Of a stretch of 64,000 nucleotides of DNA, positions 1 to 64,000 are shown piece after piece; positions within the stretch are counted from its first letter, which is position 1; the number at the start of each line of letters is the position of its first letter. The notes beneath the pieces were generated by a model. That model saw only the letters and a list, made by a program, of their open reading frames with translations. It was not told the origin of the DNA and searched no databases. Made by a program: the position numbers and the translations under genes. Source of the DNA: Terrimonas sp. (GTDB taxonomy: Bacteria; Bacteroidota; Bacteroidia; Chitinophagales; Chitinophagaceae); the NCBI RefSeq assembly GCF_003075435.1, contig NZ_QCZJ01000023.1, positions 1 through 64,000 of the forward strand, given 5' to 3'.

Positions 1-216
1 AGATAAAAGGATTATTCCTAAGAAAAATTCATGCAGTGACTTTTAAAGGATTTTTGATAAAACTGGTGATGTTTATTCTAGCCTTTACACTCAATAAAAT
101 TACCGATTAAATAGCAACTTGAATTAACTAATACTTAGACCATTCCGGAAAGTTGTCAGGACTGTGAAAAAAGGTATAAAACTTTGCGAGTCTTAAAAAG
201 AAAAAAATATCGAACA

Positions 217-1692
217 ATGAATATATTGTTCCCGGTGAAACCCTTTTATCTGTCAATTTTTTTAATGGCGTTATTCCATCTCGCCACAGGACAGAAAAAA
301 AATTCTTTCCCTCCAAACTTTATACTAATCTCCTGTGATAATCTTGGATATGGTGATATTGGTCCGTTTGGATCAAAAATAAACCGAACTCCCAATTTAG
401 ATAAAATGGCCAGGGAGGGAAGGAAGTTCACACACTTTTACTCCACTTCCGGTGTATGTACTCCATCCCGTGCTTCTTTAATGACGGGTTGTTATGCACA
501 AAGGATTGGCTTAGCCTGGAATGAGAGAGACGGGCAGGTATTAAGACCAGTCTCTCCTTACGGCTTAAATCCCGGTGAGATTACAGTGGCTGAAATTTTG
601 AAAGATGCAGGATATGCCACCGGGCTTATCGGGAAGTGGCACTTAGGAGATCAACTCCCCTTTCTGCCCACAAGACAGGGATTCGATTATTTCTATGGAA
701 TCCCTTATAGTGATGATATGACTAAGGAACTGGGAAAACAGACCGGGAAGAAATACGGCGATACCCAATGGCCGGACCTTCCCCTGATGTGGAATGAGAA
801 AGTATTAATAGAAGGGGTAGACAGGAATAATTTGACGAAGGACTATACCGAAAAAGCACTGGATTTTATTCAACAACACCACAAGGAACATTTCTTTTTA
901 TATCTGGCACAAGCGATGCCGGGAAGTACTACGAAACCTTTTTCAAGTGAGGCATTCAGAGGGAAAAGTAAGAGCGGGCCCTGGGGCGACAGTATTGAAG
1001 AGCTCGACTGGTCGGTGGGGCAGATCATGGAGAAGCTGAAAGCATTGGGAATTGCTGAAAATACACTATTGATATTCACTTCAGATAATGGAGCGCCTAT
1101 GGGTAGTAATATGAATGGTACAGAAATAGGAACCAACCGGCCGTTATTCGGACGAGGATATACTACTGCAGAAGGAGGATTTCGTATCCCCTTATTGATG
1201 TGGTGGCCAGGTACTATTTTGAAAGCATCTGCCTGCAGTGAATTGGCTACCACTATGGATATATTACCCACTTTTTCTTATCTCGCAGGAAGAAATATTC
1301 CCGACGACCGTATTCTTGACGGGCATAATATCTGGCCTCTTATAGCAGGATTACCCGGCTCGAAATCCCCCTATGAAGCTTTTTATTATTATGAACAAAC
1401 TCAACTGCAGGCTGTAAGGAGCGGCGCATGGAAGTTGTTTGTTCCTTTGGATTCTTTTCAAACCCATCCACATTTTGTGAAGGGACAGGCACCTGAATTT
1501 TTACTTTACAATGTAGTGGAGGATATTTCTTCAGAACGGAATGTAGCTAAAGACAATCCGCTCATTGTAAAAAAATTAATGGAATATGTGGAGAAAGCAA
1601 GATGTGATTTGGGCGATTTGAATAAACCGGGCAGGAATGTCAGGTCATGTGGCCGGGTTGACCATCCTGTTCCGGTGACTCAAATTCATTAA
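217..1692 (+). CDS. S1-family sulfatase (arylsulfatase-like), exported
   Basis: Hydrolyses sulfate esters, probably on glycans, in the periplasm. The 491-residue reading from ATG 217 gives a signal peptide (hydrophobic about residues 10-25). An in-frame TTG at 184 would only add a charged stretch before it. The signature CTPSRASLMTG begins at Cys81, which would be converted to formylglycine by a maturase not seen here. Metal-site residues Asp41 and Asp290-Asn291 and the GKWHLG motif (139-144) are present. Oddities: the usual DD pair reads DN at 41-42. The usual MPH active-site histidine motif reads MPG near residue 234, so activity may be altered. The start region (MNILFPVKPF) nearly matches that of the second sulfatase at 2087. 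Family assignment is firm; the substrate is unknown. Confidence 0.92.
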   Translation: MNILFPVKPFYLSIFLMALFHLATGQKKNSFPPNFILISCDNLGYGDIGPFGSKINRTPNLDKMAREGRKFTHFYSTSGVCTPSRASLMTGCYAQRIGLAWNERDGQVLRPVSPYGLNPGEITVAEILKDAGYATGLIGKWHLGDQLPFLPTRQGFDYFYGIPYSDDMTKELGKQTGKKYGDTQWPDLPLMWNEKVLIEGVDRNNLTKDYTEKALDFIQQHHKEHFFLYLAQAMPGSTTKPFSSEAFRGKSKSGPWGDSIEELDWSVGQIMEKLKALGIAENTLLIFTSDNGAPMGSNMNGTEIGTNRPLFGRGYTTAEGGFRIPLLMWWPGTILKASACSELATTMDILPTFSYLAGRNIPDDRILDGHNIWPLIAGLPGSKSPYEAFYYYEQTQLQAVRSGAWKLFVPLDSFQTHPHFVKGQAPEFLLYNVVEDISSERNVAKDNPLIVKKLMEYVEKARCDLGDLNKPGRNVRSCGRVDHPVPVTQIH

Positions 1693-1800
1693 GTATAAAT
1701 TGTTTTTGGTATCGAAAAGTAATTTCTTATATAGTTTATTTCATCAGCAATGGGAATATATCAATTTATTCGAACGATCTTTTGGCTATTATACCGGTGG

Positions 1801-2045
1801 CGGTTCACGGTCGTCCGTATAGTATTCCCTGGGATAAGCTCCGTAACAACGCCGGTTAAAGTACTGAGAGGATTAAAAAAAAGAGCTACATCCATCAAAA
1901 ACCGCCACGCTTAGCTATTCAATTCCATGCAACGAGCTTGGCCTCTGGGATAAAAACATGCATTACATAGTTGAGCCCGGTGAGTTTGAAATCATGATCG
2001 GGGCGTTGGCGGAGGATATCAGGCTAAAAGGTATTACCGGTATTA
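1801..2045 (+). pseudogene. Decayed C-terminal Fn3-like domain of a GH3 glycoside hydrolase
   Basis: Two adjacent reading frames together give a recognisable end of a family-3 glycosidase. From 1801 in one frame I read RFTVVR..., then ISSVTTPVKVLRGLKK. After the A-run at 1875-1882 the frame shifts by one and continues ELHPSKTATLSYSIP, then NELGLWDKNMHYIVEPGEF, then EIMIGALAEDIRLKG. The motifs TPVKxLxGFKK, VEPGEFxVMIG and S-DIRLxG belong to the Fn3-like domain that closes GH3 beta-glucosidases. No catalytic domain remains upstream. The open frame runs on into the second sulfatase gene without a stop, which makes that gene look 43 codons longer than it should be. Confidence 0.75.
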
Positions 2046-2086
2046 AGACCGCAAAAAGCTTTTCAATACTAAAACAAAACAGAACA

Positions 2087-3526
2087 ATGAATATGTTATT
2101 CCCGGTGAATCATTTTTTTTTGCTGGTGGAAATTCTTTCTGCACTCTCTATTGGGAATGTTTCAAAGGAATCTGTAAAGCAGCCAAACCTGCTTTTTATC
2201 TTTCCTGATCAGTTTCGTGCCCAGGCAATGGGTTTTATGAAAGAGGATCCTGTAAAAACCCCTTTTATAGACAAGTTGGCCAAAGAAGGTGTTGTGTTTG
2301 TCAATGCCGTGAGCAATCGCCCGATATGTACTCCTTACAGGGGAATGCTGATGACCGGGAAGTATTGTTTTTCAAATAATCTTCTGACAAACTGTAATAC
2401 GAGTACTCGTAAGTATCAGAATTTTTTACATGAAGATGAAACCTGTTTTTCTGATGTGCTGAAAAGTAACGGGTATTATTGTGGTTATATAGGCAAATGG
2501 CATCTTGATGCGCCCAAAGGTCCGGATGTTGATGACTGGAGAGATAGTATATGGGATACATACACTCCCCCCGGGAAAAAAAGGCATGGCTTTGATTTCT
2601 GGCATGCTTACGGGTGTTACAATGAACATCTCAATCCTTATTACTGGGTAAACGATTCGCCGGTTGAAGACACTTTGTTTGCCGGGAAATGGTCGCCGGA
2701 ACACGAAGCGGATGTGGCGATCAACTTTATAGGGTCTAACACAGATAAGCCATGGGCTCTATTCATTTCGATGAACCCGCCCCACAGTCCCTATAATGAA
2801 GTTCCGGAAAAATATAAAAAGATATACGAAGATATCCCTGTTAAAAAGCTATTAAACAGGCCTAATGTCCCTGGAGGAGAGCAAGGCAATGTTGCCCGGC
2901 AAAGTGTGGCCGATTATTTTGCCTGTGTAACGGGTGTGGACGAACAGGTCGGACGGATATTGAAAGCACTGGAAGCCAGCGGGCAGGCAGAAAATACAAT
3001 AGTTGTATTCACTTCGGATCACGGTGAAATGATGGGAAGTCACGGGCTTATGGCCAAAGTAGTTCCCTACGAAGAATCCTTCCGTATTCCTTTAGTGATC
3101 CGCTGGCCTGGAAAATTAAAACCGGGAATAAACGATTTACAGATCAGTGTGCCGGATATGATGCCTTCCCTTCTTTCTCTCATCGGGCTTCATCAACAAA
3201 TACCATCTGCCGTTGAAGGACAGGATCTCTCGGGATACTTCTCCGGCAAAAAGACCGGAGCCCCTGAATTTACACTTTACCTGCTTTGTAATCCCTGGAA
3301 TGCACTGGGAGGAATGCGGGGGCTGAGGAATGATCGTTACACATTTGTAATGCAACGGAATAATGAAGGCAGGGAAACAGGGACCTTACTGTTCGATAAC
3401 AAATCCGATCCTTTTCAACTGAAGAATATAGCAGGTGAACAACCTGCACTGGTTAATCAATTTAAAAAAAAGGTGTTTGATAAAATAAAAAATATAAATG
3501 ATCCATGGATTATTTATAGCAACTAA
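2087..3526 (+). CDS. S1-family sulfatase with CTPYR active site, exported
   Basis: Second formylglycine-dependent sulfatase, 479 residues from ATG 2087. The in-frame extension upstream (from 1958) encodes the GH3 remnant, so it is not counted. The N-terminus MNMLFPVNHF is followed by a hydrophobic signal segment (about 10-23). The active-site motif is CTPYRGMLMTG with Cys81; Tyr replaces the Ser of the classic CxPSR, as in several Bacteroidota glycan sulfatases. Asp41, GKWH, NPPHSPY (active-site His present) and FTSDHG (metal Asp and His) are visible, so it looks catalytically complete, unlike its neighbour. It lies 394 bp after the first sulfatase on the same strand. Expected location is periplasm; substrate unknown. 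Confidence 0.92.
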   Translation: MNMLFPVNHFFLLVEILSALSIGNVSKESVKQPNLLFIFPDQFRAQAMGFMKEDPVKTPFIDKLAKEGVVFVNAVSNRPICTPYRGMLMTGKYCFSNNLLTNCNTSTRKYQNFLHEDETCFSDVLKSNGYYCGYIGKWHLDAPKGPDVDDWRDSIWDTYTPPGKKRHGFDFWHAYGCYNEHLNPYYWVNDSPVEDTLFAGKWSPEHEADVAINFIGSNTDKPWALFISMNPPHSPYNEVPEKYKKIYEDIPVKKLLNRPNVPGGEQGNVARQSVADYFACVTGVDEQVGRILKALEASGQAENTIVVFTSDHGEMMGSHGLMAKVVPYEESFRIPLVIRWPGKLKPGINDLQISVPDMMPSLLSLIGLHQQIPSAVEGQDLSGYFSGKKTGAPEFTLYLLCNPWNALGGMRGLRNDRYTFVMQRNNEGRETGTLLFDNKSDPFQLKNIAGEQPALVNQFKKKVFDKIKNINDPWIIYSN

Positions 3527-3684
3527 GGAATGATACACTTCATAAGAGTAAGTCAAAAATTAAATAGTTGACATTCTTTTTTTCCAGTGTAATAACCCTA
3601 AAATTTTCAATTTGGGGATACCTGTTTCAGTAACGTGTGACCTATAATATTTTAAAAAATAAAAGATCATTTAAAGAAAAAGTT

Positions 3685-4854
3685 ATGGCTTATTTAATTA
3701 AAGCAGAATCACAAGCTAGGATCGGCAAAGTGCAGGAGATATTAGCCGCGAAAAATTTGGATATCGCACTGGTGTATTATGATGAATTCAACATCGGCAA
3801 CGGTTGGTATCTCACAGGCTGGTGTCCCCAGTTTGAAAGCGGTGCAGTGCTGGTACCCAGGGAAGGCGAACCTATGATCCTGGGAGGACCCGAAAGCGAA
3901 CCTTTTGCCAAACTGGACAGCATGATCACCGAAACCAGGAACTTTACCGTTTTTATGGTACCTGATGAAGAATATCCCAATGCCACTATCATTGATTTCA
4001 AAAAATTATTTGAAGAGTTGACCGGCAGGCTGGGTAATATCAAACGTGTTGGGCTGGTAGGTGCGGGACGAATGCCTGCCGCAGGCTACCACCAGATAGT
4101 GGAGGGCTTCAGCGGTGTTGAATTGGTGGACATCACCGATGCGTTTGTGCGTTTGCGTTATATAAAGTCAGAATGGGAAAAACAGCAAATACGTGCTGCA
4201 TTTAAGCTTGCCGATGCTGCTTACGATGCAATGAAAGCAAAAACAGCAAAAGGAGTATCCGAAATTGAAGTGGCTGCCGCTGGCGAATACGCCGTGAGAA
4301 GCCGGGGCGCAAGCGGGTTTGGATTTGGAACCATTGTTGGCAGTGGTGCCCGCTCCAATGCGGTGGTTCCTACAGCTACTTCCAAATTATTGCAGGACGG
4401 AGAACTGGTGATGGTGGGTATATCGCCTAAAGTAAATGGTTATGCCGGCGTGGTGGGAGATGTGTTCCCCGTATCGGGCACTTACACAGAACGGCAACGA
4501 ATAGCCGTAGATCATCTGAAAGAAGCGTTCAGGCGAACCAAAGAGGGATTGGCAGTTGGTAAAACCGGCAAACAATTAGATGCACCGGCTCGTGCTTATT
4601 TTGAAGAACAACAATTGTCGCAATACCTGGTTTGTCCTTTTGTACATACCATAGGATTACATGAAGCGGAGTCGCCATTTTTCGGACCGCATAGCAACGA
4701 TGTATTGGAACTTGGAATGATGATTTGCGTCGACATCAGCTTCTTCGGGCACCCGGAGTTTCATGGATTACGTATTGAAACGGGTTATGAAGTAACGGAA
4801 AACGGCATTGTTCCGCTTAGCCCACGCTTGGATGCTTATTTTCTCAACGATTAA
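3685..4854 (+). CDS. M24-family (creatinase/prolidase-like) protein with altered metal ligands
   Basis: Predicted pita-bread-fold protein of 389 residues from ATG 3685; a GTG at 3637 would add 16 residues with no homology signal. Residues 1-150 look like a creatinase-type N-terminal domain and 165-385 like the M24 catalytic fold. Of the five dinuclear-metal ligands, Asp259 (GDVF), the His of FVHTIGLHE and the final Glu of LRIETGYEVTENG are present. The first Asp is Gly245 (VGISPKVNGY) and the other Glu appears as Asp (CVDISFFG). This pattern suggests a non-peptidase amidinohydrolase/creatinase-like or metal-poor enzyme; that is inference. No signal peptide, so cytoplasmic. It is followed after 6 bp by the deacetylase gene, so they are probably co-transcribed and functionally linked. 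Confidence 0.85.
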   Translation: MAYLIKAESQARIGKVQEILAAKNLDIALVYYDEFNIGNGWYLTGWCPQFESGAVLVPREGEPMILGGPESEPFAKLDSMITETRNFTVFMVPDEEYPNATIIDFKKLFEELTGRLGNIKRVGLVGAGRMPAAGYHQIVEGFSGVELVDITDAFVRLRYIKSEWEKQQIRAAFKLADAAYDAMKAKTAKGVSEIEVAAAGEYAVRSRGASGFGFGTIVGSGARSNAVVPTATSKLLQDGELVMVGISPKVNGYAGVVGDVFPVSGTYTERQRIAVDHLKEAFRRTKEGLAVGKTGKQLDAPARAYFEEQQLSQYLVCPFVHTIGLHEAESPFFGPHSNDVLELGMMICVDISFFGHPEFHGLRIETGYEVTENGIVPLSPRLDAYFLND

Positions 4855-4860
4855 ATTTTA

Positions 4861-5787
4861 GTGGTGAAGCAATTACAAATTGATGATACCACCTCCTTTG
4901 ATGTAGTGCTGGGCTTTGATATGGAAACGGATATCGGATCTTACACTACTTACTATGACGGTGTTCAAAAGGGAACGGATCCCATCCTGCATATCCTGAA
5001 GAAGCATAACATTGATGCTACTTTTTACTGGACGGGTCATGCAGCACAGCACAATCCTGAATGGGTGTTGAAAGTAAAACAAGCGGGTCACGAAACAGGT
5101 TGTCACGGACTGTTGCATGAAACGCTGGGCGATCCTATTTTTCCTTTGCCCAATAATTGGCCCATTCTTCCATACGAAGTAGAAGGCAGGTTAAAGGATG
5201 CGACGAAGATCATCTCTGATATCACAGGCAAGCAACCGGTTAGTTTTCGCTGCCCCCGTTTGTGGGGCAGCACCCGGGTGGTAAATGTGCTGGAATCTTT
5301 AGGTTATATATCTGATGCATCACTGCCTTTGTATTTTTACGGGGAACCATTTGTGCCTTATCATCCATCTGCAATCGACTGGACAAAGAAGGGTACAATG
5401 AATATTGTGGAGATCCCCAATTTCTGCGATCTGGAAATGCAAAGCAACGATCCTTACCAACGGGACCGTGATCAATGGCCTTTGTTCAGAACAAAGTCTG
5501 CTGAGGCTGTGATGGAAAAAGCGGAGCTTTTTTTACGTTATGTCTGCAATAAAGGCGAAAGACCGGTGCTCTGCTTTTATTTTCATCCCTGGGAGTTTTA
5601 TCCTATGCTCCAGGGCGCACTCGATTTCGGTGAGTGTTCGGTTACGCCGTTGCCTTTCATCGTAGAAAATTGTGGCGCTAAAGCCATCGCAGAGTTGGAT
5701 GCATTGTGTGCTTTGTTGCTCAAACGGGGCGGACGTTTTCTAACCGCCGGACAACTTGCGGGAGAGTTTAAAGCAACAAAAGTGTAA
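4861..5787 (+). CDS. NodB-type polysaccharide deacetylase family protein
   Basis: 308 residues using GTG 4861; GTG 4864 and ATG 4921 are alternatives, but ATG 4921 would remove the first Asp of the active site. The NodB metal/catalytic set is present: Asp20 and Asp24 in GFDMETD, HGLLH with His82 and His86, and RCPRLWGS at 130-137. A late FHPWEFYP motif supplies the C-terminal histidine. The family removes acyl groups from amino sugars or hydrolyses related C-N bonds (allantoinase-like and formamidase-like members exist). No signal peptide is seen, which favours a cytoplasmic small-molecule substrate over a wall polymer. Coupling to the M24 gene (6 bp gap) points to a shared catabolic route. 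Confidence 0.88.
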   Translation: MVKQLQIDDTTSFDVVLGFDMETDIGSYTTYYDGVQKGTDPILHILKKHNIDATFYWTGHAAQHNPEWVLKVKQAGHETGCHGLLHETLGDPIFPLPNNWPILPYEVEGRLKDATKIISDITGKQPVSFRCPRLWGSTRVVNVLESLGYISDASLPLYFYGEPFVPYHPSAIDWTKKGTMNIVEIPNFCDLEMQSNDPYQRDRDQWPLFRTKSAEAVMEKAELFLRYVCNKGERPVLCFYFHPWEFYPMLQGALDFGECSVTPLPFIVENCGAKAIAELDALCALLLKRGGRFLTAGQLAGEFKATKV

Positions 5788-5792
5788 GCGCA

Positions 5793-5912
5793 ATGATAAG
5801 GAAAGCATTCGTGATTCACACAAAAGAAGGACAGTTGGAGGAGTACATCAAACAGCACAATCATGCTGACAGAAATTTTTCATTTAAAATAAAGCGTAAT
5901 GCACATCAATGA
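5793..5912 (+). pseudogene. rhaM: Truncated L-rhamnose mutarotase (RhaM) N-terminus
   Basis: A 39-codon frame opens 5 bp after the deacetylase stop. It starts MIRKAFVIHTKEGQLEEY, then IKQHN, which matches the start of L-rhamnose mutarotases (MIRKAFVM...G..EEY..RHN). After about 22 codons the similarity is lost and the frame ends inside the start of the next gene (stop at 5910-5912). The family is usually about 104 residues, so roughly four fifths is missing. It fits the RhaT-like transporter 950 bp downstream and suggests that the operon once had an L-rhamnose step. Confidence 0.65.
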
Positions 5913-6843
5913 TCTGCAAAAGGCATTTGACCAGGCAGGAAAACGAACGCATTTGATAGGAAGCGATATGGCTGGTGTTTTGGTGGCATTGGATATGGAA
6001 GGTCGTTTATTCACAGTCTGGAATGGTGAGGTTATTAACCGGGTAAACACAGATGCCATCCGTTATCATAGTGATCAGCACACCTATTATAATCCGGGTG
6101 GAGATGTATTGTGGCCGGCACCAGAAGGCACCTGCCTGGGATATCAATACAGCACAGATAAATGGAGGGTTTCTCCCGGTATCAGGTTTGCCTGTTACCA
6201 GGTGAAGGAAACTGAAAACAGAAGATTGGTCGTGGAGGCAGAAATTGACCTGGTGAACAATTGTGGTATTGGTATACCTACTTTATTTGCAAGAGATATA
6301 TACCTTACGGAAGTGGATGACGGAGTGCAAGTAAATGTAAGAGAATCCATCACCTACATTGGTAAAAAACCTTTGTCTTCCTCTCAAGCCCTGATAGCGC
6401 CATGGACCCTTTGTCAATTTGATACGGATTACGGAGGAAAAGTAATCTTCCCCTGTGGAGATAAATCTGAATTGTGGGATCTGTATGATGATACTATCGT
6501 ACCACAATGCATACTTCATGGTGATACAATGGAAATCCCGGCAGATGGGAAAAAAAGGTTCCAGGTTGGATTGGCACCATCAGTTCCCTGGATCGAATTT
6601 CATTCTGTTCAACACAACCTGCGGGTAAAACGCAGTGCTTCGGTTATACCTTCTTCACAATCTTACATTGATATCAGTGATGCTGATCCGCAGTGTGCAC
6701 CCGGATCCCGTGGCGTACGATACAGTGTGTATAACGACAGTTCGAATTTTATGGAGATAGAAGCGGTGGGTGGATGTCCTGAGGTGATAACGCCGGGAAT
6801 GGTTCTGTCGGTTGATGTTGAAACCGGTTACCGGTTACTGTAA
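5899..6843 (+). CDS. Uncharacterised protein, probably DUF6786-like beta-sandwich
   Basis: 314 residues, cytoplasmic by absence of a signal peptide. I recognise it only as resembling the Bacteroidota family annotated DUF6786, thought to have a galactose-mutarotase-like beta-sandwich (recall, not checked). Visible features are an N-terminal helix (residues 1-17), a region rich in beta-strand and Gly (40-200), HSDQHTYYNPGGD near residue 54, APWTLCQF near 169, and a Cys-Pro-Glu turn close to the end. The start at ATG 5899 overlaps the rhaM remnant by 14 bp. It is followed 14 bp later by the sugar transporter, so it is probably part of the same operon. A role in handling the transported sugar is inference. 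Confidence 0.6.
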   Translation: MHINDLQKAFDQAGKRTHLIGSDMAGVLVALDMEGRLFTVWNGEVINRVNTDAIRYHSDQHTYYNPGGDVLWPAPEGTCLGYQYSTDKWRVSPGIRFACYQVKETENRRLVVEAEIDLVNNCGIGIPTLFARDIYLTEVDDGVQVNVRESITYIGKKPLSSSQALIAPWTLCQFDTDYGGKVIFPCGDKSELWDLYDDTIVPQCILHGDTMEIPADGKKRFQVGLAPSVPWIEFHSVQHNLRVKRSASVIPSSQSYIDISDADPQCAPGSRGVRYSVYNDSSNFMEIEAVGGCPEVITPGMVLSVDVETGYRLL

Positions 6844-6857
6844 CAATAGTTTTTATT

Positions 6858-7901
6858 ATGGAACAAATACTTGGTATTCTGTATCATTCTATCGGCGGGT
6901 TTTCATCCGCAAGTTTTTATGTACCTTACAATGGAGTAAAAAATTGGTCGTGGAGTACGTACTGGATCGTGCTGGGGTTTGTTGCATGGATCATTATGCC
7001 TGCGGTTGGAGGAATGATCACTTCATCCGATCTGTGGCAAATACTTTCTTCCAGTTCTTTGAGCTCAAAGGTGTTGAGCTGGTTTTATGGTTTTTTGTGG
7101 GGATTTGGCGGGCTTTTAGCGGGGCTGGGACTGCGTTATCTTGGTTTGGCATTAGGGCAATCTGTTTGTTTGGGTGTTTCCGCTATTGTGGGTACTGTTA
7201 TCCCGGCAATCATGCAGGATAAGCTGGTATTATTGTTCACTACAATACCGGGAGCCATTATTCTCATGGGGTTTCTGCTGTGTATTGTTGGCGTTTTTTT
7301 GTGCGGATATGCCGGAGTACTAAAAGACAGGCTGCTGTCGGATGCAGATAAGAAAGCATCTGTGAAAGAATTTTCTGCGGTAAAAGGATTTACGATGGCA
7401 GTGCTGGGCGGCGTTTTCAGTGCCTGTATGGCATTTGCCATCTCGGCAGGTGAACCTATTGCACAGAAAGCGGAGCAGATGGGTACCAACCCGGTGTTTG
7501 TGAATATACCCATTTTTGTGTTGGCCTTAGGTGGTGGCTTTTGTTCGAACCTGATCTACAATATTATTACGAGCACCAGAAACAAGACGTTCGGAGACTA
7601 TACTGTGTCTCCACGCTCCACATTATTCAGGAACTATGGGCTCGCTTTTTTGAGCGGGTTAATGTGGTATGGTCAGTTCTTTTTTTATGGAATGGGATCT
7701 GCTAAAATGGGTAAATATGATTTTGCCAGTTGGAGTATCCATATGGCGTCTATCATCATCTTTAGTAATCTCTGGGGTATGGTATTACAAGAATGGAAGG
7801 CAACGACTGCAAGTACTCGCATGTATCTATGGTTAGGTATCATTATGCTGATCATTTCAGTTGTATTAATTGGCGCGGGTAATAATATGGCGGGAATTTG
7901 A
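6858..7901 (+). CDS. L-rhamnose/H+ symporter family protein (RhaT-like)
   Basis: 347-residue inner-membrane protein with about ten hydrophobic segments. It aligns by eye along its length with RhaT: an N-terminal SFYVPYNGVKNWSWSTYW block (family form FYxPFxKVKxWSWET), a WGFGGLLAGLGLRYLG block, a GGVFSACMAF block near residue 190, SGLMWYGQFFFYGMG near 275, and WGMVLQEWK near 310. RhaT carries L-rhamnose (and lyxose) with a proton. The truncated rhamnose mutarotase just upstream supports a rhamnose-type substrate, but a related deoxysugar cannot be excluded. Last gene of the 3685-7901 run; 174 bp of non-coding sequence follow before the sigma factor. Confidence 0.88.
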   Translation: MEQILGILYHSIGGFSSASFYVPYNGVKNWSWSTYWIVLGFVAWIIMPAVGGMITSSDLWQILSSSSLSSKVLSWFYGFLWGFGGLLAGLGLRYLGLALGQSVCLGVSAIVGTVIPAIMQDKLVLLFTTIPGAIILMGFLLCIVGVFLCGYAGVLKDRLLSDADKKASVKEFSAVKGFTMAVLGGVFSACMAFAISAGEPIAQKAEQMGTNPVFVNIPIFVLALGGGFCSNLIYNIITSTRNKTFGDYTVSPRSTLFRNYGLAFLSGLMWYGQFFFYGMGSAKMGKYDFASWSIHMASIIIFSNLWGMVLQEWKATTASTRMYLWLGIIMLIISVVLIGAGNNMAGI

Positions 7902-8074
7902 GTAACAGGCGCATCGCCGGATATACGTTCAGGGATGTTACATGAAGTTAACGAACAACTTTCGTTCAGCTCTTCTTTAGGACTGATTTAAATCTTCGTT
8001 GCATCAGCCTGCGAAAACGCCGTCAACAAAATAATTTCTAAGAATTCCATACAAAGGGCTGTAAACATCTTACT

Positions 8075-8710
8075 ATGGAAATGAACTTTTTTTCCTACCT
8101 TTCCAATCGCTTGTCGTTCAACTTGGAAAACTTATCACAATACGGATCTAAAGAACTCCTTGCTTTACTAAAACAGGATAGTTCGTCAGCCTTTACCCAA
8201 ATCTATCTCAGATACTGGAAACAATTGTTTGCTATCGCCTATAACAGGTTAAAAGAAATAGAGACTGCCGAAGATATTGTACATGACGTATTTACGGCTT
8301 TATGGGACAACAGACATATTATTCAGATTGACACGCTCGAAAGTTATCTTGCCACTGCAACGAAGTATATGGTACTTGGCCGATTTCGTAAGTTGGAGAG
8401 GAAAAAAAGGTATAACAACCTTTATGTAGCGCCGGAACCGGGTATTTCTCCCGAATCCTCTTTGCACTACAAACGCATCCTGGAAATTGTAAAACGGCAA
8501 GTGGATAGCCTGCCGGAAAGATGCAGGCTGATCTTTATTTACAGCCGCAACGAAGGAATGTCGGCAAAGCAGATTGCCCAAAAGCTCAACATATCTCCTA
8601 AAACTGTTGAAAACCAGCTTACAAAAGCCATTAAGTCTATTAAAGCGGCTGCGAGGTCATTCACCATCAGTACTATACCTGCAATTTTCACAATTTTGAT
8701 CACGGCATAA
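8075..8710 (+). CDS. ECF RNA polymerase sigma factor, Bacteroidota SusCD-linked type
   Basis: 211 residues with sigma-70 region 2 (about 40-105, containing ETAEDIVHDVFTALWDNR) and region 4 (about 135-195, with the recognition helix SAKQIAQKLNISPKTVENQL). It is followed after 70 bp by a FecR-type anti-sigma gene and then by a SusC with an STN domain. That is the standard trans-envelope signalling layout: ligand in SusC, STN contact with FecR, release of sigma, transcription of the locus. The C-terminus ends in a hydrophobic stretch (ISTIPAIFTILITA), often seen in this sigma subgroup. An alternative start two codons later (8081) is possible. Confidence 0.92.
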   Translation: MEMNFFSYLSNRLSFNLENLSQYGSKELLALLKQDSSSAFTQIYLRYWKQLFAIAYNRLKEIETAEDIVHDVFTALWDNRHIIQIDTLESYLATATKYMVLGRFRKLERKKRYNNLYVAPEPGISPESSLHYKRILEIVKRQVDSLPERCRLIFIYSRNEGMSAKQIAQKLNISPKTVENQLTKAIKSIKAAARSFTISTIPAIFTILITA

Positions 8711-8780
8711 GTTTTTTTCTAAAACGAATAGGGGGAATATTACGTCCCGTACACTTACCTGGCATATCCTTAGTATATCT

Positions 8781-9953
8781 ATGCCTATACCACAGCATAT
8801 ACAGCGTCTCATCGGGAAATACCTTGCAGGGGAGATCAGCAGGGAAGAATCAGCAATTCTTGACGAGTGGTATCTTTCTTTCAATGATCATGAAGTTGAA
8901 ATTACTGCAACAGATAATCTTAATGAGGAAGTGATAAAGAACCGTATTCACAAAAGGCTTTTGGAAGATATCCTGCAAAAGCAGGCGTTACAGGTTACAA
9001 AGTCCAGACGGCGCCGGTATATACCTGCCGCAGCAGCAGCACTCATTATTTTGGGTTTATCCTATTTTTTCTTTTTCAACTCCGGAAAGCCCGGATTTGC
9101 CCCAACCGGAATAACCAATGCAACTTCACCTAACAATGATATAGCACCGGGTGGTAATAAAGCGGTATTGATACTTGCTAATGGTTCATCTATTCCTCTC
9201 GACAGTATTTCCAATGGTATAATTTCAAAACAGGGAAACATTGACGTAAATAAAACGGCTAATGGGTTACTTTCTTACAGCATTAACAGTAAAGATATAA
9301 CAGGAGACAATGCTGAACTTTATAATACCATTGCCACGCCCCGTGGCGGTCAATACCAGGTAACACTTTCTGATGGCACTAAAGTGTGGCTTAATGCCGG
9401 GTCTTCCATACATTTCCCCGTGGCTTTTGCGGACAATGAAAGAAAGGTGGAAATAACCGGCGAGGCTTACTTTGAAGTGGTAAAGGACGAAACAAAACCC
9501 TTTAAGGTATTAACGACTTCATCAGCAGTGGAAGTGCTGGGCACTCATTTTAACGTAAACGCCTATGATGACGAGGCATCGGTAAAAACCACGCTGCTGG
9601 AAGGAAAAGTAACGGTTTCTGGTAAGAACGAGATTCCTCACCTGCTGGCACCTGGCCAGCAATCGTCAGTAAGCAAGGAAGGAGAAATTTCAGTGACCGG
9701 TGATGTGAACATAGAAGATGTTATAGCCTGGAAAAACGGGCGTTTTCAATATACATCCGTCGATTTAAAATCGATACTCAGGCAGATTTCCCGCTGGTAC
9801 GATGTTGATATTGAATATCGTGGGAACATAAATCTTGACTTCACCGGTCAACTGCCTCGTAGTGTAACCGTATCGAAAGTGTTTGAGAAACTGGAGATGA
9901 CAGGAGAAGTACATTTCACAATTGAAGGAAGGAAAATCATTGTTTCACCTTAA
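8781..9953 (+). CDS. FecR-family anti-sigma factor
   Basis: 390 residues. The cytoplasmic N-terminal part (1-75) would hold the sigma factor. RRRR precedes one transmembrane helix at about 80-100, and the rest is periplasmic. The FecR domain lies at about 180-285 (ATPRGGQYQVTLSDGTKVWL, then ITGEAYFEV, then KVLTTSSAVEVLGTHFNVNAY). A C-terminal DUF4974-like segment (320-388) would contact the STN domain of the neighbouring SusC. It sits between the ECF sigma gene and susC, so all three very probably form one regulatory circuit. Confidence 0.92.
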   Translation: MPIPQHIQRLIGKYLAGEISREESAILDEWYLSFNDHEVEITATDNLNEEVIKNRIHKRLLEDILQKQALQVTKSRRRRYIPAAAAALIILGLSYFFFFNSGKPGFAPTGITNATSPNNDIAPGGNKAVLILANGSSIPLDSISNGIISKQGNIDVNKTANGLLSYSINSKDITGDNAELYNTIATPRGGQYQVTLSDGTKVWLNAGSSIHFPVAFADNERKVEITGEAYFEVVKDETKPFKVLTTSSAVEVLGTHFNVNAYDDEASVKTTLLEGKVTVSGKNEIPHLLAPGQQSSVSKEGEISVTGDVNIEDVIAWKNGRFQYTSVDLKSILRQISRWYDVDIEYRGNINLDFTGQLPRSVTVSKVFEKLEMTGEVHFTIEGRKIIVSP

Positions 9954-10020
9954 AATGACAGAAATGCTCAACTGCTTTTTTGTACGAGATGGATGAGAGT
10001 ATAGCTGTTTCAAATAAAAA

Positions 10021-10046
10021 CCGGAAGCTGGTACGACAGCTCCCGG
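10021..10046. promoter_or_regulatory. Stem-loop between anti-sigma gene and susC
   Basis: Inverted repeat CCGGAAGCTG/CAGCTCCCGG with a 6-nt loop and one mismatch. An outer pair TTTCAAA (before) and TTTGAAA (after) extends it. No T-run follows, so it may be a processing or mRNA-stability element rather than a terminator. Confidence 0.55.
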
Positions 10047-10103
10047 CAGTTGTTTGAAATGCTGATATAAACCAATCTGCAACGACTTGCTTATTCATCA
10101 TCA

Positions 10104-10132
10104 CCGCCAGTATGAAAATTCATAACTGGCGG
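10104..10132. promoter_or_regulatory. Stem-loop in the susC leader
   Basis: Inverted repeat CCGCCAGTATGAA / TTCATAACTGGCGG with a one-base bulge and a very short loop, ending 17 bp before the susC start. It could influence susC translation or mark an mRNA end that sets different levels for fecR and susCD. Confidence 0.5.
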
Positions 10133-10149
10133 ACAAACAATACAAATAT

Positions 10150-13100
10150 ATGTATTTAACTGCTTATTGTAAATCCGCAGCAGATGCCGGCGGTTTATTA
10201 ACCAAAGCGATCCGGATTATGAAACTTACAACAGTTTTTATAATCGCAGCCTGCCTCCAGGTAAGTGCCAGGGCTTATTCACAAAGAATAACACTCAGCG
10301 GTAAAAATATTTCACTACAAAAAGTATTCGAGGAAATAAAAAAGCAAACCGGTTATCAGTTTTTTTATGCAGACAGAACCATCAAATCTGCCAAAACTAT
10401 TTCGCTGAATCTGAAAAGAGTACCTTTAGAACGGGCTTTGAATATAATATTCGAAGATCAACCCCTTACCTTTGGCATCTCTGAAAATACTATTGTTATA
10501 AAAAGAAAACCCCTTGCAGATCCCACCTCTTCCGAAACAACATTGCCGACTCCGCCACCATCGGATATCCAGATAAGTGGAAAGGTAACAGACGAAAAGG
10601 GGCAGCCACTGCAGGGTGCAACTGTATTGGTAAAAGGAACAAATAACGGAACCAAGACCGATGCGAATGGGAATTTTACCCTTGAGGCTGCTCCTAATGC
10701 TATATTGGTAATTTCTTATGTTGGTTTTGAGACTACAGAAGTAAAGGCGTCAGGCCGTACTATTTCAATTCAATTAAAAGCTTCTATAAGCACATCAGAA
10801 CAGATAGTGGTGGTGGGTTATGGCAGCCAGAGGAAGAGCGATATTACCGGTGCCGTTTCAAAAGTGGATATGGATAAAGCCAAAGCCATACCCACTACTA
10901 ATATTGCGGAAATGATAAGGGGTCAGGCTGCAGGTGTGCAGGTAACTTTGCTTTCTGCAAGGCCGGGTGGCAACTCCAACATATTAATCAGAGGTAAGAA
11001 ATCCATTCGCGGATTAAACGACCCGTTAATTGTACTGGACGGCTTCCCGATAGAAAATATCAATGACGTAAATCCTGATGATATTGCTTCAATAGAGATT
11101 CTAAAGGATGCCTCAGCTCAAGCCATATATGGTGCAAGAGCTTCTAATGGCGTAATACTTATTACCACCCAAAAAGGCAAAACGGGCAAAATGCGCGTTA
11201 GGGTAAATTCTTACCTTACCACTCATAAGCTCACAAAAAACTTTGATTTATATACTGCAGAGGAGTTTGCAGAGTTAAGAAGAGAAGCCGTAAGAACTCA
11301 ATTTGGTACCTACCAGACCGACGATGTAAATTTTCAGGGACTGGAGGGTAATAACTTCTTAAAGGGACGATTTGTAAACTGGGAAGATGAAGTGTTACAG
11401 AGCGGTCTTATCAGCAGCAATACAGTAAGCGTTATGGGGGGAACAGAAAGCACAAAGCTCTTTACCAGTGCAAATTACTTTACTCAAAGAGGGCTGATCC
11501 CGACAGCCGATTACAAAAGAGGCTCTTTCCGTATCAACCTCGATCAGAAAATAAACGACAGGGCAAGCATTGAAGCTAACCTGAGCTTCGTAACTGACAA
11601 ACAAAGAAAGGAAACCAATAATCTCGACTTTATTACGATTTCTCCTTTTACTGGACCTTATGATTCCACAGGTTCTCTGATCAAACTGGTAGCTGGCGCC
11701 AATGCCAGCAGCAGTACCTTAAATCCATTATGGGATATAAGAGAATCTGACAATGACACAAAAACAAACCTGCTGAATTTAAACATGGTGCTCAACTACA
11801 AGCTAAGTAAGAACTTTTCTTATAAGCTCAATACATTGCTTAGCCGCCGCAACGTAGATGAAGGAATTTACTTAACAAAAAAACATTCTGTTGGTTTGCC
11901 GTTGAATGGCAGCGCATCAGTTGCCAATACATTGCGGGAAGAATATCTTATAGAAAATATTCTTAACTACAACGGGCAAATAAACAGCAATAATAAAATT
12001 GATATAACGCTGGTGCAGTCCGTAAACCAGCGCAATACCTCTAAAACCACGTCAACCGGTACAGGTTTTGGAAGCGATGTACTGGGATATGACGGTATTT
12101 CCAACGCCCTCATTTTTAAAACAAACAGGGTTGAGGAGCAGTACCGGCTTGCTTCCTTTCTGGGACGGGTCCGGTATAACCTGATGGACAAATATCTCCT
12201 GAGCTTTACAGCCAGAAAAGATGGTGCATCTGTATTCGCGGAAAGCAGAAAATGGGGATTCTTCCCGGCAGCATCTTTTGCATGGCAAATGCATAAGGAA
12301 AGATTCTTTCAAAATGTCAAAGCCGTTAACCAGTTAAAATTGAGGTTGAGCTACGGTTCGGTGGGCAACCAGTCGCTCGATCCCTATTCCACGCTGGGCG
12401 TAGTAGGTAACACGCCTTATGTTTTTGGTTCAGCTATTGTGGCAGGAGCATTGCCAGGCACTGTACTGCCCAATCCCACCCTCACATGGGAAACATCAAC
12501 TACCTTTAACGCAGGACTGGATTTCGGGCTGCTTAATAACCGCCTCACAGGTACAATCGAATACTACAATACCCAAACAACCGATTTGCTTACAGATATT
12601 TCACTGGGCGGTGTTTCAGGTTTTAGCTCAATGATCACCAACGGTGGAGAGTCACAGAACAGAGGCGTTGAAATTTTGCTTACGGGTCACATTGTTCGCA
12701 ATACCAACTGGGATTGGAGCATTACTACTGCATTTACCTCAAACAAAAACAAAGTCCTTAAAACAGGTATAGGAGATATCAACGGGGATCCGAAGGATGA
12801 TATAGCCCGTAACCGGTTTGTAGGACAACCGATAGATGTGATTCGTACCATGTTGTTTGACGGTATCTTCCAAACAGATGACGAAGCCATTGCTTCTGCA
12901 CAAGGCACATTAGGCGGCACAGTTACGCCATTCACACCATTAACTGTTTTAAAAGCAGGTTCCATTCGAATAAAAGACGTAGATGGAGACGGCAGGATTA
13001 CAGATGCAGATAATGTGATCATTAGCCAAAACCCCGATTGGTTTGGATCTGTGTCTACAACCCTCACTTATAAAAACTTTGACCTGCTTGCTGATTTTTA

Positions 13101-13500
13101 TATCGTACAGGGCGCAACAAAGCGAAATCCTTACCTGGGCGATTTTAATCAGGGAGGCACCTTGCAATCATATCGCAACGGAATAAAAGTTGATTACTGG
13201 ACGCCTGAAAACCCCTCCACTACACATCCACGCCCCAATTATGCAAGCGGTCAGGCTCCGCCCCATACCGGCTTGCTTACCATTGCAGACGCATCTTACA
13301 CAAGATTACGAACACTTTCGCTGGGATATAATATACCGCAATCTGCTTTGGACAGGCTAAAAATGAGCAGCCTGAGGGTTTATATTACAGCTAACAACCT
13401 GGTCACCATTACGGATTATAAATCGTACAGTCCCGAAAATAATCCCAATGACTTTCCCGATACCAAAGGCTTCACTTTTGGTGTGAATGTAGGTTTTTAA
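10150..13500 (+). CDS. SusC-like TonB-dependent receptor with STN signalling domain
   Basis: 1116-residue outer-membrane protein that would import oligosaccharides together with the SusD partner. Order of parts: signal segment (about 24-44), STN domain (about 50-115, KVFEEIKKQTGYQFFY), carboxypeptidase-like regulatory beta-sandwich (about 140-220, GKVTDEKGQPLQGATV), TonB-box region (SEQIVVVGYGSQRK), plug (about 230-345), 22-strand barrel to the C-terminus ending in Phe (TFGVNVGF). The STN domain marks a transducer that signals to the upstream FecR/ECF pair. ATG 10219 (MKLTTVF) is an alternative start right before the hydrophobic signal core; the longer form matches the MYLTA-type start common in this family. 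Confidence 0.95.
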   Translation: MYLTAYCKSAADAGGLLTKAIRIMKLTTVFIIAACLQVSARAYSQRITLSGKNISLQKVFEEIKKQTGYQFFYADRTIKSAKTISLNLKRVPLERALNIIFEDQPLTFGISENTIVIKRKPLADPTSSETTLPTPPPSDIQISGKVTDEKGQPLQGATVLVKGTNNGTKTDANGNFTLEAAPNAILVISYVGFETTEVKASGRTISIQLKASISTSEQIVVVGYGSQRKSDITGAVSKVDMDKAKAIPTTNIAEMIRGQAAGVQVTLLSARPGGNSNILIRGKKSIRGLNDPLIVLDGFPIENINDVNPDDIASIEILKDASAQAIYGARASNGVILITTQKGKTGKMRVRVNSYLTTHKLTKNFDLYTAEEFAELRREAVRTQFGTYQTDDVNFQGLEGNNFLKGRFVNWEDEVLQSGLISSNTVSVMGGTESTKLFTSANYFTQRGLIPTADYKRGSFRINLDQKINDRASIEANLSFVTDKQRKETNNLDFITISPFTGPYDSTGSLIKLVAGANASSSTLNPLWDIRESDNDTKTNLLNLNMVLNYKLSKNFSYKLNTLLSRRNVDEGIYLTKKHSVGLPLNGSASVANTLREEYLIENILNYNGQINSNNKIDITLVQSVNQRNTSKTTSTGTGFGSDVLGYDGISNALIFKTNRVEEQYRLASFLGRVRYNLMDKYLLSFTARKDGASVFAESRKWGFFPAASFAWQMHKERFFQNVKAVNQLKLRLSYGSVGNQSLDPYSTLGVVGNTPYVFGSAIVAGALPGTVLPNPTLTWETSTTFNAGLDFGLLNNRLTGTIEYYNTQTTDLLTDISLGGVSGFSSMITNGGESQNRGVEILLTGHIVRNTNWDWSITTAFTSNKNKVLKTGIGDINGDPKDDIARNRFVGQPIDVIRTMLFDGIFQTDDEAIASAQGTLGGTVTPFTPLTVLKAGSIRIKDVDGDGRITDADNVIISQNPDWFGSVSTTLTYKNFDLLADFYIVQGATKRNPYLGDFNQGGTLQSYRNGIKVDYWTPENPSTTHPRPNYASGQAPPHTGLLTIADASYTRLRTLSLGYNIPQSALDRLKMSSLRVYITANNLVTITDYKSYSPENNPNDFPDTKGFTFGVNVGF

Positions 13501-13524
13501 TTCATCAATGAAAAATGGAACAAA

Positions 13525-15216
13525 ATGAAACGAAATAATTTTTATAATATATGGGGAATTGCCTTGCTTGCAATTGCTCTAACTTCTTCCTGTAAAAAAT
13601 ACCTGGAAGAAAAGCCTACTACCCAATTTACCGCAGACTTTGTATACAATACACCCGAAGGGCTTGAGGCCGGAGTAAATGCCTTGTATAGTTTTCAACG
13701 GGAGTTTTGGGAAAACGGCGCCAATAACGGCTCGAACCCTATTGTAATTGACGCAAAGGATGATCTTACGATTAACCGGAATGCAGAAGTAGCAAATTAT
13801 GGAAGAATGTTTTGTGGCACCACACCTGATAATGATTGTGGAGGAGTGTATAGCAATTACTGGCGAACATATTATAGAATCATTGACAGAGCCAATGCAC
13901 TGGTAAAAGCAGCCGACGCAATCAGCATGGATGAATCAACAAAGAAAAGACTGGTGGGCGAAGCGAAGTTTTTCAGGGCTAATTCCATATTTATCTTATA
14001 CAGGCTCTTTAATAATATTTACGTAACAACGGAGCCCACTACACCTGAAAACGCATTGACTATAATCCAGGACAAAACCCCTGTAGCCGACATATATAAG
14101 CAAATAAATGAAGACCTTACCTACTCAATTGAAAATCTTCCCTGGACAACCAATGAGTTTGGAAGAATAACACAAGCAGCAGCAAGACACGTAAAGGCCG
14201 ATGTGGCCTTGTGGCAACAGAACTGGCAGGAAGCTAAAACACAGGCAGAAGCCGTGATTTCGCAAACCGGAATTCATAGCCTGGTTGCTCAAACCGGGTT
14301 GGTTTTTCGCGGGGATTTAAAGAATACTGAAAATCTGTGGGTATTGCAATGGAAGAGAAACGAGAATGGTAAGGCGCATAAAATAAATTTTAATCTTATG
14401 CCGAACTATGCTGAACTAACTCCAGGTTCAAAATATTCCATTGAACAAGGTGGACGAGGATTTGGATGGCTTACATTAAATAACTACCTGCGCGACCTGC
14501 TTGCAGCAGATCCGAATGATACCAGGATAAAAGGCGCTTACTATATAAAGGATTATGTATTCAACGATGCAGCTACTTTACCACCCGGGCAGGTATTGGG
14601 AGCTGTTCTGAATTTTGCATCAACTACACCATGGAAAGAGTTTGATGGGTCAGCCGCAAATCGCAACGGTTTTTTCATACGCATGAATGCCGGGTGTAAA
14701 AAATATTTTCCTGATGATGGAATACCAACAGAAGATAACCAGACAAAAAATATTGCTGTTTTTCGTTTGGCAGAGACCATGCTGTTTGCAGCAGAGGCTA
14801 ATTTAATGCTGGGCAATATCGGAACATCAACAGATAATGCGATGGCAGGAACTGCTCTAGGTCAGCTAAATACCGTACGGGTAAGAGCAGGTACCACACC
14901 GGCAACAGCAATTACCATAGATTCCATTTTAAATGAGCAGGCAAGAGAATTGGCGTTTGAAGGCAAGCGGCTATATATGTTAAAGCGTTTGGGTTTGCTC
15001 TACAACTATATTGTTGATCATGCGGGGTATGGCATGCCCGGAGATCTTAGTCCGGAAAATTCTACAGCGGGTGGTGCTAATAATACACCTGAGAAACCAT
15101 TGCCTTATAGAACTGATGCAAGGAGAACTATGCAGCCCCATATGATTAACTGGCCAATACCTCGGGCAGAGATGAATTTGTTGGGGCCAAGCTATCCACA
15201 GAACGCGGGGTATTAA
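13525..15216 (+). CDS. SusD/RagB-family glycan-binding lipoprotein
   Basis: 563 residues. The signal peptide ends in a lipobox TSSC with lipidation at Cys23, followed by KKYLEEKPTT, the typical SusD mature start. The N-terminal half contains the TPR-like helical region (YRIIDRANALVKAAD, VGEAKFFRANSIF), and the C-terminal half has NTVRVRAGT and ARELAFEGKRLYMLKR, all family hallmarks. It would cap the SusC barrel at the cell surface and bind the glycan. The gene begins 24 bp after susC. The end NWPIPRAEMNLLG is the usual SusD ending. Confidence 0.95.
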   Translation: MKRNNFYNIWGIALLAIALTSSCKKYLEEKPTTQFTADFVYNTPEGLEAGVNALYSFQREFWENGANNGSNPIVIDAKDDLTINRNAEVANYGRMFCGTTPDNDCGGVYSNYWRTYYRIIDRANALVKAADAISMDESTKKRLVGEAKFFRANSIFILYRLFNNIYVTTEPTTPENALTIIQDKTPVADIYKQINEDLTYSIENLPWTTNEFGRITQAAARHVKADVALWQQNWQEAKTQAEAVISQTGIHSLVAQTGLVFRGDLKNTENLWVLQWKRNENGKAHKINFNLMPNYAELTPGSKYSIEQGGRGFGWLTLNNYLRDLLAADPNDTRIKGAYYIKDYVFNDAATLPPGQVLGAVLNFASTTPWKEFDGSAANRNGFFIRMNAGCKKYFPDDGIPTEDNQTKNIAVFRLAETMLFAAEANLMLGNIGTSTDNAMAGTALGQLNTVRVRAGTTPATAITIDSILNEQARELAFEGKRLYMLKRLGLLYNYIVDHAGYGMPGDLSPENSTAGGANNTPEKPLPYRTDARRTMQPHMINWPIPRAEMNLLGPSYPQNAGY

Positions 15217-15245
15217 TCTGAGAGTTTTGAAAAGCCATAAACAAT

Positions 15246-15272
15246 AAGAAGGGGTGGCTTCCACTCCTTCTT
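15246..15272. terminator. Bidirectional terminator between susD and araC-type gene
   Basis: Inverted repeat AAGAAGGGGTGG/CCACTCCTTCTT, 12-bp arms with one G-T pair and a 3-nt loop, in the gap between two convergent genes. Confidence 0.65.
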
Positions 15273-15409
15273 TAAAATCATCAGGTTGGGGAGGATTTTT
15301 TTGCTAAACAAAATAATGTCAGGAGAAATTTTTGTTGGATGTCATCTTAAAAGAATCAAAAGTAAATTGTTGTTTCTACATTAATTTATTTAATACGTTT
15401 AATTTTGGT

Positions 15410-16300
15410 TTAAAAAGCATCTTTTAAATTTAAATATTTCTTTTGATAAGCCTTCGCTGTTAATCCTGTAATAAGTCTAAATTGTCTATTAAAATGTGAA
15501 ATATTATTATAGCCTGTACTGTATGCTATTTGGCTGATAGTTTTGTTACTTGTAACCAACAATTTGCATGCATTTGAAATTCTGACTTCATTTAAAAACT
15601 GGGAAAAAGTTTTATGTGTCCGGGCTTTAAAATAGCGGCAAAAGGATGATTTTGAAAGATTCGAGAAAGCGGCAATCTCCTCAATTTTAATTTCATTTGA
15701 ATAGTTTTCCGTAATAAAATTCATGACTTTGTTTAACCTTTCGGTATCCAAAGAACTGAAAGTGTTGGCAAGCCCAGGACCGGATAATAATTCATATTCT
15801 TCAGTTTCTGCAATTGCTTCTAGTGTTTTCAGGAACAATACTAATCTGTTAATACCTTCGGCATTAACAACCTCTTTTACTAAAGTAGATATTCTTTTAT
15901 GATCTTTTCCCCGGATTAATACACCTTGCCTACCACGAGCGAAAAGTTGTTTAACCAATGATAGCTCAGGTAAATCAAAAAAGCCTTCTTTTAAAGCACC
16001 TTCGAGGAAATGAATCACATATACGTCCACAAAAAGACTTTTATTTCCCTGATAAAAGTCCTTATCGTTTTTCCATACATGAGGCAAATTTGAACTGATG
16101 AACATCAAATCTCCATCATTAAAGTTTCCGATATGGTTTCCCATAAACCTAATACCATAACTTTTTTCTACAAAAATAATTTCATATTCCGGATGATAAT
16201 GCCATGGATAATCCATGTAAGGAGTTATTTCTCTCTTTACAGTAATTGAAGAAGTGTAGGCGGACGGTATCTTCTCAAGCTTGGGTTGCATGAAATGCAT
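15410..16300 (-). CDS. AraC-family transcriptional regulator with cupin sensor domain
   Basis: 296 residues on the minus strand, convergent with susD. Residues 20-110 look like a cupin sugar-sensing domain (WHYHPEYEIIFVEKSYG, then GDLMFISSNLPHVW). The C-terminal 195-290 part is a double helix-turn-helix (IKIEEIAAFSNLSKSSFCRY, then ISQIAYSTGYNNISHFNRQF), a full AraC/XylS signature. Ligand-induced control of a sugar locus is the usual role, and the neighbouring SusCD operon is the obvious target, though the locus also has its own ECF/FecR circuit. A start at the fourth codon (Met) is equally possible. Confidence 0.9.
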   Translation of the reverse strand: MHFMQPKLEKIPSAYTSSITVKREITPYMDYPWHYHPEYEIIFVEKSYGIRFMGNHIGNFNDGDLMFISSNLPHVWKNDKDFYQGNKSLFVDVYVIHFLEGALKEGFFDLPELSLVKQLFARGRQGVLIRGKDHKRISTLVKEVVNAEGINRLVLFLKTLEAIAETEEYELLSGPGLANTFSSLDTERLNKVMNFITENYSNEIKIEEIAAFSNLSKSSFCRYFKARTHKTFSQFLNEVRISNACKLLVTSNKTISQIAYSTGYNNISHFNRQFRLITGLTAKAYQKKYLNLKDAF

Positions 16301-16699
16301 TTTATTGACAACAATTGAAAAAAAGATGACTTTTTTCTGTAAAAATAGTGTTTTTCTAAGAGTCAGCCCACATAGGTCCCAACCCTTTTGATTTTACCTG
16401 CTCTTCAAAGAGACTATTTGGACAGAAGATTGTTAATTGATGAGAAATATGGGTATTTCAGCTAATTAACCATCATTGTATTGGCAGAATTTACAAGGAG
16501 ACCAAAATTGGCAAACATTTTTGAGGGTAATTCCGATCAAGCCATTGAAGTGATTTTAAAATTGTAGATGATTTTGAAAACCGGTTTAACAGGCTAAACG
16601 TTGTTTTATAGATTCATCATTCTTTTAAAATGCCAGCATCAGCACAGTAGACAATCGCCAGCATCAAAATTACAGTGTCTATGGGGGTTGGAAATGCTG
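16301..16699. other. Non-coding gap of about 400 bp between araC-type gene and PIN gene
   Basis: AT-rich sequence with frequent stops in all frames. The only coding-like scrap is a plus-strand run that reads LANIFEGNSDQAIEVILKL and stops at about 16567, too short to assign. The left part must hold the promoter of the minus-strand araC-type gene. I see no RNA gene here. Confidence 0.4.
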
Positions 16700-17212
16700 T
16701 TACGTCCAAAGCTTCAGCCGCTTTTGAATCTCAGCAACCAGGGATGTATTGTTTTGGAAAATAAAATTGGTGGCAACAAGCTCTTTCAATTTTGTTGCTG
16801 CTTCTTTTTTTGTAAGAATGTTTGCTTCAACAAGCCTATCGAAAATCCAGATCATACCATGATATTCAATATCTTTGTTTTTGGCGCAGTTACGCACGGT
16901 TTTATCGCTACTCAACACGCAAGCGCCCAGTTTATTAGCTATGTGCAAAACAGATTTATCCGTTTCGGATAAGGATTTGGGGTAAGAAGCTGAATAAATT
17001 TGAAGAAAGTCTTCTTCTTTAAGGTTATGAATAAAAAGTCTGTCAACGGACTGGTAGGCTTTTAAAACCTGCTGCTGTTCTGCATATAACTCAAAATAAA
17101 CAGATGAGGTGGTATGTATCTCGATTTCAAGCTTGAAAAATAAAGGCACAAGACCTAAATCATACAGGTCTATGAAGATACAAGCATCGGTAACAGCTAT
17201 TTTTAGTTTCAT
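16700..17212 (-). CDS. PIN-domain ribonuclease, probable toxin
   Basis: 170 residues. The acidic PIN active-site set can be placed: Asp9 (VTDACIFID), Glu41 (SVYFELY), Asp85 (LSETDKSVLH) and Asp103 (VLSSDKTVRN). These residues would coordinate metal for RNA cleavage. The gene starts 36 bp after the stop of an XRE/ImmA gene on the same strand. Such a pair matches known toxin/antitoxin-like layouts in which the XRE-COG2856 protein acts as antitoxin and repressor (established type of arrangement; function here is inferred). No transmembrane or signal segment, so cytoplasmic. Confidence 0.75.
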   Translation of the reverse strand: MKLKIAVTDACIFIDLYDLGLVPLFFKLEIEIHTTSSVYFELYAEQQQVLKAYQSVDRLFIHNLKEEDFLQIYSASYPKSLSETDKSVLHIANKLGACVLSSDKTVRNCAKNKDIEYHGMIWIFDRLVEANILTKKEAATKLKELVATNFIFQNNTSLVAEIQKRLKLWT

Positions 17213-17248
17213 TGTCCTGGCAGATATTTGACATGTCTCGAATTAGCA

Positions 17249-18313
17249 TTAAAACATCGGCTGGTGTTCCTTTTTAAATGCTGCCAAAGACATATTTGAT
17301 AATGACGCTGCTTTGGACATGGATATCTGGTCTTCTATTAATGCTCTGAATAATAGCTGCTCAAAACGATTGCTTTCTTCAATACCCTGGTATTCTACAG
17401 GTTCATCTACTTTCCAGTTCAATTGTTTGATCAGGAAGAAAAATTGCTTGGTGTAATGGTCGTTTATGATACCACACGCTTTCGCTCTCATTACAATAGC
17501 CTGCATTGAAATACCATACTGCTTTTTGATATTGCCCAATTCTAAAGTAGAAAGCTTATTGCGATGGTTTCCCAGTTCAGCTTTGATGGCTTCTTCTGAC
17601 AATAACATTGCTCCGGCAAACTGATGACATAAGGTTTCCTTTTGCCGGTCGGTGATGTCGCCAAACTTTAATAATAAGTGAGCCAACTCGTGTAGTAAGG
17701 TAAATCTTATCCTGTCGGGCTTATTTTCTTTTCGCTCGTTGTAAGCCACAACCGGAATGTTACCATTTACATAAGTCTGCAAACCATCAAAATCCTCATC
17801 AACATCCAACTTTACAACTTTGATATTTCTGTCTTCCAAAAGCTCTACAATATTGAATATAGGACCAGTTCCCAGAGACCACTTTTCACGTAATAATTCA
17901 GCGGCTTTATTTACCTGCTCATAAGTGGTAACGATACCAAAATCTTCCAACGGGTTTTCAAAGTCATTGGAAAGTCCGATGATTTCTTCTAACTCCAAAT
18001 AACGTGAAAGATACTCCCTGGTGGTTTCATTGATAATGCCTACTTCCTTTTGCGGCATCTTGCTCGCTTTCCGATACTCAATGTCGCTCAATTCAACTTT
18101 AGTAGTTCTGAAAAAATAATCAGGGCTTACTTTAAGGGCTTTACCAAGCATATTGAGTTTCTCTGCATCTGGGATCACTTCGCCCTTTTCATAACGATGC
18201 AATGCCTGGCGGGACAAATTGCCCTCCAACGCGTCAGCCAAATCTTGCAATGAAAAACCATTCATTAAACGGGCTGACCTGAATCGTTCCGCAAAAACTT
18301 GTTTTATTTCCAT
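17249..18313 (-). CDS. XRE-family regulator fused to ImmA/IrrE-type metallopeptidase
   Basis: 354 residues from ATG 18313. An upstream in-frame ATG (18358) would lie on the far side of the TACCTTTG box, so it is rejected. Residues 6-65 are a helix-turn-helix of the phage-repressor type (LQDLADALEGNLSRQALHRY). Residues 125-260 are a COG2856/ImmA zinc-peptidase domain with HELAH: His208, Glu209 and His212. Relatives cleave phage or ICE repressors or act as antitoxins. The downstream PIN gene is its likely partner. The C-terminal 60 residues (IEDQISMSKAASLSNMSLAAF) look like a second helical regulatory region. Confidence 0.88.
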   Translation of the reverse strand: MEIKQVFAERFRSARLMNGFSLQDLADALEGNLSRQALHRYEKGEVIPDAEKLNMLGKALKVSPDYFFRTTKVELSDIEYRKASKMPQKEVGIINETTREYLSRYLELEEIIGLSNDFENPLEDFGIVTTYEQVNKAAELLREKWSLGTGPIFNIVELLEDRNIKVVKLDVDEDFDGLQTYVNGNIPVVAYNERKENKPDRIRFTLLHELAHLLLKFGDITDRQKETLCHQFAGAMLLSEEAIKAELGNHRNKLSTLELGNIKKQYGISMQAIVMRAKACGIINDHYTKQFFFLIKQLNWKVDEPVEYQGIEESNRFEQLLFRALIEDQISMSKAASLSNMSLAAFKKEHQPMF

Positions 18314-18332
18314 TGTAAAATTTTTTCGGGTG

Positions 18333-18359
18333 CAAAGGTATGACATTTCAGTTGACAAA
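18333..18359 (-). promoter_or_regulatory. Bacteroidota-type promoter of the XRE/ImmA-PIN operon
   Basis: On the minus strand the box TACCTTTG (18333-18340) matches TAnnTTTG. A TTTG lies 15 nt upstream (18356-18359), slightly closer than usual. The ATG at 18313 follows 19 nt downstream of the box, giving a very short leader. Confidence 0.65.
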
Positions 18360-18377
18360 ATAGTAAAAAAATGTCAT
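18340..18377. promoter_or_regulatory. Palindromic operator over the XRE/ImmA promoter
   Basis: Perfect 9-bp inverted repeat ATGACATTT (18340-18348) and AAATGTCAT (18369-18377), bracketing the upstream promoter element and touching the TACCTTTG box. The position is right for autorepression by the XRE domain encoded just downstream. Confidence 0.6.
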
Positions 18378-18603
18378 TCTTTATATAATCGAACGTAACT
18401 GTGACAAATATTCATATTCAATAACCATGTCAAAATAAGTCATATTGTCGTTTTTAACAAAATTTTGGCATATTTACATTACTTGGTTGACATGTTTATA
18501 TTTTGGACTGAAATTTGTAACTTATATTCCAATCCTTTTCACACTTAAAACGTATTGTAATGGGAAAATACCAGGTAACAAGAACAAGCTGCAAACGCCG
18601 GTT

Positions 18604-18687
18604 AAATTGACCACCCTTCGCCGGATTGAGCTGACCAGGTGATGCCGGAATAAATTGACCACCCTTCGCCGGCGTAAATTGACCACC
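18604..18687 (+). repeat. IS21 left-end transposase-binding repeats
   Basis: Three direct copies of AAATTGACCACC (18604-18615, 18652-18663, 18676-18687), two of them followed by CTTCGCCGG. The match to the inverted copies at the right end defines the element's termini. Confidence 0.75.
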
Positions 18688-18724
18688 TGGATTTGATTTT
18701 TAGTTTATGTATTGGGGCAACCTG

Positions 18725-18760
18725 CTGACTATAAATTTTGCATCAAAATTTTATAGTCAG
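18725..18760 (+). promoter_or_regulatory. Stem-loop just upstream of the istA start
   Basis: Inverted repeat CTGACTATAAATTTTG / CAAAATTTTATAGTCAG with a 3-nt loop and one bulge. It ends 1 bp before ATG 18762. It could block read-through translation of istA from an outside transcript, a known type of transposase safeguard; that role is inferred. Confidence 0.6.
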
Positions 18761-18761
18761 G

Positions 18762-20312
18762 ATGGCCAATACCCCGATAACGATGATTAAAATCAGACAG
18801 ATCCTGCGTATGCACACGCAGGGCTACAGCAAGTTGAAGATAGCAGCACAAACAGGTGTAGCCCGTAATACGCTTAAGAAGTATATCAAATCATTTTCAG
18901 CCAGTGGATTGAGTTTTGAAGAAATCAGTGAACTCAGCGATAAAGACCTGGAAGATCTTTTTGTAAACCCTGAGCCAAAGCCTTTAGATGAAAAGCTTCA
19001 AATCCTTTTTGAACGCTTTCCTTCCATTGATAAAGAGCTGAAGAAAAAAGGGGTTACCCGTTATTTGCTGTGGGAGCAATACCGGAGCGAACATCCTGAT
19101 GGTTTTGGTGTAAGCCAGTTTAAGCACTATTATGCGCAGTGGAAAGCCCAGGTTAATCCAGTGATGCGCATGGAACATAAAGCCGGTGATAAGCTCTATG
19201 TTGATTTTGCCGGAGATAAATTAAGTATCGTTGATCCCCAGAGTGGAGAAGTGACTGCTGTAGAAGTATTTGTTTGCATACTGGGAGCCAGCCAGCTGAC
19301 CTATGTGGAAGCGGTGATGACCCAGCAGAAAGAAGATTTTATAGCTGCCTGCGAGAATGCATTGCATTTTTACGGTGGTGTTCCCGCAGCCATTGTACCA
19401 GACAACCTTAAAAGTGCAGTTATCCGCAGCAACAAGTTCGAGCCCACCCTGAACGAGACCTTTGCTGACTTTGCAGAACATTATAGTACATCCATTCTGC
19501 CAGCCCGGGCTTATCGCCCCCGCGATAAGGCACTCGTCGAAAATGCGGTTCGCATCATATACTCCCGCATATATGTAAAAGTCAGGCGCAACCCATACCA
19601 CAATCTTACAGACCTGAACCAAGCCATCCGGCAAGCCCTCCAGGAACATAATGCCGCTATGCTGCGGGGGCGCAACTATAGCCGTCAGCAACAGTTTGAT
19701 GAAGTAGAGAAAGCCGCCCTCATGCCACTACCCGTGTTGCGTTACGAGCTCAAAAAACAATGCTTTGCTACTGTAGCCAAAAACGGGCATGTCGGCCTGG
19801 GAGCTGACAAGCATTATTACAGTGTGCCTTACCGTTATATTGGCAAGAAAGTAAAATTGCTTTACTCCCGCCACACGGTAGAGATATATTATAATTATGA
19901 ACGTATTGCCGTTCATCGCCGGCTTAAAAGCCCTTATCAGTATACCACCGAAAAAGAACACCTGGCTTCTACCCACCGCTTTGTAAGCGAGTGGACACCG
20001 GAGCGCTTCACATCCTGGGCGGAGAGCATCCACGAAGATGTAAAACTTTACATCCTGAAGGTACTGGATCGAAAACAACACCCTGAACAGGCTTATAAAT
20101 CCTGCATGGGTATTTTAGGCTTTGCTAAGAAAGCAGGAACCGAACGCCTGATAAAAGCCTGCCAGCGAGCCCTGGGGTACGGTGCTTACAACTACAAAAC
20201 CATACAGAAAATATTGGAGAGAGAACTGGATCTCGGCCTCACGCCGGACGAAACTGACCAGTTGAAAATGCCTTTCCACGACAATATCAGAGGAGAAGGC
20301 TACTATCAATAA
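18762..20312 (+). CDS. istA: IS21-family transposase IstA
   Basis: 516 residues from ATG 18762; an in-frame TTG at 18738 lies within the leader hairpin. The N-terminal HTH (GYSKLKIAAQTGVARNTLKK) is followed by an rve/DDE integrase core: Asp in YVDFAGDK, Asp in VPDNLKSAV, and Glu in RDKALVENAVRIIY, all present, so it is probably active. The C-terminal Mu-type beta-barrel region (GHVGLGADKHYYSVPYRY) is intact. It cuts and joins the element's ends together with the IstB ATPase encoded 40 bp downstream. Confidence 0.95.
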   Translation: MANTPITMIKIRQILRMHTQGYSKLKIAAQTGVARNTLKKYIKSFSASGLSFEEISELSDKDLEDLFVNPEPKPLDEKLQILFERFPSIDKELKKKGVTRYLLWEQYRSEHPDGFGVSQFKHYYAQWKAQVNPVMRMEHKAGDKLYVDFAGDKLSIVDPQSGEVTAVEVFVCILGASQLTYVEAVMTQQKEDFIAACENALHFYGGVPAAIVPDNLKSAVIRSNKFEPTLNETFADFAEHYSTSILPARAYRPRDKALVENAVRIIYSRIYVKVRRNPYHNLTDLNQAIRQALQEHNAAMLRGRNYSRQQQFDEVEKAALMPLPVLRYELKKQCFATVAKNGHVGLGADKHYYSVPYRYIGKKVKLLYSRHTVEIYYNYERIAVHRRLKSPYQYTTEKEHLASTHRFVSEWTPERFTSWAESIHEDVKLYILKVLDRKQHPEQAYKSCMGILGFAKKAGTERLIKACQRALGYGAYNYKTIQKILERELDLGLTPDETDQLKMPFHDNIRGEGYYQ

Positions 20313-20352
20313 TTATCTTTTTATTCATCACATACTATAACAATCACACATC

Positions 20353-21099
20353 ATGAATGCAGCAACATTAGACAAGATGCGCAAAATGAAACTACAGGGC
20401 ATGTATCGTGTCTTTAAGACCAGCCTGGAATCAGAGAAACCAGAAACCTATACACCGGATGAGTTGATCGCTCACCTGGTAGATGCCGAATGGGACGACC
20501 GGCAGAACCGCAGCATAGATCAAAAGGTAAAGAATGCCCGCTTCCGCTACAAGGCAGACCTGGAGGGACTTTACTATCATAGCGACCGCAACATAGACCG
20601 TAACCAGATCATGCGGCTGGCAGAATGTAGCTTCATTGACAAAGCTGAATGTGTCCTCGTTACAGGAAGTACTGGTATTGGCAAAAGTTATATTGCTTCC
20701 GCACTTGGACATCATGCCTGTAGCCGGGGTTACAGGGTCGTCTACCACAATGTACCCAAACTGTTCTCCAAACTTAAAATGAGTAAAGCAGATGGCTCCT
20801 ACATTAAAGAAATAGCGCGTATTGAACGACAGCAGCTACTTATACTGGATGACTTTGGCCTGCAACCGCTGGACGCCCAAAGCCGCACAGTACTGATGGA
20901 ACTGGTGGAAGATCGTCACGGAAAAAGCGCCCTGATCATTACCTCACAAGTACCAGTCAGCAAATGGTATGATATTATCGGCGAGCAAACTATAGCTGAC
21001 GCCATTCTGGACAGAATCGTTCATCATGCACACCGCCTGGAGCTAAAAGGAGAATCGCTACGCAAAAGAAGAAAAGCAGATAATGAACCGAATACATAA
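20353..21099 (+). CDS. istB: IS21-family helper ATPase IstB
   Basis: 248 residues, a DnaA/DnaC-like AAA+ ATPase that selects target DNA and activates IstA. Walker A GSTGIGKSY near residue 105, Walker B LLILDDFGLQPL near 155, and sensor region ALIITSQVPVSKWYDIIGE near 195 are all intact. Full family length, so the element looks transposition-competent. Confidence 0.95.
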   Translation: MNAATLDKMRKMKLQGMYRVFKTSLESEKPETYTPDELIAHLVDAEWDDRQNRSIDQKVKNARFRYKADLEGLYYHSDRNIDRNQIMRLAECSFIDKAECVLVTGSTGIGKSYIASALGHHACSRGYRVVYHNVPKLFSKLKMSKADGSYIKEIARIERQQLLILDDFGLQPLDAQSRTVLMELVEDRHGKSALIITSQVPVSKWYDIIGEQTIADAILDRIVHHAHRLELKGESLRKRRKADNEPNT

Positions 21100-21204
21100 A
21101 TTTGTGAATAAACAACCGCCAGAAGATGGCTGTTGAAACAAAAAAGCAACTCAATTTTGAATCGCTCCATTATACATAAACTGAAAATCTTCGCCAGCAA
21201 ATCC

Positions 21205-21240
21205 GGTGGTCAATTTGCTTCGGCCTGACATGGTCAATTT
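21205..21240 (-). repeat. IS21 right-end transposase-binding repeats
   Basis: Two inverted copies of the left-end motif: GGTGGTCAATTT at 21205-21216 and CATGGTCAATTT at 21229-21240. Sequence inside them also matches the left end (GGATTTG and AGTTTATGTAT). Confidence 0.7.
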
Positions 21241-21254
21241 GATCGGCGCACGCA

Positions 21255-21621
21255 CCCATATCTCTTTGTAATACTTCAGGAGTTCTTTTAGCTTATGACC
21301 TTTTAAGCTGTTCTGAATACCTATGTAGGCATCTTTGACGGATTGCGCGGTGATGAGTTCAGCGCCATCCTGCAGTTTGCGATACTTGTCTTTAATGGTG
21401 AGCCTGATGTTATCCAGGTGATCATTAATGGACTTAATGTGGATACTACTGCCTTTTACAATTCCTTTTTTACTGTTCCAACTGCTGATGTCAATTTGTT
21501 CTTTGGTAGAGAATTCTTTTTCTTCTCCATCTACCGTAATGCGTACATAAATATCTGCTCTTTTTTTGTCGGCCTTACATTTTCTGATAAGGAAGCAAAC
21601 ACCGAATGATTGTGTTTCCAT
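21255..21621 (-). pseudogene. Tyrosine recombinase (integrase) N-terminal fragment cut by IS21
   Basis: About 122 codons from ATG 21621 read as the arm-binding and SAM-like N-terminal domains of a Bacteroidota site-specific integrase (FGVCFLIRKCKADKKRADIY, then WNSKKGIVKG, then KLKELLKYYKEIW). At the IS end the frame continues as VRAPIKLTM..., which is IS sequence, and stops at 21151. The catalytic domain with the R-H-R-Y residues is absent, and I cannot find it on the left side of the IS either. The gene is therefore dead and part of its 3' region has been lost. Confidence 0.75.
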
Positions 21622-21694
21622 ACAATCTGTTTTGAATGGTTTTGAAATGATTTTTCACTCTTCACATTTGTCAGTCCGCACTTCGGAACCATGG

Positions 21695-21741
21695 TGTCCG
21701 CAGTTTCGAATCCTCTGAGGACGCAGGTTCGAATCCATCTC
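21695..21741 (+). other. Tandem tRNA T-arm-like sequences, candidate attachment site
   Basis: Contains TTTCGAATCC and, 24 nt later, GGTTCGAATCC preceded by GACGCA. CGCAGGTTCGAATCC (15 nt) is identical to the T-arm of the nearby tRNA-Pro, but lies on the opposite strand. The site sits directly upstream of the integrase start, where attachment sites of tRNA-targeting integrases are normally found. I cannot fold a complete tRNA here. Confidence 0.45.
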
Positions 21742-21743
21742 AA

Positions 21744-21788
21744 AACCCATCAAAAAGTGTCAAAAAAATTGACACAACAAAATGGGTT
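21744..21788. promoter_or_regulatory. Nested inverted repeat
   Basis: Inner arms GTGTCAA (21757-21763) and TTGACAC (21769-21775), outer arms AACCCAT (21744-21750) and ATGGGTT (21782-21788). It could be a recombinase arm site or a transcript end. Confidence 0.45.
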
Positions 21789-21894
21789 ACAATGAATTGC
21801 GAGAGGTTAGGTGAGATACAAAGTTTGTGCCTGAAAAACACTCACCTTTTCACTCACCTAAATATTGCTTTTTTTTGAAATGATTTGACGAGAG

Positions 21895-21937
21895 AAAAAA
21901 ACAAATCCCTGTAAATCAATGAAGACTTACAGGGATT
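21895..21937 (-). terminator. Rho-independent terminator of tRNA-Pro
   Basis: On the minus strand, perfect 11-bp arms AATCCCTGTAA / TTACAGGGATT (21927-21937 and 21904-21914) are followed by TG and seven T (21895-21901). It begins 23 bp after the tRNA 3' end. Confidence 0.8.
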
Positions 21938-21960
21938 GATGTGATTTGACATCGAATTAG

Positions 21961-22034
21961 TCGGGAGGACAGGATTCGAACCTGCGACCCCCTGGTCCCA
22001 AACCAGGTATTCTACCGGGCTGAACTACCTCCCG
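21961..22034 (-). tRNA. tRNA-Pro (anticodon TGG)
   Basis: 74 nt. Acceptor stem CGGGAGG/CCTCCCG with discriminator A, D-arm, anticodon stem CCTGG/CCAGG with loop TTTGGGA (anticodon TGG at positions 34-36), and T-arm GCAGG-TTCGAAT-CCTGT. CCA is not encoded. Decodes proline codons CCA/CCG and others by wobble. Confidence 0.95.
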
Positions 22035-22048
22035 AACCAAAAGGGTGG

Positions 22049-22080
22049 CAAAGGTAATGGAATGAAGATTAATTGCCAAA
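22049..22080 (-). promoter_or_regulatory. Promoter of tRNA-Pro
   Basis: On the minus strand, TTTG (22077-22080), 20 nt spacer, TACCTTTG (22049-22056): an exact match to the Bacteroidota consensus TTTG-N(17-23)-TAnnTTTG. The tRNA starts 15 nt downstream. Confidence 0.85.
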
Positions 22081-22299
22081 CAGATATTGCGTTCTTCCAT
22101 AATTTTTTTCAATAGCATTAATAAGCAATAAAGAACTTTTAATATTCAAATCTCCTGATCGTTTCATCTCTAATATAACATCAATAAATTGCTGATGAGT
22201 ATTCGTGTGTCCCTGCACTTCCCATTTTGTAGTGATATGAATAAGACCATGCACACGATTTACAAAAAAGTATTTCCATCTTTCAATAAGCATCCACAA
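22069..22299 (-). CDS. Small hypothetical protein, doubtful
   Basis: A 76-codon frame, no family recognised. The predicted peptide has an amphipathic helical second half (FIDVILEMKRSGDLNIKSSL). Its last codons contain the upstream TTTG element of the tRNA-Pro promoter. It could be a real small gene, a fragment, or chance. Confidence 0.3.
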   Translation of the reverse strand: MWMLIERWKYFFVNRVHGLIHITTKWEVQGHTNTHQQFIDVILEMKRSGDLNIKSSLLLINAIEKNYGRTQYLFGN

Positions 22300-22373
22300 C
22301 TTTGCAGATCATGGCTGTATTATTGAACAGTCATATTGATAAATGAACCAGATTAATTATTAAACATAATATT

Positions 22374-22676
22374 ATGTCGTCACTAAATATCAACATACCA
22401 CATAGCCTGCCCAAAGAAGAAGCTTTATCAAGAATAAAAGGATTACTACAGCAGGTAAAAGACCAACAGGCGAATGTTGTTTCAAATGTTCAGGAAAACT
22501 GGGAAGGCGATAAGGGAACATTCTCTTTTTCCGCAATGGGATTTGATCTTTCCGGTTTGATAGATGTAAAAGAAAATGGTGTGGATATAAATGCCGATCT
22601 GCCTTTTGCAGTATCACTGTTTAAAGGAAAAATCAAGGAGTTGATCACAGAAAAAGCTACACAACTGTTGTCATAA
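22374..22676 (+). CDS. Polyhydroxyalkanoic-acid-system (PHA granule region) family protein
   Basis: 100 residues, small soluble protein. The pattern I(P/S)HSLPKEEALSRIKGLL near the N-terminus, NWEGDKGTFSFSAMGFDLSG in the middle, and LPFAVSLFKGKIKELI before the end match the PHA_gran_rgn family (PF09650 by recall). Members are named from a PHA gene region in Pseudomonas but are widespread, and their function is not settled. Monocistronic, closed by the strong hairpin that follows. Confidence 0.75.
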   Translation: MSSLNINIPHSLPKEEALSRIKGLLQQVKDQQANVVSNVQENWEGDKGTFSFSAMGFDLSGLIDVKENGVDINADLPFAVSLFKGKIKELITEKATQLLS

Positions 22677-22722
22677 GAATATTGATTGATGGCTGCAAGC
22701 AGCCATCAATCAATATTCTTAT
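22673..22722. terminator. Bidirectional terminator, 24-bp perfect stem
   Basis: Perfect inverted repeat with 24-bp arms (22673-22696 and 22699-22722) around an AA centre, lying between two convergent genes. It overlaps the stop codon of the small plus-strand gene. Confidence 0.85.
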
Positions 22723-22729
22723 CTCCGTT

Positions 22730-24040
22730 CTATTCTAATGTAACCCTGATGATCTTATTAATCTCCGGCAGTGTTGTAAATTCATTTGGGTTAAGGACCG
22801 GTTGAATCGGAATACTTTCCTGGAGTGGTGTACCCGCTAAATTGGCTTGTGTAACGCCAGCGCCCGGAAACTGGTTTATAGCTGTGCCGTTGTCGTATAA
22901 GCCTATAGTGGAAGAGAGGTCACCTTTTCGTATTTCTTTCATATCCGCTTTCATGTAGTCATCCTCTGTTGCAAAAAACCAATCGTTAGAAAATCCATAC
23001 ATAGTAGCAATTGCAATTTTTTCACCTTGAGCAATTGATATTTGCTGGGATACTTTACCTCCGGCAGCATTATTCATCCTGGGTAATAATATCGTAGTTG
23101 CAGGTTCTTTAAGAATGTATACTTCTTTGACCCCTCTTTTTGCTTTTAATGAATTGGCCAATACCTCTGCATTACCTTTTTGCGCCAGTTCCCTGAGCCC
23201 TTCTCCGCGGTCTTTTTCTCCTGTTTTGTAAATAGGATTTTCATCGCCTTTATATATAACCACCAATACAGGAGAGAGTGGTGTAAAAATGCCTGTGTGA
23301 TCTGCGAGGTAATTGCTTAAAACACTGTTATCGCCAGACTCAGCAATATTTGTTAATCCGTTTGCGGTAATAGCCCCTTCTGCAAAAACAGGTTCCGCAA
23401 GCAATGCGTTGCCTCCGGCAACATAAGAAATTGCCCAAACCCCCGGGCTGAAAGGTGTTTCATTGGCTGTGCCGCCTGAATTATTCATTATAGTAAGCGT
23501 GAACATAGAATTGCCATTATATGCAAGTGATACTTTCATGAGCGAGGAGGCCGGCAGGTAGGCATTACCGTAATCATCCATTCCTTTTACTTCTTTAATC
23601 TGTTTGGGAGCGCTTTCTGCCTGCCCGGGGTGCATAACATTTTTACCGGGAACCTGGTTTACCCTGGTTCCGTTATCCCATAATTTTACCTGGGATGAAA
23701 CATCACCGGTAACAGGTGTGCCGTCATCTTTGTAAAGTGCGATACCAGGGTTGCCCGGGGCAAAAAACAGATCATTGCTCCAGCCATACATAGAAGCAAA
23801 AGTTACATGCTGATTTTTGGCGGCAGAAAATGAGAATGATACTGATTGACCCGGGAAAATTACCGGGGGAGTGCCTTCTCCCCTGAATGTTCCTGATTCA
23901 ACGAGAGGTTTGCTGTCTAATACATTTTCTATTGTGATAATGCCCTTTTGATAGAATATTCCACCATCTTTTTTGCATGAGAAAAATATTAAACCTGAGC
24001 ACAGTAGCGCCACAAAGCGTTTTAGTGTATTTGTTTTCAT
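22730..24040 (-). CDS. Lipoprotein with two spondin-like domains
   Basis: 436 residues from ATG 24040; an ATG ten codons upstream lacks a signal peptide at the right distance. Signal peptide with lipobox FFSC, lipidation at Cys22. Two related domains are visible: ASMYGWSNDLFFAPGNPG, then LWDNGTRVNQVPG (about 80-130), and ATMYGFSNDWFFATEDDY, then LYDNGTAINQFPG (about 345-405). The motif (S/T)MYG(W/F)SNDxFF followed by DNGTxxNQxPG is typical of bacterial spondin_N proteins, which probably bind ligands at the cell surface. It is divergent from the two-component genes (121 bp apart), so shared control is plausible. Confidence 0.8.
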   Translation of the reverse strand: MKTNTLKRFVALLCSGLIFFSCKKDGGIFYQKGIITIENVLDSKPLVESGTFRGEGTPPVIFPGQSVSFSFSAAKNQHVTFASMYGWSNDLFFAPGNPGIALYKDDGTPVTGDVSSQVKLWDNGTRVNQVPGKNVMHPGQAESAPKQIKEVKGMDDYGNAYLPASSLMKVSLAYNGNSMFTLTIMNNSGGTANETPFSPGVWAISYVAGGNALLAEPVFAEGAITANGLTNIAESGDNSVLSNYLADHTGIFTPLSPVLVVIYKGDENPIYKTGEKDRGEGLRELAQKGNAEVLANSLKAKRGVKEVYILKEPATTILLPRMNNAAGGKVSQQISIAQGEKIAIATMYGFSNDWFFATEDDYMKADMKEIRKGDLSSTIGLYDNGTAINQFPGAGVTQANLAGTPLQESIPIQPVLNPNEFTTLPEINKIIRVTLE

Positions 24041-24050
24041 TGTAAATTGT

Positions 24051-24071
24051 TTTGTTGCACAAAGCAACAAA
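24051..24071. promoter_or_regulatory. Small palindrome in the spondin-gene leader
   Basis: Perfect 8-bp arms TTTGTTGC (24051-24058) and GCAACAAA (24064-24071), ending 11 bp before the lipoprotein start. Candidate operator or leader hairpin in the divergent promoter region shared with the response-regulator gene. Confidence 0.45.
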
Positions 24072-24161
24072 TGCCATATCGCAAACCCATCTCAGAAATA
24101 TAACAAAAGTATCACGGTGTTTTTTTCATCATTTTATTCTTCAATTTTGTGAACAGCATAT

Positions 24162-24869
24162 ATGAACAGTAAAACAGTTTTGATTGTAGAGGATGATGTT
24201 AATATCGTTGAATTATTAACCATACATCTTAAAGACCTGGGTTGCAATGTGATGATTGCCACAGATGGGCAAAAAGCACTTGCAGCAGCCCGGAATGAAA
24301 ATTTCGATCTTATCATACTGGATATTATGCTTCCCGGGCTTAGCGGTATGGAAGTTTGCAGAAAAATACGGCAGTACGACCGGCATATACCGATTATGAT
24401 GCTTACCGCAAGGTCTGAAGAAATAGATAAGGTAATGGGCCTGGAAACCGGCGCTGATGATTATTTGACCAAGCCATTCAGCATTCGCGAATTTATAGCA
24501 AGGGTTAAAGTTATATTCAGAAGAAAAGAAGATACCATTCAGGCAAAGGATATCCGGGCGCCTTTAATAATTAAGTATGCAGGATTGGAAATTGATATGG
24601 ATAAAAGAAAGGTTACGCTTGATAATGCAAGAATTGATCTTTCACCCAAAGAATTTGAGCTGATATCCTTACTGGCATCCAACCCCGGAAAAAGCTATAG
24701 CCGGAAACAACTTTTAAATCTTGTTTGGGGATATGATTTTGAAGGATATGAGCATACTGTTAACAGTCATATAAACCGCCTGCGCGGAAAAGTAGAAAAA
24801 GACATATCTAACCCACAATATATTTTAACTACCTGGGGAGTTGGTTACAGGTTTAATGAAGATTTATGA
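24162..24869 (+). CDS. OmpR/PhoB-family response regulator
   Basis: 235 residues. Receiver domain with Asp11-Asp12, phospho-acceptor Asp54 (LIILDIMLPG), and the switch Lys in YLTKPF near 105. The C-terminal winged helix (about 135-232) contains LSPKEFELISLL and HTVNSHINRLRGKVE. Overlaps the kinase gene by 4 bp (ATGA), so translation is coupled. The membrane exporter array that starts 1.8 kb downstream is the natural target, and a palindrome at 26455-26493 could be its site; both are inferences. Confidence 0.94.
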   Translation: MNSKTVLIVEDDVNIVELLTIHLKDLGCNVMIATDGQKALAAARNENFDLIILDIMLPGLSGMEVCRKIRQYDRHIPIMMLTARSEEIDKVMGLETGADDYLTKPFSIREFIARVKVIFRRKEDTIQAKDIRAPLIIKYAGLEIDMDKRKVTLDNARIDLSPKEFELISLLASNPGKSYSRKQLLNLVWGYDFEGYEHTVNSHINRLRGKVEKDISNPQYILTTWGVGYRFNEDL

Positions 24870-26368
24870 TGATATTAAGCAAAGCAATTAAAGGCAATTT
24901 ATTATTCTGGAGAATAGCTTTGGTATTTACCGGGCTGCTTATTTTGCTGGGAATTGTTTTTATAATTATTGCATCCCGTTTTTCTGAGTCGTATTACAAC
25001 ACGGCCCACCAGGAACTGTACGGAAATATTGCGCAGCATTTAGCAACATTTACACAACCATTTAAAAATGGTAAACCCGATACAACCGTTACACATGACA
25101 TTATACACGCTACTATGGTGGCTAATCCAAGCGTGGAAGTATACCTGCTGGATACGGCAGGTAATATTGTTGATTATGTTGTGCCGGATACAACAGTACA
25201 TGTAAATAAGGTTGATATAAGCAAGGTAAAACAATGGCTTTCGGCAAAAGAAATAAACCGGCCTATGGGAGATAATCCCAAAGCGCCTGGTGAACCCAGT
25301 ATTTTTTCAGCAGCGCCTGCATATGAAAATGGAAAACTTTCCGGGTACGTGTATGCCGTGTTGTCAAGTGAAAAGCAAAAGCAGATTCTCCATTCAATTA
25401 ACAACCGGTTCTATTTCCGGTTGGGAAGTTATATTTTTTTCTCAGCGCTGGCAGCGGCTTTTTTAGTAGGATTGTTTACCTTTTTTTCAATAACACGCAG
25501 TGTTGCTAATATTACTGCCGTAGTAATGCGGTTTAAGGAAGGAGATTACACTGCCCGGATTGAAGGGCACTCAAAGGGCGATATGGCGATGCTCAGCACT
25601 ACTTTTAATGAAATGGCTGACGTAATTGTTGACAATTTTGAAAAGGTTGCTGCCACCGACCGTTTCAGGCAGGAGCTTATTGCCAATATATCGCATGACT
25701 TACGTACGCCGCTTTCTGCCATGCAAGGTTACGTAGAAACATTAATGATGAAAGCAAAAGAGCTGCCGGACGAAGAAAAAATGAAATACCTGTTGATTGT
25801 TCATGAAAGTACACGAAGATTAGGCGGATTGGTAGAGCAACTTTTTCAATATGCCAAGCTTGAGGCAAATATTGTTATACCGGAAAAGGAATCCTTTCTT
25901 ATTAATGAACTGGCTTCTGATATATTGATGACATATCAATTGAAAGCTGCTGAAAGAAACATTCAACTGGAGATAAAAGCGCCATCCCGGCTTTCTCCTG
26001 TATTTGGAGATATTGCGCTTACTGAAAGAGTATTTCAGAACCTGCTGGATAATGCATTTAAATTTACGCCTGATGGCGGAAACATTACGATTGAGCTGGC
26101 ACAAACCGTTTCAGGCGTTAGTGTAAAGATTGTTGATACCGGCGCCGGAATTCCTTTTGAAGATCAACCCTATATTTTTGAGCGATACAAACAACTCAAT
26201 AAGGAGCGTAACAATACAAGCGGAATGGGTATAGGGCTGGCTATAGTAAGAAAAATTTTAGAATTACATCAAACTACGATACAGATATTCAGCGAGCCCG
26301 GCAAAGGAACAGCATTTCAATTTACATTACCGCTCAGGAATAACTTTATATTACAGGGCAATAGCTGA
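24866..26368 (+). CDS. Membrane sensor histidine kinase
   Basis: 500 residues. Transmembrane helices at about 12-36 and 187-208 enclose a periplasmic sensor domain of about 150 residues (37-186). HAMP domain about 209-262, then the dimerisation box ISHDLRTPLSAMQGYVE with phospho-acceptor His277. The ATPase domain carries LLDNAFKFTPDGG (N box), DTGAGI (G1) and GMGIGLAIVRKI (G2). Complete and typical of the class partnered with OmpR-type regulators. What it senses is unknown. Envelope stress or an exported substrate would fit the neighbouring exporter. Confidence 0.94.
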   Translation: MMILSKAIKGNLLFWRIALVFTGLLILLGIVFIIIASRFSESYYNTAHQELYGNIAQHLATFTQPFKNGKPDTTVTHDIIHATMVANPSVEVYLLDTAGNIVDYVVPDTTVHVNKVDISKVKQWLSAKEINRPMGDNPKAPGEPSIFSAAPAYENGKLSGYVYAVLSSEKQKQILHSINNRFYFRLGSYIFFSALAAAFLVGLFTFFSITRSVANITAVVMRFKEGDYTARIEGHSKGDMAMLSTTFNEMADVIVDNFEKVAATDRFRQELIANISHDLRTPLSAMQGYVETLMMKAKELPDEEKMKYLLIVHESTRRLGGLVEQLFQYAKLEANIVIPEKESFLINELASDILMTYQLKAAERNIQLEIKAPSRLSPVFGDIALTERVFQNLLDNAFKFTPDGGNITIELAQTVSGVSVKIVDTGAGIPFEDQPYIFERYKQLNKERNNTSGMGIGLAIVRKILELHQTTIQIFSEPGKGTAFQFTLPLRNNFILQGNS

Positions 26369-26454
26369 AAATGAACCTGTGCAGGCGGTTAATAATAATA
26401 AAACGAATTAATTTCTTTTATCAAACTTTTCATGAGAGACATAGTTTTTCAGGA

Positions 26455-26493
26455 CGATACACATTGTATCAAAACCGTACACTTTGTGTATCG
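26455..26493. promoter_or_regulatory. Palindrome upstream of exporter genes, candidate operator
   Basis: Arms CGATACACA (26455-26463) and TGTGTATCG (26485-26493) are exact inverted repeats 21 bp apart. Nearby CCGTACACTT and TAGCGTACG add related half-sites. It lies in the 292-bp gap between kinase and adaptor genes and may bind the adjacent response regulator. Confidence 0.45.
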
Positions 26494-26602
26494 GTAGCGT
26501 ACGAAAACGTTCGGCAGTTTTGATGTAATTAATTGGTTTTCAATAAAAGTATATTCTGGCACATCATTCCTTTATAAATGGCAGTTTCAGTATTGATTTT
26601 TG

Positions 26603-26630
26603 CCTTCCGGCATACGGCCGGGAGGTTTTT
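26603..26630 (+). terminator. Terminator or attenuator before the exporter
   Basis: Hairpin CCTTCCGGC / GCCGGGAGG with one mismatch and 5-nt loop, followed by TTTTT. It separates the two-component operon from the adaptor gene, which starts 30 bp later, so it could end the former or attenuate read-through. Confidence 0.6.
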
Positions 26631-26660
26631 ATAAAAAGGTTATATAATAGTTGAGATAAA

Positions 26661-27911
26661 ATGGACAGAGTAATTCAAAAGAAAAAGTGGAATACAAAGC
26701 GGATACTTACTATAGTTGGTATAGCGGCCATCGTAGCACTGATAGGAGCAAGTTATTATTTTACCTCCGGCAAGCCTAAGCTTAATGTTGACACCGAACG
26801 GATAACCATAAGTGAAGTTAAGCAAGGCGTTTTCCAGGAAACCATTCCTGTAAATGGTGTTGTACTTCCGCTTACAAGTATATATCTTGATGCGCAGGAA
26901 GGCGGCCGTGTTGAAGAAAAATATGTGGAAGATGGTGCCATTATGAAAAAAGGACAACCGATTTTACGGCTTTCCAATACAGATCTTTTAATGACATTGA
27001 TGAGCCAGCAGAATACCGTGTATAATACACTTACACAAATGCAGATCAACAACAATAATGCTTTGCAGAATACGGTATCCAAACTTAACCAGATGGCTGA
27101 TGTGGAAAGTCAGTTAAAAGAGGCGGAACGCCTGTATAAGCTGAATAAAGAATTGTATGATCAGAAAGTGATCGGCTCACAGGAATTTAAACAGTCGGAA
27201 ATAAATTATAATTACCTGCTGGATAAGAAGATGCTAACGGAGCGCATTCTCGAACAGGATTCTCTTTCAAGATTGCAGCAGTCGAAACAGGATAAGCAAT
27301 CTTATGCAGGCTCACAGCAGGCATTAAATATTATGCAGAAAAAAGTTGGCGATTTGATTGTGCGTGCACCGGTTGACGGACAGTTAACATCGCTTGACGC
27401 TGAAATAGGGGAGAATAAAAATAAAGGACAAAGGCTTGGACAGATAGATGTATTGAGTGGTTTTAAAGTGAGGGTTGATGTGGATGAACATTATATCTCC
27501 CGCATTTACCCCGGGCAAAAAGGGCGGTTTACTTTCGCGGATTCATCTTATGAGCTTGAAATTAAAAAAGTATTTACGCAGGTTACCAATGGCCGCTTCC
27601 AGGTTGATATGGAATTTACAGGTAAGGTACCCAAGGGTATACGCCGGGGGCAAACATTGCAAACCCTGCTTGCTTTAAGCGATGAAAGAAAATCCCTGCT
27701 CCTGCCACGCGGAGGATTTTACCAGCAAACGGGTGGTAACTGGATATTTAAAGTTTCTGAAGATGGCAGTAAAGCGTATCGTGTAAACATTGTGCTGGGC
27801 AATCAAAACCAGGATTATTATGAAGTAACAGAAGGATTAAACCCTGGTGATAAAGTAGTAACAAGCAGCTATGAAAATTATGGAAATATGCAGGAGTTGA
27901 TTTTGAAATAA
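26661..27911 (+). CDS. Periplasmic adaptor (HlyD/MacA-type membrane-fusion protein)
   Basis: 416 residues. One N-terminal membrane anchor (about 16-35), then a barrel-sandwich half (GGRVEEKYVEDGAIMKKGQP), a long coiled-coil hairpin (about 110-225, rich in Gln, Leu and Lys), the second lipoyl half (VRAPVDGQLTSLDAEIGENK), a beta-barrel and a membrane-proximal domain. It would bridge an inner-membrane ABC permease and an outer-membrane channel. It is the only adaptor in the window. The ATPase and permeases follow on the same strand, interrupted by one minus-strand gene. Confidence 0.92.
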   Translation: MDRVIQKKKWNTKRILTIVGIAAIVALIGASYYFTSGKPKLNVDTERITISEVKQGVFQETIPVNGVVLPLTSIYLDAQEGGRVEEKYVEDGAIMKKGQPILRLSNTDLLMTLMSQQNTVYNTLTQMQINNNNALQNTVSKLNQMADVESQLKEAERLYKLNKELYDQKVIGSQEFKQSEINYNYLLDKKMLTERILEQDSLSRLQQSKQDKQSYAGSQQALNIMQKKVGDLIVRAPVDGQLTSLDAEIGENKNKGQRLGQIDVLSGFKVRVDVDEHYISRIYPGQKGRFTFADSSYELEIKKVFTQVTNGRFQVDMEFTGKVPKGIRRGQTLQTLLALSDERKSLLLPRGGFYQQTGGNWIFKVSEDGSKAYRVNIVLGNQNQDYYEVTEGLNPGDKVVTSSYENYGNMQELILK

Positions 27912-27997
27912 GCTATCAGCTATCAGCTATCAGTCCTTTTGGATGCTGACAACAATTACAGACCGCTGATAGCTGACCGCTGACACCTGATAGCTAT
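27911..27997. repeat. AGCTATCAG/CTGATAGCT repeat block A
   Basis: Three tandem copies of AGCTATC, then CTGATAGCTGACCGCTGA and CTGATAGCTA in the opposite sense, so the block can fold back on itself. It starts at the stop codon of the adaptor gene. Confidence 0.65.
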
Positions 27998-27999
27998 AT

Positions 28000-28347
28000 T
28001 TAAAGTTTACTGCTGAAAGAAAAGAGCATTTTTTTTATTTCAATTATTTCTTGTTCGAGTTCTTTAAATAGAGGTTCGGAAATGTAGTTCAGATCCTTAG
28101 ACAAGCAAAGCTGATATTCCAATTCAGAAGCTGAGCCCGATGATATAGTCAAAAAACGCTTGAGGTCAGGCACGCTATTTCGTCCACAGCCTTCAGCTAT
28201 ATTGGACGGAATAGAATAGGCAGCTCTGCGCATTTGAGAGACAAGACCAAACGTTTCTTCTTTAGGAAAACATTTGGTGAGCATATAAATTTTTAGAGTG
28301 AGTTGATGTCCTTTAGACCAGATGGATAATTTGCGAAAGTCTCTCAT
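28000..28347 (-). CDS. Four-helix-bundle protein (S23/23S rRNA intervening-sequence family)
   Basis: 115 residues. The pattern FRKLSIWSKGHQLTLKIY at the N-terminus, then LVSQMRRAAYSIPSNIAEG, then SGSASELEYQL is diagnostic of the TIGR02436 four-helix-bundle family. Members are found in 23S rRNA intervening sequences and as free-standing genes, and Avd of diversity-generating retroelements shares the fold. Function is unknown. It lies on the opposite strand inside the exporter operon and is bracketed by AGCTGATAGC-type repeats. A TACCTTTA box (28381-28388, minus strand) is a possible promoter. Confidence 0.88.
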   Translation of the reverse strand: MRDFRKLSIWSKGHQLTLKIYMLTKCFPKEETFGLVSQMRRAAYSIPSNIAEGCGRNSVPDLKRFLTISSGSASELEYQLCLSKDLNYISEPLFKELEQEIIEIKKMLFSFSSKL

Positions 28348-28423
28348 ATTAGTGTTTTTTGGTTAGAAGTTTAATCTTGTTAAAGGTAAATGAAATTGTA
28401 AACTAATTATTCAACAAACATTC

Positions 28424-28482
28424 GGCTGACTACTCTCGCTAATAGCTGATAGCTAATAGCTGACTGCTGATAGCCGATAGCC
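28424..28482. repeat. AGCTGATAGC repeat block B
   Basis: TAATAGCTGATAGCTAATAG, then CTGACTGCTGATAGCCGATAGC. Opposite sense to the start of block A, so the four-helix-bundle gene lies between inverted repeat blocks. Confidence 0.65.
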
Positions 28483-28531
28483 TCTTGTAACATTTTAAAA
28501 ACCATTTCGTATATAATAAAATACAGCATCA

Positions 28532-29209
28532 ATGATAAAGATTAAAGACCTTGAAAAGATATATCGCACGGAAGAAGTAGAAACGGTAGCGCTCAATAAG
28601 CTTTCTTTTGAAGTAAAAGATGGTGAATTTGTGGCGGTGATGGGCCCATCAGGTTGTGGCAAGTCAACATTGCTTAACATACTTGGATTGCTGGATGATC
28701 CTGATGCGGGCAGCTTTTTGTTTAATGGTATTGAGGTGGCACATTTTAATGAGCGCAAAAGAGCCGACCTGCGCAAGCATAATATCGGTTTTGTATTCCA
28801 GAGCTTTAATCTTATTGATGAATTAACAGTGTTTGAAAATGTAGAGCTGCCATTGATATACACCGGGGTAAAATCTGCAGATCGTAAAAAAAGGGTAGAA
28901 GAAGTGCTGGATAAGGTACAGATCATGCACAGGCGTAATCACTATCCCCAGCAATTATCAGGTGGTCAGCAACAGCGTGTGGCTGTGGCGCGTGCAGTGG
29001 TAAATAATCCAAAATTAATTTTGGCGGATGAGCCAACAGGTAATCTTGACAGCAGCAATGGTAATGAAGTAATGCAGATGCTTACTGATTTAAACGAACA
29101 GGGAACAACCATCATAATGGTTACCCACTCCGAGCATGATTCGAGGTATAGCCATCGTATTATACGCATGCTGGACGGGCAAACGGTTACGGAGAATATA
29201 TTGGTATAA
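28532..29209 (+). CDS. ABC transporter ATP-binding protein, MacB/LolD type
   Basis: 225 residues, one complete nucleotide-binding domain. Walker A GPSGCGKST (38-46), Q-loop in FVFQSFNLIDELTVFENVEL, signature LSGGQQQRVAVARA, Walker B LILADEPTGNLD, and H-loop VTHSEH. The sequence type is that of ATPases that drive FtsX/MacB-fold permeases by mechanotransmission. It is the only ATPase gene in the window and lies directly upstream of at least fourteen permease genes, so it probably serves several of them. Confidence 0.94.
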   Translation: MIKIKDLEKIYRTEEVETVALNKLSFEVKDGEFVAVMGPSGCGKSTLLNILGLLDDPDAGSFLFNGIEVAHFNERKRADLRKHNIGFVFQSFNLIDELTVFENVELPLIYTGVKSADRKKRVEEVLDKVQIMHRRNHYPQQLSGGQQQRVAVARAVVNNPKLILADEPTGNLDSSNGNEVMQMLTDLNEQGTTIIMVTHSEHDSRYSHRIIRMLDGQTVTENILV

Positions 29210-29269
29210 GAAACAGCCTCTCCAAAAGGCGGAAGGAGAGATAGTCATTTAAAATTTAAAACAAAACAT

Positions 29270-29491
29270 ATGACACAGCAGTATCAAACCAAAATGCAAC
29301 AAATCACCATGTTTGTCATATTGCTTGTATTGGTGATTGTCATTGCTCAAAAAGTATCGGCGGGCACCTGCGTTGCAAGTCAGTATGAGGTAGTTCAATG
29401 TGATGAAAACACGGCAACTGAATCAGAGAACGTTTCATTTGAGGTAAGTGATTTACCCTGGAGTCCTTTTATTGCTTTTCTAACCCGTTAG
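29270..29491 (+). CDS. Small exported peptide with two cysteines, hypothetical
   Basis: 73 codons, no family recognised. A hydrophobic segment (about 13-27, ITMFVILLVLVIVIA) is followed by QKVSAG, a possible signal-peptidase site. The mature part would be about 41 residues with Cys33 and Cys45 and an acidic stretch. It sits between the ATPase and the first permease on the same strand, 60 bp after the ATPase. It could be a membrane-anchored helper of the exporter, a secreted peptide, or a chance frame. Met9 is an alternative start. Confidence 0.45.
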   Translation: MTQQYQTKMQQITMFVILLVLVIVIAQKVSAGTCVASQYEVVQCDENTATESENVSFEVSDLPWSPFIAFLTR

Positions 29492-29632
29492 ACAAACATC
29501 CGCTTTCCTTAATATCATAATCCCGGACAGAGAAGCTATTGCCTTTTTTGTTGCATTACAAAATGGAACGAGAAGGTTATGCGGGAAGGAATGTGGAAAT
29601 GTGGGAGAGTGGGAATGTGAAAATGTAAGTAA

Positions 29633-29686
29633 CTGCTGAAAGCTGAAAGCTGATAGCTGACGGCTCAAAGCTCAAAGCTTATCGCT
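29633..29686. repeat. AGCTGATAGC repeat, copy abutting permease 1
   Basis: CTGCTGAAAGCTGAAAGCTG, then ATAGCTGACGGCTCAAAGC, ending directly at ATG 29687. Confidence 0.65.
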
Positions 29687-32122
29687 ATGTTTAAGAACTA
29701 TATAAAAATAGCATTCAGAAACCTTGCAAAGAATAAAGTTTTTTCTGTTATAAATATTGCCGGACTTGCCATTGGTATTGGTTGTTTTGTTCTCATTGCC
29801 TTATATGTAATGGATGAATTGAGCTTTGATCGTTTTAATACAAAAGGCGATCGTATCTACCGTATCAGCTCTGATATAAAATTTGGCGGCGCCGAAACCC
29901 GCTATCCTTTTACCTCTGATATGATGGGGCAGATATTTAAAAAAGATTTTCCTGAAGTAGAAGATTATACACGCATTTATACTTCTAACGGTTCAAAGCT
30001 TGTAAAAAAAGGAAGCCAGTTTATTAATGAGATAAAAGTAGGTCATGCTGATTCTACCCTCTTTAATATTTTTACGCTGCCTGCAATAGCGGGCGATACG
30101 AGGACTGCCCTTAATGAGCCTAATACAGTTGTTATTACGGAATCAACCGCAAAAAAGTATTTTGGAACAACCAATGCCATTGGAAAAATTATTGAAACCA
30201 ATGATAATGATAAAACTTTATATAAAGTAACTGCCATCATAAAAGATATTCCCTCTAACGCACATTTTAATTTTGACTTTATCTTCTCTATGAAGAATGT
30301 GGATTATAACTGGGGGCAGATCATGAGCCATAATTTTCATACGTATTTATTGCTGAAACCCGGAACTGACGTTAAAGCATTTGAAAAAAGAAGCCTTGAT
30401 CAATATGTAAACAAATATGTTTTGCCTGAAGCCAACCAGGTAATGGGTATCTCCAGTATGGCAGATTTTGAGCGGGAAGGTAATAAGCTTAAATATTCCC
30501 TTACACCCATGCTTGACATTCATCTTTATTCAGGCAGGCCATTTGAGTTAAGTGCAGGCGGAAATATTCAGTATGTATATATATTTTCTCTTGTAGCTAT
30601 TTTTATTTTGTTGATCGCGTGTATCAATTTCATGAATCTTACCACAGCGCGTTCTGCCAACAGGGCAAAGGAGGTGGGTATTCGTAAGGTGCTTGGCACA
30701 GATAAAAAAAGTTTGATCGCGCAATTTCTCAGTGAGTCCACGTTAATGGCGCTCGTTTCTACTATACTTGGTATAGTGTTGGTTTTTTTAGCGTTGCCAT
30801 TCTTCAACAATGTTTCGGGTAAAACAATGAATGTTTATAACCTGCTTACACCTTTATTTCTTTTTTTCCTGCTGGCGCTTCCTTTTGTAGTTGGATTGAT
30901 ATCCGGAAGTTACCCGGCTTTTTTTCTCTCTTCATTCAAACCCATACAGGTATTAAAAGGTAAACTGAAAACCGGTGGTGCAAACAGTAGTTTGAGAAGT
31001 GTACTGGTGGTTTTTCAATTTGTTACATCTATTGTATTGATCATCGGTACAATTATTATTTACAGGCAGTTGAATTATATACAATCAAAAAGCCTGGGCT
31101 ATTCAAAAGACCAGGTGTTGATCATTAACGATGCCTATACTTTAGGTAAAAACGCAGAAACATTCAAGCAGGAAATGTTGCAGCAACCCGGTGTTGTAAA
31201 AGGAACGCTGAGTGGCTTTCTTCCAACGCCATCTAACCGCAGTGATAATCTTTTTTCAAAATCACCACAGTTGGATGTAAAGAGTGGTTTTTCAATGCAG
31301 GAATGGAATGTTGACTATGATTATATCAATACTTTAGGTATGGAACTGGTAGCCGGCAGAAATTTTTCAAAAGATTTTGGTACAGATTCATCTGCAGTTA
31401 TCCTGAATGAAACCACGGCAAAAAGCCTGGGCTATGATGATCCGATCGGGAAACCTGTTTATTCTATTTATAATCCTGAAACAAATGAAACCCGGAAGTA
31501 CACAATAATTGGCGTGGTAAAAGATTTTCATTTTGAATCTTTAAAGAGAGATATCGACAAACTTGGGTTATTCCTGAGAAGAAGTACCGGGCTGGTATCA
31601 TTTAAGGTAAATGCGGCAAATGCTCCACAGGTAATAAAAACGGCTGAAAGGAAATGGAAAGCCTTATCACCGCAAATGCCTTTTAATTATAAATTTTTAG
31701 ATGCAGAGTTTAGCAGTGTTTACAACGCCGAACAGCGTGTAGGAAAAATCGCTTTGTCGTTTGCAGCGCTGGCAATAGTTATTGCATGCCTTGGCTTGTT
31801 TGGGCTGGCAGCCTATATAGCAGAGCAGCGTACAAAAGAAATTGGTATAAGAAAGGTGTTGGGTGCAAGTGCAACAAGCCTTGTAGCTATGTTGTCAAAA
31901 GATTTTTTAAAGCTTGTTGTGATCTCATCCATCATTGCTTTTCCATTGGCCTGGTGGAGTATGAAAAACTGGCTGCAGGATTTTGCTTATCGTATAAATA
32001 TCAGTTGGTGGGTGTTTGTAATAGCAGGTGTAATAGCCATATTCATTGCTTTGATCACAGTGAGTTTCCAGGCAATAAAAGCAGCAATGGCAAACCCGGT
32101 GAAGTCACTCCGTACGGAGTAA
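29687..32122 (+). CDS. ABC permease 1, FtsX/MacB type with two FtsX halves
   Basis: 811 residues. Architecture shared by the whole array: TM1 (about 19-44), periplasmic core domain 1 (45-290), three to four helices (about 292-460), periplasmic core domain 2 (460-670), three C-terminal helices (about 680-800). The coupling motif KEVGIRKVLG occurs near 325 and again as [11 protein letters not shown] near 720. The motif GSYPAFFLSSFKP...LKG follows the first helix set and NPVKSLRTE closes the protein. One chain thus equals two MacB-like 4-TM units, so it may pair with two copies of the 28532 ATPase. Proteins of this fold move substrates by periplasmic mechanical force rather than through a channel. 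Substrate unknown. Confidence 0.93.
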   Translation: MFKNYIKIAFRNLAKNKVFSVINIAGLAIGIGCFVLIALYVMDELSFDRFNTKGDRIYRISSDIKFGGAETRYPFTSDMMGQIFKKDFPEVEDYTRIYTSNGSKLVKKGSQFINEIKVGHADSTLFNIFTLPAIAGDTRTALNEPNTVVITESTAKKYFGTTNAIGKIIETNDNDKTLYKVTAIIKDIPSNAHFNFDFIFSMKNVDYNWGQIMSHNFHTYLLLKPGTDVKAFEKRSLDQYVNKYVLPEANQVMGISSMADFEREGNKLKYSLTPMLDIHLYSGRPFELSAGGNIQYVYIFSLVAIFILLIACINFMNLTTARSANRAKEVGIRKVLGTDKKSLIAQFLSESTLMALVSTILGIVLVFLALPFFNNVSGKTMNVYNLLTPLFLFFLLALPFVVGLISGSYPAFFLSSFKPIQVLKGKLKTGGANSSLRSVLVVFQFVTSIVLIIGTIIIYRQLNYIQSKSLGYSKDQVLIINDAYTLGKNAETFKQEMLQQPGVVKGTLSGFLPTPSNRSDNLFSKSPQLDVKSGFSMQEWNVDYDYINTLGMELVAGRNFSKDFGTDSSAVILNETTAKSLGYDDPIGKPVYSIYNPETNETRKYTIIGVVKDFHFESLKRDIDKLGLFLRRSTGLVSFKVNAANAPQVIKTAERKWKALSPQMPFNYKFLDAEFSSVYNAEQRVGKIALSFAALAIVIACLGLFGLAAYIAEQRTKEIGIRKVLGASATSLVAMLSKDFLKLVVISSIIAFPLAWWSMKNWLQDFAYRINISWWVFVIAGVIAIFIALITVSFQAIKAAMANPVKSLRTE

Positions 32123-32129
32123 GCCCTCA

Positions 32130-32161
32130 CTCCCTGTTTCCTTGCGCGAGGAAAGAGGGAG
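32130..32161. repeat. Post-stop hairpin after permease 1
   Basis: Arms CTCCCTGTTTCCT / AGGAAAGAGGGAG, one mismatch, 6-nt loop, 8 bp after the stop codon. Same position as the GC-rich hairpins farther along the array. Confidence 0.6.
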
Positions 32162-32201
32162 AGGCCGAAACACTGAAAGTGTATAAATATAAATCACTAA
32201 A

Positions 32202-32249
32202 TGCTGAAACCTGACTGCTGCAAGCTGATAGCCGATGGCTTACAGCTAA
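32202..32249. repeat. AGCTGATAGC repeat, copy upstream of permease 2
   Basis: TGCTGAAACCTGACTGCTG, then CAAGCTGATAGCCGATGGC. Ends about 10 bp before ATG 32260. Confidence 0.6.
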
Positions 32250-32259
32250 ATAATTTCAT

Positions 32260-34638
32260 ATGATGCTTAAAACTATAATTAGGAACTTCTGGAAAAATAA
32301 AGGCTACGGTTTTTTAAACATATTCGGGCTGGCAATTGGTATTACCTGTGCCGGGTTAATTTTTCTATGGGCGGAAAATGAACTGGATTACGACAACTTT
32401 CATACAAAAAAAGATCAGTTATATTTCATAAGAGAGAATCAGAAGTACGATAGCTATGTTGCAACATTTGGTTCAACCCCTGCTCTGTTAGCCCCTGCTA
32501 TGCAGACTGAAATTCCGGGGATTGCCAATACCTGCAGAATAGGCGGAGAAAATTCAACAACACTGGTAAGCATCGGTGACAGGTCAGTATATGCTTCAGG
32601 CGGATATGCTGATTCCTCTATCTTCAGCATGTTTACCTTGCCTTTTACAGAGGGTAAGGCCCAAAGCGCATTTGCTCAATTATATTCAATGGTTATTACG
32701 CAGTCAACTGCAAAAAAGTTTTTCGGGGATGATAAAAATGTGGTAGGTAAAACAGTACGTGTTGATAACAAGCAGGATTATATTATATCCGGGGTGATAA
32801 AAGATATTCCCCAAAACTCTTCGGTAAAGTTTGAGTGGATAGCGCCTTTTAAAATATGGTATAACGAAAACGAGTCATGGGCGCAGTATTGGGGCAACAA
32901 CTGTTTGTCAACCTATGTTGAATTAAAACCTGGTGTAAATCCCGCTTCTGTAAATAAACTATTATATGATTTTATTCAGAAAAGAGAGGATCAGTCTATA
33001 GCACGGCCATTTTTATTTGCTTTAAAAGACTGGCGCCTGCGTAATGAGTTTAACAATGGTGTGCAAACCGGCGGCGGCAGAATAGAGTATGTAAGGTTGT
33101 TTTCTATTATAGCGTGGATCATTTTGCTGATCGCCTGTGTAAATTTCATGAATCTTGCTACTGCAAGAAGTGAAAAACGTGCAAGAGAAGTGGGTGTACG
33201 CAAAGTATTGGGTGCGGGTAAAGGAAGCCTTGTTTTCCAATTTATTGGAGAAACGATGCTCATGGCTGCCTTATCTGCAATGCTTGCAGTAGTGCTCATG
33301 GTATTAATTTTACCTGTCTTTAATTTGTTGGTGCAGAAAAACCTGGCGATAGGATTGTCGCAGCCTTTGCATATTCTTTCCCTTTGCGCTATTACTATTA
33401 TTTGCGGATTAATTGCCGGAAGTTACCCGTCATTATATTTATCTTCTTTCAATCCTGTATTTGTATTAAAAGGATTAAAAATAAAAACAGGCAGCGCCAC
33501 TTTTATAAGAAAAGGGCTGGTGGTGTTCCAGTTTACAATATCCATCATACTCATTGTAAGTACTATAGTAATTTATCAGCAGATACAGCATGTTAAAAGC
33601 AGGAATCTCGGTTTCAATAAAAATAACCTGCTGCAGATAGACATGAATAGTGAAATGAAAAAAAATTATGCTGTTGTTCAACAGGATTTGTTGCAGAGTG
33701 GTGTTATTGAGGATCTTGCTATATCGAACTACAATACTTTATATGACGGTAATAATACCGGTGGCTTTACATGGGAAGGCAAGACTTCCGATAACCAGGT
33801 ATTGATATCCATGCGTTATGTTTCCCCGGGTTATATGAAAACTACAGGAATGAAGATTTTGCAGGGAAGGGATCTGGTGAGTACGGATAGCATAGGATCG
33901 CGGAATATGAATGTAATGATCACACAGTCTCTGGAAGAATTAATGGGCAAAGAAAGTGCGGTAGGTAAAACATTGCGTATGGGTAAAGATAGTAATGCAA
34001 CTGTTGTAAATGTTGTAGGTGTGGTAAACGATTACATGTATGGCAATATGTATGGCAAACCAGATCCTGTGATGTTTATTTGCGTAAGCCCTGAAAATGC
34101 CTCCATGTTATATGCACGATTAAAGCCGGGAGAAAATATAGAGCCGTCTTTAAAGAAGATCGAAGCGGTGTTGCGAAAGGATAATCCCGGATATCCCTTT
34201 ACCTATCATTTTGTGGATGACCAGTTTAACCAGATGTTTAATAATGAGCAGTTGATAAGTAAATTATCCAGGGTGTTCTCAATGCTGGCGATCATTATTT
34301 CCTGTCTTGGGTTATTTGGTCTGGCGGCATATACTGCCGAGCGAAGGATAAAAGAGATAGGCATACGTAAAGTGCTTGGTGCAAGTGTTACGGGAATTGC
34401 TTCTTTACTATCCACAGAGTTTTTACAACTCGTATTAATCTCCTGTATTGTTGCCTTTCCAGTATCATGGTGGATGATGCATAAATGGTTACAGGATTAT
34501 CAATACAGGATTGAGATCAACTGGTGGATATTTATTGCAGCTGGCATTGCAGCTATATTCATTGCGCTGCTTACGATCGGCTTTCAATCCATAAGAGCGG
34601 CAATGGCAAACCCGGTGAAAAGCTTGAGAACAGAGTAG
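32260..34638 (+). CDS. ABC permease 2, SEKRAREVGVRK subgroup
   Basis: 792 residues; starts MMLKTIIRNFWKNKGYG, so the second Met (32263) is an equally good start. The N-terminus departs from the KNYxKxAWRN consensus of the array. First coupling motif [17 protein letters not shown] near 310, second [14 protein letters not shown] near 710. The segment RNEFNNGVQTGGGRIEYVRL before the second helix group places it with permeases 3, 7, 9 and 14. It ends NPVKSLRTE. A GSYPSLYLSSFNP loop is present. Lies 137 bp after permease 1. Confidence 0.92.
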   Translation: MMLKTIIRNFWKNKGYGFLNIFGLAIGITCAGLIFLWAENELDYDNFHTKKDQLYFIRENQKYDSYVATFGSTPALLAPAMQTEIPGIANTCRIGGENSTTLVSIGDRSVYASGGYADSSIFSMFTLPFTEGKAQSAFAQLYSMVITQSTAKKFFGDDKNVVGKTVRVDNKQDYIISGVIKDIPQNSSVKFEWIAPFKIWYNENESWAQYWGNNCLSTYVELKPGVNPASVNKLLYDFIQKREDQSIARPFLFALKDWRLRNEFNNGVQTGGGRIEYVRLFSIIAWIILLIACVNFMNLATARSEKRAREVGVRKVLGAGKGSLVFQFIGETMLMAALSAMLAVVLMVLILPVFNLLVQKNLAIGLSQPLHILSLCAITIICGLIAGSYPSLYLSSFNPVFVLKGLKIKTGSATFIRKGLVVFQFTISIILIVSTIVIYQQIQHVKSRNLGFNKNNLLQIDMNSEMKKNYAVVQQDLLQSGVIEDLAISNYNTLYDGNNTGGFTWEGKTSDNQVLISMRYVSPGYMKTTGMKILQGRDLVSTDSIGSRNMNVMITQSLEELMGKESAVGKTLRMGKDSNATVVNVVGVVNDYMYGNMYGKPDPVMFICVSPENASMLYARLKPGENIEPSLKKIEAVLRKDNPGYPFTYHFVDDQFNQMFNNEQLISKLSRVFSMLAIIISCLGLFGLAAYTAERRIKEIGIRKVLGASVTGIASLLSTEFLQLVLISCIVAFPVSWWMMHKWLQDYQYRIEINWWIFIAAGIAAIFIALLTIGFQSIRAAMANPVKSLRTE

Positions 34639-34828
34639 GTTAATTAGAAAATGTGGGAATTTGAAAATTTGAAAATGAAAAATATGCAAATTGGGAAACG
34701 TTTTGCCCGGGTATATTTTGTTGATGATGTGGAAGAATTTAATGCCTGGATTTGCTTTGAGGCACCATTTCTCCCGGACAGAGAAAGAGAGGGGAAGAAA
34801 TGGAGAAAGTATATAAATGTAAATAATC

Positions 34829-34860
34829 GCTGAAAGCTGATGGCTGACAGCCCAAGCCTG
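34829..34860. repeat. AGCTGATAGC repeat, copy upstream of permease 3
   Basis: CGCTGAAAGCTGATGGCTG, then ACAGCCCAAGCC, ending 6 bp before ATG 34866. The rest of this 227-bp spacer includes GTTGATGATGTGGAAG, similar to a part of the spacer before permease 8. Confidence 0.55.
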
Positions 34861-34865
34861 TAATT

Positions 34866-37247
34866 ATGCTAAAAAACTATATCAAAATCGCCTGGAGGAA
34901 TCTTGTAAAAAACAAGGTGTATTCCTTTATTAATATTGCCGGGCTTGCAGCCGGCATGGCTGTGGCAATGATAATCGGGCTTTGGATATATGATGAGGTT
35001 ACTACTGACCGGCAGTTTAAAAACTATGATTCAGTATACCAGGTAATGATGCATCAAACCTTCGATGGACGCCGTGGTTCTCAACAGGCATTACCTTACC
35101 CGATAGGTGAGGAACTGAAAGCAAAGTACCCTGACCTGAAATATATAGCCATGTGTGACTGGGGTGGAAAACATTCTTTGATGTATGGAGAGAAAAAGAT
35201 CAGCAGGTATGGACACTTCCTGGGCGAAGAAGGTGTTGAAATATTCTCACTGAAAATGCTTAACGGAAATAAAAATCCGCTGCATGATCCATATTCCATC
35301 GTATTGACTGATGAAACTGCCGGTATTCTGTTTGGCGCTGAAGATCCGATCGGGAAAATGGTAAAAATGGATAACAACACCAATCTGAAGGTGACTGCTG
35401 TTGTTCCGAAGCAACCCAAAAACAGTTCTTTTACTTTCGATTATCTGATCCCGTTTCAGTTACAGGAAAATTATGATTATGTAAAGCTTTATCATAAAAC
35501 CAACTGGGGCAATAACTCCTGGCAGACGTTCGTGCAGTTGAATAGTAATGCCAGTGAAAAGGCTGTTAACGCTAAAATCAAAGATGTTGTTATTTCACAT
35601 TTTTCAGATGAGAATACTTTAAAGAGCATCAGGCCCGAGGTGTTTATTCACCCGATGAGTAAATGGCGTTTATACAGTGATTTTGAGAATGGTAAAAATG
35701 TAGGCGGGTTTATAAAGTATGTAAGAATGTTTGGTATTCTCGGGCTTATTGTATTGCTGATTGCCTGCATTAATTTTATGAATCTGAGCACAGCACGCTC
35801 AGAAAAGCGTGCCAGGGAAGTTGGCGTGCGAAAGGCAGTTGGTTCCGGTAGGAAAGACCTGGTAAAACAGTTCTTAAGTGAATCAATGCTGATAGCTGTT
35901 TTGGCATTTTTATTTGCATTGGCGCTTGTTATGCTTGCTTTACCATTTTTTAATAAGCTGACAGATAAAGAAATGAGCCTGCAGATCAGCAACCCGCTCT
36001 TCTGGGGGACCATGATACTGTTTACCATTTTAACAGGTTTGCTTGCCGGTAGTTATCCCGCATTTTATCTTTCATCCTTTAACCCGGTAAGTGTATTAAA
36101 AGGAAATTTAAAAGTTGGTAAAAGCAGTGCTTTACCACGTAAGATATTAGTGGTTGCCCAATTTGCAAGCTCAGTTATATTAATGATAGGCACTGTAATT
36201 GTGTACCGGCAGATACAATATGGAAAAAATCAGCCAATCGGTTTTAATAATAAAGGATTGATTTCCGTAAACTGGTCAGATGATATTGCTAAAAATTATG
36301 AAGCCTTTCGTCATGATTTATTGAATACAGGCGCTGTAGTATCTGTTTGCAAGAGCAATTCACCTCCTTCGCAAATATTCAGTAACAATAATGGTTGGGA
36401 ATGGAAAAACAGCCAACCAGTAGAAAAAACAGTTATATTTTCTACCATTGCTACCGATTACGACTACACGAAAACCCTTGGAATAAAAATGATTGATGGG
36501 CGTGATTTTTCAAGGGAGTTTGCCGATTCAAATTCAGTTATTTTAAACCAGGCTGCTGTAAAACGCATGGGCTTAAAATATCCTGTAGGTCAAACGGTAA
36601 AATGGAATGAGCGGCCAATGACTATTGTGGGAGTGATACCAGATATACAAATGCAATCTCCTTATCGCCCTGTTTCTCCACTTACTATTATTTTTGATAA
36701 AGGATGGGTTAGCTATATAAATGTGCGTATGAATCCGGGTATGCCGTCATCAAAAGTGCTCAGCCTCATAAAACCGGTTTTTGACAGGTATAATCCCGCT
36801 TTTCCATTTGAATATCAATTTGCAGATGAAGAGTATGCGAGGAAATTCAATTATGAAGAATTGGTAGGTAACCTGGCGGCTATAGTAGCGGTGCTTGCAG
36901 TATTTATTTCCTGTCTTGGTCTTTTTGGGTTAGCATCTTTTACCGCAGAACAACGGGTGAAAGAAATTGGTGTAAGAAAAGTATTGGGTGCAACAGTATT
37001 CAACCTGTGGCAACTGCTTTCAAAAGATTTTGTAATGCTGGTATTAATTGCCTGTGTTATTGCTGTTCCTGTAGCATATTATGCTATGAATGAATGGCTG
37101 AAAAACTACGAAAATAAAATTACAATTGAAGTTGGCGTGTTTGTGCTGGCGGTGATGGGTGCTATTATAATTACATTGATCACTGTGAGTTTTCAGGCGA
37201 TTAAGGCGGCAATGGCAAACCCGGTGAAGAGTTTGAGAACAGAGTGA
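34866..37247 (+). CDS. ABC permease 3, SEKRAREVGVRK subgroup
   Basis: 793 residues beginning MLKNYIKIAWRNLVKNKVY. Periplasmic domain 1 ends in MSKWRLYSDFENGKNVGGFI, the block that marks this subgroup. First coupling motif SEKRAREVGVRKAVGSG, second [14 protein letters not shown]. The loop GSYPAFYLSSFNPVSVLKG is present and the C-terminus is NPVKSLRTE. Periplasmic domain 2 has DGRDFSREFADSNSVILN, the usual GRDF turn. Nothing broken. Closest relatives within the window appear to be permeases 9 and 14 by shared KWxLYS motifs. Confidence 0.93.
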   Translation: MLKNYIKIAWRNLVKNKVYSFINIAGLAAGMAVAMIIGLWIYDEVTTDRQFKNYDSVYQVMMHQTFDGRRGSQQALPYPIGEELKAKYPDLKYIAMCDWGGKHSLMYGEKKISRYGHFLGEEGVEIFSLKMLNGNKNPLHDPYSIVLTDETAGILFGAEDPIGKMVKMDNNTNLKVTAVVPKQPKNSSFTFDYLIPFQLQENYDYVKLYHKTNWGNNSWQTFVQLNSNASEKAVNAKIKDVVISHFSDENTLKSIRPEVFIHPMSKWRLYSDFENGKNVGGFIKYVRMFGILGLIVLLIACINFMNLSTARSEKRAREVGVRKAVGSGRKDLVKQFLSESMLIAVLAFLFALALVMLALPFFNKLTDKEMSLQISNPLFWGTMILFTILTGLLAGSYPAFYLSSFNPVSVLKGNLKVGKSSALPRKILVVAQFASSVILMIGTVIVYRQIQYGKNQPIGFNNKGLISVNWSDDIAKNYEAFRHDLLNTGAVVSVCKSNSPPSQIFSNNNGWEWKNSQPVEKTVIFSTIATDYDYTKTLGIKMIDGRDFSREFADSNSVILNQAAVKRMGLKYPVGQTVKWNERPMTIVGVIPDIQMQSPYRPVSPLTIIFDKGWVSYINVRMNPGMPSSKVLSLIKPVFDRYNPAFPFEYQFADEEYARKFNYEELVGNLAAIVAVLAVFISCLGLFGLASFTAEQRVKEIGVRKVLGATVFNLWQLLSKDFVMLVLIACVIAVPVAYYAMNEWLKNYENKITIEVGVFVLAVMGAIIITLITVSFQAIKAAMANPVKSLRTE

Positions 37248-37283
37248 GGATTGGTAGGAGTAAGTATTAAAAACTTTATTAAA

Positions 37284-37349
37284 ACTGATCGCTAATAGCC
37301 AACAGCCCATTACTTATGGCTGACGGCTGATAGCTCAAAGCTGATAGCT
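37284..37349. repeat. AGCTGATAGC repeat, copy abutting permease 4
   Basis: Longest copy of the family: CTGATCGCTAATAGCCAACAG near the start and GGCTGATAGCTCAAAGCTG, then ATAGCT, running directly into ATG 37350. Confidence 0.65.
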
Positions 37350-39794
37350 ATGCTTAAAAATTATCTCAAAATCGCCTGGCGGAACCTGAGGAAGAGCCCG
37401 ATATTTTCCTTCATTAATATTGCAGGATTAACAATCGGGATAACCAGTTTTCTCCTTATTGCCCTGTACATATTTGATGAGTTTACTTTCGACAGGTTTC
37501 ACAGAAATGGTGATCATATTTACAGGATAATAGATAATAAAATATCTGCAGAAGGAAAAGCATCTAAAACTACAGGAACAGGCTACCAGGTAGCGCAGCG
37601 AAGCACGGATTATGTACCGGAAATAAAAAGTGCTGCAAGGCTTTCCATATATAACAGGGTAAACGTGGCAACCCTGGAGAACAACAATGTTTTTTATGAA
37701 GACTTTATAGCAGGTAGCCAGGATTTTTTTAAAGTTTTTGATTTCACATTGCTTGAAGGCAACCGTAATACTGCATTGTCAGTACCACACTCCGTAGTGA
37801 TAACCGAAGAAACAGCAAAAAAACTGTTTGGTGTAACAAGTGTGTTGAACAAAACTTTAAGATTAGGTAATGATACCACGCTTTATACAATAGCAGGCGT
37901 GTTGAAAGATTTTCCTGTCAATTCAAGCATTTCATTTAACATGCTTTTTTCTGAATCAAGTATTACCAGCGAGAACTTTAAAAAGTTCACAAGCTCGGAT
38001 TGGAATTCCGGAAGGTTTTCTACTTATTTTTTACTTGCAGATAAAGCTGATCCTCTTATAGCAAGCCAAAAGCTGAATGATATGGTGTCGGCCAATTACA
38101 AAAATAATACAGGGATTAAAAGCACGCTTTCACTTCAATCAATGAAAGATGTTCACTTTCATTCAACGGATATTGAGGGTTATTCCGGAAGAAAAGGCAA
38201 TATCACCTATGTATATGTTTTTCTTATCGTTGGTTTTTTTGTGCTTTTTATTGCCTGTATTAATTATATGAACCTTGCTACGGCAAGATTTACCAGCAGA
38301 ACAAAAGAAATAGCCGTTCGGAAAGTAGCAGGCGCTTCAAGAAAATTACTTATCGGGCAGTTTCTTTCAGAAGCATTCCTGGTTACAGTAATAGCAACGG
38401 TATTTGCATTAATGCTTACAAAAGCATTCTTACCAGGTTTTAATTCGTTTGCTGAAAAAAAGCTGACGCTTGATTTGAATACAGATCATCGTATCTGGAC
38501 AGGAGTAGTGTTCATTGTTTTCATGGTAAGCATGCTGTCAGGTCTTTATCCCGCTTTGTTTCAATCAGGCTTAAAACCTTTATTGTTGTTGAAAAGCAAG
38601 GTTCAGCCCGGCAAATGGAATATTTCATTAAGAAAATCCCTGGTAATATTCCAGTTCTCCTTATCCGCGGTAATGATTTTTGCTACTATCATCATTTATA
38701 AGCAAATGCGGTATATAGATAATAAGCATATGGGCTTTGATAAAGAAGGTAAGGTGGTGATAGATATTAACAGTGGAAAAGTGAGGCGTGCCGCAGAAAC
38801 GATAAAAAATGAGTTGTCTAAATTATCTGAGGTTACTAATGTATCTGTTACATCCCGTGTTCCCGGTGAGTGGAAAAACATCCCGGTAGTGAAAACTAAG
38901 AATGGAAATGCAACTACTGCACAGGGATTTGATATGTATTTCCTCGGCGTAGATGAAAATTTTTTATCAACCTATAATGTTGAGTTGTTAAAGGGAAGGA
39001 ATTTTAATTATGGTAATACACTTAATACTGCCAGCGTACTTATTAATGAAGCTGCGGCAAAGGAATTGAATATTACTGAACCCGCAGGGCAACTCATTAC
39101 CATTCCTTCGGCAGACTTCGGAGGAGATTTTTCACTCCTCGAAAAACCTTTTACAGCCTCTGTTGCAGGAATAGTGAAGGATTTTAATTTTCAATCATTA
39201 CATGAACCGCTTGCCCCTATGGTACTGGCTTACCAGGATAACCCGATTCATTCCATCGATTATTTTACAGTAAGCATCAGTAGCAGTTCAAATACCGGTA
39301 AGGCATTAACTGAAATGGAAGACATTATCCGGAAAATTGATCAGACGCATTTATTTGAGTATCACTTTTTGGATAAGCAATGGGAATTGCTGTACAGGGA
39401 AGACAAAATAAGGCAGACTATCTTTTTCATTATCGCGCTGCTTGCGATTTTCATTGCAGCATTAGGCTTGCTGGGGCTCACCGCATTTGCCGCGGAACAA
39501 AGGGTGAAAGAAATTGGGATACGGAAAGTATTAGGAGCGAATGCGCAAAGTATTGTTATGCTTTTATCAAAAGATTTTTTAAAGCTTGTATTTATAGCAT
39601 CGGCGATCGCTTTCCCTATTGCATGGTTTTCCATGAACAAATGGTTGAATGATTTTGCATACAGGATTGATATGAGGTGGTGGATGTATGCTTTAGCTGT
39701 TTTAACAGCAATCATCATTACTGTAATTACCATTAGTTTTCAGGCAATAAAGGCAGCCTTGGCAAACCCGGTCAAGAGCTTGAGGATGGAATAG
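37350..39794 (+). CDS. ABC permease 4, LGLLGL subgroup
   Basis: 814 residues beginning MLKNYLKIAWRNLRKSPIF. It departs from most members at several marker sites: first coupling motif KEIAVRKVAGAS, loop GLYPALFQSGLKPLLLLKS, and C-terminal helix entry ALGLLGLTAFAAEQR, a form shared with permease 13. Second coupling motif [12 protein letters not shown]. The end is NPVKSLRME, as in permeases 5 and 13. Periplasmic domain 2 is about 20 residues longer than in permease 3 (insert around SLLEKPFTASVAG). Intact reading frame; 102 bp after permease 3. Confidence 0.93.
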   Translation: MLKNYLKIAWRNLRKSPIFSFINIAGLTIGITSFLLIALYIFDEFTFDRFHRNGDHIYRIIDNKISAEGKASKTTGTGYQVAQRSTDYVPEIKSAARLSIYNRVNVATLENNNVFYEDFIAGSQDFFKVFDFTLLEGNRNTALSVPHSVVITEETAKKLFGVTSVLNKTLRLGNDTTLYTIAGVLKDFPVNSSISFNMLFSESSITSENFKKFTSSDWNSGRFSTYFLLADKADPLIASQKLNDMVSANYKNNTGIKSTLSLQSMKDVHFHSTDIEGYSGRKGNITYVYVFLIVGFFVLFIACINYMNLATARFTSRTKEIAVRKVAGASRKLLIGQFLSEAFLVTVIATVFALMLTKAFLPGFNSFAEKKLTLDLNTDHRIWTGVVFIVFMVSMLSGLYPALFQSGLKPLLLLKSKVQPGKWNISLRKSLVIFQFSLSAVMIFATIIIYKQMRYIDNKHMGFDKEGKVVIDINSGKVRRAAETIKNELSKLSEVTNVSVTSRVPGEWKNIPVVKTKNGNATTAQGFDMYFLGVDENFLSTYNVELLKGRNFNYGNTLNTASVLINEAAAKELNITEPAGQLITIPSADFGGDFSLLEKPFTASVAGIVKDFNFQSLHEPLAPMVLAYQDNPIHSIDYFTVSISSSSNTGKALTEMEDIIRKIDQTHLFEYHFLDKQWELLYREDKIRQTIFFIIALLAIFIAALGLLGLTAFAAEQRVKEIGIRKVLGANAQSIVMLLSKDFLKLVFIASAIAFPIAWFSMNKWLNDFAYRIDMRWWMYALAVLTAIIITVITISFQAIKAALANPVKSLRME

Positions 39795-39825
39795 CCCCTC
39801 ACCGCGGCCGTATAGCCGGTAGGGG
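39795..39825. repeat. Post-stop hairpin after permease 4
   Basis: Imperfect GC-rich stem CCCCTCACCGCGGC / GCCGGTAGGGG starting at the stop codon, followed by TGCCT as in the other copies. Confidence 0.5.
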
Positions 39826-39940
39826 TGCCTGAAAACCCGTAGTTCGGAAAATGAGAAGAGCAGGGGCATGAGGATATAATAGAATGTGATAATGTAAAGT
39901 ATGAATAGCGGAATTGTAAATAGCAAAAAGAACTTTACCA

Positions 39941-39968
39941 ACTGCTGACAGCCGATAGCTAACAGCCA
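39941..39968. repeat. AGCTGATAGC repeat, copy upstream of permease 5
   Basis: ACTGCTGACAGCCGATAGC, then TAACAGCC, ending 12 bp before ATG 39981. Confidence 0.55.
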
Positions 39969-39980
39969 AATACCCGTAAA

Positions 39981-42374
39981 ATGATAAAGAACTATTTCAA
40001 AATCGCCTGGCGGAATTTAAAATCCAGTAAAGCTTATACTGCTATAAACATTATTGGATTATCGCTTGGTATTGCCTGCAGTATTTTAATTTTTACATTT
40101 ATCAGTCATCAGCTGAGCTATGATAATTTTCATCATAATGCAAACAGCATATATCGTTTAGTTACAGAGTGGCATGATGAAGAAGTAAATCATTCGCAGG
40201 CTGTACCGCAGCCGCTGGGCAAAGCTTTTCGTACAGACTTTTCATTTGATGAAAATACGGCCCGTATTGTTGATTACAGGAATACATTAATTACGCTGAT
40301 CGGCGATAAACAAAACAGAAAGTTTAACGAAGAAAATGGTGTTGCATTTGTAGAACCCGAATTCTTCAGCATATTTAATTTTCCGTTATTGGCAGGAAAT
40401 GCCAAAACCGTATTGCAAAATCCCAATGAAGCGCTGGTAACGGAAACCATTGCCAGGAAATATTATACTTCCGCTGATGCAGCCATTGGCAAAACCATCC
40501 GGCTTGATAACGGAACAGATTTTGTGATCAAAGGCATTTTAAAAGATCTTCCCGCTAATACTGACCGCCGCCAGAATATATTCTTATCATATCAAAACTT
40601 AAGAGACCGGAACGCATGGCTTGCCAGCGACAGCAGTTGGGGCGGTGTGTATAGTGGCAGCCAGTGCTATACATTGTTAAAGCCCAATATAACAGAAGCA
40701 CAGGTAAATAAAGCATTATCGCTGATTGTAAATAAAAATTTTGAAGGGAGAGATGCAAAAGTGTGGACATTCAGGCTGCAGCCCTTAAGCGATATTCATT
40801 TCAACCCTGATTTTAATGGGTATGCAGATAAAGGCTATTTATGGGCGCTTGGTTTTATAGGTTTGTTTTTATTGATAACAGCCTGTGTAAATTTTGTAAA
40901 TCTTGCTACAGCGCAGGCGCTTAACCGTTCAAAGGAAATTGGGATCAGGAAAGTGTTGGGCAGTTTAAAAAAACAGGTGTTCTGGCAGTTTATTGCGGAA
41001 ACTGCATTGATAACCCTTGCTGCTGTCATTATTGCCTGTATTATGGCCTGGCTTGCTTTGCCATTCTTCAACCAGTTGTTCAGATCGCAGATGCAATTGC
41101 ACCTGCTGGGTTGGCAAATGATTTCTTTTATACTGATAACGGTATTGCTTGTTGTGTTTTTTTCCGGTTCATATCCTGGACTTGTACTGGCAAGGTTCCA
41201 GCCTGCTCTTGCTTTAAAAAGCAAGCTTTCCCAAAAACATATCGGTGGTTTTTCATTGAGAAGAGTACTGGTGATTACACAGTTCGCTATTTCGCAAATG
41301 CTCATTATAGGCACGATTGTAATTGCCAGCCAGGTAAATTATTCAAAGCATGCAGATCTCGGTTTTAATAAAGAGTCTATTGTAATACTGCCCCTGCCAC
41401 AAAACGATAATGTAAAGGCAAATACTTTAAAAACACGGCTTGCCGCCTTGCCTGGTGTTGAAAAAGTTTCATTATGCTTTCAGCCGCCGGCATCGCAAAG
41501 TAATAATAGTACCGGTATAAGGTATGCTAACCGTGCTGAAGACGAACATTGGAGCATTAATATGAAGAGCGCGGATGATCAATACCTGAATACATTTGAT
41601 TTAAAGCTGGTTGCAGGCAGAAATTTTTTCCCTTCAGATACAACAAGAGAATTCCTGGTGAATGAAACATTTGTAAAAAAACTGAATATTTCATCACCCG
41701 AAGAAGTTATCGGTAAAAGAATCAGTGTAAACGGAGGTACTATTACTGCCCCGGTTGTTGGTGTGGTAAAAGATTTTAATAATTATTCTCTGCATAGCCA
41801 GATTGACGCGATATGCATCATGCCTAATGCGGCAAGGTATTCTAATTGTGCTGTAAAGGTCAATGGCAATAATATAAAATCAACGCTTGCATCTTTCGAT
41901 AAAATATGGAATGAAACCTACCCCGACTATCTCTATAATTACCAGTTTCTTGATGAGCGCATCGGGGAGTTTTACAGGATGGATGGTATTATGCTGATCA
42001 TGATAGAAGTTTTTGCTTTTATCGCAATCATTATCGGGTGCCTGGGATTATACGGGCTTGTATCATTTATGGCATTGAGAAAAACCAAAGAAATCGGTGT
42101 ACGCAAAGTGCTCGGCGCTTCCATGCAAAGCATTCTTTGGTTATTTGGTAAAGAATTCAGCAGGCTTTTGATAATAGCTTTCATTATTGCGGCGCCTGTT
42201 GCCTGGTGGGCAATGAGTAAATACCTGCAGGATTTTGAATACAGGATTCCGCTTGGTATTGAAGTGTTTGCTTTGGCAATAGCAGCCACATTTATAATAG
42301 CATTTGTAACGGTAGGGTACAGGTCATTACGGGCAGCAATAGCTAATCCGGTGAAGAGCTTGAGGATGGAGTGA
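39981..42374 (+). CDS. ABC permease 5, LGLYGL subgroup
   Basis: 797 residues beginning [19 protein letters not shown]. It belongs with permeases 10 and 12: the N-terminal block [14 protein letters not shown], the helix [20 protein letters not shown], the block [13 protein letters not shown] in periplasmic domain 2, and [14 protein letters not shown] at the C-terminal helices. Coupling motifs are [11 protein letters not shown] and [11 protein letters not shown]. The loop reads [19 protein letters not shown]. The end is NPVKSLRME. Intact. Subgroup membership cuts across array order, since its relatives are five and seven genes downstream. Confidence 0.93.
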
Positions 42375-42386
42375 CCTCACCCCCGG

Positions 42387-42411
42387 CCCCTCTCCACGGG
42401 GTGGAGAGGGG
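42387..42411. repeat. Post-stop GC-rich hairpin after permease 5
   Basis: Perfect 11-bp arms CCCCTCTCCAC / GTGGAGAGGGG around GGG, 12 bp after the stop. Preceded by CCTCACCCCCGG and followed by TGCCTAAAC. Confidence 0.75.
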
Positions 42412-42521
42412 TGCCTAAACACAAGGCGGTTGTGGAAATGGTAAGAGGGGGCGCTTAAGAGGGAAGAGCGTAAGATGGTAAGAACGTAAGAATGTAAAAT
42501 GATAAGAGCGTAAAATGGCAA

Positions 42522-42570
42522 AAGCTGAATGCTGATAGCTAACCGCTGATAGCTGAAACCTAATAGCTAA
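42522..42570. repeat. AGCTGATAGC repeat, copy upstream of permease 6
   Basis: AGCTGAATGCTGATAGCTAA, then CCGCTGATAGCTG, then AAACCTAATAGCTAAATC. Ends 12 bp before ATG 42583. Confidence 0.65.
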
Positions 42571-42582
42571 ATCAAATTTCAA

Positions 42583-44988
42583 ATGCTAAAGAATTATCTC
42601 AAAATCGCCTGGCGTAATATTCGTAAAAACAGGTTGTACAGTTTTGTAAATATTGCAGGGCTTACCATTGGTATTGCGAGTTGCCTGCTTATTGGCATAT
42701 ATGTGTGGAATGAATTAACCTATGATGATTTTAATACGAATAAAGATCGTATTGCCCGTGTGACAATGGTTTACCAGCTTTCCGGAACAAAAGGCGAGAT
42801 AGCTTTAACCGGAACTAAAGCAGGACCTGAATTTAAACGCAGGTTTCCACAGGTGGAAGCATATGTGCGTACCATGAAAGATGCGCTGTCGCTTGCTAAT
42901 GGAACAAAAGCTTTTGATGAAAAAAATGTTTTGTACGCAGATAAGGATTTTTTCTCCATATTTTCTTTTCCGTTGTTAAAAGGGAATCCTGAAACAGTGC
43001 TGGATGCTCCAGGTAAAATTGTACTAACGGAAAAGACTGCACGAAAATATTTCGGAACAGAAAACCCTATTGGTAAAACCCTTCGTGTAAATGGCGGTAA
43101 AGATTATGAAGTAACAGGTATTGCAGGCGATGCGCCTCTTAACTCCCAGGTACAGTATAATGTTATCATTTCCTTTAAAAGTATTTGGGGCGCGGATCGG
43201 GAAAGATGGACAGAGGCTAATTATGTTACCTATCTTCTTTTGAAAAGGGCAGATCAGATCAAACCGCTGGGCAAGCAATTGAAGTTGTATGGAGAAAATA
43301 TGAAGGAACAGGAATTTCACCTGCAGGCAGGCAGTACAGATTATGTAAGTTTTAATCTTGAACCATTACAATCTGTTCATCTTCAGTCTGCAGTTAAAGG
43401 AGGTTTGGAGCCGGCAGGAAATATTACATACATATATGTATTAAGCGTGGTGGCTTTGCTTATACTTTTAATAGCCTGCGTTAATTATACCAATCTTGCT
43501 ACAGCGCAGTCCGTTGGACGTGGAACGGAAATTGGTATAAGAAAAGTAATGGGAGCCGGCAAAATGCAATTGCTGAAACAGTTCCTGGGAGAATCTCTTG
43601 TGCTGACAATAATTGCTTTACTGCTCGCTTTTATTGTAAGTGCCGCAATACTCCCATTATTCAACGCTGTTACCAATAAATCATTTTCAGTTGACCAGTT
43701 TTTGTCACCGGCTTTTATTGGCGCGGCATTATTGCTCTGCCTGGTAGTGAGTATAATATCTGGTGCATATCCTGCTTTTGTGTTGAGCAATACAAAGCTG
43801 GTAAGCATTTTAAAGTCCGGGCTACAAATATCGCATTCCGGAGGAGGAATCAGGAAAGTGCTGATCATATTTCAGTTTGTAATTGCGGTGTTTCTTACCG
43901 CAGCTACTATCATAGTGCTAAACCAGGTGTCATATATTCAAAGGAAAGATCTTGGTTACAACAGGGAGCAAATAATAGTATTGCCGGTAGATTATAAAAC
44001 AAGGGGAGTATATGACCAGTTAAAGTATGACGTGAAAAATAATCCCAATGTGTTAAGTGTCACAGGTTCGTATGAAGGTCCTGTTTCTATTGGTTGGGGT
44101 GATGGCATTACCGCGGATGATGGTTCGGGCAAAAAAGAATTATCATTAAATGCAACTCCTGTTGATCTTGATTATTTAAGAACCATGGGTATGCAACTTG
44201 TTGCCGGCCGGGATTTTATCCGTAACGATTTCCTTTTGCAGGACACCTCCAATAACTACAGTAATTACCGGTCTGCATATATATTAAATGAAAACGCTGT
44301 AAAGCAATTGGGCTGGACACCAGAGCAGGCTATCGGGAAAACTATTCAGAAAGGATCACCTGGTTCAGTTGTTGGTGTGGTAAAAGATTTCAATTTTGAA
44401 TCGCTGCATACACCGGTTGGACCTTTACTTATTTTTTTAGATACATCTATGGTAAGGGAGATGTATGTTAAAATAAAGCCTGAACAGGCGGCTTCTACTA
44501 TTGCAGGGCTTGAAAAAATATGGCAATCCCGTGTATTGCATCGTCCTTTTGATTATCATTTTCTTGATGAAGATTTTAGCGCTTTATATAAAGAAGAACA
44601 AAGGACTGCTAAACTCTTTTCACTGTTTTCTGGTTTAGCCATAGCGCTTGCCTGCTCAGGATTATTTGCGCTTGCCGCATTTACAACTGTGCAGCGTACA
44701 AAAGAAATCGGCATCAGGAAAGTATTGGGCGCTGATATTGCTAATATCACATTCCTTATAGCAAAGCAGTTCCTGGTGCTGGTAGCAATTGCCATTTTAA
44801 TTGCAACGCCTCTGGCATGGCTTGCCGGCAATAGCTGGTTGCAAAATTTTGCATACCGTGCAGATATACATTGGTGGATTTTTATAATAGCCGGAGCCAC
44901 TGCTGTAATCATTGCATTATCGGCAGTAAGTTATCATGCTGTAAGAGCGGCTCTGGCTAACCCGGTGAAGAGTTTGAGGACGGAGTGA
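42583..44988 (+). CDS. ABC permease 6
   Basis: 801 residues beginning MLKNYLKIAWRNIRKNRLY. The first coupling motif is TEIGIRKVMGAG with a Thr where most have Lys, and the second is [12 protein letters not shown]. The usual loop is degenerate here: GAYPAFVLSNTKLVSILKS, lacking the FxP. The last helix group begins ACSGLFALAAFTTVQRTKE rather than CLGLFGLAA. Periplasmic domain 2 has an insert around FLLQDTSNNYSNYRSAY. Ends NPVKSLRTE. It does not fall cleanly into the other subgroups. The next gene follows after only 57 bp, the second-shortest spacer in the array. Confidence 0.93.
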   Translation: MLKNYLKIAWRNIRKNRLYSFVNIAGLTIGIASCLLIGIYVWNELTYDDFNTNKDRIARVTMVYQLSGTKGEIALTGTKAGPEFKRRFPQVEAYVRTMKDALSLANGTKAFDEKNVLYADKDFFSIFSFPLLKGNPETVLDAPGKIVLTEKTARKYFGTENPIGKTLRVNGGKDYEVTGIAGDAPLNSQVQYNVIISFKSIWGADRERWTEANYVTYLLLKRADQIKPLGKQLKLYGENMKEQEFHLQAGSTDYVSFNLEPLQSVHLQSAVKGGLEPAGNITYIYVLSVVALLILLIACVNYTNLATAQSVGRGTEIGIRKVMGAGKMQLLKQFLGESLVLTIIALLLAFIVSAAILPLFNAVTNKSFSVDQFLSPAFIGAALLLCLVVSIISGAYPAFVLSNTKLVSILKSGLQISHSGGGIRKVLIIFQFVIAVFLTAATIIVLNQVSYIQRKDLGYNREQIIVLPVDYKTRGVYDQLKYDVKNNPNVLSVTGSYEGPVSIGWGDGITADDGSGKKELSLNATPVDLDYLRTMGMQLVAGRDFIRNDFLLQDTSNNYSNYRSAYILNENAVKQLGWTPEQAIGKTIQKGSPGSVVGVVKDFNFESLHTPVGPLLIFLDTSMVREMYVKIKPEQAASTIAGLEKIWQSRVLHRPFDYHFLDEDFSALYKEEQRTAKLFSLFSGLAIALACSGLFALAAFTTVQRTKEIGIRKVLGADIANITFLIAKQFLVLVAIAILIATPLAWLAGNSWLQNFAYRADIHWWIFIIAGATAVIIALSAVSYHAVRAALANPVKSLRTE

Positions 44989-45045
44989 GGAATAGTGAAT
45001 AAGTGAAATATAATATATGAAAATTTTCTGAAGAGGAGCAATTCT

Positions 45046-47412
45046 ATGATAAAGAACTATTTAAAAACTACATGGCGTAATCTTACAGCAAACAAGCTTT
45101 CTGCTATTATTAATATCGGAGGTCTTGCTGTTGGTATGACCGCCAGTTTTTTGCTGATACTATATGTGTATAATGAGTTTAGTTATGATAGGTTTAATAA
45201 GAACAGCGATCGTTTATTTCTTGTATTTAAGAATTTGCCTGATAATGGTGAAGTTAAAACCAATCCTGTTACTCCCGCACCATTAGCGGACGTATTGAAG
45301 AATAGTTTTCCTGGGATTGAAAATGTTGCACGGGTAAGCTATCCTGCCAAAAATTTATTATGTTACGATGATAAAAGAATTAAATTCTCCATAGTTTCCG
45401 CTGAACAGGATTTGTTAAAAATGTTCAGTTTTGATTTTGTTCAGGGAGATTATAAAACTGCTTTATCCGATCCGTCGGATATTATTCTCACCCAGTCAAC
45501 AGCAAATGCCATTTTTGGAAATGCCGATCCCATAGGCAAAATAATAAAATACAAGAATCAATATCCCCTTACTGTTAAAGCTGTTATTAAAGATAATCCT
45601 GTAAACTCAAGCCTTTCTTTTCAGGCAATAACCACATGGGATTTTTATATGAATCAGGAGCCGTGGAGGAAAGATGCAGGCTGGTCAATGTTTGATTATT
45701 CAAGTTACGTGTTGTTGAAAAAGGGGGTTAAACTGTCAGACCTTAATGCCGGGATAAAAAAAATAATTGCAAAATATAATCCCGAAGATAGTAAAATCGA
45801 GCTTTTTCTTTATCCTCTTACGAAGCTTCATTTGTATAACGAATTTAAAAATGGAGTTAATGTCGGAGGAAGAATTGAATACGTTCGTTTGTTTTTAGTA
45901 TTGGCAATTTTGATTTTAATAATAGCGTGTGTAAATTTTATGAATCTTTCCACAGCGCTTTCTGAAAAAAAGATCAGGGAAGTTGGTATTCATAAAACAA
46001 TGGGAGCTACGAGAGCCGTTATTATGAAAAATTTTCTTGGAACAGCAATACTAACTTCCTTTATAGCTTTAATTATAGCACTTGTTTTAATATTCCTGCT
46101 TCTTCCGGTGTTTAATAGTATACTTGGCATTCAACTGATTTTGCCATACAAAGATTTTTTTGCCTGGCTATCAGTTTTAGCTATAGCTTTCATTACCGCA
46201 TTATTAGCTGGCAGTTATCCTGCTGTTTTCTTTTCATCTTTTAAACCAATCAGAGCCTTAAAAGGCTTAACCAATCCTGCAGGGTCGATGGTAAAAACAA
46301 GGCAGGCTCTGGTGGTACTTCAATTTATATTTGCCGTTTGTTTAATTATTTCCAGTATTGTAATATACCGGCAGGTCAACTATATAAAAAACCGTCCTTT
46401 AGGGTATAATATTAATAGTTTAATAGAGATGCCCACAAATGAAAAACTATCTTCTTCATTTGAACTTTTTAGAGAAGAAGCAATAAAGAAGGGAGCTATT
46501 TCAGATGCTGCAATAAGTTCAATTTCGATTACAGGATATGGGCCTAGTTCCTGGGGTCTTATATGGCCTGATCAGTTGCCGGGGCAAGATAAAATAGCCA
46601 TTGATTGTATTGGTACAACTTATCATTTTATTGATACGTACGGATTGACCATTGTTGAAGGCAGAGACTTTGAAACAGGTAGACCCGCCGACTCCGGCGC
46701 AGTAATATTGAATGAAGCTGCGGTTAAATTAATGCGATTAAAAAAGCCTGTGGGTACAGAGATAACATGGCAGAATGAAAAAAGAATTATTATTGGCGTC
46801 ATAAAAAATTTCGTGTGGGGATCTCCATATGAATCCTCCAAACCACTTATTATAGGCTTTGTAAAAGACTGGGTGGGAAATGTAGGTATCAGATTAAATC
46901 CTGCAAAGCCAGCTTTACAAAGCTTAAGTGTATTACAATCTATTCATGCAAAATACAATCCCGACTATCCATTCGAATATACTTTCACTGATGAAAGTTT
47001 TAGAAAAAAACTTATAGATGAAAAGGTGTTAGGTATTATCTCTGCCAGTTTTACTGTTCTAACAATTTTTATTTCGTGTTTAGGTTTATTCGGATTGGCA
47101 GTTTTTTCTGCAATGCAAAGAACTAAGGAAATTGGTGTCAGAAAAATACTCGGCGCTTCTGTTGGTAGAATAACTGTGATGTTATCAATAGATTTTTTGA
47201 AACTCGTAGTTATCGCATTCCTGGTTGCTTTTCCTGTTTCATGGTGGCTTATGAATAAGTGGCTGGCTAATTTTTATTACAAAGTAAATATTGATTGGTG
47301 GATATTTTTATTAGCAGGCATCACTGTAATGCTGATTGCTTTTTTAACTATTAGTACACAGGCTATTAAAACAGCATTGGCTAATCCGGTGAAGTCATTG
47401 AGGACGGAATAA
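45046..47412 (+). CDS. ABC permease 7, SEKRAREVGVRK subgroup, AT-rich
   Basis: 788 residues beginning MIKNYLKTTWRNLTANKLS. By eye it is richer in A and T at third codon positions than its neighbours. It differs also in its control region: the spacer is only 57 bp, has neither repeat family, and carries a good Shine-Dalgarno (GAAGAGGAG, 8 nt before the ATG). The first coupling motif is changed to REVGIHKTMGAT, the second is KEIGVRKILGAS. The subgroup block TKLHLYNEFKNGVNVGGRI is present. Ends NPVKSLRTE. It may have joined the array later than the others. Confidence 0.93.
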   Translation: MIKNYLKTTWRNLTANKLSAIINIGGLAVGMTASFLLILYVYNEFSYDRFNKNSDRLFLVFKNLPDNGEVKTNPVTPAPLADVLKNSFPGIENVARVSYPAKNLLCYDDKRIKFSIVSAEQDLLKMFSFDFVQGDYKTALSDPSDIILTQSTANAIFGNADPIGKIIKYKNQYPLTVKAVIKDNPVNSSLSFQAITTWDFYMNQEPWRKDAGWSMFDYSSYVLLKKGVKLSDLNAGIKKIIAKYNPEDSKIELFLYPLTKLHLYNEFKNGVNVGGRIEYVRLFLVLAILILIIACVNFMNLSTALSEKKIREVGIHKTMGATRAVIMKNFLGTAILTSFIALIIALVLIFLLLPVFNSILGIQLILPYKDFFAWLSVLAIAFITALLAGSYPAVFFSSFKPIRALKGLTNPAGSMVKTRQALVVLQFIFAVCLIISSIVIYRQVNYIKNRPLGYNINSLIEMPTNEKLSSSFELFREEAIKKGAISDAAISSISITGYGPSSWGLIWPDQLPGQDKIAIDCIGTTYHFIDTYGLTIVEGRDFETGRPADSGAVILNEAAVKLMRLKKPVGTEITWQNEKRIIIGVIKNFVWGSPYESSKPLIIGFVKDWVGNVGIRLNPAKPALQSLSVLQSIHAKYNPDYPFEYTFTDESFRKKLIDEKVLGIISASFTVLTIFISCLGLFGLAVFSAMQRTKEIGVRKILGASVGRITVMLSIDFLKLVVIAFLVAFPVSWWLMNKWLANFYYKVNIDWWIFLLAGITVMLIAFLTISTQAIKTALANPVKSLRTE

Positions 47413-47428
47413 GCCCTTACCCCCGGTA

Positions 47429-47449
47429 CCTCTCCACGCGGTGAAGAGG
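47429..47449. repeat. Post-stop GC-rich hairpin after permease 7
   Basis: CCTCTCCAC / GTGAAGAGG around GCG, one mismatch, 16 bp after the stop and preceded by CCCCCGG. Confidence 0.65.
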
Positions 47450-47609
47450 GGTGCCTAAGCTCAATGAATGTTGATGAGTTTGTAGGTGGGGCGCTCGTGA
47501 GGGTAAAAATGATAATTGTGCGGGAAGGTGAAAATTCGGAAGTGCTTGTTGGGATTTATTATATAGATGATGTGGTAGTGATATGGTTTGGAAATATTCT
47601 GTAGCACCG

Positions 47610-47636
47610 CTCCCTCGCCTTTGCAAGGAGAGGGAG
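47610..47636. repeat. Second hairpin in the spacer before permease 8
   Basis: CTCCCTCGCCTT / AAGGAGAGGGAG around TGC, one mismatch. This 310-bp spacer is the longest in the array. Besides the two hairpins and the AGCTGATAGC copy I see no gene in it. Confidence 0.6.
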
Positions 47637-47681
47637 GAGGGGGGTGAGGCTGAGAATTTGAAAGTAGATAAATGTAAACAA

Positions 47682-47710
47682 CCGCTGATGACTGAAAGCT
47701 TACAGCTCAA
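47682..47710. repeat. AGCTGATAGC repeat, copy upstream of permease 8
   Basis: CCGCTGATGACTGAAAGC, then TTACAGCTCAA, followed by ACCAAATCTCAAATG at the start codon. Confidence 0.55.
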
Positions 47711-47722
47711 ACCAAATCTCAA

Positions 47723-50095
47723 ATGATAAAGAATTATTTAAAAACAGCGTGGCGAAACCTGATTAGGAGCAAGTTCTATAGTGGCGTTAACATTGTTGGT
47801 CTCGGAATAGGGCTTGCTGTAGGCATAATGATTTTATTATGGGTGCAGGATGAATTAAGCTATGACAAGTTTCATAAAAATGCTAATGAGATATACAGGA
47901 TTAACGCGCACATAGGCAAGGGTGCTGATGAACAGGTATGGGGTAATGTACCTGCACCATTGGCAATGTACTGTAGTCAGTCAATACCCGAAGTAGTGAA
48001 TGCCCTGAGGATAAAGCCACGGTGGGAAACGATGACCTTTAAACTAAACGGCAAGAATATTTCAGAAACCAATAATGCTTTTGTTGACTCTAATTTCTTT
48101 TCCTTTTTTGATTTTCAGTTAATAAAAGGAAACAAGGAAAATCTCTTTAAAGAGATTAACGCTGTTGTTCTTACCGCTACAACGGCCAATAAATATTTTG
48201 GAAAAGATGAGCCTGTTGGCAAAGTATTAACTGCAGATAATGTTAATTATATTGTTACAGGAGTAATGGCAGACTTTCCTGAAAATTCAAGCATCAGGTA
48301 TGGCATGCTTTTCCCGATGAGCTTTTATGCCAAACAATTTACTAATGATGGTGGCAACGGCGATTGGAAAACAATAGATGAAGACCTGGGTAATTTTCAT
48401 TATTATGTTTTTATTCAGGCGCGGAAGAAAGCCTCATTATCTGCAATAGAAAAAAAGATCACTGATACGTATTGGAAACATCGCCCTAACGATAGTCCTG
48501 ATGGCGCCTTTTATACATTGCAATCTTTGCCTTCTCTGCACCTTGTTGCTGCAGATGGTAATAACGGGGCCTTGCAAACGGTACGCATATTTCTGATCGT
48601 ATCCATTCTTATACTGATCATAGCCTGTATTAATTATGTGAATTTGTCTACCGCACGTTCATTGCTCAGGTCAAGGGAAGTAAGCATACGGAAAATCATT
48701 GGTGCAGAAAGGTTACAGTTATTTTTCCAGTTTATTGCAGAATCAGTTTTGCTTTTTGCTATTGCATCAATACTGGCATTTGCTATTATTTATCTTACGC
48801 TTCCCCTATATAATGATATTTCGGGCAAGAAAATCGTTTTTTCGTTCAGCAATCAGCATATATGGCTAACGGTTACAGCAGCTATCGCAGGATCGTTAAT
48901 ACTTGCAAGCATTTACCCGGCGCTTTTATTGTCTTCGTTTAAACCGATAGAAATGTTGAAAGGAAAATTTTCGATAGGAGTGGGTAGTGCCGGGTTTAGA
49001 AAGATATTGGTAGTTGTGCAGTTTGTGTTTTCTGCTATTCTTATTATCAGCACAATTATTATCGCCAAACAGCTAAGATATATGAGAGAAAAGGATATTG
49101 GCTATGATAAGGAATATGTTTTTACATTTAATGTTACAGGCGAAATACATAATCATTACCAGGCTTTTCGAAATGAATTATTGAAGCAGCCAGGCGTTAG
49201 AGGTGTGGCATCTTCAAACAGTATTGTGGGCGTTAATGCTACTACCGGCGATACGGATTGGGAAGGCAAAGATCCGAACAGAATGTTCCTTATTCATCCT
49301 ATGGCGATTGATGAAAACCTGATAGGCCTTTTAAAAATGCAATTAACAGCAGGAACAAGTTTTACAGGATCAAAAGCAGATTCGGCATATGTTATTCTTA
49401 ATGAGACGGCGGTTAAAAATACAGGTATTAAAGACCCTGTAGGTAAACCTTTTACCGTTTGGCAAACAAAGGGTACAATAATAGGTGTAGTAAAAGATTT
49501 TAATTATGCTTCATTAAAGCAGTCCATAGAACCGATGGTGTTTTACTACAGCCCTGCTAACTGGAAGATTTATGTTAAAACAACCGCTAAAGACGCGGCA
49601 AAGTCTATAGCTGCAACTGAAAAAATATGGAAGCAATACAGCGCTGCTTTTCCTTTTAGTTATTCATTTATTGATGAAGAGTTTAATAATATGTATAAAT
49701 CGGAGCAACGCACCGGAAAATTGTTTACCATTTTTGGCGTAATAGCTATTCTTATTTCATGTTTAGGTCTGTTTGGACTTGCGGCATATACTGCCCAGGT
49801 AAGAGTAAAAGAGATGGGCATCAGAAAAGTATTGGGCGCATCTGTATTGAGCATACTGCACCTGATGACAAAAGATTTTTTATTGCTTGTTTTTATTGCA
49901 TTGGTTATTGCAATACCCGTTTCGTGGGTTGCCACTCACCAATGGCTACAAAATTTCGCGTATCGTACTGATGTTGGCTGGTGGGTGTTCTTGTTGTCAG
50001 GGTTGTTATTGCTGTTTATTGCTTTGCTAACGGTTACTTTTCAAACGATAAGAGCGGCGCTGGCTAACCCGGTGAAGAGTTTGAGGACGGAGTGA
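47723..50095 (+). CDS. ABC permease 8
   Basis: 790 residues beginning MIKNYLKTAWRNLIRSKFY. Markers: first coupling motif REVSIRKIIGAE, loop SIYPALLLSSFKPIEMLKG (Ser instead of Gly at its start), C-terminal entry SCLGLFGLAAYTAQVR, second coupling motif KEMGIRKVLGAS. Both differ from the KE(I/V)G form, which suggests that this copy contacts the ATPase a little differently (inference). It lacks the KWxLYS block and instead has LQSLPSLHLVAADGNNG. The end is NPVKSLRTE. Intact reading frame. Start context CAAATCTCAAATG is the array's common leader. Confidence 0.93.
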   Translation: MIKNYLKTAWRNLIRSKFYSGVNIVGLGIGLAVGIMILLWVQDELSYDKFHKNANEIYRINAHIGKGADEQVWGNVPAPLAMYCSQSIPEVVNALRIKPRWETMTFKLNGKNISETNNAFVDSNFFSFFDFQLIKGNKENLFKEINAVVLTATTANKYFGKDEPVGKVLTADNVNYIVTGVMADFPENSSIRYGMLFPMSFYAKQFTNDGGNGDWKTIDEDLGNFHYYVFIQARKKASLSAIEKKITDTYWKHRPNDSPDGAFYTLQSLPSLHLVAADGNNGALQTVRIFLIVSILILIIACINYVNLSTARSLLRSREVSIRKIIGAERLQLFFQFIAESVLLFAIASILAFAIIYLTLPLYNDISGKKIVFSFSNQHIWLTVTAAIAGSLILASIYPALLLSSFKPIEMLKGKFSIGVGSAGFRKILVVVQFVFSAILIISTIIIAKQLRYMREKDIGYDKEYVFTFNVTGEIHNHYQAFRNELLKQPGVRGVASSNSIVGVNATTGDTDWEGKDPNRMFLIHPMAIDENLIGLLKMQLTAGTSFTGSKADSAYVILNETAVKNTGIKDPVGKPFTVWQTKGTIIGVVKDFNYASLKQSIEPMVFYYSPANWKIYVKTTAKDAAKSIAATEKIWKQYSAAFPFSYSFIDEEFNNMYKSEQRTGKLFTIFGVIAILISCLGLFGLAAYTAQVRVKEMGIRKVLGASVLSILHLMTKDFLLLVFIALVIAIPVSWVATHQWLQNFAYRTDVGWWVFLLSGLLLLFIALLTVTFQTIRAALANPVKSLRTE

Positions 50096-50107
50096 CCTAC
50101 CCCCGGT

Positions 50108-50140
50108 CCTCTCCATTCCGAAGGTTTCGGGAGAGAGGGG
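50108..50140. repeat. Post-stop GC-rich hairpin after permease 8
   Basis: CCTCTCC...GGAGAGAGG with an inner CCGAAGGTTTCGG stem, 12 bp after the stop, preceded by CCCCCGG and followed by AGCCTAAAC. Confidence 0.6.
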
Positions 50141-50157
50141 AGCCTAAACTTTTATTA

Positions 50158-50206
50158 ACGCTGATAGCTGACGGCTGAAAGTTCACAGCCCATAGCTCAC
50201 AGCTCA
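50158..50206. repeat. AGCTGATAGC repeat, copy upstream of permease 9
   Basis: ACGCTGATAGCTGACGGCTG, then CACAGCCCATAGCTCACAGC. Ends about 11 bp before ATG 50218. Confidence 0.65.
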
Positions 50207-50217
50207 AATCCATAATT

Positions 50218-52587
50218 ATGTTTAGAAATTATTTAAAAACTGCATGGAGGAATATAACCCGGACTATTGGTTACAGTACCTTAAATGTTGCAGGTCTTGC
50301 CATCGGAATGGCAGTTGCATTAATGATCGGACTTTGGGTATATGATCAATATTCCTTTGATAGATTTTTACCAGGACATCAATCTGTATATCGTGTACAG
50401 CGCAACTATAATAGTAACGGTGATACACTTACTTTTCAAACAACATCATTAAAGCTTGCAGAAGCTTTGCATACACAAATTCCTGAAATAGAATATGTGG
50501 CTGAAAGTGACTGGACCGGTAATCATGGTTTGATTGCCGGGGATAAAAAATTATATGTGAGCGGAGCAATAGCCGGCCCGGATATCTTTAAGATTTTTCA
50601 ATATTCTTTTATTGAGGGTAATGCTGATAATGCGTTTAAAGATCCCTATTCAATTGTGCTCACAGCATCATTGGCAAGATCACTTTTTGGCAATGCAGAT
50701 GCAATGAATAAAACTGTTCGTTTTGATAATGCAAACGATCTTAAAATAACCGGTATCATCAATGATGTGCCTGCTAATGCAACTTTCAGTTTTAATTATA
50801 TAGTGCCAAGCACCTATGTTTATGCTATTAACCCACAAATAAAGACAGACGGCTTAAGCAGTTTCAGCAATAATAACCGGCAAATATTTGTAAAGCTGAG
50901 ACCAGGTGTAAATTATGCGCAGGTTGCACCTAAGATCAGGAATATTGAGCATACTGAGGAAGGCAATACAAATGCCATGAATTCTTATATCACCCTGCAG
51001 CCCATGGAGCGCTGGCATTTGTATTCAAACTATATAAATGGTAAAGACACTCCGGGTTTTCTTGCTTATGTAAAAATGTTTTCAATCATTGGGCTGCTGG
51101 TATTGATTATTGCCTGTATCAACTTTGTCAATCTCACTACTGCACGTTCAGAAAAAAGAGCAAAAGAAGTTGCTGTCAGAAAAGCGATCGGTTCACAAAA
51201 AAGGGATCTTGTTATACAATTTTTAATGGAAGCATTCCTGCTTACAGCCATTGCTTTTGTTTTCGCAATAGCCATTGCATGGATATCATTGCCTGCTTTT
51301 AATACATTAACATCAGGGAACATTGTCATGCCATTCGGAAATATATATTTCTGGGTGATAATGTTGGGGTGTTTACTGTTAACCGCTTTACTCGCAGGCA
51401 GCAGACCTGCTTTTTATCTTTCATCATTTAACCCGGTAACAGTACTAAAAGGAACAATACAGTCAGGCAAATCTTCTTTGTCAAGAAAGGTGTTGGTGAT
51501 AATACAATTCAGTTGTTCCATAGCTTTAATTGTAAGTACGGTGATCATTTACCAGCAAATACAATATGCTAAAACAAGACCTACCGGCTTTAACTTAAAC
51601 AGGTTAATGGCGACTAATATGAACGATGACCTGGATAAGCATTTCACTGCTTTAAAAAATGAAGTGCTGCAGAAAGGGATCGTATCTGCAATGACAACAG
51701 CAACAAGCCCGGCAACTAATGTTTGGTGGCATTCGGATGTTGAGCAATGGCCGGGGAAAAATCCCGGTGAAACGGTTGAGATGGGCACTATCATTGTATC
51801 TGGAGATTATTTTAAAACAGTGGGAATGGATATGAGCGAAGGAAGAAATTTCTCCCATGCTAATGATAGTACAAGTGTAATATTTAATGAAGCAGCTATA
51901 AAAAGAATGCGTATAAAAAACCCGGTTGGACAAAAGATCAACTGGCAGGGGCACCAGCTTACCATTGCCGGGGTTGTGCAGGATGCATTAATGGTATCGC
52001 CATTCAGCGCTGCCGAGCCAACTATGTTTTTATGTAATGCGTTGCCGCAGGGTAATTTATTATACAGGCTTGCCCCCGGTATACAAACACAGGATGCTAT
52101 TGCCCGGCTTACTGCTATTTTTAACAAGTATGATCCGGCATATCCCTACAATTATTCTTTTGCAGATGAGCAATATGCACAAAAATTTAAGCTTGAAATG
52201 CTGATAGGTAAATTGGCAGGTTTATTTGCTGTACTCGCTATTTTCATTTCCTGCCTGGGCTTGTTTGGTCTGGCAGCATACGTTGCTGAACAACGTACCA
52301 AAGAAATTGGTATCCGCAAAGTATTAGGCGCATCTATACAACAGCTATGGCTATTATTATCAAAAGATTTTATTGTATTGGTTTTAATAAGTTGTTTGAT
52401 AGCAGCACCCATATCGTTTTACTTTTTGCATAACTGGTTGCAGCATTATGATTATCGCATCAATATTGGCGCAGGCGTTTTTGTAGCGGGTGGGCTTATG
52501 TCTTTAATTATAACAATGCTTACTGTTAGCTTCCAGGCTATAAAAGCGGCAATAGCTAACCCGGTAAAGAGCCTAAGAACGGAGTAA
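50218..52587 (+). CDS. ABC permease 9, SEKRAREVGVRK subgroup
   Basis: 789 residues beginning MFRNYLKTAWRNITRTIGY. The subgroup block is MERWHLYSNYINGKDTPGFL. The first coupling motif is SEKRAKEVAVRKAIGSQ and the second [12 protein letters not shown]. The loop reads GSRPAFYLSSFNPVTVLKG: Arg replaces the otherwise invariant Tyr. Periplasmic domain 2 contains SEGRNFSHANDSTSVIFN. The end is NPVKSLRTE. TM1 (IGMAVALMIGLWVYDQYSF) is nearly the same as that of permease 3 and of the partial permease 14, which supports one subgroup spread across the array. Confidence 0.93.
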   Translation: MFRNYLKTAWRNITRTIGYSTLNVAGLAIGMAVALMIGLWVYDQYSFDRFLPGHQSVYRVQRNYNSNGDTLTFQTTSLKLAEALHTQIPEIEYVAESDWTGNHGLIAGDKKLYVSGAIAGPDIFKIFQYSFIEGNADNAFKDPYSIVLTASLARSLFGNADAMNKTVRFDNANDLKITGIINDVPANATFSFNYIVPSTYVYAINPQIKTDGLSSFSNNNRQIFVKLRPGVNYAQVAPKIRNIEHTEEGNTNAMNSYITLQPMERWHLYSNYINGKDTPGFLAYVKMFSIIGLLVLIIACINFVNLTTARSEKRAKEVAVRKAIGSQKRDLVIQFLMEAFLLTAIAFVFAIAIAWISLPAFNTLTSGNIVMPFGNIYFWVIMLGCLLLTALLAGSRPAFYLSSFNPVTVLKGTIQSGKSSLSRKVLVIIQFSCSIALIVSTVIIYQQIQYAKTRPTGFNLNRLMATNMNDDLDKHFTALKNEVLQKGIVSAMTTATSPATNVWWHSDVEQWPGKNPGETVEMGTIIVSGDYFKTVGMDMSEGRNFSHANDSTSVIFNEAAIKRMRIKNPVGQKINWQGHQLTIAGVVQDALMVSPFSAAEPTMFLCNALPQGNLLYRLAPGIQTQDAIARLTAIFNKYDPAYPYNYSFADEQYAQKFKLEMLIGKLAGLFAVLAIFISCLGLFGLAAYVAEQRTKEIGIRKVLGASIQQLWLLLSKDFIVLVLISCLIAAPISFYFLHNWLQHYDYRINIGAGVFVAGGLMSLIITMLTVSFQAIKAAIANPVKSLRTE

Positions 52588-52599
52588 CCTCACCCCCGG

Positions 52600-52624
52600 C
52601 CCCTCTCCACGGAGTGGAGAGGGG
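52600..52624. repeat. Post-stop GC-rich hairpin after permease 9
   Basis: Perfect 11-bp arms CCCCTCTCCAC / GTGGAGAGGGG around GGA, 12 bp after the stop. Near-identical to the copy after permease 5. Confidence 0.75.
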
Positions 52625-52721
52625 AGCCTAAACTCAAAGCAGTTGTGAAAATTTTAAGAGCGGGCGCTTAGGGAGGCGTGATAAGAAGTAATTGTTAAGA
52701 AAGCAAAAAGGTAAAAGATAA

Positions 52722-52762
52722 CTGATTGCTGACGGCTGATAGCTGAAACCTGATAGCTAAAT
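52722..52762. repeat. AGCTGATAGC repeat, copy upstream of permease 10
   Basis: CTGATTGCTGACGGCTGATAG, then CTGAAACCTGATAGCTAAATC, almost the same as the copy before permease 6. Followed by AAATCTCAAATG. Confidence 0.65.
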
Positions 52763-52772
52763 CAAATCTCAA

Positions 52773-55226
52773 ATGATAAAGAATTATTTCAAAACCGCAT
52801 TCAGAAGTTTAACCCGCAACAGGAGTTATACTATTATCAATATAGCAGGATTGGCTATTGGTATTGTTGTTTGTATGATGATCTTTATCATTATACAGTT
52901 TCAAACAAGCTTCGATAATTTTCATACAAAAAAAGATCGCATCTACCGGGTGATAACGGAATCCCGCCATGCAGATGGAGGAAACATTTCTTATCAAAAA
53001 AATGTTCCTTTCCCAATGCCTGAAGGACTGAAAACTGCTTTTCCGCAACTTGAACAGGTAGCACCTGTGTATGCAAGTCATAATGATGAGTTACAGGTGC
53101 TTGATGATAACGGAACACCTGTAAAAAATTTTAAAGAGCAGCGTGGGGTATTTTATACTTCACCTTCTTTTTTCAGAATGTTTGACTTCCCACTACTATC
53201 AGGGTCATACGAATCATTAAAAGATCCTGATAATGTGTTGCTCACTAAAGAGATTGCAGAAACTTATTTCGGCGACTGGAAAACTGCGATGGGCAAGACC
53301 ATTAAAATTGCGGGATATTACAGCATGGGTGCAGGCCTGTTCCAGTTTCCGGCAACAGCCTTGAAAGTCTCGGGTATTCTTGCAACCATACCGGCAAATA
53401 CTGACTTTCAGCTAAAATTAGTAATCGCTTGGGGAACAGATTTTACCGGCGATAAAAAATACGGGTTCCAGCAACCCGGATGGAATGGAACAGCGCCTGA
53501 CTTTGGATGCTATATCATGTTGCCACCAAATATTCCTGTTGGCAATTTCAATCAGCAACTAAGTGCTTATGCACAAAAGGTACAACCCGACGGTAATAAG
53601 GATAAATATATTATACAATCCGTAAGTGCGGTACATTATGATGCCGTAGCAGGAAATTACAGCAACAAAACAATCAGTCATGAACTCATTAATGTGTTAT
53701 GGCTGATCGCGTCATTCATACTCCTGGTAGCCTGTGTAAATTTTATCAATCTTTCTACAGCACAGGCTGTTAACCGGGCAAAGGAAGTTGGCGTTAGAAA
53801 AGTTTTGGGAAGTAATAAATTTCAATTACGGATACAATTTTTAGCAGAAACGTTTTTGATTGTTGCCATTGCTATAATGCTTGCAGCAGGTATTGCAGTT
53901 CTTACCGTGCCGTATGTAAATCAATTGCTGGAGCTTTCTCTTTCTTTTAACTTGCTGACTAACCCGGCAATTATTTTATTTCTTCTAATTGTAACCGTTA
54001 TTGTAACTGCACTCGCCGGCGCTTATCCTTCTGTTGTTTTATCGCGTTTCAATCCAGTTAATGCGTTAAAGAGCAAGATAAATACCGCAAAAGGAATTTC
54101 ATTAAGAAGAGGGTTGGTCGTTTTTCAATTTATTATTGCGCAGGCGCTCATCATCGGAACTTTTATAATTGTTCAGCAAATGAATTTTTTTATGAATCAG
54201 CCGCTGGGCTTTGATAAAGATGTTATTATAAATGTTCCTTTCCGCCCGGATAATACCGGCGGAAACCTGACTGATTATTTAAAACAACAGTTATTGTTAA
54301 ATGGTATGGAGGCAGTAAGCTTTAGTTCCAATACCCCGATAGAAGACGATAATAATATATTTACTGCATTCAGGTTTAACGGTGCATTAAAAGAAGCCGG
54401 TTTCCAGGCTATTACCAAATTCGCCGATAATGACTATGTGTCCACTTACAAATTACAACTCGTGGCTGGAAGAAATCTGAAACCTTCCGGGCCTACAACA
54501 GAATTTTTAGTGAATGAAACCTTCGTGAAGAGTTTAGGACTTAAAAAACCGGAAGATATATTGAACAAGGAAATAAGTATAATGGATGGTTTAATAAAAT
54601 GTCCTGTTGTTGGTGTATTGAAAGATTTTAACGACAGGTCTTTGCGCCAGGAACTGGCGCCCCTGCTCATTGCCACAAATGCTACCATGTATCGCCAGGC
54701 TTCCATAAAGCTTTCAACAGCTAATATTGCAGGTTCAATGCAATCTGTTAAGAAGATGTGGGAGAAAACATTTCCAGATTATGCCTACGAGTACAGGTTT
54801 CTTGATGATAAGATAGAAAGTTTTTACAAACAGGAAAACCAGTTGGCACAATTGTATAAAATATTTTCAGCCATTGCTATATTGCTTAGCTGTCTCGGGC
54901 TGTATGGGTTAGCCTCATTTATGGCAGTGCAGAGAATAAAAGAAGTAGGCATACGCAAGGTGCTTGGCGCTACAGCTTCAAATATTGTTTATCTTTTTTC
55001 AAAGGAGTTTATCATACTTATTGCAATTGCGTTTATAATTGCATCGCCGGTCACATGGTATTTTATGCATCGATGGTTACAGGATTACGTTTATCGCATT
55101 AATATCAGTTGGTTGTTATTTATGGCAGGCGGGTTTATTGCAATAATAATCGCTCTTGCAACAATAAGTGTGCACGCTATAAAAGCAGCTGTTGCTAACC
55201 CGGTGAAGAGTTTGAGGACGGAGTGA
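52773..55226 (+). CDS. ABC permease 10, LGLYGL subgroup
   Basis: 817 residues, the longest member, beginning MIKNYFKTAFRSLTRNRSY. Subgroup marks: IIQFQTSFDNFHTK after TM1, [47 protein letters not shown]. The extra length lies in periplasmic domain 1, where the first coupling motif (KEVGVRKVLGS) is shifted about 20 residues toward the C-terminus (insert around YYSMGAGLFQFPATALK). The loop is GAYPSVVLSRFNPVNALKS and the end NPVKSLRTE. It is most like permease 12, two genes downstream, which shares the QYQQSFDDFHQN form. Confidence 0.93.
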   Translation: MIKNYFKTAFRSLTRNRSYTIINIAGLAIGIVVCMMIFIIIQFQTSFDNFHTKKDRIYRVITESRHADGGNISYQKNVPFPMPEGLKTAFPQLEQVAPVYASHNDELQVLDDNGTPVKNFKEQRGVFYTSPSFFRMFDFPLLSGSYESLKDPDNVLLTKEIAETYFGDWKTAMGKTIKIAGYYSMGAGLFQFPATALKVSGILATIPANTDFQLKLVIAWGTDFTGDKKYGFQQPGWNGTAPDFGCYIMLPPNIPVGNFNQQLSAYAQKVQPDGNKDKYIIQSVSAVHYDAVAGNYSNKTISHELINVLWLIASFILLVACVNFINLSTAQAVNRAKEVGVRKVLGSNKFQLRIQFLAETFLIVAIAIMLAAGIAVLTVPYVNQLLELSLSFNLLTNPAIILFLLIVTVIVTALAGAYPSVVLSRFNPVNALKSKINTAKGISLRRGLVVFQFIIAQALIIGTFIIVQQMNFFMNQPLGFDKDVIINVPFRPDNTGGNLTDYLKQQLLLNGMEAVSFSSNTPIEDDNNIFTAFRFNGALKEAGFQAITKFADNDYVSTYKLQLVAGRNLKPSGPTTEFLVNETFVKSLGLKKPEDILNKEISIMDGLIKCPVVGVLKDFNDRSLRQELAPLLIATNATMYRQASIKLSTANIAGSMQSVKKMWEKTFPDYAYEYRFLDDKIESFYKQENQLAQLYKIFSAIAILLSCLGLYGLASFMAVQRIKEVGIRKVLGATASNIVYLFSKEFIILIAIAFIIASPVTWYFMHRWLQDYVYRINISWLLFMAGGFIAIIIALATISVHAIKAAVANPVKSLRTE

Positions 55227-55242
55227 CCTCACCCCTGCTCCT

Positions 55243-55263
55243 CCTCTCCACGGAGTGGAGAGG
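55243..55263. repeat. Post-stop GC-rich hairpin after permease 10
   Basis: Perfect 9-bp arms CCTCTCCAC / GTGGAGAGG around GGA, 16 bp after the stop. Past it the spacer turns into A/C-rich short repeats (ACAAACCATAAAC type, 55333-55380) instead of the AGCTGATAGC family. Confidence 0.7.
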
Positions 55264-55401
55264 GGTGCTTAAATTCAAGGCAGTTAGGAAAATGGTAAGA
55301 GATAAGAAGGTTTCAGGTTTCTGGTTACAGGTACACAAACCATAAACTACAAACCACAAACCATAAACAATAAACCAAAAATCTCAAATTTCAAATATCA
55401 A

Positions 55402-57780
55402 ATGCTCAAAAACTATTTTAAAACAGCATGGCGCAATCTGATGAAAAAGAAAGTTTTTTCTTTCATCAATATTTTAGGGCTTACAGTAGGTATAACTGTG
55501 TGCATGATGATTTTCCTGTTCATTATGAATGAATTCAGCTTTGATAATTTTCATAAAGACGGGACGCAGATATACCGCGTGATGCGGGGATTTAAAAGAG
55601 AAGGGAAATTATCAGACGTGGCTTACCTGTCAGGTCCGTATGCTCCGGCTTTACTGAATGATTTTAATGGACAGATACAAAAGGCTGTTCGTGTTAATGA
55701 AAATGACAACCTCGTTACAATCGGGGAGCGTTCTTTTCATCAAAAAAAAGTATTGAATACAGACAATAACTTTTTCACTTTCTTTTCATTTCCACTGATT
55801 AAAGGCGATCCATCTACCGTTTTAAAAAATCCAAACAGTGTTGTATTAACTGAAACTACGGCAGAAAAATATTTTGGAGATGCTGAGCATGCTATGAATA
55901 AGGTAATTACAATTGATAAAACAATTCAGTTAAAAGTTACCGGTATTGCTAAAGATGCTCCTTCTAACTCCCATCTTAATTTTGAAATGGTTATGCCGCT
56001 TGAAAATTATAAAGATAGGAGCTGGATGACAACATGGATCAATAATGCTTTGTATACCTATGTTTTACTTGCGCCCGGTGCTTCAGAAGCCGACATAGAA
56101 AAGCAGATGCCGGCTTTTATGGAAAAGTATATGGGTGCAGACATGAAAAAGTATGGCTTTAATTTTAACCTGTCGCTTACGCCGCTGAAAGATGTATATT
56201 TTGACAAGGATAGTTTTGATGGTATAAGACATGGTGATAAAACAGTGGTATATATATTCCTGTCTGTGGCATTGCTGATCCTGCTGGTGGCATGCATCAA
56301 CTTTATGAATTTATCAACAGTAAGAGCTGCCGAACGATCAAAAGAAGTTGGTTTGCGTAAAGTGTTAGGTGCGCTGCGTTATAATCTTGTCTGGCAGTTT
56401 ATTGGTGAGTCTGTATTGCTTACAACCATTTCCTGCATCTTATCGGTAGCATTGCTGTTGTTGATTATGCCGGTATATAACCAGTTGCTTGGCTATTCAC
56501 TGACCATTTCGTGGAATACTTACCAGGTGTATGCTTTTTTACTGGGCATAATTGTAGTGGCCGGAGTGCTTGCAGGTTGTTATCCTGCCTTTGTGCTTTC
56601 TGCATTCACTCCTATACAGGCGCTTAAAGGGAAATTCAGGTTTGGAAAAGAAGGCGTTTCATTCAGGCATGCTTTGGTTGTTTTGCAATTTGGTATTTCT
56701 GTATTCCTGATTTTTGGTACGCTTATTATTACGAAGCAAATGAATTATATAAAGAACAAACAGTTGGGCTATAATAAAGAGCAGACATTGATTGTGCGTA
56801 TAGATAATGAGGATATTTATAAAAATATGGATGTATTCAAAAAGGGGCTTTTGAATACAAGTGGTATAGCGTCAGTGTCATTAATGTCTGGTGAACCTGG
56901 TGGTTTTTTTGATGGATATACTTTTGATGTAGAAGGGCATAGTGAAAGATGGAATGCAAACACTGAGTTTTCAGATTTTGACTTTGTAAAAACATTAGGA
57001 TTGAAAATTATTGCCGGCAGGGATTTTTCTGCACAGTTTCCAACAGATACTACAAGCGCGGTATTGATCAATAAAACTGCTGCAACAAAGTTAGGCTGGA
57101 GCCCGTCTGAGGCGATAGGGAAATGGATAAAGAATACGGTAAGGGATGATGAAAAGCGAAGGATTATAGGTGTAGTGGATGATTTTAATTTTAAATCGCT
57201 TAAACAAAATATTGACGCGCTTGTTATTTCGCCGGCTATGGACAGGCGGGTTATATTAGTGCGGTTAGCGCCCGGAGATATTCAATCAAAAATAGCCTCA
57301 GTTAAAAATGAATATATCAACACAGTTACCGGTTATCCTTTTGAATATTCATTTCTTGATGAGCAGTTTAATGAAATGTACAGGAAAGATATTATGCAAC
57401 AAAGAATATTGACCATCTTTGCTGTGCTTGCCATTTTTGTGGCATGCCTTGGTTTGTTTGGGCTTGCTTCGTTTACTGCTACCAGGCGCATGAAAGAAAT
57501 TGGCGTTCGAAAAGTATTAGGCGCATCAGTAAACGGCATAACTATTTTACTGGCAAAAGATTTACTGAAGCCTGTATTAATAGCTACTATAATTACGCTG
57601 CCGGCGTGTTACTATGTTATGAATAAATGGCTGCAAAATTTTTCATATAAAATACCGCTCAGCTGGTGGATTTTTGCTTTAGCGGCATTGCTTACACTTT
57701 TAATTGCTTTGGTAACAGTATGCATAGAAACAATGAAAGCCGCGATTGCTAACCCGGTAAAAAGCCTTAGAACAGAATAA
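55402..57780 (+). CDS. ABC permease 11
   Basis: 792 residues beginning MLKNYFKTAWRNLMKKKVF. First coupling motif KEVGLRKVLGAL, second [12 protein letters not shown]; loop GCYPAFVLSAFTPIQALKG. The last helices begin ACLGLFGLASFTATRRMKE. Periplasmic domain 1 ends LTPLKDVYFDKDSFDGIRHG, unlike the KWxLYS subgroup. Periplasmic domain 2 contains AGRDFSAQFPTDTTSAVLIN. C-terminus NPVKSLRTE. The start is preceded by AAATTTCAAATATCAAATG, a stretched form of the common leader. Intact. Confidence 0.93.
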   Translation: MLKNYFKTAWRNLMKKKVFSFINILGLTVGITVCMMIFLFIMNEFSFDNFHKDGTQIYRVMRGFKREGKLSDVAYLSGPYAPALLNDFNGQIQKAVRVNENDNLVTIGERSFHQKKVLNTDNNFFTFFSFPLIKGDPSTVLKNPNSVVLTETTAEKYFGDAEHAMNKVITIDKTIQLKVTGIAKDAPSNSHLNFEMVMPLENYKDRSWMTTWINNALYTYVLLAPGASEADIEKQMPAFMEKYMGADMKKYGFNFNLSLTPLKDVYFDKDSFDGIRHGDKTVVYIFLSVALLILLVACINFMNLSTVRAAERSKEVGLRKVLGALRYNLVWQFIGESVLLTTISCILSVALLLLIMPVYNQLLGYSLTISWNTYQVYAFLLGIIVVAGVLAGCYPAFVLSAFTPIQALKGKFRFGKEGVSFRHALVVLQFGISVFLIFGTLIITKQMNYIKNKQLGYNKEQTLIVRIDNEDIYKNMDVFKKGLLNTSGIASVSLMSGEPGGFFDGYTFDVEGHSERWNANTEFSDFDFVKTLGLKIIAGRDFSAQFPTDTTSAVLINKTAATKLGWSPSEAIGKWIKNTVRDDEKRRIIGVVDDFNFKSLKQNIDALVISPAMDRRVILVRLAPGDIQSKIASVKNEYINTVTGYPFEYSFLDEQFNEMYRKDIMQQRILTIFAVLAIFVACLGLFGLASFTATRRMKEIGVRKVLGASVNGITILLAKDLLKPVLIATIITLPACYYVMNKWLQNFSYKIPLSWWIFALAALLTLLIALVTVCIETMKAAIANPVKSLRTE

Positions 57781-58012
57781 GTGGGTGATTAAAGATTGAA
57801 TACTTGATAAGTTGGTGATACCTGTAACAAGGTTTTGTTCGCTTGCGGACGTTATTGTGTTCGTTTTCGTACATCTGGCAATACTGAAGCTTTAGTCGTT
57901 GCTGATTTTCAATTAGTTGAACTAATGGCATATGAGTTGAGCCTTTTTTACACTTCATGTCAGCATATTGGTCCAACTTATCAAGGCGGAGCGTCTTAAA
58001 CAACATCTTATT
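57781..58012. other. Atypical spacer between permeases 11 and 12
   Basis: 232 bp with neither the GC-rich hairpin nor the AGCTGATAGC repeat. It contains TTGTTCGCTTGCGGACG and TTCGTTTTCGTAC. A minus-strand open frame crosses it, but it shows no family similarity. It may mark a rearrangement point. Confidence 0.4.
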
Positions 58013-60409
58013 ATGTTCAAAACATATTTAAAAACAGCCCTCAGAAATTTAAAAAAACATAAAGGAAATTCTTTCGTAAATATCGCGGGGCTCATTGTTG
58101 GACTCGCCGCCTTTCTTTTGATATTTCTTGTAGTGCAGTATCAGCAAAGCTTTGATGATTTTCACCAGAACAAAGACCAGGTGTATCGTGTGGTTCGCAT
58201 CGGCAGAAATGCTGAAAACAGGGAATACAGGACAGGTGTGCCTTTTCCTGTTACCCAGGCCTTACGCATTGATCTCCCCCAGTTAAAAAATGTTGCTGCA
58301 ATTTTTGGAGATGGCAATGTCCAGGTAAGCGCTACAAGCGAAGATGGCACTGCCATTAAAAAATTCAAGGAGAAAAACATATGTGCTGCTGATCCCCATT
58401 TCTTTGAAATGTTCAATTTTCCGATGGTTTCGGGAAATAAGCAAACAGCATTGCATGATGTAAATACAGTGCTCCTTACCAAAGATGTTGCAGCAAAATA
58501 TTTCGGAGACTGGCATAACGCGATGGATAAAACATTGAAGTTATACGGAGAAGTGATGAAGGTAACAGGAGTGCTTGAAAATATACCTGATAATACGGAT
58601 TTCCCTCTTGGTATTGTGGTTTCATATGCTACACTTATGAACGCGGGCAATACTGCCGATTGGTCTGGCATATCAGATGACAATTATTGCTTTATTCAAT
58701 TGGATAAAAATGCTTCGGTTGACCATTTTAATAAATTGCTTGATGAGTTTACGGATAAGCATATCAAACCTGTAAACCCGGGATATTTTCTTTCGTTGCA
58801 ACCCTTGAAGGAAATACATTATGATAAAAGGTATGGCAATTTTAGCGGGCGTACATTTGGCAGGGACCTGGTGCTTGCGCTTAATATTATCGGAGCTTTT
58901 TTATTGATCATCGCCTGCATAAATTTTATCAATATCACAACAGCCAGGGCCGTAAATCGTGCACGGGAAGTTGGTGTCAGAAAAGTATTAGGAAGCAGCA
59001 GAAAGCAACTCATATTGCAGTTTCTTGGTGAAACCGGTATTACAACTCTTGTCGCGTTGATGGGGTCGTTGTTGGTGGTACTAGTATGCATTCCTTTTGT
59101 AAACGAATTGCTGGATATTCATTTAAATATTGCTTTTTTATTCACGCCCGGTTTTATGCTATATGTTTTTGCTGTGTTTTTTGCTGTTGCTTTTCTTTCC
59201 GGCATTTACCCGGCATTGATTTTGTCCGGTTTTAAATCCGTTAATGTTTTAAAGAGTTCAATCAACATAAATACCAGGGGTATTTCTTTGAGAAGAGCTT
59301 TGGTAGTTTTCCAGTTTGTAATTGCCCAGGCATTGATTATAGGTACTCTCGTTGTTGCATCGCAGATGGATTATTTCCGGAATGCAGATATGGGTTTTAA
59401 TAAGCAGGCAGTGATCAATGCAAGCTTTCCCGGCGATAGCCTCAGCGTTACAAAAATGGATGCTTTGAAAACTGAAATTGAAAAAATTAATGGCGTAAAG
59501 CAGGCAAGTCTCAGCATTTTTGCTCCTGCCGGCAGCGGTGGCTGGGCAACGAATTTAAATACTTCGGAAAATAACAAATCCAACCCCGGTATGGTTGTTC
59601 AGATGAAACCGGCCGATACTTCGTTCTTCGGTTTGTATGAATTAAAACTTGTTGCAGGCCGTATTTATTTTCCATCAGATACCATGCGCGAATTTGTTGT
59701 AAATGAAACAACGGTGAGAAATATGGGTTTAACAAATCCGGATAAGGCTATCGGAAAAATGATAAAAGTGGCAGGGAGATCCGGACCGATTGTTGGAGTA
59801 GTAGAAGACTATCACACATTTTCCCTGCGCGAAGCAATCAGTCCCACAGTAATGTCAACCATAAAAGATGCTTACCAAGTTGCTAATATAAAAATTGATA
59901 TGCAAAAATCGCGGCAGGTTATTGCTGCTTTGCAAAAATTATGGAACAGCTTTTATCCCGATTATGTATTTGAATATGATTTTCTTGATCAGACATTAGC
60001 TGCCTATTATAAGCAGGAAAACGAAATGGCAACATTATATAAAATATTTTCAGGCATTGCCATTTTTATTTCCTGCCTGGGTTTATACGGATTAATTGCT
60101 TTCATAGCTGCTCAACGCAGAAAGGAAATAGGCATCCGGAAAGTATTGGGAGCCCCTGTATACAATATTATTTTAATGTTATCAAAAGAATTTACCATGC
60201 TCATCATTATTGCATTTCTTATAGCAACGCCTTTAGCATGGTATTTTATGCAGGGCTGGTTACAGCAGTATACATACCGGATATCAATGGATGCTGGTTT
60301 TTTTGTTGTTACAATAATTTGCTCTTTAATTATAGCCTGGATAACTGTAGGGTATACAACCGTAAAGGCGGCTATTGCTAACCCAGTTAAATCACTCAGA
60401 ACGGAATGA
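58013..60409 (+). CDS. ABC permease 12, LGLYGL subgroup
   Basis: 798 residues from ATG 58013 (MFKTYLKTALRNLKKHKGN); an upstream start at 57968 would add 15 residues with no counterpart in the other members. Subgroup marks: VVQYQQSFDDFHQN, QFVIAQALIIGTLVVASQMD, REFVVNETTVRNM, LGLYGLIAFIAAQR. Coupling motifs REVGVRKVLGS and [11 protein letters not shown]. Loop GIYPALILSGFKSVNVLKS, in which Ser replaces the usual Pro. Ends NPVKSLRTE. The next permease begins after only 40 bp. Confidence 0.93.
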   Translation: MFKTYLKTALRNLKKHKGNSFVNIAGLIVGLAAFLLIFLVVQYQQSFDDFHQNKDQVYRVVRIGRNAENREYRTGVPFPVTQALRIDLPQLKNVAAIFGDGNVQVSATSEDGTAIKKFKEKNICAADPHFFEMFNFPMVSGNKQTALHDVNTVLLTKDVAAKYFGDWHNAMDKTLKLYGEVMKVTGVLENIPDNTDFPLGIVVSYATLMNAGNTADWSGISDDNYCFIQLDKNASVDHFNKLLDEFTDKHIKPVNPGYFLSLQPLKEIHYDKRYGNFSGRTFGRDLVLALNIIGAFLLIIACINFINITTARAVNRAREVGVRKVLGSSRKQLILQFLGETGITTLVALMGSLLVVLVCIPFVNELLDIHLNIAFLFTPGFMLYVFAVFFAVAFLSGIYPALILSGFKSVNVLKSSININTRGISLRRALVVFQFVIAQALIIGTLVVASQMDYFRNADMGFNKQAVINASFPGDSLSVTKMDALKTEIEKINGVKQASLSIFAPAGSGGWATNLNTSENNKSNPGMVVQMKPADTSFFGLYELKLVAGRIYFPSDTMREFVVNETTVRNMGLTNPDKAIGKMIKVAGRSGPIVGVVEDYHTFSLREAISPTVMSTIKDAYQVANIKIDMQKSRQVIAALQKLWNSFYPDYVFEYDFLDQTLAAYYKQENEMATLYKIFSGIAIFISCLGLYGLIAFIAAQRRKEIGIRKVLGAPVYNIILMLSKEFTMLIIIAFLIATPLAWYFMQGWLQQYTYRISMDAGFFVVTIICSLIIAWITVGYTTVKAAIANPVKSLRTE

Positions 60410-60449
60410 ATTTGAAATAATCTCAAATTTAAAATTTCAAGTCCCTGAT

Positions 60450-62837
60450 ATGTTTAAAAATCTTTTGCTCGTTGCATTACGAAATTTTAAAAGAGACAAG
60501 TGGTATAGTCTCCTGAATATTCTCGGGCTTACCATAGGCATCACCTTTGGATTATTCCTGATTTTTTATATTAAAGATGAATTGAGTTTCGACAGGTATC
60601 ATGAAAAAGCTGAGCGGATATTCCGCATCAATTCTATTATTAAAGAGGCTGACAGGGATACCATGCGCTGGGCAATAGCGCCATTTCCAATGGGACCGGC
60701 GCTGGCAAAAGATTATCCTGAAGTTGAAGAAGCCGTTCGGTTTGTACGAAGCGGAAGAACAATGTTTAAGAATGGTGGATTGAGATTGTATGAAGACAAA
60801 GTTTTTTTTGCAGACAGCAATGTATTCCGTGTATTTACCTGTCCGTTTATTGAGGGCGATCCGAAAACCGCATTGATAGAACCCAATACACTGGTGCTGT
60901 CAGAATCATCTGCTATCAAATTCTTTGGGGCAAATAAAAGTTACCTGGGTAAAACCCTTGAAAATGTTAATGGCAGAGTATATAAGGTAACAGGAGTGAT
61001 GAAAGATGTTCCTAAGAATTCTCATTTGATCTTTAATATACTGGTTTCGAGAAATACCCTGCCGGCAGACTTTGCCAATAACTGGGGAAGTTTTGATTTT
61101 TATACCTATGTGTTATTAAAGCCGGGAACCACGGCTGCGGCTTTTGACACCAAGATGAAGCCGATGTATGATAAATATCTTGCCTCGATTTTCGCACAGT
61201 ATAATATTAAGATATATTTCGAAACACAACCCATTACTTCAATTCATCTTCATTCAACTACTACTAATGAGCCTGAAGAAACAGGCAGCATGTCATACAT
61301 TTATATCTTTTCCGCGGTAGCCTTTTTTATGTTGCTGATCGCCTGTATTAATTATATGAATCTTACTACGGCAAGGTCAGCAAGAAGAGCCAAAGAAATA
61401 GGTATAAGAAAAGTTACCGGTTCAACTAAAGTACAGCTGGTATTACAATTCCTGGTTGAGTCAACACTTACCGCTTTTATCGCCTTGCTGATGAGTATAG
61501 GCCTGATCGCGTTGTTCCTTCCTGTGTTCAATACATTAGCCGGAAAATTTATTTCCTTCGGTACATTATTCAGTCCGGATACTATACTTATTCTGTTGGC
61601 TGTAGTAGTTTTTGTTGGAATTGTGGGCGGCAGTTATCCTGCATTTTATTTATCAAAGTTTAACCCGGTTAAAGTATTAAAGGGAAGCCTTGCCAAAGGC
61701 TCAAGCAATGTTAACCTGAGGAGATCCCTGGTGGTGATACAATTTTCCATATCTATGATCATGCTCATTTGTACCTGGGTAGTATATGGACAACTCAAAT
61801 ATTTAAGAAATAAAGATCTCGGCTTTGATAAAGCCCGGGTGCTGACTGCTTCGGCTGTAACGGACAGGGATATACAAAGTGCTATTCTTTCCTTTAAAAA
61901 CGAAATGCGTAATAATCCCCAGGTGCTTTCTGTAAGCTCTGCCAGCTCTGTGCCAGGGCAGGGTAATGGCTTTAATTTGTTTTCTATTCAAACAAAGGAT
62001 GGTTATACAGATAAAGGAATAGACGTATATGCCATTGATGAAGACTATATAAAAACACTTGGGATAAAACTGGTAAAAGGCAGGAACTTTTCCGGGCTTG
62101 CAGATACGCTGCATGGTATGCTGGTGAATGAGAAGATGATACAGGAATTCGGCTGGGGCGATAATCCTATTGGTAAAAGAGTGAAATTTCCGGGAGATAC
62201 TTCAGGTAATTATCTTGAAGTAGTAGGAGTGGTGAAGGATTTCAACCAAAAATCATTGTATAATACCATCACCCCATTGATTTTATTATACAGGCCTAAT
62301 ACTAATCTTATCCAGTTAAAATTAAGCGCTTCGGATATTCCTGCTGCTATTGCAGGCATAGAAAGCACATGGAAGAAAATATTTCCTGATCTTCCTTTTC
62401 AATATACATTCCTCGACCAGGATTTTGATTCGCAATACGCAGCAGATCAAAAACGGGGGAAAATATTTACGGCATTTTCGGTTCTTACCATTATAATCAC
62501 CTGCCTGGGGCTCTTAGGATTAATAGCATTTACAACAGAACAAAGGCAAAAGGAAATCAGCATACGTAAGGTGATGGGGGCAAATATTAGCCAGATCATT
62601 CCATTGATCACAAGAAATTTTATTGCGCTTGTTGGTATATCATGCATTGTTGCTTTTCCCGTTGCAGGATATTTTATGTCTAAGTGGCTGAAGATATTTC
62701 CATACAATACCGGCTTGAGTATAATGCCTTTTATATTGTCGGCGCTTGTTGTATTGTCCATTACGATGCTTACAGTTATTTTTCATACCATAAAGGCGGC
62801 GGTGGCAAACCCGGTTAAGAGTTTAAGGATGGAATGA
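60450..62837 (+). CDS. ABC permease 13, LGLLGL subgroup
   Basis: 795 residues from ATG 60450 (MFKNLLLVALRNFKRDKWY); an in-frame start at 60375 would overlap permease 12 and has no matching residues in other members. TM1 reads ILGLTIGITFGLFLIFYIKD. The first coupling motif is [12 protein letters not shown], the second is altered to KEISIRKVMGAN. C-terminal helices start CLGLLGLIAFTTEQR, as in permease 4, and the end is NPVKSLRME. The 40-bp spacer has a leader (TCAAATTTAAAATTTC) but neither repeat family, so it may be translated from the permease 12 transcript. Confidence 0.93.
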   Translation: MFKNLLLVALRNFKRDKWYSLLNILGLTIGITFGLFLIFYIKDELSFDRYHEKAERIFRINSIIKEADRDTMRWAIAPFPMGPALAKDYPEVEEAVRFVRSGRTMFKNGGLRLYEDKVFFADSNVFRVFTCPFIEGDPKTALIEPNTLVLSESSAIKFFGANKSYLGKTLENVNGRVYKVTGVMKDVPKNSHLIFNILVSRNTLPADFANNWGSFDFYTYVLLKPGTTAAAFDTKMKPMYDKYLASIFAQYNIKIYFETQPITSIHLHSTTTNEPEETGSMSYIYIFSAVAFFMLLIACINYMNLTTARSARRAKEIGIRKVTGSTKVQLVLQFLVESTLTAFIALLMSIGLIALFLPVFNTLAGKFISFGTLFSPDTILILLAVVVFVGIVGGSYPAFYLSKFNPVKVLKGSLAKGSSNVNLRRSLVVIQFSISMIMLICTWVVYGQLKYLRNKDLGFDKARVLTASAVTDRDIQSAILSFKNEMRNNPQVLSVSSASSVPGQGNGFNLFSIQTKDGYTDKGIDVYAIDEDYIKTLGIKLVKGRNFSGLADTLHGMLVNEKMIQEFGWGDNPIGKRVKFPGDTSGNYLEVVGVVKDFNQKSLYNTITPLILLYRPNTNLIQLKLSASDIPAAIAGIESTWKKIFPDLPFQYTFLDQDFDSQYAADQKRGKIFTAFSVLTIIITCLGLLGLIAFTTEQRQKEISIRKVMGANISQIIPLITRNFIALVGISCIVAFPVAGYFMSKWLKIFPYNTGLSIMPFILSALVVLSITMLTVIFHTIKAAVANPVKSLRME

Positions 62838-62848
62838 CCTCACCCCGG

Positions 62849-62873
62849 CCCCTCTCCGCAAGGCGGAGAGGGG
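62849..62873. repeat. Post-stop GC-rich hairpin after permease 13
   Basis: Perfect 11-bp arms CCCCTCTCCGC / GCGGAGAGGGG around AAG, 11 bp after the stop. The stem tip differs from other copies (GC for AC) with the matching change on the other arm, so base pairing is conserved. Confidence 0.75.
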
Positions 62874-62959
62874 AGCCTAAATACTCAGCAGTTGTGGAAA
62901 TGGCAAGAGCGGGAGTTTACGGAGGCGTGGTAAGAAGTAAGTAGTAAGAATTTTATTAA

Positions 62960-62998
62960 CGCTGACAGCTGATAGCTGATAGCTCATAGCTGACCGCA
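62960..62998. repeat. AGCTGATAGC repeat, copy upstream of permease 14
   Basis: CGCTGACAGCTGATAGCTG, then ATAGCTCATAGCTGACCGC, followed by the AAATTTCAAATCTCAAATG leader. Confidence 0.65.
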
Positions 62999-63026
62999 TA
63001 CAACCATTTCAAATTTCAAATCTCAA

Positions 63027-64000
63027 ATGATAAAAAATTATTTCAAAATCGCCTGGCGTAATTTAAGTAAGAGCAAAGGATACAGCGCTATTAATATTGG
63101 CGGACTGGCAGTTGGAATGTCCGTAGCTATGCTCATTGGTTTGTGGGTAAATGATGAGCTGTCTTATGATAAGTATCATGAAAACTATGATCGTATCGCA
63201 CAGGTAATGCAGCATGCCAGCTTTAATGGTGATATGAGTACTCAATCCGCTAACCCTGCTGCAATGGGACCGGAGATAAGGGCTAAATACGGCAGCGATT
63301 TTAAGTATGTGGTACAGGCATCCTGGGTTGGTGGTCACCTGCTTTCGGCAGGTAAAAAAGTTTTTAATAAAACAGGTATTTTTTTTGAACCTGATGCGCC
63401 GGAAATGCTTACGTTGAAAATGCTGAAAGGAACAAGACAGGCATTGAAAGATCCCTATGCTATCATGCTTTCTCAATCAACCGCAGAGGCAATTTTCGGC
63501 AAAGAAGATCCGATAAACAAAGCTATTAAACTCGACAGGAATTATGATGTTAAGGTAACAGGGGTATACGAAGATCTGCCAGATAATACTACTTTTCATA
63601 ATATACAAATTATGATGCCCTGGGAATTATGGCTTATTCAAAATCCGTGGGTAAAAAGAATGAATGATCCATGGGATAGTAATTTTTCCCAAACCTTTGC
63701 GCAGATCGCTGATAATGCAGATATGCAAAAGGTTTCAGCGAAAATCAAAAACACAAAATTGGATAATGTAGGCCCCGAAGAAAAACGTTATAAATGGGAA
63801 GTATTTCTTCAACCCATGAGCAAGTGGAAACTTTACAGCGAATTTAAAAACGGGGTAAACACCGGTGGCAATATCCGGTATGTTTGGTTGTTTGGTATTA
63901 CCGGCATTTTTGTGCTGGTGCTTGCCTGTATAAATTTTATGAACCTAAGTACGGCACGAAGTGAAAAAAGGGCAAAAGAAGTTGGTATACGTAAAGCTAT
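63027..64000 (+). CDS. ABC permease 14, SEKRAREVGVRK subgroup, cut by window end
   Basis: First 324 codons only, beginning [21 protein letters not shown]1 is VGMSVAMLIGLWVNDELSY. Periplasmic domain 1 ends MSKWKLYSEFKNGVNTGGNI, then the first cytoplasmic coupling motif SEKRAKEVGIRKA runs off the edge. It is most similar to permeases 3 and 9. Since the reading frame is open at position 64000, the array continues to the right by at least this gene. Confidence 0.92.
   Translation, partial: MIKNYFKIAWRNLSKSKGYSAINIGGLAVGMSVAMLIGLWVNDELSYDKYHENYDRIAQVMQHASFNGDMSTQSANPAAMGPEIRAKYGSDFKYVVQASWVGGHLLSAGKKVFNKTGIFFEPDAPEMLTLKMLKGTRQALKDPYAIMLSQSTAEAIFGKEDPINKAIKLDRNYDVKVTGVYEDLPDNTTFHNIQIMMPWELWLIQNPWVKRMNDPWDSNFSQTFAQIADNADMQKVSAKIKNTKLDNVGPEEKRYKWEVFLQPMSKWKLYSEFKNGVNTGGNIRYVWLFGITGIFVLVLACINFMNLSTARSEKRAKEVGIRKA

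Follow-up and report, generated by a model that had tools for sequence, protein, structure and literature searches.

The run of FtsX/MacB-type permeases in the window (the whole stretch of 64,000 nucleotides analysed here, from Terrimonas sp.) probably belongs to a MacAB/DarBCD-like tripartite system in which the ATPase encoded at 28532 would act as the shared motor of an interchangeable permease repertoire. A shared motor of this kind had been put forward by the original prediction and, at the level of sequence, is favoured by copy numbers, co-occurrence, a trans arrangement in the relative G007, the boxes found upstream of several of the genes and the pattern of conservation.

The permease array

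Behind one adaptor and one ATPase stand 21 full-length FtsX/MacB-type permeases, 14 of which begin inside the window. The periplasmic adaptor (26661..27911, plus strand, as are the ATPase and the window permeases) is HlyD/MacA/DarC-like by its Pfam HlyD_3 match, an NCBIfam DarC score of 159 bits where the cut-off is 450, and the presence of MacA among its matches to solved structures. The stand-alone ATPase (28532..29209) is placed in the DarD/LolD/MacB class by profile matches and its LSGGQQQR and GNLD motifs, and is proposed as the shared motor on copy number and co-occurrence. Permeases 1 (29687..32122, 811 aa), 5 (39981..42374, 797 aa) and 12 (58013..60409, 798 aa) are recognised by open ORFs and Pfam domains; permeases 2 (32260..34638, 792 aa), 4 (37350..39794, 814 aa), 6 (42583..44988, 801 aa), 7 (45046..47412, 788 aa), 8 (47723..50095, 790 aa), 9 (50218..52587, 789 aa), 10 (52773..55226, 817 aa), 11 (55402..57780, 792 aa) and 13 (60450..62837, 795 aa) by open ORFs; and permease 3 (34866..37247, 793 aa) is the one whose structure was modelled (pLDDT 87.8, pTM 0.82; 8 predicted helices). 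The starts, and hence the lengths, of permeases 12 and 13 (58013 and 60450) were chosen as the points where similarity begins. The window edge cuts the ORF of permease 14 (63027..64000), which has 794 aa and ends at contig position 65411.

All of the ORFs originally described, thirteen complete ones of 788-817 aa and a fourteenth at the edge, are present and open, with no frameshift in any of the 13 complete genes. The tail NPVKSLR(T/M)E closes 13/13 of these (10 T, 3 M), and their FtsX-type character is borne out by paired PF02687 matches in each of the 14 window permeases, a pattern which a whole-genome search finds in each of the 21 in the array; in the three permeases scanned against Pfam, MacB_PCD and FtsX each occur twice. 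The count of at least fourteen grew on rightward extension, with seven further permeases from 65612 to 84901 of the 93,442-bp contig, the run being broken at one point by an oxidoreductase gene (70570-71973), and with six additional same-class permeases scattered through the genome, which brings the total to 27. The same extension, which had been suggested also as a search for further ATPase or TolC genes, brought no second ATPase of the array kind (none tagged by BLAST from 20 kb onward on the contig) and no TolC-type channel among five right-flank genes scanned. The predicted lack of a channel gene holds for the 10 proteins scanned, five from upstream window genes and five from the right flank, although a box-sharing TolC-type channel exists on another contig, C14. 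Intergenic gaps in the array span 40-477 bp and are looser than in a compact operon.

Mean column identity among the 27 permeases is 0.585 in cytoplasm-facing parts, 0.42 in the membrane and 0.255 in the periplasm, so by alignment the ATPase-facing parts are the most uniform, a pattern which may be general to FtsX-type permeases. Every one of the 27 scores higher against a permease from another genome than against any paralogue of its own, the 27 spread over 26 clusters, and 52 of the 54 multi-member clusters contain several genomes. Recent tandem duplication is ruled out for most of the permeases by these cross-genome scores and clustering, and judged by sequence most are old, distinct lineages. 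Permease orthologues give dN/dS values of 0.041-0.108 (8 of 10 pairs computable, dS near saturation), as sequences under purifying selection do.

One ATPase and many permeases

In 49 of 49 related genomes there is one ATPase at 91-99% identity and no other above 61%, alongside 3 to at least 21 permeases per genome, up to 21 candidates being scored in each; Lacibacter cauensis (G032), with 5, is an example of a small set. These genomes were reached via 80 related loci, the best 80 of 579 ATPase matches, and the high identity within them is therefore a selected one. In an even sample of 194 family genomes, own genome included, the ATPase has a match (E <= 1e-80) in 94, of which 90 are at 81% identity or more; 89 of the 94 genomes carry a single copy and 5 carry two, the second copies being 61-69% identical except in one genome (G213, 91%). 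Among the first 80 genomes of this sample, one per genus, 38 contain both ATPase and permeases, 42 contain neither and none contains only one, with up to 12 permease candidates scored per genome. The two genome sets are thus identical (Fisher p 1e-23, over genomes that are statistically non-independent because genera share ancestry), and median genome size is 3.45 Mb without the system versus 5.15 Mb with it. This co-occurrence speaks of dependence and says nothing on which ATPase binds which permease.

In G007 the sole ATPase found lies on its contig C3 (L041) with no permease tagged in the next 10 kb, and its contig C1 holds two arrays, together 24 permease ORFs (two being pieces of one gene), with no ATPase tagged. 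Constraint on the ATPase is strong, with dN/dS of 0.012-0.015 in three pairs and 0.033-0.050 for the adaptor in the two of three pairs that were computable, dS being near saturation; across seven genomes a control ATPase with permeases of its own is 80-84% identical and the array ATPase 92-96%.

Counter-evidence in the form of one cognate ATPase per permease was sought and not found, the genome holding 27 permeases of the class versus 8 ATPases of at least 41% identity, array ATPase included. Three of the 8 sit beside other permeases, and two lie on contig C4 (47% and 42% identity), where no PF02687 permease is present. This C4 pair, together with a second ATPase on C14 (ATPase2, below), are possible alternative partners of the permeases, and the pair is what can be said for generic ATPases serving the permeases at large while the array ATPase serves the first permease only. 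That reading is very unlikely, given that among the 80 genera sampled no genome has the permeases without the array ATPase or the reverse, that this ATPase is strongly constrained, and that motor and permeases lie in trans in G007.

Boxes, promoter-like elements and regulators

Upstream of the adaptor a pattern search places two copies of a conserved box (TGTATCRNNANCGNACR; 26465..26503, plus strand), putative NtrC-type activator sites. The 17-bp box pattern has 6 matches in the 6.2 Mb genome and its reversed control none, and relatives have the box ahead of 72 of 75 adaptors. TGGCAY, sought only 50-130 bp past the box, follows it in 72/72 of these, in 54 of them at more than 89 and less than 93 bp. 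In the alignment of relatives the corresponding element here, TGGCAC...TT (26557..26570, plus strand), is a −24/−12-like, sigma54-type candidate for the adaptor promoter with a degenerate −12 part. A textbook-spacing sigma54 pattern precedes only 2 of 75 adaptors and a looser one 11 of 75; in box-aligned adaptors TGGCAY stands at a near-fixed distance and the −12 part is one base short or degenerate, and so it is by analogy that the element is a sigma54-type candidate. Ahead of permease 12 lie two 16-bp boxes (57836..57873, plus strand), the second holding an exact match to a 15-bp pattern and the first two mismatches, followed by a sigma54-type promoter-like element, TGGCATATGAGTTG (57926..57939, plus strand). 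The box is common to the adaptor, the permeases at 58013 and 72249, those on contigs C45 and C2, the one at C1:105695 (one mismatch) and the unit of ATPase2 and channel; three of the six scattered permeases are without it. A box and promoter-like element of their own mark 2 of the 21 array permeases here, 7 of the 104 array permeases of five genomes and 1 of 239 permeases in family loci. Excerpts of PMC12316311 report sigma54 enrichment of COG0577 permeases in Bacteroidia, which would agree with the sigma54-type elements here if the array permeases belong to COG0577.

Of 80 related loci, 70 have an NtrC-type activator and an intramembrane-type kinase opposite the adaptor; in the genome studied here the pair is unlinked to the array, on contig C3. 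By this conservation the pair is the candidate regulator of the system and the box its putative site. By hydropathy the N-terminus of the kinase contains two closely spaced hydrophobic segments, and a periplasmic domain is lacking; of 69 related kinases in the 80 loci, 39 have two predicted segments, 22 have three, 7 have one and 1 has four. The OmpR-type regulator and kinase adjacent to the array (24162-26368), suggested at first as its control, are rejected as the conserved regulator because the pair is absent upstream of the adaptor in four genus-mate loci (G002, G003, G008 and L042). ORFs of RND-operon size occupy this position in G002, G003 and L042, RND and OEP domains having been tested in L042, and two other ORFs do so in G008.

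On contig C14, unlinked to the array, an OEP protein (128944-130398) stands behind the common box in an operon with ATPase2, and from the shared box this TolC-type channel is inferred to be a member of the system; other TolC-type proteins exist, as on contig C9. A search for PF02687 finds no permease adjoining ATPase2 on C14. Of 80 loci, 8 have ATPase2 close to the array, 7 of them together with the channel; across the eight it is 77-80% identical, where the array ATPase is 91-95% identical. The single ATPase and single adaptor of the original prediction are both confirmed, with the proviso that this box-sharing unit may add a specialised second ATPase to the one.

Proposed mechanism, alternatives and known systems

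In the proposed mechanism the array ATPase would energise in trans some 27 single-chain type VII permeases, 21 in the array and 6 elsewhere, which would share the one adaptor and the C14 channel with its specialised ATPase2. Each permease chain has both of the halves that MacB obtains by dimerising, and therefore one permease would take up a pair of ATPase subunits, the contacts being two major coupling helices and, at the C-terminus, the minor coupling helix (the NPVKSLRTE tail). The periplasmic domains, which vary among permeases, would choose the ligand, and ATP-driven motion would open and close them so as to pass it to adaptor and channel (mechanotransmission). The C3 activator and kinase would act as a common switch that turns on the motor unit along with some permeases and the channel unit. 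The contact of ATPase and permease, export, activator binding at the box and the substrates are all inferred, and the system possibly has a sensing role in addition.

It is possible but rather doubtful that sensing is the main function, the permeases being chiefly Bce-like receptors whose ATPase cycling is read by the kinase, with export secondary, which is compatible with a shared motor. The form of the kinase and the presence of the activator beside the motor genes at 70 of the 80 loci suit such a sensor array, as do the homology of BceAB with MacB and the need of its kinase for the transporter (excerpts of PMC5985334). The adaptor and TolC-type channel carry the same box and therefore indicate export, and Bce systems lack an adaptor and use a permease of 10 helices (same source), where here there are 8 helices and a regulator of NtrC type. 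A version of the shared motor in which both ATPases form a heterodimer on unequal permease halves, with ATPase2 weakened or regulatory, is unlikely. It is consistent with ATPase2 lacking a neighbouring permease, pairing with the channel and sharing the box, and with the motifs LSGGQQQL and GNLN in 9/9 aligned ATPase2 sequences against LSGGQQQR and GNLD in ATPase1, yet its conservation is below that of ATPase1 and its Walker A, Walker B and H-loop letters are presumably intact. A combination of these is an improbable though conceivable reading: dozens of old, distinct permeases per genome would share one adaptor-channel path and a motor built from two unequal ATPases, and one intramembrane kinase would read permease turnover, a single motor and a single regulatory circuit thus serving to sense and expel many envelope-active compounds.

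That the permeases are mostly redundant paralogues, duplication debris with few in use, is most unlikely. The array is long and loosely spaced with few recognisable promoters, and broken copies exist in relatives, one permease in G007 being split into two ORFs and single internal stops occurring in copies of G008, G009, G048 and G145 among the matches listed. Against this stand the open frames of the complete window permeases, purifying selection on orthologues, the multi-genome clusters over which the permeases are spread, and the transcription of 80 of 102 orphan permeases in an acidobacterial genome (parts of PMC10564751).

The preferred reading, a shared motor with interchangeable permeases, has partial counterparts among known systems. 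DarBCD, the darobactin exporter (NF038008, NF038010, NF038007), is the best NCBIfam match of adaptor and ATPase and the second best of the permeases, and shares with the array a single-chain permease with separate ATPase and adaptor; every score is below its curated cut-off (148-168 bits of 700 for the permeases, 159 of 450 for the adaptor and 303 of 375 for the ATPase), DarBCD has one permease where the array has 21, and it is dispensable for darobactin production (extracts of PMC9055067). For the three permeases scanned, ADOP (TIGR03434, duplicated orphan permease) is the top NCBIfam match and covers almost their full length, at 318.5, 278.8 and 341.1 bits against a cut-off of 622.3. ADOP permeases by definition do not lie next to an ATPase gene, whereas here an ATPase heads the permeases and an adaptor and candidate dedicated regulator accompany the family. 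RAST counts 28 and 33 ADOP copies in two Dyadobacter genomes, as given in parts of PMC11573002. MacAB-TolC resembles the array in domains, coupling helices by position, adaptor and TolC-type channel, and the structure of MacB, a dimeric ATPase-permease fusion (PMC5985334, in part), matches about half of the permease model; in sequence MacB matches the N-terminal half and has a weak match to the periplasmic part within the C-terminal half. The first Foldseek match to the permease model, over its full length (E 3.2e-21, TM 0.47), is E. coli YbbAP(-TesA), which combines one pseudosymmetric permease with two separate ATPase subunits (extracts of PMC12646458). YbbAP differs in having 10 helices versus 8 and a hydrolase partner. 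Bce-type systems are alike in their type VII permease and in a kinase without periplasmic domain, and unlike in topology, adaptor and regulator class. Bce systems use an OmpR-type regulator. ATPase sharing is known also from group II ECF modules. MsmK likewise serves several membrane units without ATPases of their own, but these import nutrients, three of them being named as its clients in S. pneumoniae (parts of PMC4519317), where here there would be up to dozens of candidates of an exporter class.

Among the titles and abstract openings listed from open-licence PMC papers none describes such a shared-motor envelope system; as far as could be found, parts-sharing is known for some nutrient importers and seemingly undescribed for envelope transporters like these. 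According to extracts of PMC11573002 and PMC10564751, Bacteroidota and Acidobacteriota have dozens of duplicated orphan permeases, for which no motor is known. The single ATPase that matched permease presence in all 80 genera sampled is a candidate motor for the permease family studied here, and the adaptor, candidate channel and candidate regulator that accompany it turn an annotation puzzle into a testable system. If the proposal is true, the shared-motor principle would reach from importers to mechanotransmission exporters.

Layout of the array and its permeases

The window forms the first part (bases 1-64000) of a 93,442-bp contig in a genome of 6.2 Mb, and from 26661 onwards its plus strand carries the adaptor gene (26661-27911), the ATPase gene (28532-29209) and then permeases. 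The thirteen full-length permeases and the cut fourteenth of the original prediction were all recovered, each of the thirteen having an open frame and the ending NPVKSLR(T/M)E, and the rightward extension proposed for counting them adds seven more past the window edge, to give 21. This tail form is present in 19 of the 27 permeases of the genome, with slight variation in the rest; the six outside the array lie on contigs C45, C1 (two), C2, C20 and C3. The permease run is broken once, by a GFO/IDH/MocA oxidoreductase gene on the same strand (contig 70570-71973; L001:6570-7973 in the extracted locus) and is followed by an NlpC/P60 protein gene.

Several smaller features accompany the array. Antisense between adaptor and ATPase lies a gene for a 23S rRNA-intervening-sequence protein (Pfam; 28000-28347, minus strand), and ORFs of 117-123 aa occupy the opposite strand of this gap in three genus-mates (G002, G003, G008). 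A CCTCTCC...GGAGAGG hairpin stands 14-17 bp past the stop codon of 5/21 array permeases (window 42389, 52602, 55243 and 62851; contig 65425), with three further cases in 12 other stretches of the genome scanned. Upstream, the stretch 18738-21099 encodes an apparently IS21-like transposase, recognised by its Mu-transpos_C_2 and rve domains, and after it a 248-aa ORF; the transposase may account for the local rearrangement. At the array head of the genus-mate locus L042 an RND efflux operon (RND and OEP domains detected) lies on the other strand, and ORFs resembling such an operon, judged by ORF size, are likewise opposite the array heads of G002 (C4:194401-199860) and G003 (C30:45584-51075). 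Two of the scattered permeases (L134, C1:102265-113184) follow genes for an ABC ATPase and MlaD and are themselves followed by an HlyD-type adaptor gene.

All three permeases scanned contain two MacB_PCD and two FtsX domains. NCBIfam ranks ADOP nearest and DarB second for the permeases, DarC nearest for the adaptor and DarD for the ATPase, all below cut-offs. A confident structure model of permease 3 (34866..37247), built on 54 sequences (pLDDT 87.8, pTM 0.82), has eight long membrane-type helices, short helices at 316-325 and 698-706 and a C-terminal helix at 786-792. MacB is described as having a major coupling helix that joins TM2 to TM3 and a minor one at the C-terminus (PMC5985334), and by position the modelled short helices correspond to the former, in each half, and helix 786-792 to the latter. 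Foldseek places E. coli YbbP top over the full length, at a modest TM-score of 0.47, with MacB next over about half of the model. In YbbAP one pseudosymmetric permease is reported to carry two ATPases (PMC12646458); the array permease is likewise a single chain, and one such chain should therefore be enough for one complex.

A probable shared ATPase for many permeases

A separate cognate ATPase for each permease, the finding named beforehand as refuting a shared motor, was not found: the 27 permeases of the genome compare with 8 ATPases of at least 41% identity to the array ATPase, itself included. Among these the C9 ATPase adjoins permeases of 409 and 390 aa, that at C2:258883 one of 409 aa and that at C1:289891 one of 853 aa. 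Named relatives of the array ATPase are Chitinophagaceae. Exactly one ATPase at 91% identity or more, the next best reaching at most 61%, is found in 49/49 related genomes, with between 3 and at least 21 permeases per genome; since these genomes were reached through ATPase matches, its presence there is no test. An even family sample has the ATPase in 94/194 genomes. In the first 80 newly drawn genomes, one per genus, the 38 with permeases are the same 38 that have the ATPase, and 42 have neither; genomes with both are larger, and within 3.8-6.0 Mb there are 28 with both and 15 with neither. In the related genome G007 the sole ATPase found sits on a different contig from two permease arrays.

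The array ATPase is the most constrained part of the system, with 97-99% identity in three genus-mates and dN/dS of 0.012-0.015, against 0.033-0.050 for the adaptor (two of three pairs computable) and 0.041-0.108 for permease orthologues (8/10 pairs computable), dS being near saturation. In the seven genomes having the C9-type ATPase as a control, that control is 80-84% identical and the array ATPase 92-96%.

All 27 permeases have their best bit score to a permease of another genome and not to a paralogue (39-90% versus 31-64% identity), the identity lead being at most 3 points for three of them (45046, 57968 and the one on C3). Single-linkage clustering of 314 permeases at 60% identity, a set in which the family loci cover permeases up to 10 kb from the ATPase and so over-represent early array positions, gives 131 clusters; 77 are singletons, 52 of the other 54 span several genomes, and the largest has 25 members from 25 genomes. 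With segments assigned by hand from the structure model, column identity over the 27 permeases is 0.585 facing the cytoplasm, 0.42 in the membrane and 0.255 in the periplasm, an order kept in all 314; this is expected of a common motor with different ligands, and is not unique to such a design. Counting against use of every copy are broken ones in relatives: G007 has a permease gene divided between two ORFs and, among the matches listed, single internal stops occur in G008, G009, G048 and G145.

A candidate NtrC-type circuit and a second ATPase with a channel

Control by the adjacent OmpR-type regulator and kinase (24162-26368) lost ground, the pair being absent upstream of the adaptor in the genus-mate loci examined. 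In 70 of the 80 related loci (the best 80 of 579 ATPase matches) an NtrC-type activator gene lies upstream of the ATPase on the opposite strand, mostly directly adjoining the adaptor; of the ten without it, seven have under 1.9 kb of sequence before the ATPase, and the remaining three (L041-L043) come from genus-mates or close kin. These activators are 66-82% identical to one encoded on C3 of the present genome (C3:165061-166419, also L121:7061-8416), which with its kinase (C3:166495-167841) is unlinked from the array; the sigma54-interaction domain was verified in it and in locus L047. The C3 activator reads GAFTDA at the sigma54-contact loop, the usual form being GAFTGA, and the promoter-like element of related loci has an unusual −12 part.

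A TGTATCRAAANCGNACA-like box precedes the adaptor in 72/75 loci and is followed by TGGCAY after 90-92 bp in 54 of the 72, after 68-70 bp, about one box spacing closer, in 13, and elsewhere in 5. The 17-bp box pattern occurs six times in the genome (reversed control 0): ahead of the adaptor (twice), the C2 permease and a second ATPase gene (ATPase2) on C14, and near small genes on C1 and C7. The boxes at the last two sites (C1:575787, L126; C7:22950, L128) have TGGCAY nearby, and one of them precedes the genes of two similar small proteins (140 and 139 aa), secreted to judge by eye; the genes at these sites are possible further regulon members. A shorter 15-bp pattern occurs four times (control 1), always upstream of permeases, namely those at 58013 (permease 12, 58013..60409), 72249 (twice) and on C45; the C1:105695 permease has it with one mismatch, and for the C20, C3 and second C1 permeases the stretches scanned held none within two mismatches. 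Such boxes are at 2/21 permeases of this array, 7/104 in the arrays of five genomes and 1/239 in family loci; with most array permeases lacking one, the array is probably transcribed as a small number of long units.

By hydropathy the kinase beside the C3 activator has two hydrophobic segments with hardly any loop between them and looks like an intramembrane type. Such an architecture would fit sensing through a transporter, as described for Bce systems (PMC5985334).

ATPase2 (C14:130418-131089) has a box and a TGGCAT element before it and a TolC-family gene directly downstream (C14:128944-130398). In 8/80 related loci an ATPase2 gene, 77-80% identical, is found no more than 10 kb from the array ATPase, and the channel gene adjoins it in seven, the contig of the eighth ending there. 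In 9/9 aligned ATPase2 sequences Leu replaces Arg after LSGGQQQ and Asn replaces Asp in GNLD, substitutions that may make for an unequal motor. Another TolC-type protein belongs to the separate C9 system (L040, C9:118664-128939), which comprises adaptor, channel, ATPase, the two 390-409-aa permeases, a nuclease, an NtrC-type activator and a kinase.

Proposed function

Large sets of 'orphan' permeases are already on record, with 28 and 33 copies reported for two Dyadobacter genomes (PMC11573002) and 102, 80 of them transcribed, for an acidobacterial one (PMC10564751), as are importers with a shared ATPase (PMC4519317). The tie of a permease family to one ATPase, to an NtrC-type circuit and to an ATPase2-channel unit did not come up among the listed titles and abstract starts of open-licence PMC papers. 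Antimicrobial peptides, lipids or other envelope-active compounds are guesses at the substrates, by analogy with MacB, DarB, BceB and YbbP. The genes most likely encode a tripartite inducible envelope system, in which a common ATPase would power many permeases and their varying periplasmic domains would set the ligands.
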